Shown: positions 1 to 64,000 of the stretch, piece after piece
Numbering within the stretch: position 1 is the first letter of the stretch
Layout of the letters: each line of letters begins with the position of its first letter
NCBI RefSeq assembly: GCF_964204645.1
Contig: NC_134027.1
Location: 7,924,485 to 7,988,484 of the forward strand
Direction of reading: 5' to 3'
Source of the DNA: Tubulanus polymorphus
Taxonomy: Eukaryota; Nemertea; Palaeonemertea; Tubulaniformes; Tubulanidae
Length of the DNA: 64,000 nucleotides
Translations under genes and position numbers: made by a program
The notes under the pieces: model-generated
Told to the model about the DNA's origin: nothing
The model's input: only the letters and a program-made list of their open reading frames with translations
Databases searched by the model: none

Positions 1-15
1 TTCCTTGTTGGCTGA

Positions 16-55
16 AGTTCTAATTCCAGAGTATGCCTGCTCTGGAATTAGAACT
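16..55. repeat. Perfect 16-bp inverted repeat
   Basis: Bases 16-31 (AGTTCTAATTCCAGAG) are exactly complementary to bases 40-55, with an 8-base spacer. It lies downstream of the last visible HERPUD-like exon on the minus strand, so it is probably intronic. It could be a foldback element remnant or an RNA hairpin. No function can be assigned. Confidence 0.85.
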
Positions 56-99
56 CCCAGTAACTTTGGGTAGGGGGGTTTTTTTCATCATCATCTTAC

Positions 100-1405
100 C
101 CTTGAAACTGAGTGTGTGGTATGAAGTTAGGCACTGAACCGCGATGATGTTGCATTAGATGTGAATATGGATGAAGATTAGGTACTGAACCACGATGTCG
201 CAGCCCGTCCGTGCTTGTATTTACATTTGTAGCGTCACTGGTAACAGGGGTAGTGGTTCTTGTCGTTGACGTCACCGTTGTGGTGCTCGGTTTTGGCTGA
301 AATATACATATGAACTTTCTATACACAATATATACTTATTTAATCTACTGACGTATGCATGCTACGGGCTACGAAATGCTAGAGAGATGAGAAACAAAAC
401 CATATGTGCAGATGGTAGTTATTACAGCTATCATTTCGACTTTGAATGCTAATAGTACAGTACATGTAGGTAATACATTCACTACTATTGCAAGCAATTC
501 ATTCAGGGTCAAAGGTACGAAGCAAATTGTGGAGCCCTCTCTGAAATTTTTTGAAAATTTGACGCAAAGTGTAGCAATTTCGTGGCATCTACGATCTAAA
601 AGGGCTTTCACTAAAGCTTTTTTCCTTAAAAACTTTGCTTCGCCAATCCGTAGGGTGAGCTAGGTCCAGCTTCGACCCCAGTAGATCTGCACCTGGATAC
701 CCAGCTTCATTCATGAGAAGGCGTGTCTAGTCAGATGTGCAACCTGGTTGAACTCAACTCATTGTTTTATTGTCATGTTCACAAGCGCAGATTCTGTGAA
801 CCTGTCGTAAATTGGAATTGGCACTTCATGCAATGGATAAGTTAACCCCCCTTAATTTTCCTAAGTGTTTTACTTACTCTCTTCATTTCTGATGCAAGTT
901 CTTCTTTAGTTGGAGTACAAACTAGATGCACCGTATGGGTTATCTCTTCTTCGTACTGAAATTCGAATAACGATTCACCATTTTAATTATCGACGATCAT
1001 TGAATTCAGTTTGGTGCCTAGAGAAAAAGGTTAAATTTGGGAACACAATGGAAAATATCTAACATTTTTTTACCTGCCATAAAACATCTTTTAACATCAG
1101 ATGATCAGATAGCAATCTTCCGGAATAGATTAGTTTTTGTGAGCCTTCAGCCTGAACAAACAAAGTAATTGACATTAATTGAATACTAAAATCTGGAGCA
1201 TTTTGATTCATCATTTCAATGAATAATTTTTGACATAATACGATGAAATGAATCAATAACTCACCGGCTTACTGGGATACACAGATGACAGATGCTTCTT
1301 CAGCTTTTTAATGGTCCATCCCAAACCGCACTCAATACGCTGATCAGCTATTCTTTGATTGGGAGCCTTTACAACCAGAGTGACTGGCATACTACTGAAG
1401 TCCAT
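100..1405 (-). CDS. HERPUD: HERPUD-like ER-stress ubiquitin-like protein, 5' coding exons (partial)
   Basis: Four coding exons are readable on the minus strand: 1265-1405, 1074-1151, 878-955 and 100-296. All have canonical GT/AG borders, and the first three are each in phase 0. Translation begins MDFSSMPVTLVVKAPNQR and continues with LIYSGRLLSDHLMLKDVLW and then ITHTVHLVCTP. This is the N-terminal ubiquitin-like fold of HERPUD1/2, including the characteristic LIYSGxLL segment. The fourth exon is Ser/Thr/Asn-rich and contains DGLRHRGS, like the linker of HERPUD2. In vertebrates HERP is an ER-membrane protein induced by the unfolded protein response that works with the HRD1 complex in ER-associated degradation. 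The hydrophobic membrane part is not in the window, so the gene continues beyond base 1. An acceptor-like site just upstream of the ATG (about 1416) suggests a separate 5'UTR exon. HERPUD1 versus HERPUD2 cannot be separated here. Confidence 0.85.
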
Positions 1406-3470
1406 TGTGTGGAACCTTAAAATATAATATAGGTCTAAATGATAATTGACTTAACAAAATGAGCTTTCCAGGCTGATATACCACCAACATCAGCTCTTAC
1501 TGATTTTGGCGGTACAGAGGATGTATAGATTTAACAGTATTTTTGTTCATAATAGCTTAGATTTTGGATACAATGAATGATTCACGCACGTGGAATGATT
1601 TGTTGTCCTGGCGGTACGCACGACTGTCAGTTTTATCGGTAGTAGATAGCACATACTTGCCTAAGCCATAATTAGTCATACATAAGTCATGATAAATGAT
1701 AAACTAAAAACTAGGGCCTAACTCAAAAAAGAATGATGAAATTCGGCGTGTAATGACGAGACGCGTCAGAAAAACCCAAACAACTGGCCAAGAAGGAAGG
1801 TGCAACGGCAACGCAAGCGCAAGGGGACGACAGGAAGAGAGGTTAAATTGCCCAGTTCCGTGATTAAAACACCACGAATCAAAGTTCTCTACGTCTATTG
1901 TTTGTGTTTATAAGGTCGGTATTTCTGTCTTCATTTTACTCACCAGAAGCAAATCTGCTTTATATAACAAAAATAGTGACCGTCGATAGTTTTGTTTGTG
2001 TTAAGCGAAAATGAACGATGACGACCCGGAAGTATTTGTCGTGTTCTGATTGGTAGATATAAATTTCGCGAGGTGGCAGCAGCAGCTGGTCTATTCCTTG
2101 TATTCGTCGTATGATTCAATATCGCTGCTTTTTTTCCTACGAAAATGCGAATATTCGGAAATGCATTTTCATTTTCTCGTAGAAGCAGAAAGAAAATGGT
2201 TTCGTTTGGAAGAAATTTCGTTGGGACGATATAGGTGGTAGATTTCTAGGGGGGGGGTGTAGTGGCAATCTGGAGTTGTCTGGGGGGTTAATATTCTGGG
2301 AAATTTGAAGGGGTTCTTGGTGATATTTGCAAGTGTTTATTGTCTGAGATAATTTTGCAAAGGGGGTTGTTATTTTCTTGAGAAGGCTTGTATAGAGGTA
2401 ATTGCGTGGGGTAACATGACTGGGTCGTTAATGGCAGGAACCGTGATTGTATGAGCGTTGTAAGCATAACCCTAACCCACATTGTTAAGTTTAGAAAAAA
2501 AACTGTATTCATGTTCTATGTCCAGATCATTTCGTTGGAACGAAAAGCTTTTCGTTATCACGAAAAAAGAAATATTCATTTTTCACAACGTCACCTCCGT
2601 AAAATCCCGTGTATATAACGAACGTAAATTTGAAATAGAATTAGGCTGCGTATTTGATTCATTACGACTGATCATTTTTATGATCATAATGTGGACGGAG
2701 ATAAAGATTAATGTCCCGACTCCTCGGCATATTTGACACAAGCAAAACAGCTCTTACTTCAGTGCCGCCGCATGTATTAAGCCAAAAAATGACGATTCAT
2801 TAATTCAATATAATGTTCATTATCGTCGCAAGGTGCCTGGACATCCCATCTGGATATACAGCCTTTATGGCTCCGTCCAGGTTCCTGTCATCAATTTCTT
2901 TCTATTGTCATGAAGTACCATGCTTGTATGTTATTCACGTAAATCTAGATTTTAATGAGGAAATAAATAATAATTATACTGTGCAGGTGCCTGAAACCAT
3001 TTCGCCACTAGTACCGTATGGCGACTGTGCTCATTTTTCAGCATGTATTTCTTGTATCGGTATCGAATCTTGCAAGACAACAGGACCAAGTTCGAACAGA
3101 GAACAATCCTTTTCTTTCCAGCCGGAAGATATCTTCAATCTAAGAGATTTTGATTTTGAGTCAGCCGTAGAAAAAATAACGCCAAAAATAATAATAAAGT
3201 CACATCCTTATTCGTTCACGATTAATTTTTTTCTCAGTTGAATTATATACATTGAACGGAGTACATGAAAATGTTCGAGGTTAAATAAAAATCCCGGTGG
3301 GTTTTACGTGATTACACGTTGAACATATTTTAATAGTGCATATTAAAGCTATGGTTGATTCGATATCTTTTTTCATAGAACGATATGCATACGAAAGTGT
3401 TTTTGTCAAAATCGTCTATTAAAATGTTTGCTGTAACCGAGACTAGCATCGAACTGGGAGATTATTTCGC
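1406..3470. other. Intergenic / upstream region of the HERPUD-like gene
   Basis: No recognisable gene. Part of 1406-2050 is likely 5'UTR and promoter of the minus-strand HERPUD-like gene. I looked for an ER-stress element (CCAAT-N9-CCACG) and did not find a clean match. An open frame at 2987-3241 on the plus strand, preceded by an acceptor-like tgtgcag, contains several Cys (residues around GDCAHFSACISCIG), but matches no family I know and has no supported start. Confidence 0.5.
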
Positions 3471-5659
3471 TTATCGCGACTGGAGACTAGGCGTCGGGGA
3501 GGAAGGGATTAGGTTTTGGTCGAGACTGTTTCCCCACAGAAGCAGTTTGAAATTATTTTTCGAGGCCAGTATACTGCCCAGTCGATCGTAAACTAATTCT
3601 AGTGTTCGATAGTACAACTGAAAGTCGACGATCTCCTCGTCCTCGTCGCCGTGCCCGATCAAGTTATACGACAATTTCAGCGTTTTCAGCGTTTGGTTGA
3701 CTTTCAAAGCGCCCAACAGCGTCAGAAAGCCGATGTTCGTGATTCCGCACATATTCATACATAAACATTCGAGCGTCTTGTTATATTTCAGAGCGTCAGC
3801 TAAACTCGACGCTCCGTCGTCGCCGATGGAGTTCATGCTCATGTCTAGTGTTTTCAGTACCGTGTTCGCTTTCAGAGCGCGAGCTATACACGCGGCCCCG
3901 TCGACGTCGATGTCACATTTTTCGACGTTCAGTTCTTGCAGCGTGCGATTTGACACGAGCAAATCGGCTAGAAGACTCGCGTCGGATTTCGAAATGCAGT
4001 TGCTACTGATATCCATCGTTTGAAGCCGAGAATTGATTCGAAGCGATTTGAACAGCTTGCTGTAACTTTCCTCGTCCAAGTTCGTGCGTCGCATGCGTAG
4101 GCGTTTCACGTAGGCGTTGCTACGCAGCTCCTCAGCGAGAGCGTCGCATCCACGTCCCCGTAAATCATTGAAACCGACGTCCAGGTCGGTAAGCGTCTTG
4201 TTATTGGACAGCGCGTCGGCTAGGATGTTACACCCGTGGCCGGTTATGCCCGTACACGTAACGTTCAACGTCCGCAAAGAACGATTCTTTTTCAGACCGT
4301 CGGCGATGTAGCGCACGCCTTCGTCGCCGAAAGCGTTCAGACGAATGTCAAGTTTCGAAAGACCGTGATTTCTCGAGAGAGCGTCCCCGAGCCAAACGAC
4401 GCCGTGTTCGTCGATTCTGTTCTTGGCTAAACACAGTTCGCGTATGCAACTGTAATGAATGAGTAAATTGCACAACACTTGCAGGCCCGAATTACCTAAT
4501 TTCTGATTGTATAAATCTAACACGATGATCGGTATGACACGGTTTTGAGTGTAATTCGCATTCCAGTCCCTGATCGCGATCGACTCGTAGAACGACCGAC
4601 GTTTATACTTATTCACTTCTTTAAAATGATCTTCAATCGAAGTCGAAAGAAGTTTCGCTTCTTCGGCAGTGATCATATTCCCGCTTTCGCTGTCGCAGTA
4701 ATTGATGTCCATTTGGAATATCGCGCATTCCTCGTTTAGAAAGTCCGAACTGCCGAACACCTCGTCGATGCAGCCGAGCGAGTCGCTGTGGCTCGCGTAA
4801 CGATCGCGACATTCGCAGACGTTTTTGATGACGGTGTGGTGCACCTCGAGTAGATCTGCTAAATGTACTTGCGCCTCGTTGACTCTGAGCACCTGACAGA
4901 ACGCGTGGAACGTGTCGTCGCAATTATTTTCAAGTTCATCTAACAACAGATCGCAGCGACGCTGTTTCGTTCTGCAACCCATTAATTTCAGTTCGATGTC
5001 CGGAGATATGACGCCGTTATCGGTGAGCTGGGTAAGTATTTTATCCGGGTCCATCATCTCCCGGAGAATGTCCTTCGTTAACGAGAAAACCTTCGAAGTG
5101 ATTTGCAATATGGGTAACTGCAGTAGACTGCTGTGCATGCGAGGTTTCACCGTCGGCATTGTGACGAAACTACCCGATGGGGAACCACCGGGCGTGATGT
5201 CAGCCGACTGATGCGAGGCGTGGCGGTCGTTGACGAAGTTTCTCAATGAAGCCGACTCGTTCATCGTATCGGAACAGTTGAAAGAGACGACCACTCCTCG
5301 GTTCCTCTGCGGTTCGGCGAAGCTCCGCAGACGAGGCGGTTTAGGCGGCGGCTCGTAGTTCTTACGGGTCGATGTTGGGGTAGATGGCGCACTGCTCGAA
5401 TACGTCTGCCGATCCGGCGTAATATTCGATCGTCTGGGAAAATCTTGAAAACTGGTCGTCGACGATTCGGGCTCCGCGTAAATCTCACTGACCGATGGCA
5501 GTTCAGAATCACGAAATTCATTGTTAATAACGACCCCGTTGGGGGCACAGCTCTCCCAGTGTACCTCGGGTCTAGGTTTCAGCTCTTGCGTGTTCTGCAG
5601 TCGAACCCTCGGGTCATATGGTTCCTTGAAACCGTAAAAATCACGCGGGTCGATAGTGC
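3471..5659 (-). CDS. CARD + leucine-rich-repeat protein (NLR-like without NACHT), 5' end incomplete
   Basis: One long minus-strand exon encodes about 729 residues. The N-terminal ~190 residues are low complexity and include an SH3-ligand-like motif YEPPPKPPRL. About 4842-5084 encodes a death-fold segment (ILTQLTDNGVISPD then LLLDELENNCDDTFHAFCQ then HLADLL) with the helix pattern of a caspase-recruitment domain. After a linker come roughly ten RNase-inhibitor-type LRRs of about 28 residues, with repeated LxxLDxxxN cores, followed by a stop at 3471. There is no NACHT ATPase between CARD and LRRs, unlike NOD1/NOD2. A role in innate-immune or death signalling is inferred from the domains only. 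I place the exon start at 5659 because tcattgcag is a good acceptor there and the sequence becomes AT-rich upstream; the open frame continues to an ATG at 5747, so a longer start is possible. Upstream exons were not identified. Confidence 0.75.
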
Positions 5660-8220
5660 CTGCAATGATATATAAATCGAAGTTCATATTTAGTAACAAA
5701 TTCATTAGATCCAGCCCATCTAGCTCTTTTGTGTCTATGAAAGTCAAATTTCTAACACTGGTTCACGTAAAAAAAACTCTTGTTTTTTATGTACTACTTA
5801 ATTTTCTTTTACGTAGTAAACCAGAGAGAGTAGATTCGTATAATTTTCATCCGACTCCAAAGGGTTTTTGTTATTCTATTGTTGATTCAGATTTCTAACT
5901 CATCATAAACGTCCGTATCCCAATAACACAGCAATTCTAAACATCAAAAAAGAATTCCCCAGCCTTAGTATCAAATATTTTACTATCTTTCATCTTGAGA
6001 ATAATAACAACGACAGTCTATGCGTGTGTTTGTAAATGTTACTAAACAATGTAGACTTTGATGGAGAAATCCTTTCATACACATTCCTACTTTTAGAACC
6101 GATTTTTTTAGTTCAAATTCGACTCTCCTTAATTAATTTGTGGCGAGCTACTTGAACTCTGAATGAAATCCAACTGAGAACTGGGCCTCGCGTTTTCATC
6201 GACTTTCTAGCACAGTTCTCAGCTGATGAATGAAGTCGAGGACCGGTGCGATTTTCAATAAGAAGTTTAAGTCGGTTAAAATCTTTTGTATTTCAAATGA
6301 ATGAATATATACTAGAATGAAATGTATTAACAAATTACTATATCGGTATTTAATACATAGCGTAAGGAAATCGTTCTGAACCAATTGTCAAGATCAAGAT
6401 AAAGTACTATTCAATATACATGTTTCAGATTTCCTACCTTCCGCGTCCCAGCAAAGTTTGATAGAAAACTTTGCCATAGTCGCGCTATAAGCGCCAACTG
6501 CTCATAACTATAACATGAAATGCGTATCTCATTCCAGTAATGAACGCTGTTGTTCTGCGGAATCAAAACCCTTCGTCCTCCCATAGACAGGAAGTCACAC
6601 ACATATTACAATGTAATTAACATCTGCGCAATTATATGTAATGATTACAGCACATAAAAACGAACGACCCCATCCCATCCATACACTGTGGAATCAAACC
6701 GTAAAATAACTTTTTGAAGTCTGGAGTTTATGCGGTTTGTGTTTACATGCGGCAAATATACACAGTTCCATACGTCAATACGCACATTTCCTATATATAT
6801 ATGATACATGCAACGAATGGTTTCGGAATTCTAGACAAAAAAAGCAACTGAAATATTTGCCGGGAGAGGAATGACGTAAGCGAAATATACCCGACTCCCA
6901 TCGCCGCAGGCGTCGATTTCACCGCATCCTGACAGACTGTCGATATCGAACACTTGACTCGTTCGTTACAAGACGAACGAGTTCTATTCGAAATCCAATT
7001 TCGCGTGTTTTCAAACCGAGTGCGTTACGAATTGCGATTAATTAGAGCCAATATTCGAACGATGCCTCGCTACGAGTCTATCAGTTACAAAAATCTAGTA
7101 ATGTAATAACGAAAAAAAAATAATATTAATACAGAGCCGGCGATAAAGAGTTCATTGTCATAATTCGTAACACATTCTGTAGTCCTACATAATAGATAAC
7201 ATTTAAAAAAATAATTCATGAAATACCAGCAACTATTCGAAATAAAGGCAAATTTTACTATATCTTATATCGCTATACTCGTTTATCTCATTTATGCTTG
7301 CCGAATATATTACTTTAGGTAAAGAGGTAAATAATGGCTTTGAAGTAGGCCTACGTTCCGAACATTTGAGGTAATCAGTTTGTCTCTAACTGCGCTGCGT
7401 CAAATTCGAGCCGTTTACGGGTGATTTTTCAGCGCATCTTTTGACATTCGCCAAAGATCTGTCGTGGTTTCAGCGCAGGACACACGTGCGAAATGCGTAC
7501 GAACTTACTCTTTCGGGATAACGGGTTTGCAAAAAGGGATTAAATTGATTTATATCGAGGGAAAATCTAATATATAACTGAGAGAAATAATGTAAAATGA
7601 AAAGATGTGGTTTGTTAAGCGTTCGAAGCATTTTAACCCCCGAAAAGCCGGGATTCGAAACCTCATCTAAACTAACCTAACTTAAGAAACCGAAGACCGT
7701 ACACGCCCTGCACGATCATAATCGATCTAACGTGGCCAGTTGCCCGTGACATCATACGGGCGGGTGATATTGCGGAAGATGCATTTAGAATCTGCGACAC
7801 AGCCAAAAATGGTGTTAAGTGGCTCGGGTAACCCATCCATGCGTCTAATGAGCGCCAGAGGGACTGACATGAAAGTAGATGGCGCATAAATTGCTGCGCT
7901 GTAATTTAGACTTTACAGGCCAAATCACGTACATAAATAATCAGCAAATAGGTATAAATATCAGTTAACTGTTTGATAATGATAGGTCAACGGTACAGAA
8001 ATTATAACCATTCTGAATGTAAATAATGAATGAAGTACGTAGATTTAGCAGAGACCTATTTCTAGATAATTAATCATACAATGATCACTCTCGACAATCG
8101 TATCTCATTTGTATTTACCGATCTCACGATGTTTTCGTGTAATTCACCACCGAACTGAATCGAAAACCCTGACGCAATTTGCTCCTCTAGGCTACAACTA
8201 AATATTCAACGTTTGATATA
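5660..8220. other. AT-rich region upstream of the CARD-LRR gene, no gene recognised
   Basis: Probably contains the undetected 5' exon(s) and promoter of the minus-strand CARD-LRR gene. Open frames here are short and lack family resemblance. Nothing else stands out until the microsatellite at 8221. Confidence 0.5.
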
Positions 8221-8230
8221 TATTCATATG

Positions 8231-8276
<46 letters not shown>

Positions 8277-8840
8277 TGTATGTATGTATGTATGTATGTA
8301 TGTATGTATGTATGTATGTATGTATGTATGTATGTATGTATGTATGTATGTATGTATGTATGTATGTATGTATGTATGTATGTATGTATGTATGTATGTA
8401 TGTATGTATGTATGTATGTATGTATGTATGTATGTATGTATGTATGTATGTATGTATGTATGTATGTATGTATGTATGTATGTATGTATGTATGTATGTA
8501 TGTATGTATGTATGTATGTATGTATGTATGTATGTATGTATGTATGTATGTATGTATGTATGTATGTATGTATGTATGTATGTATGTATGTATGTATGTA
8601 TGTATGTATGTATGTATGTATGTATGTATGTATGTATGTATGTATGTATGTATGTATGTATGTATGTATGTATGTATGTATGTATGTATGTATGTATGTA
8701 TGTATGTATGTATGTATGTATGTATGTATGTATGTATGTATGTATGTATGTATGTATGTATGTATGTATGTATGTATGTATGTATGTATGTATGTATGTA
8801 TGTATGTATGTATGTATGTATGTATGTATGTATGTATGTA
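8221..8840. repeat. Long perfect (TATG)n microsatellite with adjoining (TA)n
   Basis: A short (TA)n tract at about 8229-8246 runs directly into an uninterrupted TATG array at 8247-8840, about 594 bp or roughly 148 units, with no substitution that I can see. It ends in a short degenerate flank (catagcatgtagcatgtatc). The open frames across it (YIHT or MYVC repeats) are a trivial result of a 4-base unit that lacks stop codons and are not genes. Confidence 0.97.
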
Positions 8841-9670
8841 CATAGCATGTAGCATGTATCAATCAGACTAATGTCGATTCGTTGATATATACCGATAAGG
8901 ATGGTTCTAATACGCAAGTCACACCACAAGTGCCTTATGAATTAGATGGTTGAATTATTCTAATATAAAATCCAACGTGAAATGGTTTTAATTACCATTA
9001 ATTTCGACATATACATGTATAGAAACGCACCAGGAACGAAATTCACGAAATTCAAGGGGCACGATGTAACAGGTGCGTTTGATGAGTTCACCCTATTCTG
9101 CATTTAATGGAGTTTGTTGTTTTTATATTCTGTTCAGTTACTGCCAAAAACGATTGGTCAGGATTAGGGATTTTTTTTTTAAATCCTACTGCTGAATGCG
9201 TCATCAATATCCTATTTTATCTATCAATCACTGAAAACAAGTTAATTCGCGAATAGGAACCGCGCACGCTTTAATGGTGGGTTTTGAAGAGGGGTTTTGA
9301 TACGGGATCATTTACATTTTAAGCACGATTGTGTGTCGTCGTGACCGAAGCATCTAAGTGTGTCACGATGCTGATCCGGAAGCCGAGGAAACAATCATCA
9401 ATCTCACGCTGTGGATGCTGTAAATTGAAGATAACCGAAATGTGATGCAATCTGATACGTTCTGAATGGACTGATATTATAGTGATATATCATCGGAAAC
9501 ACTTTCGAATACTAAAAACACGCTGGCCCTTTTTTGAACTAGCACAAAATCAAAGAAATTCGAAATATCTAACAACGCGGCAATTGCTATGATTTCGTAA
9601 TGTCTAATAACTAACCGAATGGAGAAGTCCCACAAAAGAATTTTAAACGATACAATTTATCAAAATGAAA
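8841..9670. other. Intergenic, no gene recognised
   Basis: AT-rich sequence without recognisable coding signal. No clear repeat apart from the elements listed separately. Confidence 0.5.
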
Positions 9671-9754
9671 CCCCGACGCTTCGGCTGTTGACTAACAGCC
9701 ATCGTCAGGTAGAATGGATGATGCTGGCTGTCAGTCAACAGCAGAAATGCTGTG
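9671..9754. repeat. Head-to-head pair of degenerate hammerhead-like repeats
   Basis: On the minus strand, 9671-9712 reads CTGACGA, a 7-bp stem II (GGCTGTT / AACAGCC), then GAAG and CGTC. This is a hammerhead core with one expected A changed. On the plus strand, 9716-9754 carries a related copy (GATGA, stem, CAGAAATGC). The flanking sequence of the minus copy (TTTAAAATTCTTTTGTGG on that strand) resembles the sequence that follows the copy at 52.25 kb, so these belong to one repeat family. Both copies look decayed. Confidence 0.6.
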
Positions 9755-9817
9755 GTCTAATCTTGATACAATCACATTCAATTCTATTGTGGAATTTCTT
9801 CATATATCATTTCTATA

Positions 9818-9880
9818 ATATTTGAGGAGCGATGTTTCGGCTAACAACTGTTGTTAGCCGAAACGGCGCTCCTCAAATAT
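9818..9880. repeat. Near-perfect ~29-bp inverted repeat
   Basis: The arms (9818-9847 and 9851-9880) read inward ATATTTGAGGAGCG then TTTCGGCTAACAA, with a 3-base loop. The motif TTAGCCGAAAC is also found in the hammerhead-like repeat at 42.3 kb, so this is probably a half element duplicated in inverted orientation. Confidence 0.85.
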
Positions 9881-10241
9881 AATAATAATCATTTAATCAT
9901 TTAATTCGACTGCTAATGAGTATAAACATACTAATTAATACTAATTAATACTGTTTGAGTGATAATTCAACTGGCTCGATAATTTGCGTATATTGAATTA
10001 TCCTTGATACTTAGTTGTGTAAAGATTGGGTCCGTTATACCGAGTGATGCCGAGTCTATGCTAATCTAAAACAAATAACGGGAAATTTACTGATAATAAT
10101 CTAATTATGTTATCTTATGATAATAATCCGCGAAAATAGGTTTATTTCGAAAATTGCACGGTAACTCCGAGTACAAAATCATTCGCCTTTAGAAGTAGAA
10201 TATGTGCATTTTTCACGAAGTCACGAAGTCCTTACGATATA

Positions 10242-10480
10242 TGTACAATTCAATTCAATTCAATACTTTATTACAACTTAAAAGTTTTACAGTAAAACAT
10301 ACAAGTATATAATGTACATCATAACATAATAGAGTCTTCTAGACAGATTTTTCTAACCTATACAAAACGGCCTCTACGAGTAGCATTGTATTCATTCAAA
10401 GATTGGAGAACTGCGGTCGGGTCATTTTCGAGTCGCCGTCGGGACAGGTGACCTCGTGCGCGCAAGCTTTGGCAAATATC
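10242..10480 (-). repeat. 3' end of a retroelement (LINE/SINE-like), (TTGAA)n tail
   Basis: On the minus strand the sequence ends AATAAAGTATTGAATTGAAT with a repeated TTGAA pentamer, typical of a retroposed tail. A similar terminus (AATAAACTTTGAATTGAAT) occurs on the plus strand at about 46464-46488. No reverse transcriptase frame is present. The 5' limit is approximate. Confidence 0.55.
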
Positions 10481-13774
<3,294 letters not shown>

Positions 13775-15314
13775 ATGGCGTCCAGTGTTGTGATTTCGAT
13801 CGTAGCTATTGCTATTTTGCTGCCGTTCATGGTTTCAGGTAATGATTTCGACTCCGGAAAACAATTTGATCCATAGTTTACTGTATCGGCTATTTGCCAT
13901 TGTAAATTTCCCTGTGCTGTTTTCTCGTCTTTCGAAGAAAACATGATTTAATTGCCGGTTCGGTTTGCCACGTCGACCCGGAAGTGTCCCCGGTTTTCAA
14001 TTCTCGGTCTCATTTCTGAACTGAAACTCGATGAGGATTTCATTTTAGTCCCTTCTCTGCAATTTATTCCGTAAAACAATATTGTAGGTCACCTTTTTTG
14101 CTATGGATAAACTAATTTATTGCTTGCATTTAACATTACAGCTGATACATGTCTGGGACCCAGCGTCGAAAGTACAGTATTCTCTACCTCTGAGGTGTCT
14201 GCATCGTCCAAAACTGTTGTTGTCATAGAATTTACATTGTCCTGCAAAAATGGTTTGAAGGTACATATAATCCTGATTTTTAAGTTATTACATAGGCCTA
14301 TTGTACAAATAAATAAATTATGCTGCGGTTTCTTCTTTCAGAATGTAAATCTCTATGCTGACATCAATGGAAGAACACTGCCAGCCACTAGAGCTCAAGA
14401 AGCTGATAAATACCAGGTAATACTATTATAGCAAGACCTGAGAGTGATTCCAGGTGGTAAGCAAAATTAAGACTGGGTCCAGTTCCTAGTCTTAAGTAGT
14501 TTTAAATCTAAGCCATGACAATAGAACAGGCTCATGAATTTTAGACCTATGTCTTGACTTAGATAGAAGCAGGACTAGCTACTGTATCTAATTTTGGAAC
14601 TCGAATGGAGTGAACTTGGTGTTTATTTTAATGTTATTAATAATGTGCTATTGATTATTCATATTCTGGCAGGTGAGTTTCAGCGATGAACATGAGAAAC
14701 TGTCGGCCGGTCGATACGACGTGCGTCTGTTTGATGAAGAAGGTTACGCAGCTCTGAGGAAGGCACAAAGAAGCGGAGAAGACACGTCATCCGTGAAACC
14801 GCTGTTTACTATTGATGCTAACCACCAGGTAGATAGAAAAAGTATCCTAAGTCCAATTACGTAGAGCTAGGGGCCCATGAGCGCACTAAGCAATCGATAT
14901 CAATATTCCCACAATATAAATTGCTAATGGCAAGCATTTTAAGAAATCACATGATATCAATAATAATGCAACCTCTTGGTTTAGAAAATTAAACTGCCAT
15001 ACTGAATATGGCATACAGGCAGACGAGAATTTGAAAGTGTTGCAAATTTCCAGTCGCCATCGTAATCTGTCAAAAAATACATTTGTGTACCCCTTGCTTT
15101 AGCTTTGCAGTATTAGGTGCCAATGTCAGCAGAAATCCAGTTCTGTATCATGCTTTGTTAGTGACCGACTTAAATAACTATGAATGATTGATTATGTTGA
15201 TTTTTTTAGGGAGTATGGAAGGGACCAATCGTACAGAGTGAATTCATCGCTGTCTGTGTCGCCGCCGTCGTTTGGTACTTTGCGTTTAGCGCAAAGTCCA
15301 AAATTATGTCATGA
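13775..15314 (+). CDS. SSR4: Translocon-associated protein subunit delta (TRAP-delta)
   Basis: Five exons, 13775-13838, 14142-14260, 14342-14416, 14673-14828 and 15210-15314, join in frame to give 172 residues; human SSR4 has 173. Exon 1 encodes a signal peptide (MASSVVISIVAIAILLPFMV). The lumenal domain follows with two Cys (ADTCLGP and LSCKNG) expected to form the family disulphide, then LYADINGRTLPATR, RYDVRLFDEEGYAALRKAQR and PLFTIDA. Exon 5 supplies the single C-terminal membrane helix (FIAVCVAAVVWYFAFSAKSK). TRAP is an ER complex beside SEC61 that assists insertion of some signal sequences and N-glycosylation. A polyadenylation-type AATAAA lies about 40 bases after the stop. Intron 4 contains a dispersed repeat listed separately. 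Confidence 0.96.
14943..15103 (+). repeat. Dispersed ~160-bp repeat, copy 1 (SSR4 intron 4)
   Basis: This segment (TGATATCAATAATAATGCA ... CAGTCGCCATCGTAATCTG ... ACATTTGTGTACCCCTT) aligns end to end with 15882-16043 in the same orientation, at roughly 80 percent identity by eye. The family is unknown. No terminal inverted repeat or poly-A tail is obvious. Confidence 0.85.
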
Positions 15315-15881
15315 GGATTTTTTGTAAATTTAATAATAACTTATTTTAAAAAAATAAAAGTGTCACATTGTATAAATATAGAATTCGTTGTTTAATCCGC
15401 TGATTGGTAGGCGATCGATCGCGCTGATGGTTGCTGAGGAAAGAAACTTGCTGGGCCCTTGAGTCATAAAAGTACGTTGGACATGTAACTTAAGAGCTAT
15501 CTATCGGGACCGTTAAACCAATATGTACCATCTAGGCAACAGCTGATGTCACTATACCAATAAATCAAACGCGTATCGTACAATAAATGTTGTACATGTA
15601 TACAGAAGGTTCGAACCATTTACGTTCTCTGAGTGTGCATACTGAAGAAAATGTTCGCAAGTAATCGATCATGCGAGAAGTATATACAAAAATTCGTTTT
15701 ACGCGTAAATGATTTAGTTGCGAACAAAATACAATCATTTCCTCATTGCCTGTGATTGGGAACCGATCGGCATTATTTTGAAGCTACACAAATCAGATCA
15801 AAAGCTCGAACCCCGCAAAAAATTAGTTCCGCCCATTTATAATTCAAAAGGAAATGTTTCACAACTACCACATTACAACGT

Positions 15882-16043
15882 TCATGTGATATCAATGATA
15901 ATGCATCCTATTGGTTTAGAAAATTCAAACAGTCATACTGAATTCGCCACATACAGGAAGACAAGAGAATTAGCAAATGTTGCAAATTCCCAGTCGCCAT
16001 CGCAATCTGTCGAAAAATACATTTGTGTGCCCCTTCGTAGGAG
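15882..16043 (+). repeat. Dispersed ~160-bp repeat, copy 2
   Basis: Second direct copy of the element in SSR4 intron 4, sharing GTTGCAAAT, CAGTCGCCATCG and AAATACATTTGTGTRCCCCTT-like blocks. It lies downstream of SSR4 in intergenic DNA. Confidence 0.85.
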
Positions 16044-19000
16044 TATTATCCGCCCCTGGTAATTTCAGTTCCATCTAAGTAAGATCCGATCCGGATATTC
16101 CCCCGTGCTACGGGCCTCGATCATTGCACCCTGTCTGAATTTTTGATTGCAAAAGGTCAATGAGCGAACTTGAATCGGATAACTCATTATCACCGAAAAA
16201 GATTTATAGAGGACAGTAACACAACGGAACCACGATTATTCCATTCATACTAGACGACGAAGTGCGTCACTTCCGGCCGTTCGAGTTATCAACTTCCTTA
16301 CAGACTTTGCCGTTTCAAGTGTATTTCGATTTAGAGAAGGAGATCCTAGCAAAAATGAATGGCACTTAAATTTGAATGACCATGGCGATACGCGGGTTGG
16401 TACTGTGACTAGTAGACTGAATATCTGAATACTTCCAGGCCCGTAGCCAGCCACGTCGAACTGTTTGTTAGGTACCCACGCAAATGTCGGGTCCTTTTGA
16501 AAATTACCGGTAGATGCAAAGACAAGCAATTTCACAATTTTTAGCATATTCGGGGTGAAAATTCTGCTTCTTCCTACAATTTGGCCTAAATTGCATATTA
16601 TATGAGAAAGTGTTACCAATGAGTGAATGTTTTGAAATCGATGCTCAAATTTTCTTAAGGCCGGCATCTGGGCGGAACTGAGTCAACTTCACCCCCCCCC
16701 CTCCCGTACCCCCTAAATACGAGCTCATTTCAATTAAGAATTTGGTAAACCAATAACTTGTTTATTTGCGTATCACCTCCTACATATATTATTATGATCA
16801 CTATTCATATCTCGATGGCGTTTCCTGATAGGAACGATAAGCCTGACCTGTTCCCGCTAGATAAATATCATGATCCGAATTAATTTTAAAGTGGCCAATC
16901 GATTGGTCCCAGAGTATTGATTTTCTATCGGAAATATCGTATATCAGATTCATTCGTATATATTTAGGGTTAAGAAAATAATACGTAGATAAACGTGGTA
17001 TCATATATTCAAAAGGAATTAAATAATATGATATATTGGACCGAACAATTTTTGAAGATATCATCGAATTTTAGAAATTCATTGCCAACATTTAAAACTA
17101 TATGTTCATGATTAATTTCAGTACGTATGGTAGCGAAATGGCTATCGTTTTTCGATACTAATTCTCACGGTAATTTGATAATTACCTAGCGCTAAATCAA
17201 GTTCCCTATTCCAAATAATGCAATCAACAACTCGCGTGCACGCGTAAGATTATCCACCGATTACGTCAAATCCGAGTTTGACCGCTTAATGATTACGGCT
17301 TTATATAGTTATATATACATAAACAATCGACATATACACAAGTGCTTACGAGAGGAATTTAATTAAATCATTATCACGACCGAACAGAGTGTTCGGTGCA
17401 AGCATGGAAAAATGAAGAGAGTTCTCTAAAACTCCATCGTTTGGTTTATGCTCAGTCTATTGGTTATTCGTTTGAAGTTCCCTTTACCTTTGCTACACTT
17501 TATTCGAAAAAAGTATCGGTATTATTAACACTACTTGGAGTTGAACACTGACATACATTATGAACGCAGAGTTATAGGGGATTATGTAAAAAGTTTCATA
17601 ACTTTACGAACAAAAAAATACAGATTCGACTCTGTTTGTTTAGTTACGTTTCGTATCTAGAAAGGTTGGGGATTTTCGAACTAAATCTCAAAATTGTCTA
17701 TTTCCATTTAGGTACATTGGAAAAGATAATGAAATTCACCGCCAACCCCATTATTTATACATTATTTTAGTAATCCTATTATGTTATTTATACACTCGAA
17801 TGAACTGATGATATACACCGCGTAGTTATCAATTACTTGGTAAAATCTCTAGGAGAAAAGCCTGCATTATTTCAGAATTGACGATTTGATGCCAGGAATA
17901 AGCCGCCGAAAACGTGTTCTACTGATGAAGAAACCGGATGAATTCGTCGATCGGACGTATTGTATCAGAGGCGCAAAAAACAAAATAAGGAAAAAAACAA
18001 AATATTTCCTACATCGAGGTCGGTCGATTGATTGAAAATTATCAACAAGATTAGTATGGTGACCGGGTGACATATCGGCATTCACATCACCGCCGTTATC
18101 ATTTTTTAATCGATAGGAAATCTATTTCATCGACTCGAGACCCCTGGAACTGGTTGGTAACCTCGCGCGTAGAGATATGCGAGTAGATATGACAAAGTCG
18201 GTCGTGAGTGGGCACTCGGACTTCGTACGCATAATTTCAGCAGATAACAGCCCCCGAGCAAAGTTATCAATTCAGAGCCAGCCCGCGCTAACTCGAGTAC
18301 CCTTATCGCTGAAGATAACCGTGGTCGTCAGCGAAACGCCAAAACAATGTCAGATCAGACCTCGTGTACTCATAAATATATTTGGGAGTTTTAGATCTTA
18401 TGACCATCACAACCGAACATGAAACTGTTCTGCGACACAATATAATCCAAGAAGTTTTTTTTGGAGGGGGCTGTTAAGTTGTCCTGAAATTTTATGGGAA
18501 AATTAAAAAAAAACACTGAACCGGTACCTAAAAGCTTTAGATTCATAAGCTTGTACTCTATATATCCAAAAATAAGTTTACGTTTTCCGATGAGTCTTTT
18601 TCGGGGTGCTCTTTTGATTATATGGTATGCCCTATTTTAGGGCTGCACCTCTCCCTGATTCTATCAGTCCCAAGATCCGCGCCTAATCGGGAATTCAAGA
18701 GGAAAACGTGTCCATAAATCGATCGGCACAAAATGTCATAACAGTGAAAATGCCTGTTTGGCCATTGAATGGACTCTCAATTCTAAATTCGGGTGAGATT
18801 CAGCGGCAATACACGAATTGATTTGTGTGTTAATTTAATAGCACATCGAAAAAGCGCATGACAGTAAAACCCGCCACTGTTAATCAAATGCAAGACCGAT
18901 TGTTCTATGATGAATAGAGAAAGTTCAGTAGCGCTATACTTTGGCATTCCTATCAACAACCTTCTGACCCCGGGTTCTAATTCAAGTCTCATGATGGAAT

Positions 19001-19385
19001 TTCACGACCGCCATTATTCTATTTACCATCGCATCTATAAAAGCGTCTCCGTCGCGGCCGTTGTGTTATTTTTCCAATTGTATGTTAATTCAAATCACTG
19101 CTATTACCGACCATATTCGAACATAGATAGCGTTTATCCGACAGATCTATAGTCAATAACAGGTTCTAAAATAAGGCGATCGCGGTGTGGCCCGGTCGAA
19201 TACAAACAGAACGGTTCGACTCGACCAATTATCATATCTGATACTGGTCGTTTTCCACGATAACGGAGATTAACAGTTTTGAATAGAAGTTATTCGCAGA
19301 ATATATAATACAAAAGCCGCTAATGAACAATTTTAAAAAGCAATTCAAAAATTATCATTCAAAAATTGAAAACAAAAAACACGAG
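16044..19385. other. Intergenic, no gene recognised
   Basis: Includes a C-rich run at about 16688-16705. The longest frame (minus, 16245-16667) shows no family resemblance or splice support. Otherwise nothing recognised. Confidence 0.5.
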
Positions 19386-19430
19386 GACACGACGTTTCGA
19401 ACTCTCATTAGAGATCCTCGTCAGGTGTGA
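19386..19430 (-). ncRNA. Hammerhead-ribozyme-like motif
   Basis: On the minus strand the order is ACAC (stem I, 5' side), CTGACGA, a stem-loop (ATCTC/GAGAG), GAAA, CGTC, then GTGT (stem I, 3' side). This is the order of a hammerhead: CUGANGA core, stem II, GAAA, a very short stem III, a UH cleavage site after GUC, and a closing stem I. Core bases are all present and stem I pairs 4 of 4. Stem III would be at most one or two base pairs, as reported for hammerheads of Penelope-like elements and retrozymes. Activity is inference. Confidence 0.55.
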
Positions 19431-20973
19431 CTGACCACAAATTTGAATATTGTCTTTACAAATTCAAGAAATTGTTTGAGTTTCATATGTTTGTTATATT
19501 TCACGATTGGAACGAATGAGATCGAAGTAAAAAATTGAAAGTTTTCTCGCTGTAACATACGCTTCTTTGCTACCGTCAGGTGTGACGGGTCTAAGGGACA
19601 CCAAATCAAAACAAATGAAAACAATCTACCAATAAAATAAATAACAGGGTCAATCTCTATAGATTTACGTTTTGACCGACCCTTTCAATCGCATTTTCAG
19701 TAGGAGTCATTTTCCTGAATTTGCTACCTGAAAACTCTGGGTTTATCTCAATGGCAATAACACAGAAGTGCCTGCTTGTCAAAGGACTTTAAACTATTTG
19801 GTAAAGCATAAATTTTCTCCTAAAATTCCACGAAAATCCTAAGAAATCATGTTGAATTCCTGAATTTTTAGGGGGATGGTCCCCATGTCAATAATATTAC
19901 TGTTTATTTTGAGAATCCTTACGATAATTCATTTTGTTTTTCACGAATAAGCGCAAAAAACTATAACTATTCAAGCTTGTGTTTGGGTAAACATCGGCTA
20001 ATGTTTTTCATTTTCCTTTTTTATGCACTTTCGTTATGGTTTTTCCCGCTATTCGTTGTTCCAGCGGGTCTCCCGGGTTTTCGCGGGTATTTGCCTTTAT
20101 CCTAATTGGTTTATGGGCTTAATCATTTTCATTCACATCGAATACGTAGGTCGTAAAATGCGTTCGCTAATCGCTTTCAATAGCTAATTAACCGGTATAA
20201 ACAGGTAATTGGCCAAATATGGATAAAAATGGGAATTCAATCACCCGACGACTCTATATATTACTCACGCTAGGAATTCCCGACGTATATAGCGCGTGTG
20301 TAATAACATTTTTATGTAAATACGGGGTAAAGAAAATGTTCAAAGTGTTGTTGAATGGTCTTTCCAGTTTATTGCGACAAAATCAGACCGACTTTTTAAG
20401 TCCGCGGAGTCTTTATTCGCAGTTTACGCTCGACGTTAATACACATGTATATAACAAAATAATGTAATAATCATGGTATATATGTTTATTCATAGTTCAA
20501 AGAATGTGCGCAACAGGACTTCCTGGATATTATATATATATATATATATACTAGTATAGTGATAATATGAACGTATATATACATGTCGTGGAATGAGTCA
20601 CGTCGACATTAGTTCTCGCGCGCGCCAGGTCCCATATTGTCACCGGTCTTCAGTAGTGGTGTTCGTTCTGTCAGAGCGAGACGCGCGATCGCCCTCCATT
20701 CCTATTGCGAGCGTCTCGGCCGGGTTATACATAATTTTTGGAGGAAAACCATGCGCCGCCTGGCACTGGTGATGTGGTCATGTGATTTGATAAAACCGGC
20801 ATACTGTACACTATTTCTAAGTGGGCCAGCACGAACGTAAACACTATCAGTTCAACCTGTTGATCGGTCGGATCTACGAGTAACTCGTAGGTCGGAGCTA
20901 CTACGATAGTGCGGAACATGCATGGGAATTATCGCTCCGGGAATATCTCGTAGTTTCTTTCGCGTGCTCGATT
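19431..20973. other. Upstream region of the KLF gene
   Basis: No gene recognised. A short (TA)n tract occurs at about 20530-20549. From about 20600 the sequence becomes GC- and CpG-rich, consistent with the promoter and 5'UTR of the KLF15-like gene. Confidence 0.5.
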
Positions 20974-22092
20974 ATGACATCGTCTCTCACGGCGAGACTA
21001 GTTATATCGCCGGCGACAATGCCTTCATCGTGTTCGGTGCTCTCAGCGCAGACGTGTGAGGACGCTTTTTTACCGCTCAGTTCAAGCCTCGAGCGCGAAC
21101 GATGGACGTTACAACGCCTGAACTCGTCCGCCGGCGAGGAGAGCGACGAATCCGTCGACGAAATGCGATGCAGCTCGCCGGAAAGTTGCTGGAGCATGGA
21201 CAGTTTGGACGACGAGCTATACCTCGAGTATCTGAACAACAAGGGATTTTTCGACAGCGAAACTGTGAGTACATTTTGCGAAAAAAACCAACTTGTGCCC
21301 CTTACCGTGAACCAACACGCATTGCGCGGGTCTTCGTGCGCTAACAACAATAGCAGTACTGTCGCGCAGGACACGAATCGAATTACGGCGACAACCGGTT
21401 CCGACGATATATTCAACCCGAACAAATCTGACCTGGTCGTGCTCGGGGTAGGATTGAAAAACCTAATGCAAGAGAAAAATGACGACGACGACGAAGAGGA
21501 AACCAAGACGAAACAGATCACATTTCCGTCCCGATCTCGCATAGCGACGCATTACAACACGAAAGCGCCCGGCACGTCGCATTTGTCGACGTTACTGACA
21601 CAAGGTCATGTGCCCCAGTTCCGTTCAACAGTACCGTCCGTGACGACCACGTCGTACGGTAACGGAGCGCTGACCATGACATTAACCGGCGCGTCGCGAG
21701 CCGGCGCTAATACGGGCTACCCGGTGACCAGTCTATCGGATATAGTCATGAACCCGTTTCAACAAACGATACGTATTCGCGGGCCCCGTCACAGAGCCGC
21801 CACGCCGAAAGATAAAGCCGACGACAAAATATATCACTGCACCTATCCCGGTTGTCAAAAGGTGTACAGCAAAAGTTCACATTTGAAAGCGCATCATCGC
21901 CGGCACACGGGCGAAAAACCGTTTCACTGTTCGTGGCCCGGCTGCGGATGGCGATTCTCGCGGTCTGACGAGCTCGCTCGTCACAAGCGCTCACATTCGG
22001 GTATCAAACCATACCGGTGCGAAATTTGTGATAAACGCTTCTCGCGTTCGGACCATTTATCAAAACACCATCGCGTACATCGAAAACGCTGA
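20974..22092 (+). CDS. KLF15: Krueppel-like zinc-finger transcription factor, KLF15-like
   Basis: One uninterrupted frame of 372 codons. The C-terminus has the three C2H2 fingers diagnostic of SP/KLF proteins (about residues 288-370), with spacing C-x4-C, C-x4-C and C-x2-C, each followed by x12-H-x3-H, and HTGEKPF and HSGIKPY linkers. [20 protein letters not shown] and [14 protein letters not shown] match vertebrate KLF15 more closely than KLF2/4/5. The N-terminal ~285 residues are Ser-rich with an acidic patch (DDDDEEE) and are not otherwise recognisable. KLFs bind CACCC/GC boxes in the nucleus; KLF15 regulates metabolic genes in vertebrates. A second Met lies at 21019. The CpG-rich, CGA-rich codon use resembles the CARD-LRR gene. 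Confidence 0.85.
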
Positions 22093-22850
22093 CACGCGCG
22101 TACGCGTGAATTATACTTCTCTGCATAGAAAAGTGGGTTACTTTTTTTGTTAAAAATGCTCAATCGATGATCAAAAATTATGTCGTGAGATATTTCGCTG
22201 GATCCGGGAGGCAACGGAAGATGAGAGCCGTAATACTACATTCGACGAATCATATGTTGAATGCCTGTAAACCGCAAATGTTTACTGAACTGAATCAGAT
22301 GTGATCGACTCAACTTAATAACCAGATGATCATCGTTGCCGCAGATGATTTTTTAGCTCTTCAGATCGAGTGCTAAATCCGTGTTTGAGTCGTATGACGG
22401 TGACTAAAAACCACCGGAATAATCATCAACGCAGTAATATGAATCATCAGAAATTCCGAAATACTCCCAGAACACCACAAACTGAATTGAACCATGGACT
22501 TTTTAGAGTCCATGTTTGAACTAACGGTGCTAAGACTCGAACACGAGGTTTACATATGTATATACCAAAATGTTCTTTTGCGATAATATATATTACGATG
22601 ATAAAGATGACATTATGTACACTATAATGTGTATTATATTGTATATTGTAAAATGTTTTTAAGTGAGCTTAGTTTAGATCGGGGCTATAGTCATTGGGAC
22701 TATATATCATATATATATATACTGACCATCTGGTACAAATGGTGCAAAATGTTCATATGTGTACATGTTTCTATAAACCAAGTATGATAGACCCGGAAGA
22801 ATTATCAATGAATCACTTTGTACAATAAAATCAAATGCGGTCATTACAGT
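22093..22850 (+). other. Probable 3'UTR of the KLF15-like gene
   Basis: AT-rich sequence following the stop. The first convincing poly(A) signal in a suitable context is AATAAA at 22824-22829. Confidence 0.5.
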
Positions 22851-25774
22851 AAGATAAAAACGCTCGTTTTCTTTGAGGGGTGATTCTTAAAGTTCTAATG
22901 TCACGACGGACCTCTATTAGTTCTCTTAAGTCCGAAAACTAGTTGAAATTTCTAGTCTCGAATGTATGTTAATAAATCTAATTTCGGAATGGGAGAAATG
23001 TAGGATTTGGCGATTCCCCGTGCGATTTGCTGGAGGAATATGATTCGACAATACGTACATTCCTGACATTTTATCTATGATACTTTGTATAGTAATTGAA
23101 TGTCATTCTAGGATATAGTATCTATCGTGATAAAACGAGTCTTGGGCATTTTCACAAGACAATATTTGAAGGCTAATTTAAGAATTCAACGAAGCATTAT
23201 GCTTACAACGGCCACTAAATCTGAAATTGGAAAAAACTATTCAAAACCACGGATTCAGAATCCACGCTTACAACACGAACATGGAAAAAAGTAGATTCTG
23301 TTTACATAGAAAACCATCTCTCTCTCCGCATATTAGGTCCCCACTCATTTATTTACATCGGTATGAATAATGTAGACGAAGTTCATAAATACGAAATGGC
23401 CAAATAGGTTATTGTAATTATAGTATATAATGTAATATGAGAGGATATCACAGCATGTTATACATTACACATGCGATATAAACAGATGTAACTTTCGTTT
23501 GGTCATTAAAACTTACGTTGGTACATTAATTACACACGCCCGGTGTCCTCCCATCCAACTCGATTCGACAGGTTATGATGTTGTATCGAAATATAGTGTT
23601 TTGGTAGACAAAACGAAGTTAAAGTATGTATTGAAACGACGAACGTGGAAAATTCATGAATATGTAATTTTTAACTTGATTTTTATAAATGTCCATGTAT
23701 TCACGACGACCTCGAAAATAAGATAAGTTGAAGAATAGCCCGTTTGCGGCATTTTCATAGAAAGATTGCACACGGAGAAGAAATGATTTGATGCCTGTCG
23801 ATTGGTAGAAAGTTTCCTATCTTCAAGCTACGAGCAATTATCTCAACTGAGATAATTGCTCGTAGCTTAAAGCGACAAACCACGCTATACAAGGATCTAC
23901 GCGTCACTGCGGTTTTCCTTGTCGTAAAAGGTGCGTTTTTATTAGCTCGTGTTATACATAAAATTACGAACTTACGACATGAAAGAAAATTTTTGAAAAA
24001 CAGACGAGCAGAATTTTTCGCTGATTTATGCGCAACTTGTCGTCACATTTTTACAGGCGCGGAGTGTATGCGCTGCGAAGGTAGGAAAACACTCGAATGT
24101 ATATCGGGACTATAGCTGTATACCCCGGTCAAATAACAGCGTTCCATGCAGACGACACTCAAATAATACATCGGGATTTCGCCGCAGCGCAGTTCAACGT
24201 AATGAACTAACAAGGCCTCGACAAAAAGCAAACAGTACTTCACCTATAGCCAGTGACTGTGGCGAATCTTTTTGATTCTATTGTAAATACATATCAAACC
24301 GCGTGGAATGATTTACAACGTTAGCAAATACTAAACAACTTTTTAAGAATACGAGATATAGTCAATAGAAAATTCCAGAAAAGATACGCGCGACTTCAAC
24401 ACAACTGAACGTTTTCTGTATTCGAGTAAAGTTTAATTTACGCAAAAGATATGCTTACAGATTTGCGCCAAACCGCGCATATTGTCAATATTGAAGATTA
24501 GTTATCATTAACTTCTCTTCAAAATTCAAAGTTGAAACAAGGAAATTGGCGATATGTGTTCTATCTACCGAAGCCGTGGAAAATGTCCGGGCCGATAAGA
24601 AATGACATGAACATTAGTCCGCTGTCCAAGGTACGCCACAGATTGTATCTATCTCTGAAAAAGATAAGGAGAATCCCGCAGATCAAGACGACATAAACTC
24701 GGCTGATCACCCGCTGAAGTCCACCAGTACTTCAATAATTCCATATCGAATTTAAAAAAAAATTGACAACGGAACATTTTTCGCATCTAAGATCGAGCTT
24801 TCAACACAGACGCGGATTCAGACGGTAATACCGTAGGCAGGTACTATACCGTCGCGAAAAATCAGAGCCCCAATTTTCTTTTCATCCCCAAAGTAATAAG
24901 GGCAATTTTAGTCGTCTAAATCAATCCAAAAAGTAGAAAATGGCACATTTTTACAAGACGAGGCAGATAATTTTCAACAAAAAAGGCATACCATTCTTCA
25001 AGATTTCATCTTGATTACCTGGAAACTAAATCAGTAAATTTTCTAAAAAGCACTTTGCATCAGGACTTCTATTGCTTGGAAATTGCACCAAAAGCAGTAA
25101 ATTTTCTAAATTCTCCCCTATTTTTCGTGGAGTATGCCTTTTATTGTGCTACCCTCAACAGTGGTTCCTGGATCCACCCGCTACAATGTTTATCGGCAAA
25201 TTAATTGTTTTTAAGTTAGCATTTCTACAATACTGTACGTGAAACGATATCCCGAGGCTAGGTTAAAAATATGCATCGAATATTCGAAATATTCAGCTTA
25301 GTTGAACTAACACTTCTTTGCCAAACTAGAGGTGAATTGAACTGTGTTGGGCACTTATATTCCTGGATTACATGTAAAAAATACGTAATGTATTCACCAA
25401 TTCGCCCGACATGGAAATTGGCCAAGTTCAAGAATTTTGATTTTCAGTAACGTCAATTTATGTTGTTGAAATGGAACAATCCACTCAGTCATCTTGTAGT
25501 TCGCGGAATGATGTATACGGTCGTGCTGTTAACTTTGAAGAGCTGTCGACGCAACTCAACACGACATCTTCATGTCACTGTTAACATCCCTGACCTACAT
25601 AAAATTATATCATTAAATTACGTATGATTCTTGAAAAAAAGCGATAGGGGTAAAATATATAAAATCCTTTCAATGTTCCTATCCCGTGTAGGCTTCAAGG
25701 AATCTGGGGTACGCACGGACATGTACAGGGACAAGCTTATTTTCTCACCTAGGAAAAATAACAATAACGTATAA
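22851..25774. other. Intergenic, no gene recognised
   Basis: No coding signal found. Contains the hairpin at 23825-23868. The right end is the upstream region of the LENG9-like gene. Confidence 0.5.
23825..23868. repeat. Perfect 21-bp inverted repeat with 2-base spacer
   Basis: AAGCTACGAGCAATTATCTCA-like arms (23825-23845 and 23848-23868) are exactly complementary around AC. The structure could extrude as a cruciform or form a strong RNA hairpin. There is no surrounding gene. Confidence 0.9.
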
Positions 25775-25951
25775 TGACGTCAGGGATATGTCTATAAATA
25801 ACTCAGTGATTGCGCCACGACAGGAAACCCCAAACAAGGCAGTTATAAACAAAACACGGGACCGCAACGGACATCAGATTTGTTCAAGAACCGCGTTCAG
25901 AACGCAGCTTTACCTATAACAATCTACATACGGTTTTTCATCGATACACTG
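25775..25951 (+). promoter_or_regulatory. CRE + TATA core promoter and untranslated first exon of the LENG9-like gene
   Basis: A perfect palindromic cAMP-response element TGACGTCA (25775-25782) is followed 10 bases later by TATAAATA (25793-25800), a textbook core promoter spacing. A good splice donor (CTG|gtaagt) at 25951/25952 would end a 5'UTR exon, spliced to the acceptor ttgcttgtag just before the coding start at 26375. Transcription from about 25825 is inference. Confidence 0.55.
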
Positions 25952-26374
25952 GTAAGTACAATATATACATATGCATTGTGTTTATTCATAAACGTTGAGT
26001 AGGCCCCTACCAACGCGGGTCAAAATACATTGGTAGTAGATCCTTTTTTCGCGCCTCGCTCCATTTTTCAATTTCTGTATATAAGCATTTTCCTCTGTGT
26101 TCATAAATTACGTAGAAAACGTGTTAGAGTTAAGGAATAATTGTAGATAGAAAGATTTCCGGGCAAATTGAAAAATATACGGAGGATGTCTTTCAGTCGT
26201 TTCCAAATTGAAAATAATTCAATCAGCACCCCGCAACAATGAAGAAAAATAAAGTCCGAAAATTTTTCCTCGAGCAAGTAGTTTTCCCACAACTATATCT
26301 TGGGATTCTCTTTAAATTTCTCTTTATAGTGTCTTATCAATCGAGATCCAAGTTGAGAGTTTTGCTTGTAGATT

Positions 26375-29300
26375 ATGGCAGGTTCCGGCACCGAAGCTAA
26401 CCCCGTGGTCGATAACGAAATAGATGATTTGAAACAGAAATACGGAAAGATATGTTCGGTTATCCGAAATATCGGCGACTACAAATTCATGTTGAGCGTC
26501 AAAGTCCACGTGAACGTGACTGTAAAATTCCAACTTTCAGGTAGTGTATTTTCTGATGAATAAAACATTTTCAAACTATAGGTGCGAGAACTTCCTTGTA
26601 ACGAGGTTCCACTGTATGTAAATTATGACTACTTTACAATTCAAGTCAGCTTTAGTGATTGATTTCACGAAAATTAGTTGACATACATGTCTATATACAG
26701 TAGAACCTCGTTATAACGAACTCGGATACAACGATTCATCAGATATAACAAACTATACAAAACTGTTGTCTCAAGTAGGAGAATAAAGAAGTTTCCAGTT
26801 TCTAGGCGCCATTTTGTGGCGGTCCCTCGAGGTCCCCATTGTTGCGATAATTTGCGCTCATTTTTAAAACATAAGTTTAGATTGAATATCACATAGTTCT
26901 GCAGTCCCTTGCTCGATGAACTTAATTTATACACCATTTTAAAGGAAATGAAATGCAGATATTTGTTGGCGATTCTTGGAATTTTTGAATGCAACAATTG
27001 AGAACAGTGACGATGTGAAACCAAGGACCGCATATCTTAACCGCGCGTAAAAGAAATCGCGATATTTATTGATTTTGAAATATCTAAGTATATCTTGAAG
27101 CTATATTTCCAATTTTCACAGAGGTTAAAGAGGGTTATTTGCAGTTTAAGCCTGCGTTGAATTTTGTGAATATCTTTCCTGACGACTGATCTGTACCCGC
27201 TTGAGTTTGAGATTACGCGCAAAAGGGGTCTCCCACTGCGCACCGCCATTTCACTGAACATTGAGATTTGTGAAAAGAAATCTTTAAATGCAATTTGATT
27301 TCTTCATTTTTTCCATGGGGATATTTTGAGATTATAATCCGTATCTTGTTTGTACTGCATTTTGGCGGGGGCAATTAGTTTAGCTGGTTTCGGGATCCGG
27401 TTTGTCCCGCTTTGAAGTTTGAACGGCCCAGTTGGGGAATTGTCGCCATGCAGCCCGTCCAGCCTAGCGCCGATTTTGTGTTCGGTGAAATCATTGGCCC
27501 AAAACGTTTTAGAGTCCATGGTGAAATGTGCCAGTCAATTTAAACGCTTAGGACATATTTCAACACATATCTCTCTCCGGTAATCCCTCATCCTGGGATC
27601 ATACGACGAATTTACTGAATCTCAACTTTTTTGCTGGAAAACATCGACCAGATAACCTGACTGATATAAAATATCAATATTATATTTAAAGGGGATCCTG
27701 TCCCCCATTTGATATTCTGTTTTAGGGGCTCAACGTCCAGTTGGGCTACTTAAAGCTGCGCCGCATATTCAAAAATATATAAAAACTTAGATTTTGTTCT
27801 AGTGTCCATCCATGAGTGGAACATTCTGTTGAAAAGCAAATTAGGCTCTCAACTAGGCCATCTATGCAACCAACACAGAACGTCCCCACTCTTACAAGAA
27901 ATCCTTTAATTTCCCAACGCTACAAAACTCGAATTCCTCAAAGCACTCAAAGTCCATTTTTAAACATACGAAAATAAAGGTAATATATAACCATAAGAAG
28001 CAATATTAATGATATCAAACCAGTATAAAATCTTATTTTTGCGATTTCTTTTCGTAAATCTCAATGTTCGGTGAAATGGCAGTGGGAGACCCCTTTTGCG
28101 CGTAATCTCAAACTCAAGCGGGTACAGATCAGTCTTCAGGAAAGATATTCAAAAGATTTTAAACCAGGCGTAAACTGAAAATAACCCTCTTTAACCTCTG
28201 TGAAAATTGGAAATATAGCTTCAAGATATACTTAGATATTTCAAAATTAATGAATATCGCGATTTTATTTACGCGCGGTTAAGATATGCGGTCCTTGGTT
28301 TCATATCGTTACTGTTCTCAATTGTTGCGTTCAAAAAATCCAAGAATTACCAACAAATATCTGCATTTCATTTCCTTTAAAATGGTGTATAAATTAAGTT
28401 AATCGAGCAAGGGACTGCAGAACTATGTGATATTCAATCGAAACTTATGTTTTAAAAATGAGCGCAAATTATCGCAACAATGGGGACCTCGAGGGACCGC
28501 CACAAAATGGCGCCTAGAAACTGGAAACTTCTTTATTAAATTGATTTCATACTGGATATAAGTATCAGTCATAACTAACAGATTTTCTGGTCCCGTGAAG
28601 TTCGTTGTAACGAGGTTCCACTGTATACTTATATTTTTCTCAATACAGAAAACTACCCTGAAGTAGGACCTGAAATTATCATACGAAGCGAACTACACCA
28701 ATCAGACCGAGACTCGCTGTTGGGTCTGCTGAAAAAGAAGGCGTGCGAAAACCGAGGCTCATCGATGTTAGACGGCTTGATAACGGAAGCTTTCGATTTC
28801 GTCGAAAATCACGAAAATATACCGGACTTCCCAATAGCGAGCGACGACGACAAACAGGGCCGAAAACAAACCAAGTATAAAGATAAAAAGAAACGAAATA
28901 AAAAGTCGACGAAAGACGATACGACAGCCGAAAAGAAACCTCCGATGAAAACGGCAACCGACGTCATATCGAGGATCCTCTGGGATGAAAATCTGCCGAC
29001 AGATGAATTCACGGTCGGCTACATCGATCGATTTGTCGGCTTGGTGGAGAAACCGTTCTCGGCTTTCTCCTGGGAGGACATCGCGTCGGTCGACTATACC
29101 GTACTGGCGATTCCGAAGCATCGAATCGAGTATTTCAAATATAAGAACTTGAAGGTATGGGACAAGAACAGTCGCATGGACAACGTGTTCGGATCGACGG
29201 GCAGCGGCAAAACCATCGCGGGCGTCATCGAAAAATATGAGCAGCAACTAGCGGAGAAAATGTGTCTAACCGAACAGTCTACGGATCTCGATCTAGGAAA

Positions 29301-30054
29301 CGTATCAGTGGATGATGATAGTGATGATGACGATGATGATATAACGATAAACATCGGAACAAATTCCGTTTATCCCGGCCAACATGAAGAATACATAGAC
29401 GAAGAATTAGACGCGAATGGCGAGGAGAGTCAGTACAATCCGTACTGGCCGGATAAACTCCGTCCTAATCATTTCATAGCAATTCGCATAACGAACGAGG
29501 AAGTGTGCCAAACCGTCCAGCACATCCAGGATGTCATCACCGAAAAGGAGGATAGATACGGGCCGTGTTGCGTTCCCGAGCCGGCTCTACACGTGACGCT
29601 GTGTACGCTCGGTTTGGACACGAGCGAGCAACTGTCGAACGCGATAAAATGCCTTAAAGACAACGAGGACGAATTGGTGAAAATTGCGCAAAAGAAAATC
29701 AAACTAACAATCGACGGCGTGTCGAATTTCTACAATCGCGTGTTGTACGCCCGAGTTCAACACGGGAACGATCTTACGGAATTGTACGAATATCTGAAAC
29801 TGATTTTAAGATCGGCCGGACTCGACATCCGCGACAATCACGACTTCGTTCCTCACGTCACCATCATGAAAGTCACCCGCCCGGTTGGCAAAGCATTAGG
29901 CAACAGGATCAGTCCGTTCGTCTACGAAGGTTGCGAAACGACGTATCTCGGCGAGCAGATAGTCGATGGAATTCACCTCTGCTCGATGTCAAACGAAAGA
30001 AGATCGGACGGGTTTTATTTGACTCCCGCCAGTGTGGAATTCAAGTTACCGTAA
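26375..30054 (+). CDS. LENG9: RWD - MJ1316/DUF504 - 2H phosphoesterase protein, LENG9-like
   Basis: Two coding exons, 26375-26540 and 28649-30054, join in frame (phase 1) to give 523 residues. Residues ~15-115 form an RWD-type fold (KFQLSENYPEVGPEIIIRS, then SLLGLLKKKA, GSSMLDGLI). After a Lys-rich linker, residues ~155-240 match the MJ1316 RNA cyclic-group-end recognition domain (DUF504: DVISRILWDENLP, VGYIDRFVG, RIEYFKYKNLKVWD, VFGS). The C-terminal ~200 residues are a 2H phosphoesterase/AKAP7-type domain with the two catalytic HxT motifs HVTLCTL and HVTIMKV. Human LENG9 has the MJ1316 and 2H domains. The family is thought to act on cyclic phosphate RNA ends, but the substrate is unknown. 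An acidic Asp run separates the last two domains. A foldback transposon fills the intron. Confidence 0.85.
26591..26614. repeat. Solo terminal repeat of a pogo/Tigger-like element
   Basis: TTGTAACGAGGTTCCACTG followed by TA matches the right terminus of the element at 26698-28623. It lies only about 85 bases from that element's left end. It is probably a decayed older copy. Confidence 0.65.
26698..28623. mobile_element. 1.9-kb non-autonomous foldback transposon (pogo/Tigger-like termini)
   Basis: The element starts CAGTAGAACCTCGTTATAACG and ends with the near inverse CGTTGTAACGAGGTTCCACTG, flanked on both sides by TA, the target duplication of the Tc1/mariner/pogo superfamily. The terminal inverted repeats are very long: about 26698-27295 pairs with about 28040-28623, with small indels and many substitutions. 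The unique centre (about 27296-28039) has no transposase; a 71-residue minus frame at 27304-27519 is unrecognised. It occupies the single coding intron of the LENG9-like gene. Confidence 0.8.
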
Positions 30055-30184
30055 CATCCATCCCTACTTGCAGAATCAATCAACTTTTTCGGCGAGAAGA
30101 TTTTGTATTCATATGATTTATATTCGAATCAAAGTGGAAGAATTGTAAATGTTTTCATATGACTACTAAAATTTGAATGCTTTA

Positions 30185-30560
30185 CAGTAAACCTTGCCTT
30201 ATTTGGACATGCCCATTTGGACTTACATAAACGCGGACAAAAATAAAATCATTTTTCGGACTTCCGAACATATATTCTTATCCTTGAATGGGACTTTTGG
30301 CTTCTCAGACCGATTTTTCTGGTCCCAGCTTGTCCGTGTGTTCGGCGACTTTATACTTTACATGGGATTTATACATTCTTCGAGGACCCTTTCACACACG
30401 ATTCCCACTGTTTACGCGTCATATCTAGACAGTGTTATCTCGATCTATAACCCTGGATCGGTTATTCTTAGCAAATCGGCGGTACTTATGATGTCAACCC
30501 AATTTCTTGTTAAATTAAATCTCCGCTATCTGATAGCAATAAATCTAAATACCGCGATAG
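30185..30560 (+). mobile_element. Degenerate DNA-transposon fragment
   Basis: Starts TA-CAGTAAACCTTGCC followed by repeated 'GGACA'-type motifs (TTTGGACATGCCC, AACGCGGACAAA, GCTTGTCCGTGTGTTCGGC), a style typical of pogo/Tigger termini in invertebrates. No right terminus or transposase was identified and the end is approximate. Confidence 0.4.
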
Positions 30561-30626
30561 ATATCCGTCCTTTTAACACTTACACACATTCTCCCATGAA
30601 TAAATTATTTAGTATGAATGGTCAAT

Positions 30627-30664
30627 GCATGCTTTTTAGGTATTTGCATGCTTTTTAGGTATTT
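30627..30664. repeat. 19-bp tandem duplication
   Basis: GCATGCTTTTTAGGTATTT occurs twice in direct succession. Confidence 0.9.
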
Positions 30665-31143
30665 GTTGTGTTAAGACTATTTTTGGAATGTCATTAATAA
30701 TAGTATTGATGAAGAATTAATAAAATTACTGTTACGTTCTGAAATTGATGTTTTGAAAATTCTTATGTAAGCAGATATCAAAGCGATAAAATCCAACTGT
30801 AACTGAAAACTTCAAACACTAAATTGGTGAGTAATGCACAAAGAAAAAGCGAATATTAGAATATCAAACATGCATTTATTCGAGATGCAAATAACATGCA
30901 CAGAACAAGAACAATCACTCACCGATTTTCTTATTTGAGATTCTATGTTCATCTTATGAGACTTCTCAATTCACAAATGAGTTACTCTCTCGACATAAGT
31001 AGTAATTACTATTTCTACTATAGCATCACAGTTTTCCAATTAAAAGTCTATTTCTATGTACATGTACTCGGTATTTACAGTCACTGGTTCCTAAATGCAA
31101 AATTTCATGTAATTCCAGAATGCCCCTGACATAGCAAGTTCGT

Positions 31144-34100
31144 TTACATTTGTTCAAAAGGGAAAGGATTTATTTTCGAAAGTTCTAAATCCTTCCGGTT
31201 TTTCTGTCGTATCCTCGGCCATGATTGCACTACATCGGTCGCCTCCTTCGATCCACCAGCCACGGGTTTCTTATCAGCTTTTTTACATTTCTTTTCTTGA
31301 GGCTCCTCGTAATCGGGCTACAAAATTCAAACCAGCGAGTAAAATATCAACAGTCCAGAGTAATCAAACATCATGCCTGGCTCTTCAGTTAATATGAAGT
31401 ATAATATTCACCTGAGATAGATACTTCTTTCGGAGATGTTCTCGTATCTGCATACCTCTCACTAACAGTTTCCAATTACCTAAAACTCTCTTCTCCTTTT
31501 TCTGTGCATTAGAAGTGGAAGAAGTTACTGGTTAGGAAATGCATTTTTTCTCAAGAAGATTCGTTCTTTGAAACTAGAATTGCCCAAATTAATACCTGTC
31601 GTTCTTTTTCCTTCAATATCTCCTGTTCTTCGTCCCAGGCAGCTATAAGGGTATCTTTGAATTCTTCGCAAACAACGAAACCATCCATTCTAAATAATAT
31701 CATAGTGTGGTCAAGGGAATGATAAACTAACAGAACAAAAAATTTACATCAGCAAAGATTATATCCCGTGTGCACTTACACAGGATGTGACCAACCACCA
31801 TGGAAATCCCAGCCTGTCATAGCTTGTGCACAGTCGATTTCCAATTTTTTGGCGATCTTGTTCAAACCAGGCACTAGAAGTTAACATAGAGGACAATTAT
31901 ACGGTTCATATGTCTAGTGCATGAGTACCTCATGATGTTCAAGATGGTACGTACATTTGAGATGAACAGTTCCTGCGGGTAACATACAAGCTTGGAATAA
32001 TTCGACATTTCCAAATTCATTTCTCGGTACCTTGCCCTTAAAAAAAGAATCACCTAAGTAACAACATCCCGATAGAAGAAGAAAAGAAACAAAATTAATT
32101 TGAGTTCTAGTTATTCTTACATCAACAGCTGGTGGAGGAACGTACTGTTCTGTTTGCCATAAGCCGAAACATTCTAATGAAGCCTCTTGCTCAGTTTCAT
32201 ATGCTCGCTTAAAAATGGAAAAGAAAATATTTCAGTTTTGTTGTGTAGAATGCGAAGAAACATTAACTCCACTTGCATAGTAGCTACTAACCCTTCTGAC
32301 AGTACATCATATTTCCCTTACCTTTTTCGTTTTTCGTCCTTTCACAACTTTGTATGGTTTTTCTCCAGGGCGAACTACTCTAGCATTCTTAAGCCACTGA
32401 ACTCGAGCGTGCAACTGTGAAGCAAATAAATGTAAATATCTCAGACTTTGATTCAAAGTCAAAATAATCAACCTTTATAACACTAACAAGATGGTCTACA
32501 TACATCATGAACACATTCTCTAGCATACACTGGTTCTTTTTTCCAATATCCTAGTGGAACTGATGTCTCCGGATATATCGCCTCAAACTTGAGTAAATGC
32601 CTTTCTAGAGCGTACCTGAATTAATAACAGAAGTCTTAAGGTTTGATAAAGTATGACTAGAACTCTAATTTTCCAACTAGCACTCATAGAATTCTTCTAC
32701 ACTATTAGCAAAAATTCTAAAAGATAAAACTCACAGAGGATGGTTTTTGTATTCAGACAAAGTTTTCGGAAGAGGTGCTTTTAACAATAAGCCTGAAAGT
32801 TAAAGCAGATGTGTTTATGTCTAATATCAAATACCGGTATACTTGGTTTCGCATGATAACCTTATTCAATTCCAGTTATTGGTAAGCCAGCTCATATAAA
32901 TATAAACTCAGACATTGGTGTCCTACCTTTTAATTCATCCTCTTCTGCTTTTTCCCGGTCAGCATTCGTTGATCTGTACGGATGCAAGACGTTTTTACAC
33001 CAATCGGCATCAATTCTTAACTTCATCGTGCTTGTCATCCATTTATCATCATAGCGAGGTGTCACATCTTTCACGCTACTCTCTAAATACAGAATATCTT
33101 AACATCAATCGTGGATAGCTAAAGTAAATGATTAAGCTTGTCTGTCAGAAAGATAGAGATATATACAATCCAATTACTATCAGATCAGACCAAAATGAAA
33201 GGAATACCCGGTATCTAAGACTGTAAACTCTTAAGCATTTCTAAATACAAACAACATATACAGATGAAACTTTACCATTATCAATTCCGATTATATAACT
33301 GAATGGCTGAGATGCAGTTTTCACAATTTCGATGGGTTTATTGAGAGTGCAATGTATACAGTCCACAGCTGAAAATGAAGAAAGAAGTCAATCAAACATT
33401 AACATGAAGTCAATTCATAACATGAAGTATTTGATAAAAGTAAACACGCTCAAGAAACAGTTTAACCCCTATTCTAATCTACCGCCACCATTACTCGCGA
33501 GACCTTCTTGTACTTACTCAGCCATATTTGTTTATCTTCTAGGTAAAGTTCAATCCAAATGTTTCCTAAAAGGAAATATGCGAATGCATCGATTAACAGA
33601 AATGGTCGGGGGAACAAAGGCTGTCGTTATCAATAAATACAGATGCTCATACTTACGACCGCCTGATTTTGTTGGTATCAGTTCAACACTAGAATTTGAA
33701 TCCGATGAAAGAACGCGGCGGTTTCGAGGCTTGGCTGGACCTCGACTAGAAATAATTTTAACATCCGAATCATTGGCTGAACTATACAAAATAAACATTT
33801 ATAAACATGAAAATCAGTAAGATGAAGATACAAGTAGAAATATAATCTCTATTTCTATAACACAATCGTACCCTTTCAATCTTGTAGATCCTTTTGTGTT
33901 AGTTTTTGCATTTGTTTGTTTTGCTTTTATATTATTCGACTCCTCTTCAAAATCATCATCATCCTCCTCATCATTTTCGCTTCCATCATTTTCACTGTCC
34001 GGCACGTAACTGACCCCTTTCTTGGATTTCCTACGGCTAGAGGTACGCGACGCTGAACGTGCCTGTTTACCCGAATCTTTTTTATTGTCCCTTGATTTTT

Positions 34101-36841
34101 TGCTCGTTTTCGCTTTACTGCTAACCTTTTCTGATTTCTCTGTTCTCAGTAGCGATTTTTTTTCTTCACTCGACACTGAGTTTACCCGTGAGCCGGTTTC
34201 TTTTTCGAGATCAAGTAACATTTCTGTTTTATTGTCTTCGGCGGACAATTTCTTATCACAAGATGAAGTTTGAGGTAGTTCTGAAACTTTCTGGGTCCCT
34301 TTTCGAACCTAAATAAGAAAGCATTTCACTCAAAATTACGATTCTTTTGCAGATATCATTTCTAGAAAATCCAAAGAATTGAATTATCTGTGAATTTAAA
34401 TCTGACTTTGAAATTTTCATTTTCAATAAGCAAATATCCACGTTTTTGTTAAATTGTACCTTGATAGCTTTAAGAGGCATTGGTCGCAGTGAGTTAATGA
34501 TTCGCACATCATAACCAAGACATCGCAGATATATTACGCACATCTGAAACAACACAAAAGATGATCACTGTTCATTATTCCAACATTCCCTTTATTGAGC
34601 CATTGTACCGTATAATTCTTACAGGCATTATACTTACTAATATAAGGTATTTCTCATTAGGGACTGTTTTTGTAGCCCAATATTTCACAAGGTCACCAAC
34701 CTACCAATTGACAAAATTATCCAATAACAATGAACAAATTTTCATGCAAATTAAAAAGCAACTAAAAATTTCAAACCTACACAGTTTGTAGAATCAGATG
34801 ACAAACTAACGTCGATGTGGTGTTCTTTTTTGAACCATAGCATGAAACTGTGAACATCATCAGAGACAGATTTTGACGATGGCTTCTTGAAGTATTTCTG
34901 TGGACAACATGAATAGGCAAGAGCAGTCAACGTTTTGTCCAGACATATTCGATTCTGATGCAGCCCGGCAGCAACAAGGCATAACAAGTGAACCTAAATC
35001 GACAAATAGATAACTATGCAATTAATACCATTTTACAAAACTTTTCTATGATTGCATGGAAGTGGTAGATTTCAAGCCTACCTTATGCATATCTTCTCTC
35101 ACGGCCTTTTGATACTTTTTAAACTGGCGCAGGAACATTGCTCGTATATCACATCCATTCTTTCTGTTTTTCAAAAAATAGATAATAATTACTATAGGAA
35201 GAAGACAATGTTTGTGATATCAATAATCTAAGACAAATATTTCGAGCTTGGTAAAAATTTTGAAGCTGACATACTTTTTCTTTTTCATGATATCAGTAGC
35301 TTCGAGCGTTATCTGCACAGGTGCATCTGGTATCTGATTTTTCTCAGCTGGCTGTGGTATTTCTGAGTGATAAATTTTATTTCAATATTTAAATATTAGG
35401 TCATTTGAATTGCATGAGAACTAAACAAAAGAAAAGTAAAATATCTTTTCATACCAGCAACTTCTTCCCAATCCGATTCACCACTGCTAGTGTCTGATTC
35501 TTGAGCTTCAGTAACAGGTTCTGGTTTTATTCTTCCCTTCCCAGGCTTTGATTTGCCCTTCTGACTTGTAGTCTGTGGAGCCATTTTCCCTGCAAAATTG
35601 AAAAAGACTTAGAAAATGGCTTCGACATCAGGTAGAATGTGTTAATAACGTTTTGTTCATAGGGAACAGAAAAAAGTTCCATTCTTACCTGAATCCTCAC
35701 AACTATCTAATTTTTTTATTTCTTCTTTTGCTTTCCTTGCATTTCTTTTCCCCTTAGCATTGGTCTGTTTTCCTAAAAATGAAAAAGGTTGACAAATGAA
35801 TTATGCACCACACTGGATCGGAATAGAGTCCATTAAAACTACGCAGTACTGAAAATGGGTTTTTTTTTATTGATTTGACCAAATCGTACACATATGAGTC
35901 ACAAGGATTTAGTTCATAGGGAATAGAAAAGTGTTCATTCACACCTGAAATCTCACAACTGTCTATTTTTTCTTTTGCTTTTCTTGTATTTCTTTTCCCC
36001 TTAGCATCGGTCTGTTCCTTTTTGACTAAAATATGGAGTGGCAAATGAATTATCAATCACCTATTAACTGGATAGTAAATCAGACATGAGTAAACAAAAA
36101 TCAAATAGTACCATTAATTGGTTTTTCTTCGGACTTGGCTGATCGCTGGGCTCTAGTTTTGCGGATACCTTTTTCTTCACTACTCCTGGTATCTAGCTTT
36201 GTCCGTTGAATTTTAGGAGTTCGCAGTGAATTTTCATTGATTTCGAAATCTGTATCATCCGAATTTTCACCAGAAGTGTCAATAATTTCACTTTTCCATT
36301 GCCTTTTTCTGTTTATCTTTTCCTTCTCACTACTGCTGCTGGGGGCCTGATTAGAATTTAATCCTTTAACCTTCGCCGCGAGTTTCGAAACAAGCGCCAA
36401 CGGTGGTTTTTCTTGTTGACGCATTTTCGAAGCAATTTTAGCAACAGGTGAAACCGGAATCAAACTGGATTTGTCGCACGGATCTGTCGATGTTCCATCT
36501 TCTTTCTTTTCCAAACATTTAACTTGAGTTTTGCATTTGAATAGCTCATTTTTTTTCTCTGAGGTTGAGGGTTCATTTGATGATTCATTGTCAAGGGAAT
36601 CATCAGAGTCACTGTCTGACAATGATGATGGTCCAACTCCCAGCTTTTTCATGTATTTATCGCTAATTCCTAAAACCTGTTCAGCTGTCAGTTTTCCGGA
36701 ATCATCAGCTTTGAAATATTTTGAACATGCTTCTTCATCCTCGATGTCAGCCTCCTGAACTGTTTCCGTGTCATCAGTTGGCTTATCTTCTATCTCTTCT
36801 ACTTGTTTACAAGCTCGATGTCTGGTCGATCTACGTTTCAT
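31144..36841 (-). CDS. XPC: XPC, nucleotide-excision-repair damage sensor (Rad4 family), complete
   Basis: Twenty-three exons join with GT/AG sites into 1100 residues: 36112-36841, 35945-36025, 35689-35772, 35455-35589, 35275-35362, 35082-35163, 34781-34993, 34638-34700, 34460-34543, 33872-34308, 33657-33781, 33518-33565, 33276-33368, 32927-33082, 32735-32792, 32504-32615, 32322-32414, 32121-32207, 31955-32036, 31780-31873, 31596-31689, 31412-31501, 31144-31317. The first ~345 residues are charged and disordered. Residues ~355-520 are the first part of the transglutaminase-like domain ([27 protein letters not shown]), split by an acidic/Lys-rich insert, and resume near 708 with the beta-hairpin domains ([46 protein letters not shown]). 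The tail [20 protein letters not shown] and final NPFPFEQM parallel human XPC. XPC with RAD23 and centrin detects helix distortion to start global-genome repair. The human FDF in the last hairpin is WDF here. ATG immediately follows an acceptor, implying a 5'UTR exon. Confidence 0.96.
35657..36025 (-). repeat. Tandemly duplicated exon in XPC
   Basis: Exons 35945-36025 and 35689-35772 encode related Lys-rich peptides ([19 protein letters not shown] and [20 protein letters not shown]). The similarity extends into the following intron (GTTCATAGGGAA ... CTCACAACT at 35655-35700 and 35912-35960). The genomic unit of ~115 bp or more was therefore duplicated in tandem inside the gene. Confidence 0.88.
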
Positions 36842-37676
36842 CTGCAATGATTTAAAATTTCATCACCAAACGATCACAAACTATTTGAATTTAAAAGTAA
36901 GAGTCAGAGCTATATTAGATATTAGAGCCAATTTTCAAGTGAGATGGAATTTCTAGATCTCAACTTCTAGACTAGACTTCTTCTCTAGGCTATCTCTTGC
37001 AATACATAAAGTTATTAGTTAAAGCCATGAAGTGCACCGATTCATCCACCCTCGATAGGGAGTCTAACTTACCGGTACTTGATGGCAATAAGACTGCCAG
37101 GCCAAAACCCTGCCTAAATAATTAAGCTCAAATCCCCATGAAATTTGCTTCCATCCATCCACTCCAGCAGCAGTGATGATGTGTAAATAACAACCCAGCA
37201 AACCTGCTATGTGCACTCGAGTCTGGTGATGCCATCGGATTCGAATCAATGTGAAGGGAGGATGTCCTGACTAAAGGCCTGTATGAGTTTGACTGACAAT
37301 AAAATGCGGAGCGAGAGAGGCCTGGGAGAGGGGGATGGAATGATATCAATGGATGGAGGAGGATCGGATTACATTTTATTTACCTTCTCCCGTGCGCTTC
37401 TTTCTGCCAACAACCAGCTAGAAAACTATCTTGTATACGTAAGGTGATAACGAGAATTAATGCCTGACCCAACTTTACTGTACTGCCATTTGTTAACTGA
37501 TTCAATGGCTTTAATTATTAAACTTGCATTTGAATGCGATCAAACTTATGTAAAGCCGCGACGACCTTCAGAATGAGAAATGACCGGGTGGTGCTGCCCC
37601 CTGCGGACATCAACCAATTCAATTCAATTACACCGGAAATGATAATATTTGTGGTTGTTTCGGCGGTTCTGTCAAA
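36842..37676. promoter_or_regulatory. Divergent XPC / TRF intergenic region
   Basis: The XPC coding start (minus) and the TRF-like coding start (plus) are 835 bp apart and point away from each other, so this interval must hold both promoters and the XPC 5'UTR exon. I see no TATA box with convincing placement. Confidence 0.55.
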
Positions 37677-40600
37677 ATGAATGCGGATTATTTCAACAAG
37701 ATACTGCAGATAGCAAATTCTATGTGCTGGACGAAGTTATCCGTTGGTCACAGATTGTCGCAAACCGAGAGAGAGTTCTCAGAATTTCTTATTGGTGAAT
37801 AATTCTGTGTTCTTCTGCTGTCTGGGGAAATCAAAAATAAGAACAAGCAACCAAACCAAATTTTAAAAGTTGACAATTCTATGTCGCGATTTTACAATGC
37901 CTCACGTCAGGCAAAATGTACCATGTTGATAGAGAATTTCTCAGTTTTTGGTACAGTACATAGCTAATATACAAAACAATATAACAGCATTTCCAGCGGG
38001 TCAAGAGGGTTAGGGTTAGGGTCTAGAGGGTTAGGGTTAGGGTCTAGAGGGTTTAGGGTTAGGGTTAGGGTAAGGTGAGGCATTATAGTAGGGTATGTTA
38101 AGGTAAGGCTATAAGTAGTCTAAAGGTTCCTCTACCGACCGGCCGTATGGCTAGCGCATACGTCTAGAACGCTGCGCACTGGGGTCTGCGTGTTCGAATC
38201 CCGATTTTACACCAATTTACTCTGATTTTGACTAAGTCGTGCAGTGTACCAAAGATCTGAAATTCTCTGTCAACATGGTACAACTTTCTCACATCAGTGA
38301 TGTCATTAAATTTGATTTCTGGACTCGACTGATATATACCTGGCCTTATGATGGGGACTCAGTCTAACTCTCCTCCACACAGGGGCTCGTCATGATGTTG
38401 GGAGTCCCGAAAATAAAAGATTTCACTCACAGTAGTATCCTAGATGGTACCTTGGTACCACATAGAAATAAGAATAGGCGGTACCTAGGAAGGATACTGA
38501 GTCAAATCTTTTATTTTGGACGCCCAACTATCGTGACCAAGCCGGCCCGAGCTCCCCTGTGCCACTTACTTGTGCTGTATCCGAGTTCCTGACTCACTGA
38601 CTGTCTTTTAGTCAAGGGTTGTTGGTTTTGCTGACTGAGATTGGTTTACTTTGAGTATTGAGTACTGTTTTCCCTGGAAATTTGGCTTATGAATTATAGC
38701 TAGCTAAGTAGCTTGCTTTGATGGTCGTCAATGTTTTGATTTTTTCAGCATGCTTGAAAACTGAAGACATAATTAGCTACAAAGGGGATGCAACGATTCA
38801 GCCATTAATTTTCGCAGTTGGCTGTCTGGTACATTATAAAGATCTGGATAAAGCTGCAGCTTTATTGGAGGATCTAAGCAACAAAGTGCCGATCGATTTA
38901 AAAGTCGATTTGAAAAATTTGACGGTAGAAGCGCGAGAACAGGTACAGTAACCATACAATAATAGAAGTCTTAATACCAGATGATCGTACGGGTTGAATA
39001 CCCCTTAGACAAGTTGACTAACTGTATCTAGCGCAGTGAGTTATCCTTCTGTTGTCTGGACCCAGCCAAGACTCGTCAGACTATCGAACAACCATCCTTA
39101 CCATGACTTACAAGGCTTCCCCATTGTCATTTCGAAATGAAAAATGCCTGAAAAATCTGATCGTCCAGACATGATCACTTATCTAATGGTAATTTTAAGA
39201 TGTTTGATGACTTCAAGATGATGTTCATTTTCATGTATTTCAGGCTGTATTGGAATTGTGTCGTGAGAACCGATTTAAAAAAGCTGGCAGGTTATTTTTC
39301 GAAATTTTCCAGTCAAATATGGTCAGCGGAGATGAATTCTGGAGATCAAAAGGCATTATTCACGTATGTTAGCAATCGTTCAATATAAGCTCATTAACAC
39401 TTTCATCAACCCTGGCAAACAAATGTGTAATATGTCTTATTTTGTTAGGGTCCTTTTTAAATCATGTTTGTGTTATTTTTGTGCAGGGTACAGTATCGCG
39501 TCTGCAAAGGATTATCATGGACAAAAATGCTGATGTTCGCTGTAAGCCTTATTCTAGTTTCTTGGAACAGCTCTGCTCAGTCATCATGCCCTTATTACCG
39601 CTTGAAAATCAGGTAAAAAGTTTCATATACAAGTTATGAATTTTCAATGTCAACTTTGTAGCTTAGTCAAAATGTTATACATTATTTATTGATCATTAAG
39701 AGTTTTAATCTAAGCAGCAATGTCGACTTGTATTACTGAAGTTTCATCGATCACTTGATCTTGTTCGTATTGCCATAGGATTCAAACAAGGATTTCATGA
39801 ATCGAGGAACTATGACAGATGGATGTAAACGAAGTTCAAAAATCACCCAAACTAAGTTTACCACTGGTACGTGGCCAAAATAATGTGTTATCGTGTGCGC
39901 ATAGTAAGTGTTGATTCTCGATGGCTGTATGATTTTGCTATCGTTCTAGCTTCGAAAGCGTGCTCTACCGATCCGCCGACTAAGATGGTAGATGCTTCAG
40001 TTCAAGCTTGCCTGGGAGCCAGTAACAAATCGAACCCGAATACAACTACTGCCGAGGTGCATGCGCCTAGAAACCGAGTTCCTACGAGAAACAGGATACA
40101 ATCAGATGATACTAGCGATGGTTACAATCCTGAAGATAATCATTGTATAGCAGGTTGGTTGTTGAATAGAAAAACTAGAAGTATCAATATTTCATCCCTT
40201 GGTCTTGAATATATGCTGGCTTCTGACTTAATCATTGAAATAACGAAATGATATATCGATTTATTATGATTTGTTTTTTTATTTTATTTCAAAGATGATG
40301 ATAACCCTGCATCTACAAATACGAGAATGAATAATCTCAATGCAGCAGGTCTTTTAGATACCGAATACAGCGGAAGGTATTGCAATACTTAATTACTACG
40401 AAGCTTAAACTTCAGTTGTTAGAAAATTGTTTAACACACCCCATTTGAGGTGTTAGTGAATTTTAGCTTCCTTTTACTGTGAATGAATTTTCAGTTGTTC
40501 TCTTTTGCAGCACTCGAGGCAATGCAGTATTGTATGAAAAAGTAAGTTTCGATCCACTTTGATTGAAAGAACTTTGCATATTTGGCTTCTCACTAAGTTT

Positions 40601-41414
40601 TAGGCAGATCTCAACTCTTCAGGCGCGTTCGTTTCGACCAGAATACCTTTTCCGTATTAGTCGAATATAATCTGTAAACCAAAGGCCCGTAGAGAGTTTG
40701 TAATTTCGGAATTACTGTCTTTAAACCGGTTTATTCCAAACCTGTCGTATGCCAGGAGTACCCAGTATATTTGGCATTTTGTGTTTGAGACACATCACTG
40801 CAGCAGAAATTTAGATAGATTGATGTAGATTACTGCATCCTTGTAGTCACAGAGAAATGATCTTGATATGGTATTCCGTTTGTGTTACAGATGAAAAAGA
40901 CAACTAAAGAACCACCAGTTACAGCGGACATGTCAACTAAACCAAATAAACGGCGTTTGTATAATCCAAATGTTGTTATGGAGGAAAACGTGACCGGTTC
41001 GAAACGAAAAGCAATCATTGTGCCAACAACGACGAATGAGTTATCATCTGTGAACAAATACAAAGAACCAGTCGTTCAACCTGCACAACGTCCGCGGAAG
41101 TCGAGCAATGACTCCACAATATCAATATTTGGTAAATTGATATGATTCGACCGTTGATGTTTTCTTACGTAGACACCTATATCTATCAGTGAGTGATCTT
41201 TTTGATTTCAGGACGTCAAAGAAAACCGTTCACTCGTGAGGAAATCGATAAGATTTACCGGGGCGTTCAAAAATATGGCGTCGGAAATTGGTCGAAAATC
41301 CAACGAAATATGCATTTAGCCAATCGAACAAACGTGAATATCAAAGATAAATGGTTACACATGATTAAATCTGGTATTGTGGATGAATTCAAACTCATAC
41401 ACGGTGACATCTGA
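37677..41414 (+). CDS. TERF: TRF-type telomere repeat-binding factor (TRFH + C-terminal telobox Myb), complete
   Basis: Ten exons, 37677-37794, 38749-38942, 39244-39363, 39487-39612, 39779-39866, 39950-40153, 40295-40376, 40511-40541, 40891-41131 and 41212-41414, join in frame to 468 residues. Residues ~1-190 are alpha-helical and resemble the TRF homology dimerisation domain (IQPLIFAVGCLVHYKDLDKA, AVLELCRENRFKKAGRLFFE). A charged, disordered hinge follows with basic patches (KPNKRRLY, GSKRKA). The C-terminal Myb domain (FTREEIDKIYRGVQKYGVGNW then NVNIKDKW) has the telobox signature (VDLKDKWR-like) of TRF1/TRF2. Vertebrate TRF1/TRF2 bind duplex TTAGGG within shelterin. No N-terminal acidic or basic domain is present to distinguish TRF1 from TRF2. 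The first intron carries TTAGGG repeats and the gene is divergent from XPC. Confidence 0.85.
37913..38300. repeat. SINE-rich block flanking the TTAGGG repeats in TRF-like intron 1
   Basis: The segment at about 37913-37965 is an inverted copy of about 38232-38290 (AAATTCTCTRTCAACATGGTAC with TGTACCAAA), so SINE tails face outward from the telomere-like tract. Between them lies a tRNA-like head at about 38137-38210 with an A-box-like TGGCTAGCGCA and a B-box GTTCGAATCCC. Confidence 0.7.
38008..38075 (+). repeat. Interstitial telomere-like repeat (TTAGGG)n
   Basis: Seven TTAGGG units occur in three runs separated by TCTAGAG, ending GGGTTAGGGTAAGG. The G-rich strand is the plus strand, the coding strand of the surrounding TRF-like gene. 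AGGGTTAGGG, the core site bound by vertebrate TRF Myb domains, is present several times. Confidence 0.95.
38394..38538. mobile_element. Short inverted-repeat element (MITE-like) in TRF-like intron 1
   Basis: About 55-bp imperfect arms pair: AAAATAAAAGATTT ... AGTATCCTAGATGGTACC with GGTACCTAGGAAGGATACT ... AAATCTTTTATTTT, both bounded by GTTGGG/CCCAAC-like ends. No coding content. Confidence 0.7.
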
Positions 41415-42197
41415 ATCCCCAATTCAGAGTGCGGTTGCAGAATATTTGTCTCAATGGTTAAATGTTTTTTTTGTTCAACTTGTTTGGTACAATTTTAAAG
41501 TCTTATTACCAGTGGGTATTTTATGTACATTCATCGTTGTGAGAAATGGGAACAAATTCAAGGAAATTTTGTGTAAATAGCAGAAGTACCATTCAGACGT
41601 CAATCTAGTTTTTGGCATCTGCTACGTTGTCCGTAAGATTGATTACGGGTACATACATAGTACTGTTGATTGTAATTCAATATTTCTTCCATAATCTAAA
41701 GTTTTTTTTCCAAAAGATTCTTCTTGTGTACAGAGTTTATACACATGGGCTAGTTTTATAGCGAGCTATTGTGTTCACTTTTCATTCTACCCTAGACATC
41801 TGCAGCTCAAAACTAGCCCAATCAAATTCAAGATGCCGCGATGGCTAACTAGTGACCTTAATTTTTCGGCAAAATAAGCATTTGATATACATATTTTGAA
41901 AGGAAAATATGAATACACTTTGATAAATTATCTTGATGTTTCTTATATTGTTTTAATCACTATAGTATATGTACATGGTATACGTGAAAATTGAGTTCAT
42001 CTGACACAAGATGGCCGTCCTGTGAACTTTTTTGAGGCCAAGGCGTTGAATAGTGAAATGGTTCCGTATATGTTCACCAGGGGGCATTGGAGAGTGAAAT
42101 TACATGGTATTTCCATGTACATTATATTGGTACCTATGCTCTATGAAACCACAATCAATTTCAAAATTATAGCTCATGACATGCTCAATGAGCGAAC

Positions 42198-42390
42198 GCG
42201 AGAAATCCCACAATAAATACAGCTTAAACCAGAAACTTGAATAGAAGAGTATATATTTGGCTTGCGCAACGTTTCGGCTAAAGACTATTAGCCATCATCA
42301 GTACGCCTGATGATGGCTAATAGTGTTTAGCCGAAACGTTGCGCATTCAAGTTTCTCGTCTTGGCTGTATTTATTGTGGGATTTCTCACG
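42198..42390. repeat. Large inverted repeat built from two hammerhead-like copies
   Basis: Arms of about 85-105 bp (left from 42198, right to 42390) share CGNGAGAAATCCCACAATAA, ATACAGC, GAAACTTGAAT and GCGCAACGTTTCGGCTAAA. They meet head to head at CATCATCAGTACGCCTGATGATG near 42303. The left arm has ~20 extra bases. Confidence 0.85.
42301..42345 (+). ncRNA. Hammerhead-ribozyme-like motif
   Basis: Plus strand: ACGC, CTGATGA (42307-42313), stem II GGCTAA/TTAGCC, GAAA (42333-42336), CGTT, GCGCA. The core is complete; the innermost three stem I pairs form between CGC and GCG across the predicted GUU cleavage site. Stem III is nearly absent, as in minimal hammerheads of retroelements. The reverse-complement copy to the left keeps the core but has lost stem I pairing. 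Confidence 0.55.
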
Positions 42391-43361
42391 TTTATTCATC
42401 ATACGCGGATATTGTTTTTCTTCTCGGCTCAATAATTGCGGTGAATCAAGATAACTGATTACTGTTTTCGTTCACCAGGGGGCGTTGAATATGGAAATTT
42501 TTAGATTGTCAAGCATGTCACCAAATGTGCATGGAATCACTGGACCCAGTTATCGGTACTTTTCCTCTTCTTAATAGTGACCATTTCGATGAATTGTTCT
42601 CCGTATAGTGTAAATTTGTAATGTTCCATGTATAGTGTAAATAGATTAATTTTAGATATATGACCCTCCCTGTTCTGCTGTCAACTTGGTTAACCGCTTG
42701 TATCGGGTCTATTTTACGTAACAGGGATGTTTTCGGAATACCTTCCATTTCCATAATTCGCAAAAAAGGTAATCCAGATAATTCACTGACCCGACAGAGA
42801 GTTTTCTGTGTAATGATTAATTATCTGTAAAATTCTTTCATTCAGAAATAAAATGTTGTTTGTTGGGAAATCAAATTGTTCTATAATGCCCAAATGGAGC
42901 ATTTGAAATAAAACGAAATCTGCTTAACATATATATTTGTGTTTGTTTTATTCGTATTTTACATTGGAGATTTTAAAATCTAGTCTGAATTTAACCGAGT
43001 CTGGATACCGAAAAGAAAATTCCCAGGATTCAGTATTCGCGATAACGTTTGGAAATACACATAGTAGGAATAAACATGCACAACGAGGAACCAATCTAAA
43101 TACATGTATGGAGTTGGTATCAAGTAGTGAAATTTATTGAATATATATTCTAGATTACATCAAAGCGGAAGAGAGTAAAAAATGAAATACGTATATTTGC
43201 ATACAGTAAATCAACGAGTCTCTGTAACACATTGCTTTGCTTAGCGTAAGAAGGTTAATGGTATGCAGAGTGAAATAAACGAAAAACAAAAGCGTTTGAA
43301 TGCGAATGAATTTGCTGTCTAAAACCCATTTCGTCCAGGATTAGTCTAGTTAATGACCAAT

Positions 43362-44594
43362 CTATCCTCTCCAAGTCGGATAAAGACACCTTCTGTATTG
43401 CCTATAGTGCATGTACTTCACCAAACACGTCACACGTTTCCATATTGGGTATTTGGGACATCTTGGATACCAGATCCTTCTCGGATAATATCTGCGCCTG
43501 GTACGTCTAATTATCCTTCGTCTAAATCTTCTGAATACCCTTCTTTTTCTTCTAAATATCCTTCGTCTAAATCTTCTAAATATCCTTCTCCTTCGTCTAA
43601 ATCTCCTGAAAATTCGTCCCCTTCTGATGGATCTGAATAATTTTTTGCCACCTCGTCGAATCAGTCCACCCAACAAGCGACGTCCTAAACCTCCCAGTAA
43701 ACCACCAATAACTAGGAAACGGAACAACAAAAAATATCATCAAAATTTCTTGGATTTTGATTCAAAGTGGATAAGATAATGCTCATCAATTTGATCCAGC
43801 TTTCACTTACATCTTTTCTTTCTTTCCTCCTCATTTTCATCGAGATCACTTGATTTCTTCATCAGAGCCCCACCACCAGTTGCCTTCCCTTTCCGTCCAT
43901 TGCCAGAGGATTTCGCCTTTTTCGAAACGCCTGTGGAACATCCGTGAAATATTACATGTGATAGTGAGGGATGTATATTTGCAGATTAATACTTAGGCTA
44001 TGGTGGACAAATTTGAATTATTAGAGTTGTGATTATAATTGCTACAAAATTACGAAACTATAGTGGCGATGATTAGGGAAGTATCCATTTTTTTTCATCC
44101 TCCACAAGAACAAATCCTAGCGCGCAAAAAGAAATTTCCCGAATCAGCCACCATAGGAATAACATTCATAATTTTGGATACATATTTAATTAATGAACTA
44201 GAAAATCGACAATGCGTACTGTCTTTTTCCGTACTGCAAGTCCTTTCGCATACGCCTTTGCTTCTGAAGTTGTTATCGTTTCCCCCACAACCGCTGTATG
44301 AGAATTTTACGCAACTGCTTTCAGATGACTTGTAATACCAGCGGACAAGGTCATCGCCACAGGAACCCTCTTTTTTGGGAAGCGAACATACATCATTGCC
44401 GGTGACTGGCATCGACCATACAAAAATAAAAATACGCCTTGTTTAATATTATCACATAATAGAAACTTTCAAAAGGATATGTGAATATTCAAACTAATCA
44501 AATTCTCACCTGCAGTTGTAGAGTCGACTAGAACTAGTGACAGCGCCAGTGCAGCTCCACAGAGGTGCAATAATACGCGTCTCGTTTGTTCCAT
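43362..44594 (-). CDS. Secreted Kunitz/BPTI protein with arginine-rich repetitive tail
   Basis: Four exons, 44510-44594, 44235-44405, 43811-43930 and 43362-43711, join phase-consistently (all phase 1) to 241 residues. Exon 1 is a signal peptide (LLHLCGAALALSLVLVDS). Exon 2 is a full Kunitz domain with exact BPTI cysteine spacing (x8, x15, x7, x12, x3) and the WYY and FSYSGCGG signatures. The P1 residue after the second Cys is Gly, not Lys/Arg, so classical trypsin inhibition is unlikely. Exon 3 is a Gly/Lys/Ser-rich linker with an acidic end. Exon 4 begins with a Gly/Leu stretch (IGGLLGGLGRRLLGGLI) followed by repeated IFRRFRRR-type units, then a Tyr/Arg/Cys C-terminus. Basic tails on Kunitz proteins such as TFPI bind heparin or membranes. 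Antimicrobial, matrix or heparin binding are inferences. Confidence 0.82.
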
Positions 44595-46463
44595 GATCTT
44601 TTATTTCAACCTCTGCCGAATATCTGTTGAGCCGCATCGAATATATAAGTTGGTCTGTACCAATAAAACCAACGTGGGACAGGGTTACTTAGTAATTTAG
44701 CATTCATAAAATAGGATAATACAAATAAAAATTCTTTAATTATTACGATAACATACATACCAATTATATTATTTCAATGACACCCATGAATAACTCTTTG
44801 CAATATTCTACGGCCTGGACAATAGTTATCGGTAGTTAGTTTTAAGTGGATTATAGGCTCGGGCGTCAAATTCACAATACTCCACTAAGTTTAAGTCGGA
44901 ATTTAGTAGTTTACGGCGATAAGCATCTTGTCCTCCTAGAAGCAGCTGTTCGATTGAACTAAGCAGACAAATTAATGGTTTGGCAAAGATGAAGTATTGT
45001 GGCGTTTATAACTCCTTTCTTTCTGTTTGGAAACTGCTACCATGCAAAGTTCTACTTACTCCGACTGGATCTTAATTTTACCACTATTTTTGTTCAGTGG
45101 ATACCGCCAATGAAAGGCGTTTCAACTCGTAGCTTAATGGATATTTAGAATTGTAAATCACGAATGATCCGCGGAAAAACATTGTGTAACCTAATCGAAT
45201 TCGTTTCTTTCTTTTTAAATTCTTTTCCGTAGAATTCATTCGGCTTTTTATATCATGCAGAATAATCTGCTGAATTCGCCCGGTTTACGGCAAATCTTGT
45301 TGTCATTTCTTATTGCAGATCTGTATTCAGCGGGTTTGACTTTATAGAAAACGGTTTTACATAAAGCATAGCGACAGCCTTCTGATACGCTGCACTTCAG
45401 TTCATATCGTCGTCGTCGTCGTCTCGTTGTCGTCTGTTATTACTTTTTTCATTGTAGTATCGTATAAATATTGGTCATTTGAACATGTTCCCCTCCAAGC
45501 TGATCGGTTCGCGATTCTCGTATTGAATTAATACGCCCAGGTACCGATACGATCCTGTGATGTTGGTAGATATTGCTTGCTACTGCCGGCCGTAGAAATC
45601 CAATATAGATACTGATCAAGTATTCTCACCATGCATCGACGTCAGATCGCCTGAAGCCTATCCAAACAATCGAATACTCTTGTCTTATGGTGACAAAACG
45701 GATAAGTTTCCCAGCTCCTATCAATCCGGACAAGATGATCATCCAAGCCGACATAGCTCGCGCAATGGGTGAAATTGCTCGCTACCTGGCTGCTGGGCGA
45801 ATAGTCTTTCACTTTATTTTTTCACAATTTAACAAGCTCCACTGCGGGCATTACAACGTTGGGACCATTTTATGGGAATTTCTATCTAGCAAATCTCTCA
45901 AGTTCAGTGCTATTTGCCGAGTGAAACGAACGAATCGACGGCAGTTTTGTCGACACTTACTGTTTAAAACGGAGACTGGTCATACTTCGTGACCTGAACC
46001 CACAGACTTATATCTAAATATGTACATCTAGACTGTGGACCTGGAGGCAGGGATAGTTTGTTCGCATTACAAAAAAAATTGTCTTTTGATCTTTGATGTC
46101 GACTATCAAAAAACTATCGCACAAATATCATTTTCCACGAAAGCATTTTCACGTAAATAATCTACATGTAGAACGTACATATATACCTCAACGACTCGAC
46201 CACTGTTTAGTATATTTAATTCAAACTCAAATGGAACATTGTATGATCCTTTTGCTGAAAGAAGATTTTCCTTCTTTCTAGTTACTTTGACATGTTTCAA
46301 CAATGATTTGTGAATATCTTCTCTCTATTCAAATTATTGGTACACTTATCACAGTTCACTTGTTTTTTATGTCATATTTTTTCAATTTGAATACGTGTTC
46401 GGATCATTCGTTTCATGACATTTTCATGTACTATTCTTCACAATCATTGCAATTCTCTACTTA

Positions 46464-46488
46464 ATAAACTTTGAATTGAATTCGATAT
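46464..46488 (+). repeat. Retroelement 3' tail (TTGAA-type)
   Basis: AATAAACTTTGAATTGAAT resembles the terminus at 10242 on the opposite strand, consistent with one dispersed LINE/SINE family. The body upstream is not clearly delimited. Confidence 0.4.
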
Positions 46489-46786
46489 ATGTTTTGAAAT
46501 GAGTTTCTTCCAAGCGCCTATATTCAATCATTTATATATCGGAAATATGTCATTGACTGGACCGACCGGTTAATCATCCGTTAAACATGCGTCTGTGTGT
46601 CATAGATTATCTGATGACGAGAACGACTCATCTTTGACATCGGGTTCGCGCACACAACTCCCAATAACGGGTGATTGTAAGTTTTAGGAGTTGCGCGAAG
46701 GTTTATCTCGTCACCATCCGCGGGTAATCGCCGCGTTTCAGATCGCCCTCGTGGTCTCTTCGCGTATCGGTAATTCGTCTGCTCAG

Positions 46787-46945
46787 ATGTCAGCGTCGTA
46801 CACGGATCACCGGAACTTCGTGAGAAAAGAGCTGCGTACGAAGAACAACGAAGTACAGGAAGCCTTTAATGAGTTTCGCCGAAAATCAAACGAAGCGCTT
46901 TTTGATCTTCGTGATCTTACCGTGATGAACTTCATTTCAAAATAA
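46787..46945 (+). CDS. Possible small coiled-coil protein (unsupported)
   Basis: A 52-codon frame starts directly after an acceptor-like gctcag and encodes a charged, helix-prone peptide (VRKELRTKNNEVQEAFNEFR). The region is CpG-rich like exons of this genome. A second frame after an acceptor at 46958 (AFANVLKIMITMDGKDITVG, stop near 47046) could be a further exon if ACC|gtgatg at about 46920 is used. I do not recognise a family, and a decayed retrocopy is equally possible. Confidence 0.3.
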   Translation: MSASYTDHRNFVRKELRTKNNEVQEAFNEFRRKSNEALFDLRDLTVMNFISK

Positions 46946-47358
46946 AAACAATTGCAGGCATTTGCAAATGTTTTGAAAATCATGATCACCATGGATGGAA
47001 AGGATATTACTGTCGGTGGCACAAGAAGAAGTCAAAATCATTGTTGATACTTCCCGCCTACAAAAGCCGAAGAAAAAATAACTATATTTCATGCCGATAC
47101 TTTAGTTGTGTATACCGCTATTTAAAAATGTTTGGCGGTGTGACCTTAATTATATAGACTTAACGGCCGAATGTTCGAATTGTTTTACAAGACGGTCATA
47201 AACCATCGGGCAAGAAAAATACTTCAACCCTCGCCGCAATACGTTGGATAAAGTACAACTAATCTATCGAGTGTTTATAGCGGATAATTCGTTGGAATAG
47301 GTGCTGCTTATTTATTTCTTCGATAGCGATAATACACCCGAAGTTACTTTTGATCGGG

Positions 47359-50300
47359 ATGGCGTTGACCGGTCGTGCGGAATTGAATATTCTTACGGGT
47401 TCTAACGGCTTGTCCAATATGTCGCGAGCTACGACCGACCTATCGCCTACTAGTGATGGTTTGAACGACGGAGAACGACCCCCAGTCAGCGCCGAAATGG
47501 TTCTCGTAGCAAATGGAAAAACGACTGTTTTTACTAATCCAACGTCGGTAACTGAGCCGTTCATAATTGAGGAAGATTTGGATATTGAACAAATTCCCGA
47601 ACGAGAAACGTGGGATAAAAAATGTGACTTTCTTTTGTCTATTGTTGGATTTGCGGTTGATCTTGCGAATGTGTGGCGGTTTCCATACCTATGTTACAAA
47701 AATGGAGGAGGTGAGTTCGCAGGTCAATCAGTTGATTCTAAGGGCGGGGAGATGAAATGAATACAAATAGATAAATGAAGTTACAGTGGAAAATTTATTA
47801 AAAACGAAGGTTATCGATAAAATGAGATTATATGGTGATTTTAACGGGCAACTAACAGGTTTTGAATCTCTTGAAAAGGAATCAAGAATAGAGCGTATAC
47901 TTGTGCGCGGTATTTTGAACTAGAAGCACTTCGAAGAAATGTCTATGATGACCTGGTAAATGGGCCATATAAAACTTCAATGAATGGAAATTGACTCATT
48001 TTCATTGCTAGTTGGCACCTTGACGGTTTTATGGGGACAAACGTTTCAGATGTATACAATGAATCAAAATGCTATTTTTAATGAAAATTAACATTCGTTG
48101 AACACATTAGAAAGCATTTCAGTGTGGGAAGATTTACAGTCTCTGTTGTGGTATAGCTGCAGTGGTATTTATTACACACAAATTCGTTAAAAATATTCCC
48201 TCGAACCGGATTTGAACCAGTGACCTAAGGATGACAATACTATAACGTCTCTACAGTCCTCCGCTCTACCAACTGAGCTATCTAGGGATCCGTACGTCGC
48301 ACATTTTACGATAAAATAGTTCATCGGGTGGAGATCTATCTATATTAATTGATTAGAAATCGATTGAATTTTAACACCTGTTCCTACTGAACTGAACTAC
48401 ACATGCTTTACGTATCATATTTGTTCAAGAAGGAACAACTACACTGAATGTGCAGTAATCGCTTTAAAAACAACAACTCTTTTCAAGTAATTTGGAACTG
48501 AAACATTTCATTCTGCGCAAATATACCCAGACAAAATTGACTTATAATTGGCGTATACTGCACGTATACGTCTATATTCGGTTATAAGACGAGTAAATGA
48601 GTCTGAATTGTTCGCAAGCTCCGTTTGCGTGCAATAATTACGATATCTAAACTACCGTCTGATTTATATCCTCATTCTGAAATAAGAAAGTTACAGTATG
48701 TATGATGTAACGACAACGTGTTTGTAAAAAGGAACTACGTCATCAACTACGCGCACTTTGGTCGTCTGAGACCACACACATTCAAAAAGCCGCGAACTGA
48801 TGATATAACGGCGGTCACAGATACAAACAGGGTTTAGACTAGATGTTTGAAAACCCTGAATGAAACACTTATGTTGCACAAAAGGGATGTTATCTAACAT
48901 CTTAGTTATCTTGGTCATTTGAATCTGTGTGAATAAGTCTTATTTCAACAAATTTTCCAGTTCTTTTACGTATAGATCATTCTAACATGACAACTCCAAG
49001 ATTAAAAAAAGTTAAAATCTTGAAAATCGATTATTCAAAATATTTGATAAAAAGTTAGACGTGTACCCTGTAGAGCTAGTATTATTCCGAACATGGTTTC
49101 TTTGGAGGTGCAAGAGACCCTCCCTGTTCAAAGGTTAGGTCCATAGAGTTCACGGATGTGGCGCTAAATTTGGATGTATTATAATTATCACCAACAAGGT
49201 CTCAACTATCTTGTAAACAAGCGTTTTCGAGTCCATGATGTAAGTGGCGCACTCATGACACGTAGCCTTTAATACTAAGTCTCCAAAGTCTCCGTCACGT
49301 CGATGCACTGATAACAGTGATCATCGCACACTCTCGCGCTGCCACCTTCTTCCCGCGTGGACAAATCGCCGTATCCATCCTCCAATATTCACACTTCCCG
49401 AAATCATTGGCTAATCAGCCGGTGTGCGTCGAGTATTTGTCATCAGCAAACAGATCCATGTTCGGTAAGCAAATATGCCTAACAGTTACGGCGACATCAA
49501 TCGTTATAACGTGTCTGGAAATTACAAACATTCCCTCCCAGATAGACTTACTTCGCGCAGAGATTTCTTCGAATCGGTTTCCGAAATGTATAATCCCTCC
49601 CTCTCTAACCGGTTACATGAAAGCATATCTTTTGTTCCAAATACCTATCGTCAATCCCGAAGGTCAATCTTATTCGAAGATACGCGTGATGGTAGTCGGA
49701 AGCTTTTGACCGTCTTGACAAATATTTGATATTTGGCGAAATCAAATTGTAACGTAAAAAATTCCCCCAATCGCATGGAGTCAACTTCTTCTTCAATTTG
49801 AAAAATATATCCGCTTGACGAACTTTAGAATAGTGCCAGGGTCTCTTTGCGAATGATTTGGCAAATCGAAAGATCGTTTAGTTCAACACAAGAAACCTAT
49901 GTGTGTATGTGAACATCATCAGACGATAGCAAATGTTTGAATTAGTAAAATTCCGATCTTGTTATCGAGAACAATTGTCTTATTAAGTTCAATTCTCTGA
50001 TGACGAATAGTTGCGTATTCCTGCAGGGCTAGCAGGCTAATCAATCGTTTCAGTAAGAGTTAATAGAGTGTATCGACTGAAGAATACCAAATCACACATT
50101 CGACGGGAACCTCACTTCTCACTAGAAGAGTATACATGCATCCACCAGAAACTGATACCAGACACGTGATTCTTTTTGATATTTGGATCATTGAAACTTT
50201 GGCGGAGATTTCTCTGATGAATACTTTGCTCAATCTGTTGCCACATAAGGCGGCTTACCCTAAAACATTCTGCGTTTTTTCCAAGACGTCAAATAATCAT

Positions 50301-53300
50301 ACTCAAATTTCTTCATATTATTTGGATCATCTGATTATTGACGCTACCATTGGTGTAAAAGAGTACTTACTATATGAATAATTCTCAACGAGATCTTATT
50401 CTCTAAACGAAATTTTCATAACTTCATAGATTTCTTATTGCAGGTGCATTTTTAGTTCCCTATTTCTGTATGCTGCTATTCGGAGCTTTGCCGTTATTCT
50501 ATCTGGAGTTGGTATTGGGCCAGTATCACAGACAGGGTGCGGTGGCTGTGTGGGCACGAATGTCACCACTTTTCAAAGGTGAATTGATTCAAACTCTTCC
50601 TGCAAAAAAGTTATCTTATTCTGATGCTTATTGTGATACTGATATTGTGACAAAATTCCATTTTCAGGAGTTGGATATTCGATGTGCCTTATGGCGTTTT
50701 ACGTGTCGATATACTACAATGTTATAATAGGCTGGTCATTTTTCTACCTATTCCACTCATTTCGTGCTTCGTTGCCGTGGACGTCTTGTGATAACGAATG
50801 GAATACGGACAGGTGCCGCACCTCGTGGGCCACGGGCACCGGTAATGGTTCGTACGCGCCCGGCGGCGGGGACAAGACATCGATAAGTAACACGTCTTCG
50901 TCGCAACTGCCTGCACTGAATCTCACGGGTAACGCGACAGGTGTTTCGGCTGCTGCAGAATTCTTCGAGTAAGTTACAAAAATCCATATCTCGGAGTCGG
51001 TGGTATACTCTGACCAATGTGTATACCGATTCAAAAACCGAATAATACTTTTTCTTTTTTTCCGTTTGAAAGAAGATACGTTTTAGGGGTGCATAGAAGC
51101 GAAGGTATACACGATCTTGGCGCTCCCAAGTGGCAGCTTGTTCTTTGTACGATGCTTGTGTTTTTTATACTGTACTTTAGTTTATGGAAAGGCGTCAAAA
51201 GCTCTGGCAAAGTAAGTTTGCAATATTAAGTTTCTATATTGTATGGTAGTAAAGTGCGATATATAACCGTCGTTTTTTTGGTGAATATCTATAGGTTGTT
51301 TGGGTGACGGCGACCCTTCCATATATCGTACTATCAGTTTTACTAATCAGGGGTTGCCTCCTACCCGGGGCTGGGGACGGAGTGCGGTATTTCATAACTC
51401 CAAAAATCAGCAAACTTGGCGAATTAGAGGTAGGTTTTGTGTTCACCGGGAATCCATCAATGGTTCATTACTTGCTTTGCTTTCTATTTCTATACGCTCT
51501 GTCATCAGGTCTGGGTGGATGCAGCAGTGCAGATATTTTACTCCGTCGGTGCAGGGTTTGGGGTGCATATCGCATATGCCAGTTACAATAAACTTAACAA
51601 TAACTGTTATAGGTATGAAATTGCAAATAGCAAAAGTTCCGTTGATTATTTGTAGAAAATCCTGTATGAATTGCTAAATATCTTTTTCTCTCTCTTGTCA
51701 GGGATTGTCTGATTACGGCTTGCGTGAACAGTTTCACTAGCGTGTTTTCGGGGTTTGTTATATTCTGCTATCTTGGATACATGTCTAAGATGTACGGTGC
51801 ACCGATTGACAGCGTGGCCAAAGAAGGTGCGATCGAAAGAAATTTCTTGAAATAAGAAATCACTAGAATACATATTTGATATGGTTTCGTATTGGTAATT
51901 TTTTTGAACAGGTCCTGGTTTGGTATTTGTGGTCTATCCAGAAGCTATTGCCACTCTACCCGGTTCAACAGCTTGGGCAGTCATATTCTTTCTGATGCTG
52001 ATATCATTAGGATTGGACAGTGCGGTAAGTGTGTTAATTTTCGGACGCGCACTTTGGATTTTCGTAAACAATTCGAAATGTATCGCTTATTTCAGATGGG
52101 TGGCATGGAATCGATATTGACGGGTTTGAAGGACGACCATGCAAAATTATTCGCGAAATACAAATACAGCCGTGAGGTTTTCCTAGCCTGTATAATAATG
52201 TTTTCCTTCCTACTTTCCATCATGAACGTCACTGAGGTAAGCTTCCACCTGAAGATGGCTGATAGTCAACAGCAGAAATGTCGTGGTTTCGCTTCAATGA
52301 CTTTTTTCGTATAAAATTCTTGTGGAACTTGCTTAATTCATAATCCAGCATCTCGTTAATATCTGTCCCTCCCTGACATAAATTTCTTTTCTCGAATTTC
52401 TTAATCATAACAGGGTGGGATTTTCATCTTCACTATGCTGGATTCGTTCGGCGCCGGAACATCTATAATATTTACCGTATTAATCCAAGCGATAGGCGTA
52501 GCTTGGTTTTATGGTAAGTTTTATCTTTATCAGACTCCCATCGGTGACGTACGATACATGCGGTCCAGCCCGGATATGTTTCCGTTGCTTATTTTAGGCA
52601 TGGATCAGTTTAGTTCAGATATTCAACACATGCTCGGTTTTAAACCGGGTTTGTACTGGAGAATTTGCTGGAAATTCATAACGCCAATATTTCTATCTGT
52701 AAGTGTATATTCTTATTTTTTTCAAGCTATTCCGACATCATCATGTATGAATTATTTGTGGAAAATTCAACGCAAAATTGAGTCTCGATTCATTAAACTG
52801 AATTGATTTCAGGTTATATTTGTGTTTAGTATTATGACGCATCCGGGCCTCATGTACGCCTTGACAACTCACACGTACTATTTCCCGCGCTGGGCAAACA
52901 TGATCGGCTGGATGATAGCGGCCTCGGCCATGCTGACTATTCCCGGAGTCGGCATCTATAAAATGATACGCCTACCAGGCACATTTTCGAGGGTAAGGGG
53001 ATATCGGTTTGCAAATGGGGGAGTTCTCAAATTTAGCCGATTTTGGAACCTCAAACAATTTCATCGATATGATGATTTGAAAAATACACTGTATATCCAC
53101 TTACGTGTTTAGTCTAATGAATACATTTTCCAGCGTTTTGCTTTGTGTATTTCACCAAAATGGGAGCATAAAGCTATCAAACGCGGCTCTGATGTCAAGA
53201 GATACAGGGTAAGCAACGTTTGCGATCAATTTTAATGAATTCAAGTTCATCAGCGAGAAGAAATGTATCATTATCGCGTTTTGTAATCATCATTTTCAGA

Positions 53301-53326
53301 GGAATCACTGGTTTTCGATTGGGTAA
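47359..53326 (+). CDS. SLC6A3: Monoamine (dopamine/noradrenaline-type) Na+/Cl- symporter, SLC6 family, complete
   Basis: Fourteen exons, 47359-47710, 50444-50578, 50668-50968, 51073-51211, 51295-51429, 51509-51612, 51702-51826, 51912-52024, 52096-52236, 52414-52513, 52598-52698, 52813-52992, 53134-53208 and 53300-53326, join in frame to 675 residues. Twelve membrane helices are expected. TM1 [20 protein letters not shown] is identical in style to DAT/NET and has the monoamine-binding Asp (residue 101, equivalent to DAT Asp79). Further DAT-like blocks are [45 protein letters not shown] and LYWRICWK. Extracellular loop 2 holds two Cys and several N-x-S/T sites. The final short exon gives RNHWFSIG, parallel to the DAT end LRHWLKV; ignoring the last donor would give a different tail ending at 53235. 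Clears catecholamine-type transmitters at presynaptic membranes. Whether the substrate is dopamine, octopamine or noradrenaline cannot be told. AATAAA follows at about 53503. Confidence 0.93.
48197..48287 (-). tRNA. tRNA-Tyr: tRNA-Tyr (GTA anticodon) with 18-nt intron
   Basis: The minus strand folds as a tRNA: acceptor CCCTAGA/TCGAGGG (one A.G mismatch), D arm GCTCAGTTGGTAGAGC, anticodon loop CTGTAG, an 18-base insertion immediately 3' of position 37, and T arm with GGTTCAAATCC, discriminator A. Position and length of the intron and the GGAGGACTGTAG / ATCCTTAGGTC body are those of eukaryotic tRNA-Tyr. A-box and B-box promoters are intact. It lies antisense within intron 1 of the SLC6 gene. 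Confidence 0.9.
52245..52286 (+). ncRNA. Hammerhead-ribozyme-like motif in SLC6 intron 9
   Basis: CCAC (52245-52248), CTGAAGA (52249-52255), a stem-loop with GCTG/CAGC, GAAA (52275-52278), TGTC and GTGG (52283-52286). Stem I pairs CCAC with GTGG perfectly across the predicted GUC cleavage site. It starts only eight bases after the splice donor of exon 9. The following TATAAAATTCTTGTGGAAC links it to the repeat family at 9.7 kb. Stem II is weak. Confidence 0.5.
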
Positions 53327-54293
53327 ACAGATCAGAACCGTGATAGTTTGAAATGAAATCTCAGGGAAGTAAAGCGAATGCGCGTAGTTCCGGCATGGGC
53401 AACTAGTGGGAAACTCAGTCTTCGGTCGATGGAGAAGGTTACGGAAACATGTTGACCATCGCTGAATGGAATTGAAAAGAATATGTAAAATGTGTTGTAT
53501 TCAATAAAATGGTATCATAGTTGAAACGGGTAATTAACGTTTAGAATAAAATCTAACAAATAATGAACGTGTTTTATCGATTAACTTTATTGTAAATAAT
53601 ATCTAGGTAAATATTAGTATTTTGTCATATACATGTCGAGTTTGAATGATGTTGCGTAAATATATTGCATTTATTTCTTCCACCGATGTAAATCTAAAAA
53701 CAATGAACAAATAAATTACTTCATGTTTAACTCGGGTTCCAATGATTTTGTGAGGAAAGTTAGGTGCCGGTATATTTCCATATAACGTGCAATTTGATGT
53801 TTTCTTTATTCCGATACGAAAAGCTCTTTGACTCGTAGCAATAGGGCGACGGGTCAAATGCAAAATTCTCACTGGTACATATGGTGAAATTTCGTATGTG
53901 ATAAAAGAAGAGACTCCTAGGATCCACTAGAGGGATCGTTGTGCATGGAACCGTCTGTATTAGTTTGTGAATCCGAGGATGAATAGATCGGTAATGTCCG
54001 CATTGGAACTGCTGTATGGTGAATACCCTGAGATGGATACCCGCAATCATTCGACCACGACCAGCCCAAATCACCGTCAATGTATTATGACATATGCTTC
54101 CATATTGAAACGACAATAATCTGTCTTTCGACTATCTTCTTTCGTCTTTCGACTATCAAATTCTCATCGATTAATTCCTCAAAAGAATTTATCACCCAAG
54201 AATTTACCGCTTAAAATCAATAATGAATCTGTTTAGAGTATCCAAGTGGGACCTCTGTTAATGCAACAGGGGCCAGTTTCACATTAAAACAAA
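53327..54293. other. SLC6 3'UTR and intergenic DNA
   Basis: Contains AATAAA for the SLC6 transcript at about 53503. No further gene recognised. Confidence 0.5.
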
Positions 54294-54551
54294 TTGAAGA
54301 AATTGGATCTATTTTTCAACTGTGTGAGACTGTATTTTTCAACCACCTCTTTTTTGTCTGGGCTATCATATCATATATATCATGTACCAGAGTTGAGCGA
54401 CGGAGATCTCTGTGGAGGCAACCACTGCCAGGACTGGGTGAATTTTTGGGCGTTTTTCGGAAACTGCCCGAAACTACGCTTGTGCGGAATCAGGTCGACG
54501 CCCGCGGAGGAATGTAGTCGACTTTTGGACTGTTGTGGACAACCAGACTGA
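54294..54551 (+). CDS. Putative small Cys-rich protein or terminal exon
   Basis: An 85-codon frame. The first ~25 residues are hydrophobic/aromatic (LFFNCVRLYFSTTSFLSGL) and could be a poor signal peptide or intron read-through. The rest has a compact cysteine pattern, C-x4-C-x12-C-x5-C-x9-C-x5-CC, ending CCGQPD, like small secreted peptides. A poly(A) signal AATAAA at 54837-54842 supports a transcript ending here. The acceptor-like tgtaccag near 54384 could make residues from about ELSDGD onward the last exon of a longer gene whose signal exon I did not find. No family recognised. Confidence 0.4.
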   Translation: MKKLDLFFNCVRLYFSTTSFLSGLSYHIYHVPELSDGDLCGGNHCQDWVNFWAFFGNCPKLRLCGIRSTPAEECSRLLDCCGQPD

Positions 54552-55003
54552 CCGGTCTTATAGACTCATATCTGGAACAGTTTACATTTTGGATATAAGT
54601 ACACAGGACCGTAGACCTTGTTGGAAGTGCGGAGTTTCGAGTCTGTCCCGTCGCGCCGTTTTTAAACTCCAAAACTATCAGGCTACGCGCGCCGGCACGG
54701 TATCATTGGAAAAACATCGCATCTTCGTGTTTTATATTTTCAGTGATCTTGTAAATTATCGTATTTGTGTTGTTCTATTTTCTATACGTGATCAATGTGT
54801 TTAACTGATGGTAGCTTAAGTTGTGTTATAAGGTCTAATAAAGTAAATTTGAATTTGGTACCGTTTTAAAGTCCGCTTCCGTGAGTGGGACCGGTTCCTT
54901 GTCCACAATCCGTGACCGGATTTTAGTTACTGCTATAAAAGTGCCGGTGCCGCATGTTTCATCATCTCGTTTTTGCTGTCAATATTGTGAATAATCAGTA
55001 AAT

Positions 55004-58000
55004 ATGGTGCTAGATTTGGAACTTTTCCGTCCCGATAAAGGCGGAGATCCGGAGAAGATAAAGGAGAATCAGCGTAAAAGATACAGTAACGTTGAACTCG
55101 TTGATAAAGTGATTAACTCTGACGCCGATTGGAGAAAATGTAAGAAAAATTTCATTTCCGGGTTCTGTTAGGAGAAATGAGATACGAAGTGGCTACTCGT
55201 TCGGACCCGTACGAATAATTCCGTAAGCTGTTCGTACGCACCCGTCGGATAACTCTGGAATTATGTGTACGGGAAGGGATAGGGTTAGGGTAAGGTGAGG
55301 TTATATGTAGTTAAAACATTCGACTGACTGTCAGCGAGCTCGGTGGTCTAGTGGTATGATGCTGCGCTCGTAATTTACTGGCCCGGGTTCGAGTCTCGCT
55401 CTATCCGCTATTTTTCTCTAACTCTATTCTCCACACTTTCCTTGAATTTTTTAAGTCGTGCACCTCTGTACGCATGCGCGGCGTTAATCGGCCAATCAGC
55501 GACAGTTATTAGCGTACAGATCCTAGTCCCGTACGAATAGCCTCCGGAGTAATCCGTACGGGTCCGTACGAGTAGCCACAGCGAATAAGATATCGCTCAG
55601 TTTGTTATTTTATTTTATTTTTTTTCATTTTGCAGTACGATTCCAGGCTGATAATTGGAACAAACTGAAGAATGTGTGTAGCAAGGCTTATGGAGAAAAA
55701 ATGAAGGTATTAAGGCCGGCCCACCAAATCAAATCTTGGAAAAAAAGTCAATTGAATCGAATGCTTTACTTCAGTATGTCCTTCGCTTAAAGATTCATTT
55801 CTACATATTATTTTTATCAAAGAGGTTTAAGTAGCTTTTTTAGGTGTACTTTTGAAATTGAACAGTAGAATTTGATTCTGATTTATACAGAAAAAAGAAC
55901 CAATAGGTGATGACGATACTGTACCAGCAGAAATAACCGATAAGTTAGACTCTCTAACTATTGATGATCTGAAAGTGAGTAGTTAGCATTGGTTGCTAAT
56001 GTCGTTCTGCATTTATAATCTGATTTTAAACAATGGTCTCGTCTCCCGATCCTGTTTTCAGGTTTTAAAGCCGTGTCAAATCAAGAAAGTGCGAACGTTG
56101 ATCGATGAGGCTATCATTCGTGGTGATGAAGAGCGATTACGATTAGAAGCCCTCAGGAGAGATGCACTCTCTGAAATCGGCAATATTTTACACCCTTCAG
56201 TGCCTGTCAGCGATGACGAGGTAATTAGCCCGTTCACGATTCTAGAACGGTTCCCGAAGTTTTCAAGGATATGATTTGTGGGTTCAGGGTTTCAGTGCCT
56301 TAATTCAGGGTTTCAGTGCCTTAATTTTCTTAAGTACAGCCTTTCAGGCCCGCACTGTATCCCTTGGAACCTACATCATGTATTTATGAAAAAAAAAATA
56401 ATAATGTCGATTATCAATTATATTGTATGTACGGTTTACGAAAAATAAATATCTATCTATCTCGTTGCTTTTGCCAAGAGGAGGGTGCAGGGCTAGTCAC
56501 CCCCTAAATGTCAAGTTGCCCTGAAAGTCCAAGGGAAAATGAAAAATATTCAACTGATAAAAAAGTTGAAATTCATAGGCTTTTGATTAAATGATATGCC
56601 TATTTTGGAACTACAGCCCTCCCTGAATCAGATCCTGGACCTGTCCTGTTCGACAAGTTAGCAGCAGTAGTATCATTCAGCCAGCATCATTACTGGCGGT
56701 AAAAAACTGTCCCAGGCAGCCTATTCAATTCCTATTCCACAGGTGTCGCTATGGACTGCTATATGAATGTAAAATGCCCTTTAATAATGACAACATTTTC
56801 AGGAAAACAACAAGGTAGAAAGATTATTCGGTGAAACAGATTCCAAAAAGAAATACTCCCATGTAGATCTGATATGTATGATTGACGGAGTGGATTCTGA
56901 GCGAGGATCAGTTACAGCCGGAGGACGAGGGTACTATTTAAAGGTATGGAATTCATGCTAGATTACTCGGCTTGTAACCTTTTATATCCAAGGCTGATTG
57001 ATATTATTATTATCATTAATAGGGTGTCAAATACCACTTCTGTATTTCTTTAAAATTAATGTTCTGTATTAGTAATCATCTCTTTTATTTACTTTTTTTA
57101 GGGTGCTGCAGTGTTTTTAGAACAGGCATTAATCAGTATAGCTCTACAGAGATTATACACTAAAGGATATACTCCTCTATATACACCGTTCTTCATGCGT
57201 AAAGAAATAATGCAAGAAGTCGCCCAGCTGAGTCAATTCGATGAAGAACTGTATAAGGTAGTTCTGCTTCATTTTCTATTCTTAAATTAAACAAACGCTC
57301 CTTGCGTTGAAAAAGAAACCATTGAACTTCATGCAGCAAGAATAACCTTGCATAAAAACATTTCATATGCAGCGTCTATCAGTAATACAATCGGTGCCTT
57401 TTCTTTAAATGTTTAATCTCACCAATACATACTGAATGCTTTAATTCAGGTTATCGGAAAAGGTACTGAAAAAAATGATGATAAGACAGTTGAGGAAAAA
57501 TACCTGATCGCCACATCAGAACAGCCTATCGCGGCGTACCATCGAGCAGAGTGGATTTCAGAGAAAGACTTACCAATAAAGTATGCTGGATTATCAACGT
57601 GTTTCCGCCAAGAGGTCGGCTCTCATGGTCGGGATACGCGTGGAATATTTAGGGTCCATCAATTTGAAAAGGTACAACCATATTTTCAATTTATCCTACT
57701 AGATGCGAATCGCTTATAATTTCTCATTCGGGATCTTTCATTTATTACGTACGCATAGAATTTGAATTTTTCAACCACCCCTCCCCGTCTGTACGCAAAA
57801 TCGTCCATTCATATACATTAAGCATTACAGTACGCAATTTCACTGACCCCTCCCCCTTCCCTAATGCGTACGTAATAAATGAATGATCCCTTCCTCTGTG
57901 TCCTTGAGAAGTTTTTGTTGTTTATCAAATAGAAATTTTGAATCGAAAAATCTTTTATCCAGGTAGAACAGTTTGTATTGACATCACCGGAAGATGGAAA

Positions 58001-58992
58001 GTCTTGGGAAATGATGGATGAAATGATCGAAAATGCCGAATCATTTTGTCAAGCGCTCGGAATCCCTTATAGAATAGTTAACATTGTCTCTGGTAAGCGT
58101 GCGGTCCATTCATGAAGGATTTAGGTGCCCTGCCTCGGTTCTTATTTTGCTTTATATCCATCAGGTGAACTGAATAACGCTGCTGCAAAGAAGCTCGATC
58201 TTGAGGCGTGGTTCCCCGGATCAGGAGCGTTCCGTGAATTAGTGTCCTGTTCAAATTGTACCGATTATCAAGCTCGTAATCTACTAGTGAGATATGGGCA
58301 GACAAAGAAAATGAACCAGCAGGTATGAATTTTGATAAAAAGTGATTGGTATAGCTAGTTTAAGAGAAAATTGATAATCAGTTTTGAATATTGTGGCAAA
58401 CCTATCACCTTGATCCGCAGTTCAGGCGTTACTGACGAGTTTGTAATGTCTGGGTGAATATTTATCGTCCATTTCAGACTGACTATGTGCATATGTTGAA
58501 TGCTACAATGTGCGCCACAACCAGAACTATATGCGCTATATTAGAGAACTATCAAACTGATGATGGTGTCATTGTTCCTGACCTCCTCAAACCTTACATG
58601 CCCGAAGGTGAGTCAACTAAATTATTTAACAGAAAAGATTTGAGACTAGAGAACGTTATCTGCTTTATGAGATATCTGGATTAGAAATTATATTTCACGT
58701 ACATTTACGTATATGGACTTGTCCCAAATAATGTACTGGTTGTACAAAAAAAATAGGTTGGCGACATGAGAATGATCTACTAAACTAATCTTACTAAACA
58801 AATGGTTACATTTCACATGTGACATATTTTTTAGCATTCAAGGAAAAGATTCCATTCGTGAAAGAAGCACCAATCGATAAAGAGGAATCAAAAAAGGCAA
58901 AGAAACAAAAGGATGGTCAGAAAAAACAGCAAAAGACTGACAAAGCGGCTGGAGACATAGCTAATGATGTGAAAAATATTAATCTACAATAA
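55004..58992 (+). CDS. SARS1: Seryl-tRNA synthetase, cytosolic, complete
   Basis: Eleven exons, 55004-55139, 55636-55706, 55891-55974, 56062-56220, 56803-56943, 57102-57257, 57450-57671, 57963-58092, 58165-58322, 58478-58607 and 58835-58992, join in frame to 514 residues, the same length as the human enzyme. It starts [19 protein letters not shown]; residues ~1-110 form the tRNA-binding coiled-coil arm. The class II core follows: motif 1 region [12 protein letters not shown] with [20 protein letters not shown], motif 2 [19 protein letters not shown], the serine-site [14 protein letters not shown], and motif 3 [20 protein letters not shown]. The Lys-rich C-terminus ([16 protein letters not shown]) resembles the metazoan extension that carries a nuclear localisation signal in vertebrates. 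It charges tRNA-Ser and tRNA-Sec. Introns 1 and 7 contain transposable sequences; the 3'UTR is apparently long. Confidence 0.97.
55276..55470 (+). repeat. tRNA-derived SINE in SARS intron 1
   Basis: A tRNA-like head at 55333-55400 has an A-box (TGGTCTAGTGG) and B-box (GGTTCGAGTC) but no good anticodon or T stem. It is preceded by TAGGGTTAGGGTAAGGTGAGG-like sequence (55278-55300) and followed by TTAAGTCGTGCA. The same three elements in the same order occur at 38066-38240, so both are members of one SINE family. Confidence 0.7.
56283..56324. repeat. 21-bp tandem duplication in SARS intron 4
   Basis: TTCAGGGTTTCAGTGCCTTAA occurs twice in direct succession, about 60 bases after the splice donor. 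Confidence 0.9.
57730..57890. mobile_element. 161-bp MITE in SARS intron 7
   Basis: Terminal inverted repeats of 27 bp (57730-57756 and 57864-57890; GGGATC-x-TTCATTTATTAC then GTACGCAT) differ at one position. The interior is pyrimidine-rich with CACCCCTCCCC and ACCCCTCCCCC in each half. A TTC occurs at both borders, possibly a 3-bp target duplication. Confidence 0.85.
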
Positions 58993-60619
58993 TGACATTT
59001 ATGATAATGGAGACTAAGTTCAAAATGTGCTCTATCCGACTATCTGTGCTGTATTTATTTTATATGGGCAAATGAGCAAGAATGGAGGAGATCGTTATTC
59101 CAAGTGAAAGAAACAATTATCGCTTCAGTAGAGCATATTTCATTTTGTCTTAAGTATCGTGCATTACATACACACCAGTACTTCATACTTGCTGAATAGC
59201 ATGATATAGGTTTTGATTACATACCTGATAGATCTATAACTAGTGTCCAGTTTGACATGTACCGATTGGGTATAATTGAGGTTTAAGTCTGTGGTTGAAT
59301 ACTGTAAGCCTGAGGTCACCCTCTTGACAGAACTAGTGTCTAGATAATATCGCTGTATGATAGGTCACAAATGCTTGTGAAATAATTCATATGAAAAAAA
59401 AGATCATTTGTCTTTTTGGTCCTTATTCTTTGGTTATGGATACGGTAATTGTTTTATATATGTACTAAGGTGTTCGTGCTTCCAACTTTCCAGCACTGTC
59501 AGAAAGGTTTCAGTTTGAAGAAAAAACTATCTGTGTTATTTATCTACACTATTGTGACTTGCAATGCAATTAAATTCCATAGCTATTTTTTAAGCAATTA
59601 GAAAACCAGAATTTAATTCTGATGAATTTCTTCACACTTCTTGGTGCTACCATGGACCTATAAGACACCTATAACTTCGATTATACACGTCCATGATGCA
59701 ACATTACATTTCTGAATAATGTTTAAATTCATTTGTACCCTTTGCCGATTCAGTTGTGATAACCCGTATTGTTTTTAAATCTTTTTGAACAAGGTCAGTA
59801 GTATTTAAATGTACATGTACAATGTACCTATACATGCATGTGAATTTTGATTATGTAGAGCCTTTCTTACTTGCTACCCGTTTCAATTCGGAATACCACA
59901 TTTGAGACAATAAATCTTACTGCAAAAAGAATGGGAAATACAAATAGTTCTTGGTACATACCGATACAGGTCTCGGTGGTTAGAATAATGTTATGTTTGG
60001 GGAACATTTTGTATAGACGCATTAATTAATTCTAATGGGACCTAGTATTATCAATTTACCTCAACATTACAGAATGAATGAGATTCAGCACTTGGATATT
60101 ATTGATACACTCAGCTGAATAAACATTGTTCATACCAGTTCAATATTTAAACACACTTCATTACTGTAACTGTAATAAACCCGAGTTTGTCGGGTGTTCG
60201 TTTTGGTTCCTTACGTAGTGCACATTATTGCAAAAGAAAAACTTTGCTCTTCACGACAAAGCTTCTAGATGATAATAAACAATTGTTTCTTTTCTGTGTG
60301 CTCAAATTCCGTAGTTCTGTTTTTGATATTTTAGTATTTTATCGGTGTCTTGTTGAATCTTGATTGTCTTTTCTCGATTCAAGTCCTTATCGAAACCGCA
60401 ACCCGGTAGTGACGAACAATCCCTGTCGATGTATAAACGCGTTGCGTCCAACGTATATCTCAGTATCCGAGGAATGGCGTGCGCAAATAATTAGCATAAC
60501 CAGTTGATCATTGAATGGTCCGGACACGGCCGCCCTCCGCTTGGCCTCGCATCCAACCGGTTCGGATATCCTGAAAACATCAATGGTGGATACGATTATT
60601 CATTTATCGTACGTTAAAA
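58993..60619. other. SARS 3'UTR and intergenic DNA
   Basis: AT-rich sequence with several AATAAA signals (for example 59909 and 60118). No gene recognised. Confidence 0.5.
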
Positions 60620-62134
60620 CAGGGTTCATACAGATCGGGGAATTCATGAATTTTTCCCTGCAGGAAATCTGGGCTTTTTCCTTTAAAATCAGTGAATTTC
60701 AGATTCACATAATTTTTTTCCGAATACCATTGTTTTGTATCCACTGCTATAGAGGATGCAGTATGCAGTATATTACCAGTGCACCTGTTATTCACGCCAA
60801 CAATTGTTCTTTGATTATCTACTACTTCAATTACACAGTACAAAGATACAGGTAGGATGATAAAATAAATCAAGATAAGCTCACTGTTGTCCTTTTTAAA
60901 GAAAAGAAACAGTAAGTTAAGTGGTCCAGTATATGAATGAACTGGATTACGACTGTGATGTGAGATTATGATAGAATCTACATCAATTGTTTGATTTTGA
61001 TGAACAGTAATTCCTCACAATACATTTCTTGGCTATTATTCACTCAGCATCATTCTCATAGCATGGAAAAGTAAAATAAATTTCTGGAGATGTCCCCCAG
61101 ACCCCCTGGTGCATGTTCTGATAGCAAAAGGATGTCGCCACAGGTGCGAAAAAAATGGCGAACCATGGCAATATTAATTTTTTCCAACTTTTCTAGGGTA
61201 GACCAGACCCTACTAAATTGTGCAAGCTTTTCATCCTATCTGACCAAATAAAAAAGCATACGTCACTGTTGCAGCGTAGGTACATCCTCGAACTATGTTA
61301 GTTAAAACAATAACATAACGCCCGCATCAATTTAGCTTTTCTTTTTTCCTAGGTACAATCTAGATACAATCTATTATAACAAAAACTCATAGGCCACATA
61401 AATAAATTTTATAAATTCTCATAATTTTTTTTCGGTATCCCTGCCAATGGCCAAGGAAAAAATGGCCAAGGTATTTGCCCAGGAAAATGGCCAAGAAAAA
61501 GATGGCCACGGAAAAAAAGGCCAAGGAAAATTTATGAGAACTGCTGACAATGACAACATTAAGCTTTCAATTTAACGACATCATTTATGGGGCTAAAAAC
61601 AATTAAAATCGGTATAATGAGTTCAGAAATTTGATGAACTAACATGAAATTTCATTACATATATTGAATATATCAAGAACTACCATGAAAGAGAAAATCA
61701 TGCAAGTGGGCAATGGATAAACTTAAAAGTGATAAACTTAAAAACTTAAAACTTAATAAATTAACTAAATTAATATTTCAATGGTAAATGCATTGAAATT
61801 GTGTGGTAATTTAAATAGCAAACTGGTGTAGTGTCTGATAACATCGAAGTGAGATATGCTCATCATAAAATTACCTAAACTAATCCAGGAATAGGTATAA
61901 TAATCTCAAAAAGTGACATGTCAAAACATCAATGCATTTGATTTCTTTTTAGTAAATGAAATGCTGGTTAGTTTTCTATTTAATATTCCTTGGCCTTTTT
62001 TTCCTTGGCCATTTTTTCCGTTCACCATAATAAACCAGTTATTGTCCAGCGTTGATTAGGGAATTTAGAGATTTCGAGGGAAAAATCAGCGAACAATCAG
62101 GAAATTCCGGGCGTTCATATGCGGACGAACCCTG
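60620..62134. mobile_element. 1.5-kb non-autonomous DNA transposon
   Basis: The left end CAGGGTTCATACAGATCGGGGAATTC... mirrors the right end, whose inverse reads CAGGGTTCGTCCGCATATGAA. Similarity continues inward (GAATTTTTCCCT-type motifs). Subterminal inverted repeats of the phrase GGCCAAGGAAAAA cluster at about 61446-61532 (forward) and 61985-62022 (reverse). Flanks are TTAAAA on the left and TTAGAA on the right, so the target duplication is uncertain (a 3-bp TTA or a decayed longer one). No transposase is present. Short fragments such as 60511-60855 are chance frames. Confidence 0.7.
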
Positions 62135-62183
62135 TTAGAATATTGATCCTTGTTGAAGGTTATGATAAGCAAGTTGAAATAAA

Positions 62184-64000
62184 CTAATTTTCTACTTCGA
62201 AGTCTAATTTAACTGGCCAACAATATTACAGAAAATGAAAGTATAATCGACAATTTATAAACAGTAAAAGTAGCGATACACTTTTTGATAAAAAGTAAGA
62301 AAATTAGATTTATAGCGTGGCATTGGTTGTTCCAACTTACCTATTCTTACTCCAAAAGCGAAGCGATCCGGTTCTCCTTTATCTGAAATATCATGAGATT
62401 TCCATTTAGTTAATACTTAGTAAGTTTCGAAATCATACGAGCGATATGGGTCCCTAATGTCTCTATATTGCTTACTTTGGAAATTAGCGATCGTTACTGT
62501 GGCGTAGATACTATTTCCATCTGCAGTCGTGCTTGGGGCACTTTTATTTCCCGAAAATCTTTCCCTCGAATATATCGAAATATCATCTTCTTGGGTTACG
62601 TTAGGTTTGTTGTCATTAGATGGGGGTTTGATGCAATGTGTTGTAACGTCTTTCGAATAATCAGAAATAATTCGGTTGCTGAGCATCTTGACTTCAAAAT
62701 ATCCGTCACCATCTTCATCTTGTAGTTGAGGGGTTGATTTAGTATGGAAGTACCCCGTTGAACTTTCGCTAGGACTGGTGACTTGCATGTGTGGCTCTCC
62801 AGTTCGGGCTGTCGCGTATGAATACTCCACGGGTTTATCATCAAAGATACGACTTTTATTTGCTAAGGGCTGGTCTTTCGGTTGAGGTGGAGGAGGGGGA
62901 GGAGGAGGAGGGAAAGGAGATAGCAAAGCCGTCAGATGATGCGAGATCAATTCACCCGCGGGGCGCTTGTTAAGCTTTTGATTTATCGGTGTAATGCCAG
63001 GCTCACTCAGTTTTCTATCAAAAGTCAGTTTTTTGTTTTGTCTATCCAGGGAATTAGATTGTCCCTTCCTTGCTGCTTCCTCTGCCGATGCACTTCTGTT
63101 GAGAGTGTGGCTCTTCAGTGGAGATGATAACGAATCCTGTTTCTGTTGCCTTTCGAGGGAATTGCTTTGACTTTTCTTTAATGGTGGGGCGGGAGGAGGA
63201 GGTGGGAGGTTTCGCCTCGAGCTAGTGATAACCTTTGGCGGTGGTGGAGGTATCGGGTCGATTGAATTGTTATCGGATCCATGCTGTGGTTGATTGATAG
63301 ATAATGATCGATTCGCATTATCGGCTGCAGCATCACCTGTGTTTCTTGTAAAAACCTTACTCCTTTCGATAAGTTCATCACTAAAACCCGTCACTGGATC
63401 CGGATATTCCTTTGAATTATTAGCTCTGGGCAGACTACTCCCCAGATTTTTGCTGATAATTTCCCCAAGTGATTTTACGGATCCAACTGTTTCCCTATTC
63501 GAACTGTCGTTACCCTTGCTACCAAAGCTTTTTGGTTTAACGGTTAATGGGGGCAGTGGTCGAAGGTTTTCAACGTCACTTTTCGGCTTCACAGGAAGTG
63601 ATGGCTTTACGCTGTCCTTTACGACGTTCGTTTCTGTATCTTTCAAACTATCATTGCTCGCCCTTTTAGGCTTCGGTTCGGTTTTGTTGTTGACTACGGA
63701 GACATTCTTACATTTGCCTTGTGGAATCGGATCAGAAATCATAAAGCGTTGTTTCTCTGCCGTGGCCCGAATTGCTTCGTGCTCACTTTCATTAGCTTGG
63801 GCGCAGGTTGAAAATATGTTACAACCTGGCGTCGCAGATGGCCTTTTCTTTGAAGTCTTTTCTTCAAAAGCTAGACTTTTTTTCTGCAATGCTGAGATTT
63901 GCGTGTCGTTTGATTCGAATAATTTTGCCGTTCGTAAAACGTCTGGTTTTTCTATGGGGTCTGTAGAATCGCTGAGTCTTGGGGGTTTAGGTGGTGGTGA
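62184..64000 (-). CDS. Proline-rich, SH3-ligand-like cytoskeletal/adaptor protein, 3' part (partial)
   Basis: A minus-strand frame is open from the window end to a stop at 62417 (more than 520 residues). It contains PPPKPPRLSD at its start, LPVKPK and PPLTVKPKSF motifs, two polyproline runs (IPPPPPKVI, LPPPPPAPPLKKSQ), a third of about ten prolines (FPPPP...QPK), and repeated QSNSLERQ/QSNSLDRQ phrases. Tyr motifs YSYATA, SIYATV and GYFHTK could be phosphorylation sites. No folded domain is visible. Profilin/EVH1/SH3 ligands such as WIP, lamellipodin or NHS are of this style but I cannot assign one. A strong donor at 62475 (CAA A|gtaagc) followed by exons 62341-62382 and 62184-62212 would replace the last residues with NKGEPDRFAFGVRIVKLDFE, so two alternative C-termini are possible. 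Confidence 0.65.

Follow-up and report, generated by a model that had tools for sequence, protein, structure and literature searches.

The hammerhead-like motifs in the 64,000-nucleotide stretch of Tubulanus polymorphus DNA analyzed here (the window) are, with a probability of roughly 0.88 as judged from sequence, minimal type I hammerhead sequences of the pseudo-LTR of Penelope-like elements (PLEs). They would have been left by 5′-truncated insertions of subfamily A (locus 3 and a further site near 9.7 kb), subfamily B (locus 2), and subfamily C (locus 1), probably with priming on both target strands. Hammerheads are expected in a genome with PLEs, and the element kind is a known one.

The original prediction had placed hammerhead-like repeats at three loci, and these sequences are present at 19386–19430 (minus strand; locus 1), 42301–42345 (plus; locus 2), and 52245–52286 (plus; locus 3). 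Their parts follow in the predicted order: the 5′ strand of stem I, CUGANGA, stem II, GAAA, a C-G/U-G step, U-H, and the 3′ strand of stem I. Thus, the core CUGANGA … GAAA … UH was found at all three loci, each time with a stem III of 0–2 bp. An insertion-free hammerhead regular expression matched loci 1 and 3 and no other site in the window, compared with a mean of 0.05 sites (maximum 1) in 100 first-order Markov shuffles. Locus 2 was missed because an extra residue (U), absent from the original prediction, stands there between A9 and stem II. A covariance model trained on 43 copies that all lie outside the window, in other parts of this genome, found five sites in the window, with E-values from 6.7e-19 to 4.6e-10 (next match, 0.26), namely the three reported loci, 42258–42314, and 9665–9718, the latter two on the minus strand. 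The Rfam check proposed with the prediction failed: no hammerhead family attained its gathering score in the window, and hammerhead families were absent from the 25 matches with an E-value up to 10. RF00008 (Hammerhead_3) had no match in the whole genome; as it also had none in any of 14 control genomes, this search is uninformative. A weak match of mir-633 at locus 2 (36.6 bits; gathering score 90), caused by the long palindrome there, was dropped.

The locus 2 core (42307..42340, plus; model match 42297–42350, 73.6 bits, E = 6.7e-19) consists of CUGAUGA, the extra U, a 6-bp stem II, and GAAACGUU, with stem I (CGC/GCG) immediately outside. Head-to-head with it stands a second, inverted core (42268..42301, minus; match 42258–42314, 49.1 bits, E = 8.7e-12) that contains a 3-nt insertion and whose stem I, with the neighbouring arm as its 5′ side, is unpaired in the normal register. 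The two cores belong to a left arm with a short 3′ tail (42200..42301, minus; subfamily B reference 301–400, 90%, E = 2e-34) and a right arm with a long 3′ tail (42298..42431, plus; reference 292–442, 78%, E = 3e-33); no clear target duplication was found in the flanks of locus 2. At locus 1, the core (19391..19424, minus; match 19381–19434, 49.0 bits, E = 9e-12) has the stem I ACAC/GUGU and, after A9, a G in place of the U seen in the remaining subfamily C copies of the alignment, and lies in what is left of a subfamily C PLE end (19312..19430, minus; 75.6%, E = 1.6e-16, the reference being one copy, L087). The locus 3 core (52249..52282, plus; match 52239–52292, 43.1 bits, E = 4.6e-10) has the stem I CCAC/GUGG and shows decay in stems II and III; its remnant of a subfamily A PLE end (52243..52314, plus; 80.6%, E = 9e-14) begins 6 nt into an intron of an SLC6-type transporter gene (splice donor at 52237, by eye).

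A fourth hammerhead-like core, of subfamily A (9675..9708, minus; match 9665–9718, 54.1 bits, E = 3e-13), has GAAG in place of GAAA. It lies in a head-to-head pair of decayed subfamily A arms (9618..9756; 9716–9618 minus, E = 5e-17, and 9719–9756 plus, E = 3e-7), which, like the inverted partner at locus 2, had been overlooked in the original prediction. At 9829..9886, two 3′ halves of a hammerhead form a small palindrome, recognized by eye (BLAST E = 3.4), that is probably a further truncated PLE twin.

When folded alone, the RNA of locus 1 had a portion of the core paired to the 3′ strand (z = −0.7), that of locus 2 replaced the hammerhead by a CAUCAG/CUGAUG hairpin (z = −1.6), and that of locus 3 showed stems I and II, albeit no better than shuffles (z = 0.2). 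A longer locus 2 transcript would fold into a single long hairpin hiding the ribozyme core, as computed for the plus strand (−136.1 kcal/mol, z = −19) and as the palindrome suggests for the minus strand. The hammerhead copies in the window look dead.

Throughout the genome, the strict pattern CTGANGANGGC-N(3-30)-GCCGAAACGT matched 322 times on the forward and 321 times on the reverse strand (643 in total), whereas the same pattern read backwards matched neither strand. Stems I and II covary in an alignment of 75 distinct copies from four subfamilies, in which the hammerhead core had been fixed beforehand by the search expression: 90.6% of the cells are paired (72.1% in shuffles), and the covariation score of 0.508 (0.187 in shuffles) was reached by none of 500 shuffles. 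For many A and B copies, the search pattern included the GGC/GCC base of stem II; stem I was free of such preselection and has both-side changes at three of its four pairs. Stem III pairs in 75/75 copies, but the expression fixed GAAA.GT, which imposed A-U and the G and left only C or U free. The number of pairs with a both-side change (8 versus 8.0 in shuffles) and that of pair types (21 versus 22.5) did not discriminate. The notion that the motifs are chance matches, that is, short DNA words with accidental complementarity, could draw on the shortness of the stems and on the lack of an Rfam hammerhead match; it is refuted by the 643 strict matches versus none for the reversed pattern, by the E-values of the model, and by the covariation. 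This covariation also upholds the prediction of a hammerhead-type structure whose stem I has changed in a compensatory manner. The partners of stem I indeed differ between the three loci and still pair, as predicted, but they do not represent three independent events; the differences reflect the membership of the loci in three different subfamilies, and they are common to many copies.

The column after A9 is U in at least 90% of the 75 aligned copies, and of 23 IMG/VR contig matches, several of them identical in sequence, 19 have the same residue. That this U is part of the AUG of an ORF, as in Poseidon of Anolis carolinensis (PAc), was considered and dropped: by eye, this AUG opens short frames only (19 codons in A, 5 in B, 14 in C, and 5 in D, one copy each), and the first Met of the long frame in L114 lies beyond the tail. 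Given these short frames and the frequency of the U in IMG/VR, a structural reason is equally likely.

The kind of hammerhead, predicted to be the minimal one associated with Penelope elements, is supported by units in this genome that encode reverse transcriptase (RT) and GIY-YIG endonuclease and bear hammerheads. At least 150 GIY-YIG matches were found in the genome, and the frame of L114 matches both RVT_1 (4e-12) and GIY-YIG (5.5e-6), making it one ORF with RT and endonuclease. Hammerheads of subfamily B, to which locus 2 belongs, are carried by a tandem 2,857-bp PLE, where they stand before and after an 817-aa RT/GIY-YIG frame; the units are spaced 2,857 bp apart, and two 300-nt blocks are 100% identical. 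Matches to the PLE frame were found at 27 of 90 loci; at 15 of these (A and C copies included) the match lies beyond the first 29 residues of the frame, and at the other 12 it is confined to the first 21–29 residues, which are translated tail. Coding matches also lie near copies of subfamily A (L035, L051, and L052) and C (L094 and L113). The pseudo-LTR position beside the PLE ORF is seen in copies outside the window, those inside being truncated, and PLEs of this genome have tandem or inverted pseudo-LTRs, an optional tail, and target duplications.

The window itself contains no PLE coding sequence (tblastn of the PLE ORF, best E = 3.6). The predicted lack of an RT therefore stands; the suggestion made along with it, that the motifs are non-autonomous passengers, does not, as coding PLEs bear the same subfamilies. 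Retrozyme-like or satellite hammerhead repeats mobilized in trans would account for this lack, for the shortness of the window copies, and for the presence in the same genome of a subfamily D hammerhead array with 69-bp spacing (L065). However, hammerhead and tail belong to coding PLE units, to which the locus 2 arms align as far as both tail ends, and non-coding units bounded by hammerheads and devoid of an ORF were not found for A, B, or C. For these subfamilies, such an origin is largely refuted and quite improbable. As locus 2 comprises two PLE insertion ends, the window copies look like, and are best read as, 5′-truncated insertions of autonomous PLEs.

Hammerhead copies often occur in divergent, head-to-head pairs. 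Among 100 listed sites, all 10 neighbour pairs at most 200 bp apart were divergent; among 150 listed GIY-YIG places, neighbours no more than 6 kb apart formed 34 pairs, of which 22 were divergent, 1 was convergent, and 11 lay on the same strand. Five convergent and six same-strand neighbours are exceptions to divergence, the latter including L119, where one short and one long arm follow each other in direct orientation, and 18 of 76 motif hits were unpaired, some of which are accidental hits or additional units of a single locus. The 3′ ends of copies fall at two preferred sites that flank a small hairpin (individual folds are weak in the four subfamilies, z = −1.3, −1.7, −0.1, and −0.7), the long tail exceeding the short one by ∼30–42 nt that include this hairpin. 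For subfamily B, the long end is limited by the end of the reference, so that the boundary rests on flanking sequences; rows of the subfamily B2 reference, which included an inverted arm of its own, were left out. One short and one long tail were found in 30 of 33 pairs (short–short, 2; long–long, 1), a hand-counted union of two analyses of a non-random sample (the first 30 listed sites, the best matches to the window queries, and 16 further regions). The longest word common to both flanks measured at least 11 nt in 19 of 28 pairs (18 after removal of one false call) versus 1 of 756 mismatched flank pairs.

With arms touching locus ends dropped beforehand, the 5′ ends of 34 of 112 arms fell within four positions, peaking at a TCA(G/T)T word beside the motif. 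Cleavage in vivo might leave a peak of 5′ ends at the site where the hammerhead would cut, but none was seen (subfamily A, 2 of 39 arms at position 334; B, 0 of 73 at 334–336). The peak at TCA(G/T)T would also fit a motif conserved as a promoter element (initiator plus downstream element) with an incidental RNA fold; this is highly improbable, because a DNA–protein site would not need compensatory change in both stems across subfamilies. For a PLE hammerhead, TCA(G/T)T, which we liken to the initiator consensus, may mark a transcription start a few nucleotides 5′ of the hammerhead, so that the ribozyme would lie at the 5′ end of the transcript or between tandem units.

The PLE protein may then cut both target strands and prime reverse transcription from both, one cDNA starting at the short site and the other at the long site, and joining of the cDNAs by their 5′ ends would yield an inverted pair and a target duplication. 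We would give even odds to the twin being the basic insertion product, with the start sites flanking the tail hairpin coupled, one per DNA end of a staggered cut, such that each twin receives one short and one long tail. Together with cDNAs that often reach the 5′ end of the RNA just upstream of the hammerhead, such coupling would explain the inverted pseudo-LTR and the “optional” tail. Alternatively, the pairs could stem from self-priming, either by fold-back of the cDNA or from an antisense transcript, as discussed for rotifer PLEs in a 2013 paper (PMC3846280), which proposes priming from junction palindromes. The nearly perfect palindromic arms of several pairs fit such an origin, but fold-back copying predicts the same tail on both arms, arm lengths often differ, and words resembling target duplications flank most pairs; self-priming thus appears rather unlikely. 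Deletions confined to one arm, at locus 2 and in the pair at C4:3379752, each occur once in the genome (up to one mismatch) and hence look private, which leaves them silent on whether the arms derive from two RNAs.

The insertion ends of hundreds of copies in this genome show how a PLE probably inserts, and they matter more than the hammerheads themselves. According to a 2024 in vitro study, the later steps of insertion remain to be validated (PMC11167929). The short-tail/long-tail rule is directly testable in vitro and in any PLE-rich genome. Earlier papers already describe the inverted arrangement as well as the optional tail, but no description of strict short/long pairing was found in the published work searched.

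The motifs resemble the minimal type I hammerheads of PLEs (Cervera and de la Peña, 2014; Lünse, Weinberg and Breaker, 2017; as cited in excerpts of PMC6155905 and PMC7761336) in the core, the absent or very short stem III, the pseudo-LTR position, and the tandem units. Set against them via these citing papers, the copies examined here differ in having one residue more, mostly U, between A9 and stem II. Dimer formation would be possible through the ACGU of stem III, which is self-complementary. Animal non-LTR retrozymes likewise have type I hammerheads in repeats (PMC7761336 and PMC7229834, in part), and the subfamily D array looks alike; their units, however, measure ∼150–300 bp in the portion of PMC7761336 consulted, whereas A, B, and C are parts of coding PLEs. 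Penelope of Adineta vaga shares the head-to-head inverted pseudo-LTRs, one of which optionally has a 31-bp tail, with target duplications of 8–10 bp (excerpts of PMC3846280). The same excerpts present few copies and invoke antisense self-priming, whereas many copies with near-strict short/long pairing are seen here. PAc shares the hammerhead at the border of pseudo-LTR and ORF, the RT plus GIY-YIG ORF, and a tail that contains an AC-rich stem-loop and is delimited by two RT start sites; in PAc, cleavage and extension occur on both DNA strands (PMC11167929). Its ORF begins at stem II (PMC11167929), whereas the core AUG here opens a short frame only, and no strand-dependent difference in its start site was seen in vitro (PMC11167929), whereas the two arms of a pair here usually use different ones.

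The three hammerhead motifs of the original prediction were found again when the window was re-read, at 19386-19430 (minus strand; locus 1), 42301-42345 (plus; locus 2) and 52245-52286 (plus; locus 3). A plain hammerhead expression without insertions matched loci 1 and 3 and nothing further within the 64-kb window (mean of 0.05 matches in 100 Markov shuffles of it); locus 2 was missed because it carries one additional residue between A9 and stem II. The Rfam covariance scan proposed as a check of these motifs returned only a tRNA from the window at the gathering score, and none of the 25 matches with E up to 10 was a hammerhead. Long simple repeats (short-period and TA; 8187-8870 and 12426-12780) yielded below-threshold matches of the mir-297 type. 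A covariance model built from 43 genome copies, with the window's own left out, matched the window five times (73.6, 54.1, 49.1, 49.0 and 43.1 bits; E 6.7e-19 to 4.6e-10; next-ranked match E 0.26), including two sites absent from the original prediction (9665-9718 and 42258-42314, both minus).

The genome holding the window (G000:C3:7924485-7988484) comprises 267.8 Mb in 77 contigs, and the window's genes are animal-like, encoding a transporter of the SLC6 type, a C2H2 zinc-finger protein and a protein that combines MJ1316 and RNA-ligase-like AKAP7/2H domains. Directly before the gene for the last lies an inverted repeat (26782-27161 and 28158-28537; 380-nt arms, 96% complementary, 996 nt between them). 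Genome-wide, the strict pattern CTGANGANGGC-N(3-30)-GCCGAAACGT gave 322 matches in the forward and 321 in the reverse direction, and none in either when the pattern itself was read backwards; 100 places were listed out of these matches. DNA searches of the genome gave at least 53 matches with locus 2 and at least 43 with locus 1 (40 candidates scored in each).

Sorted by eye, the genome's hammerheads fall into four kinds, distinguished by stem I: subfamily A (CCAC/GUGG; locus 3), B with its variant B2 (CGC/GCG; locus 2), C (ACAC/GUGU; locus 1) and D (UUC/GAA). For covariation, 116 equal-length sites from the loci examined were reduced to 75 distinct 54-mers and aligned gap-free. Standard pairs occupied 90.6% of cells (shuffles, 72.1%), and none of 500 shuffles reached the covariation score of 0.508 (shuffles, 0.187); when the partner was shifted by one to three columns, the paired share fell to 20-44%. 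Stem I was paired in 78.7%, with both-side changes in three of four pairs, and stem II in 95.3%, with such changes in five of six. The predicted covariation of stem I holds across these 75 copies. Because the copies fall into few subfamilies, independent covariation events are few. Counts of pairs changed on both sides (8 versus 8.0 in shuffles) and of further pair types (21 versus 22.5) fail to discriminate. A hammerhead satellite was observed at G000:C2:31380380-31381404 (L065/L077), where the expression matched ten subfamily D hammerheads, several at 69-bp spacing, and a subfamily B twin is inserted. The hammerhead pattern was also matched in 23 IMG/VR contigs (L001-L023), 19 of which show U following A9; some matches are mutually identical, stem III is longer in several (by eye), and the 43-copy model, run on 19 of the 23 contigs, scored 40.9 bits at best (L015).

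The family is linked to Penelope-like elements (PLEs). At least 150 GIY-YIG matches were found in the genome (150 of 306 candidates scored). In a tandem locus on contig C1 (15222900-15229200; L114), units lie 2,857 bp apart and two 300-nt blocks are 100% identical. One unit holds a stop-to-stop frame of 817 aa with RVT_1 (E 4e-12) and GIY-YIG (E 5.5e-6) domains, the adjoining unit a frame of 544 aa only. A subfamily B hammerhead, differing from locus 2 by one loop base, precedes the 817-aa frame by 48 nt and recurs after it. By tblastn, this frame was matched in 27 of 90 loci; 12 of them match only its first 21-29 residues, which are translated tail, and these 12 do not attest to coding. The other 15 match past residue 29 and include copies of subfamily A (L035, L051, L052; 55-61% identity) and C (L094, L113; 52-58%). 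The hammerhead-plus-Penelope part of the original prediction is therefore borne out, by covariation and by a coding frame flanked with hammerheads. Its suggestion that the window copies are non-autonomous passengers found no support: they look like truncated insertions of autonomous PLEs, and tblastn of the PLE frame gave no coding match in the window (best E 3.6). The locus 3 remnant starts 6 nt into a short intron of the SLC6-type transporter (52237-52413, boundaries by eye; the preceding exon ends in ...NVTE at 52236 and the following one opens with GGIF at ~52414), which it partly makes up.

Many copies lie head to head, as twins of two divergent arms, each arm being one PLE copy end read outward from its hammerhead. 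Among the 100 listed sites, 10 pairs of neighbours lay within 200 bp of each other, every one of them divergent; within 5 kb, 13 pairs were divergent, two convergent and two same-strand. The 150 scored GIY-YIG places gave 34 neighbour pairs within 6 kb (22 divergent, one convergent, 11 same-strand, eight of the last at 2,846-2,862 bp spacing). An inverted arm was detected in at least 14 of 26 insertions (first 30 listed sites, close twins merged).

Arms end at one of two points: the short end a few bases past GTGGGATTTCT, the long end about 30-42 nt beyond it, past a small hairpin (for instance TACAC..GTGTA). An arm was counted as long if it contained ACACGGAT or TACACGGAT, taken as hairpin words, with at most one mismatch. 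Of 29 divergent pairs in a first survey, 26 were short/long, two short-short and one long-long; a second survey (looser motif, context filter, more loci) gave 26 opposite, one short-short and one long-long among 28, lacking five first-survey pairs and adding four. Counted by hand, the union is 33 pairs: 30 with opposite tails, two short-short and one long-long. In both short-short pairs the flanking repeats lie at unequal distances beyond the motif (27 and 5, 40 and 2 nt), so one arm is longer and its hairpin changed; the sole long-long pair sits within the complex L114 locus. Sixteen further regions held two short/long pairs inside single regions (L115, already in the second survey, and L117), a possible short arm in one of two comparisons and unseen in the other (L118), and, in several, lone arms. 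Another of these regions, L119 (G000:C2:10185101 and 10185312), departs from the head-to-head rule: its two subfamily A arms lie on the same strand in direct order, short first and long second.

In the window, locus 2 belongs to a twin with a short-tailed left arm (42200-42301) and a long-tailed right arm (42298-42431). Its plus-strand RNA is predicted to fold into a single long hairpin (-136.1 kcal/mol versus -54.3 in shuffles; z -19), in which the hammerhead pairs with its own inverted copy; self-cleavage of a locus 2 transcript is therefore unlikely, judging by this model. Folded alone, loci 1, 2 and 3 were not convincingly more stable than expected (z -0.7, -1.6 and 0.2), and stems I and II both formed only in locus 3. 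A decayed subfamily A twin (9618-9756), with GAAA replaced by GAAG, adjoins a small palindrome of two B2-like hammerhead 3' halves (9829-9886).

As candidate target duplications, words of at least 11 nt are shared by the flanks of 19 of the 28 second-survey pairs, compared with 1 of 756 mismatched flank pairs. One of the 19 (C2:31380690) proved a false call, a tandem array lying behind the shared word. The other 18 share words of 11-17 nt; 17 are opposite-tailed and one is the 40/2 short-short case. In nine pairs, locus 2 included, the flanks share no word longer than 7 nt. At the opposite end, 34 of 112 arms begin at positions 292-295 of the subfamily references (8 of 39 in A, 26 of 73 in B), six to nine nt upstream of hammerhead residue C3. 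The sequence there opens with TCATT in subfamily A and with TCAGT in B, a word that we take to fit the arthropod initiator. The simplest reading of this peak would be that copying extended to the RNA 5' end; seeds had been picked for an intact hammerhead, which removed shorter ones and should not alone create it.

Head-to-head pairs could also arise by simple fold-back copying, which the opposite tails within pairs (30 of 33) speak against. The reading we prefer is that a staggered cut would let both strands prime reverse transcription at two start sites, presumably coupled, and that the two cDNAs would be joined via their 5' ends; the cap site would adjoin the hammerhead, which may act as a ribozyme.

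The primary papers on the minimal hammerheads of PLEs are reportedly Cervera and de la Pena 2014 and Lunse et al. 2017. According to two reviews (PMC6155905, PMC7761336), these hammerheads lack helix III, are possibly active as dimers and have no known role. The opposite-tail rule, which was not found stated in the open literature searched, is the part worth following up. The elements described here fit PLEs as portrayed in PMC3846280, where pseudo-LTRs stand head to head with a tail on one of the two, and self-priming on an antisense template is suggested. They also fit the PLE of PMC11167929, which cuts and extends both strands, its tail being the stretch between two reverse-transcription start sites, and for which no difference in start site was seen between strands; its hammerhead cleaved only with protein and was dispensable for insertion in vitro. 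As hammerheads, the window copies add to a kind already known.
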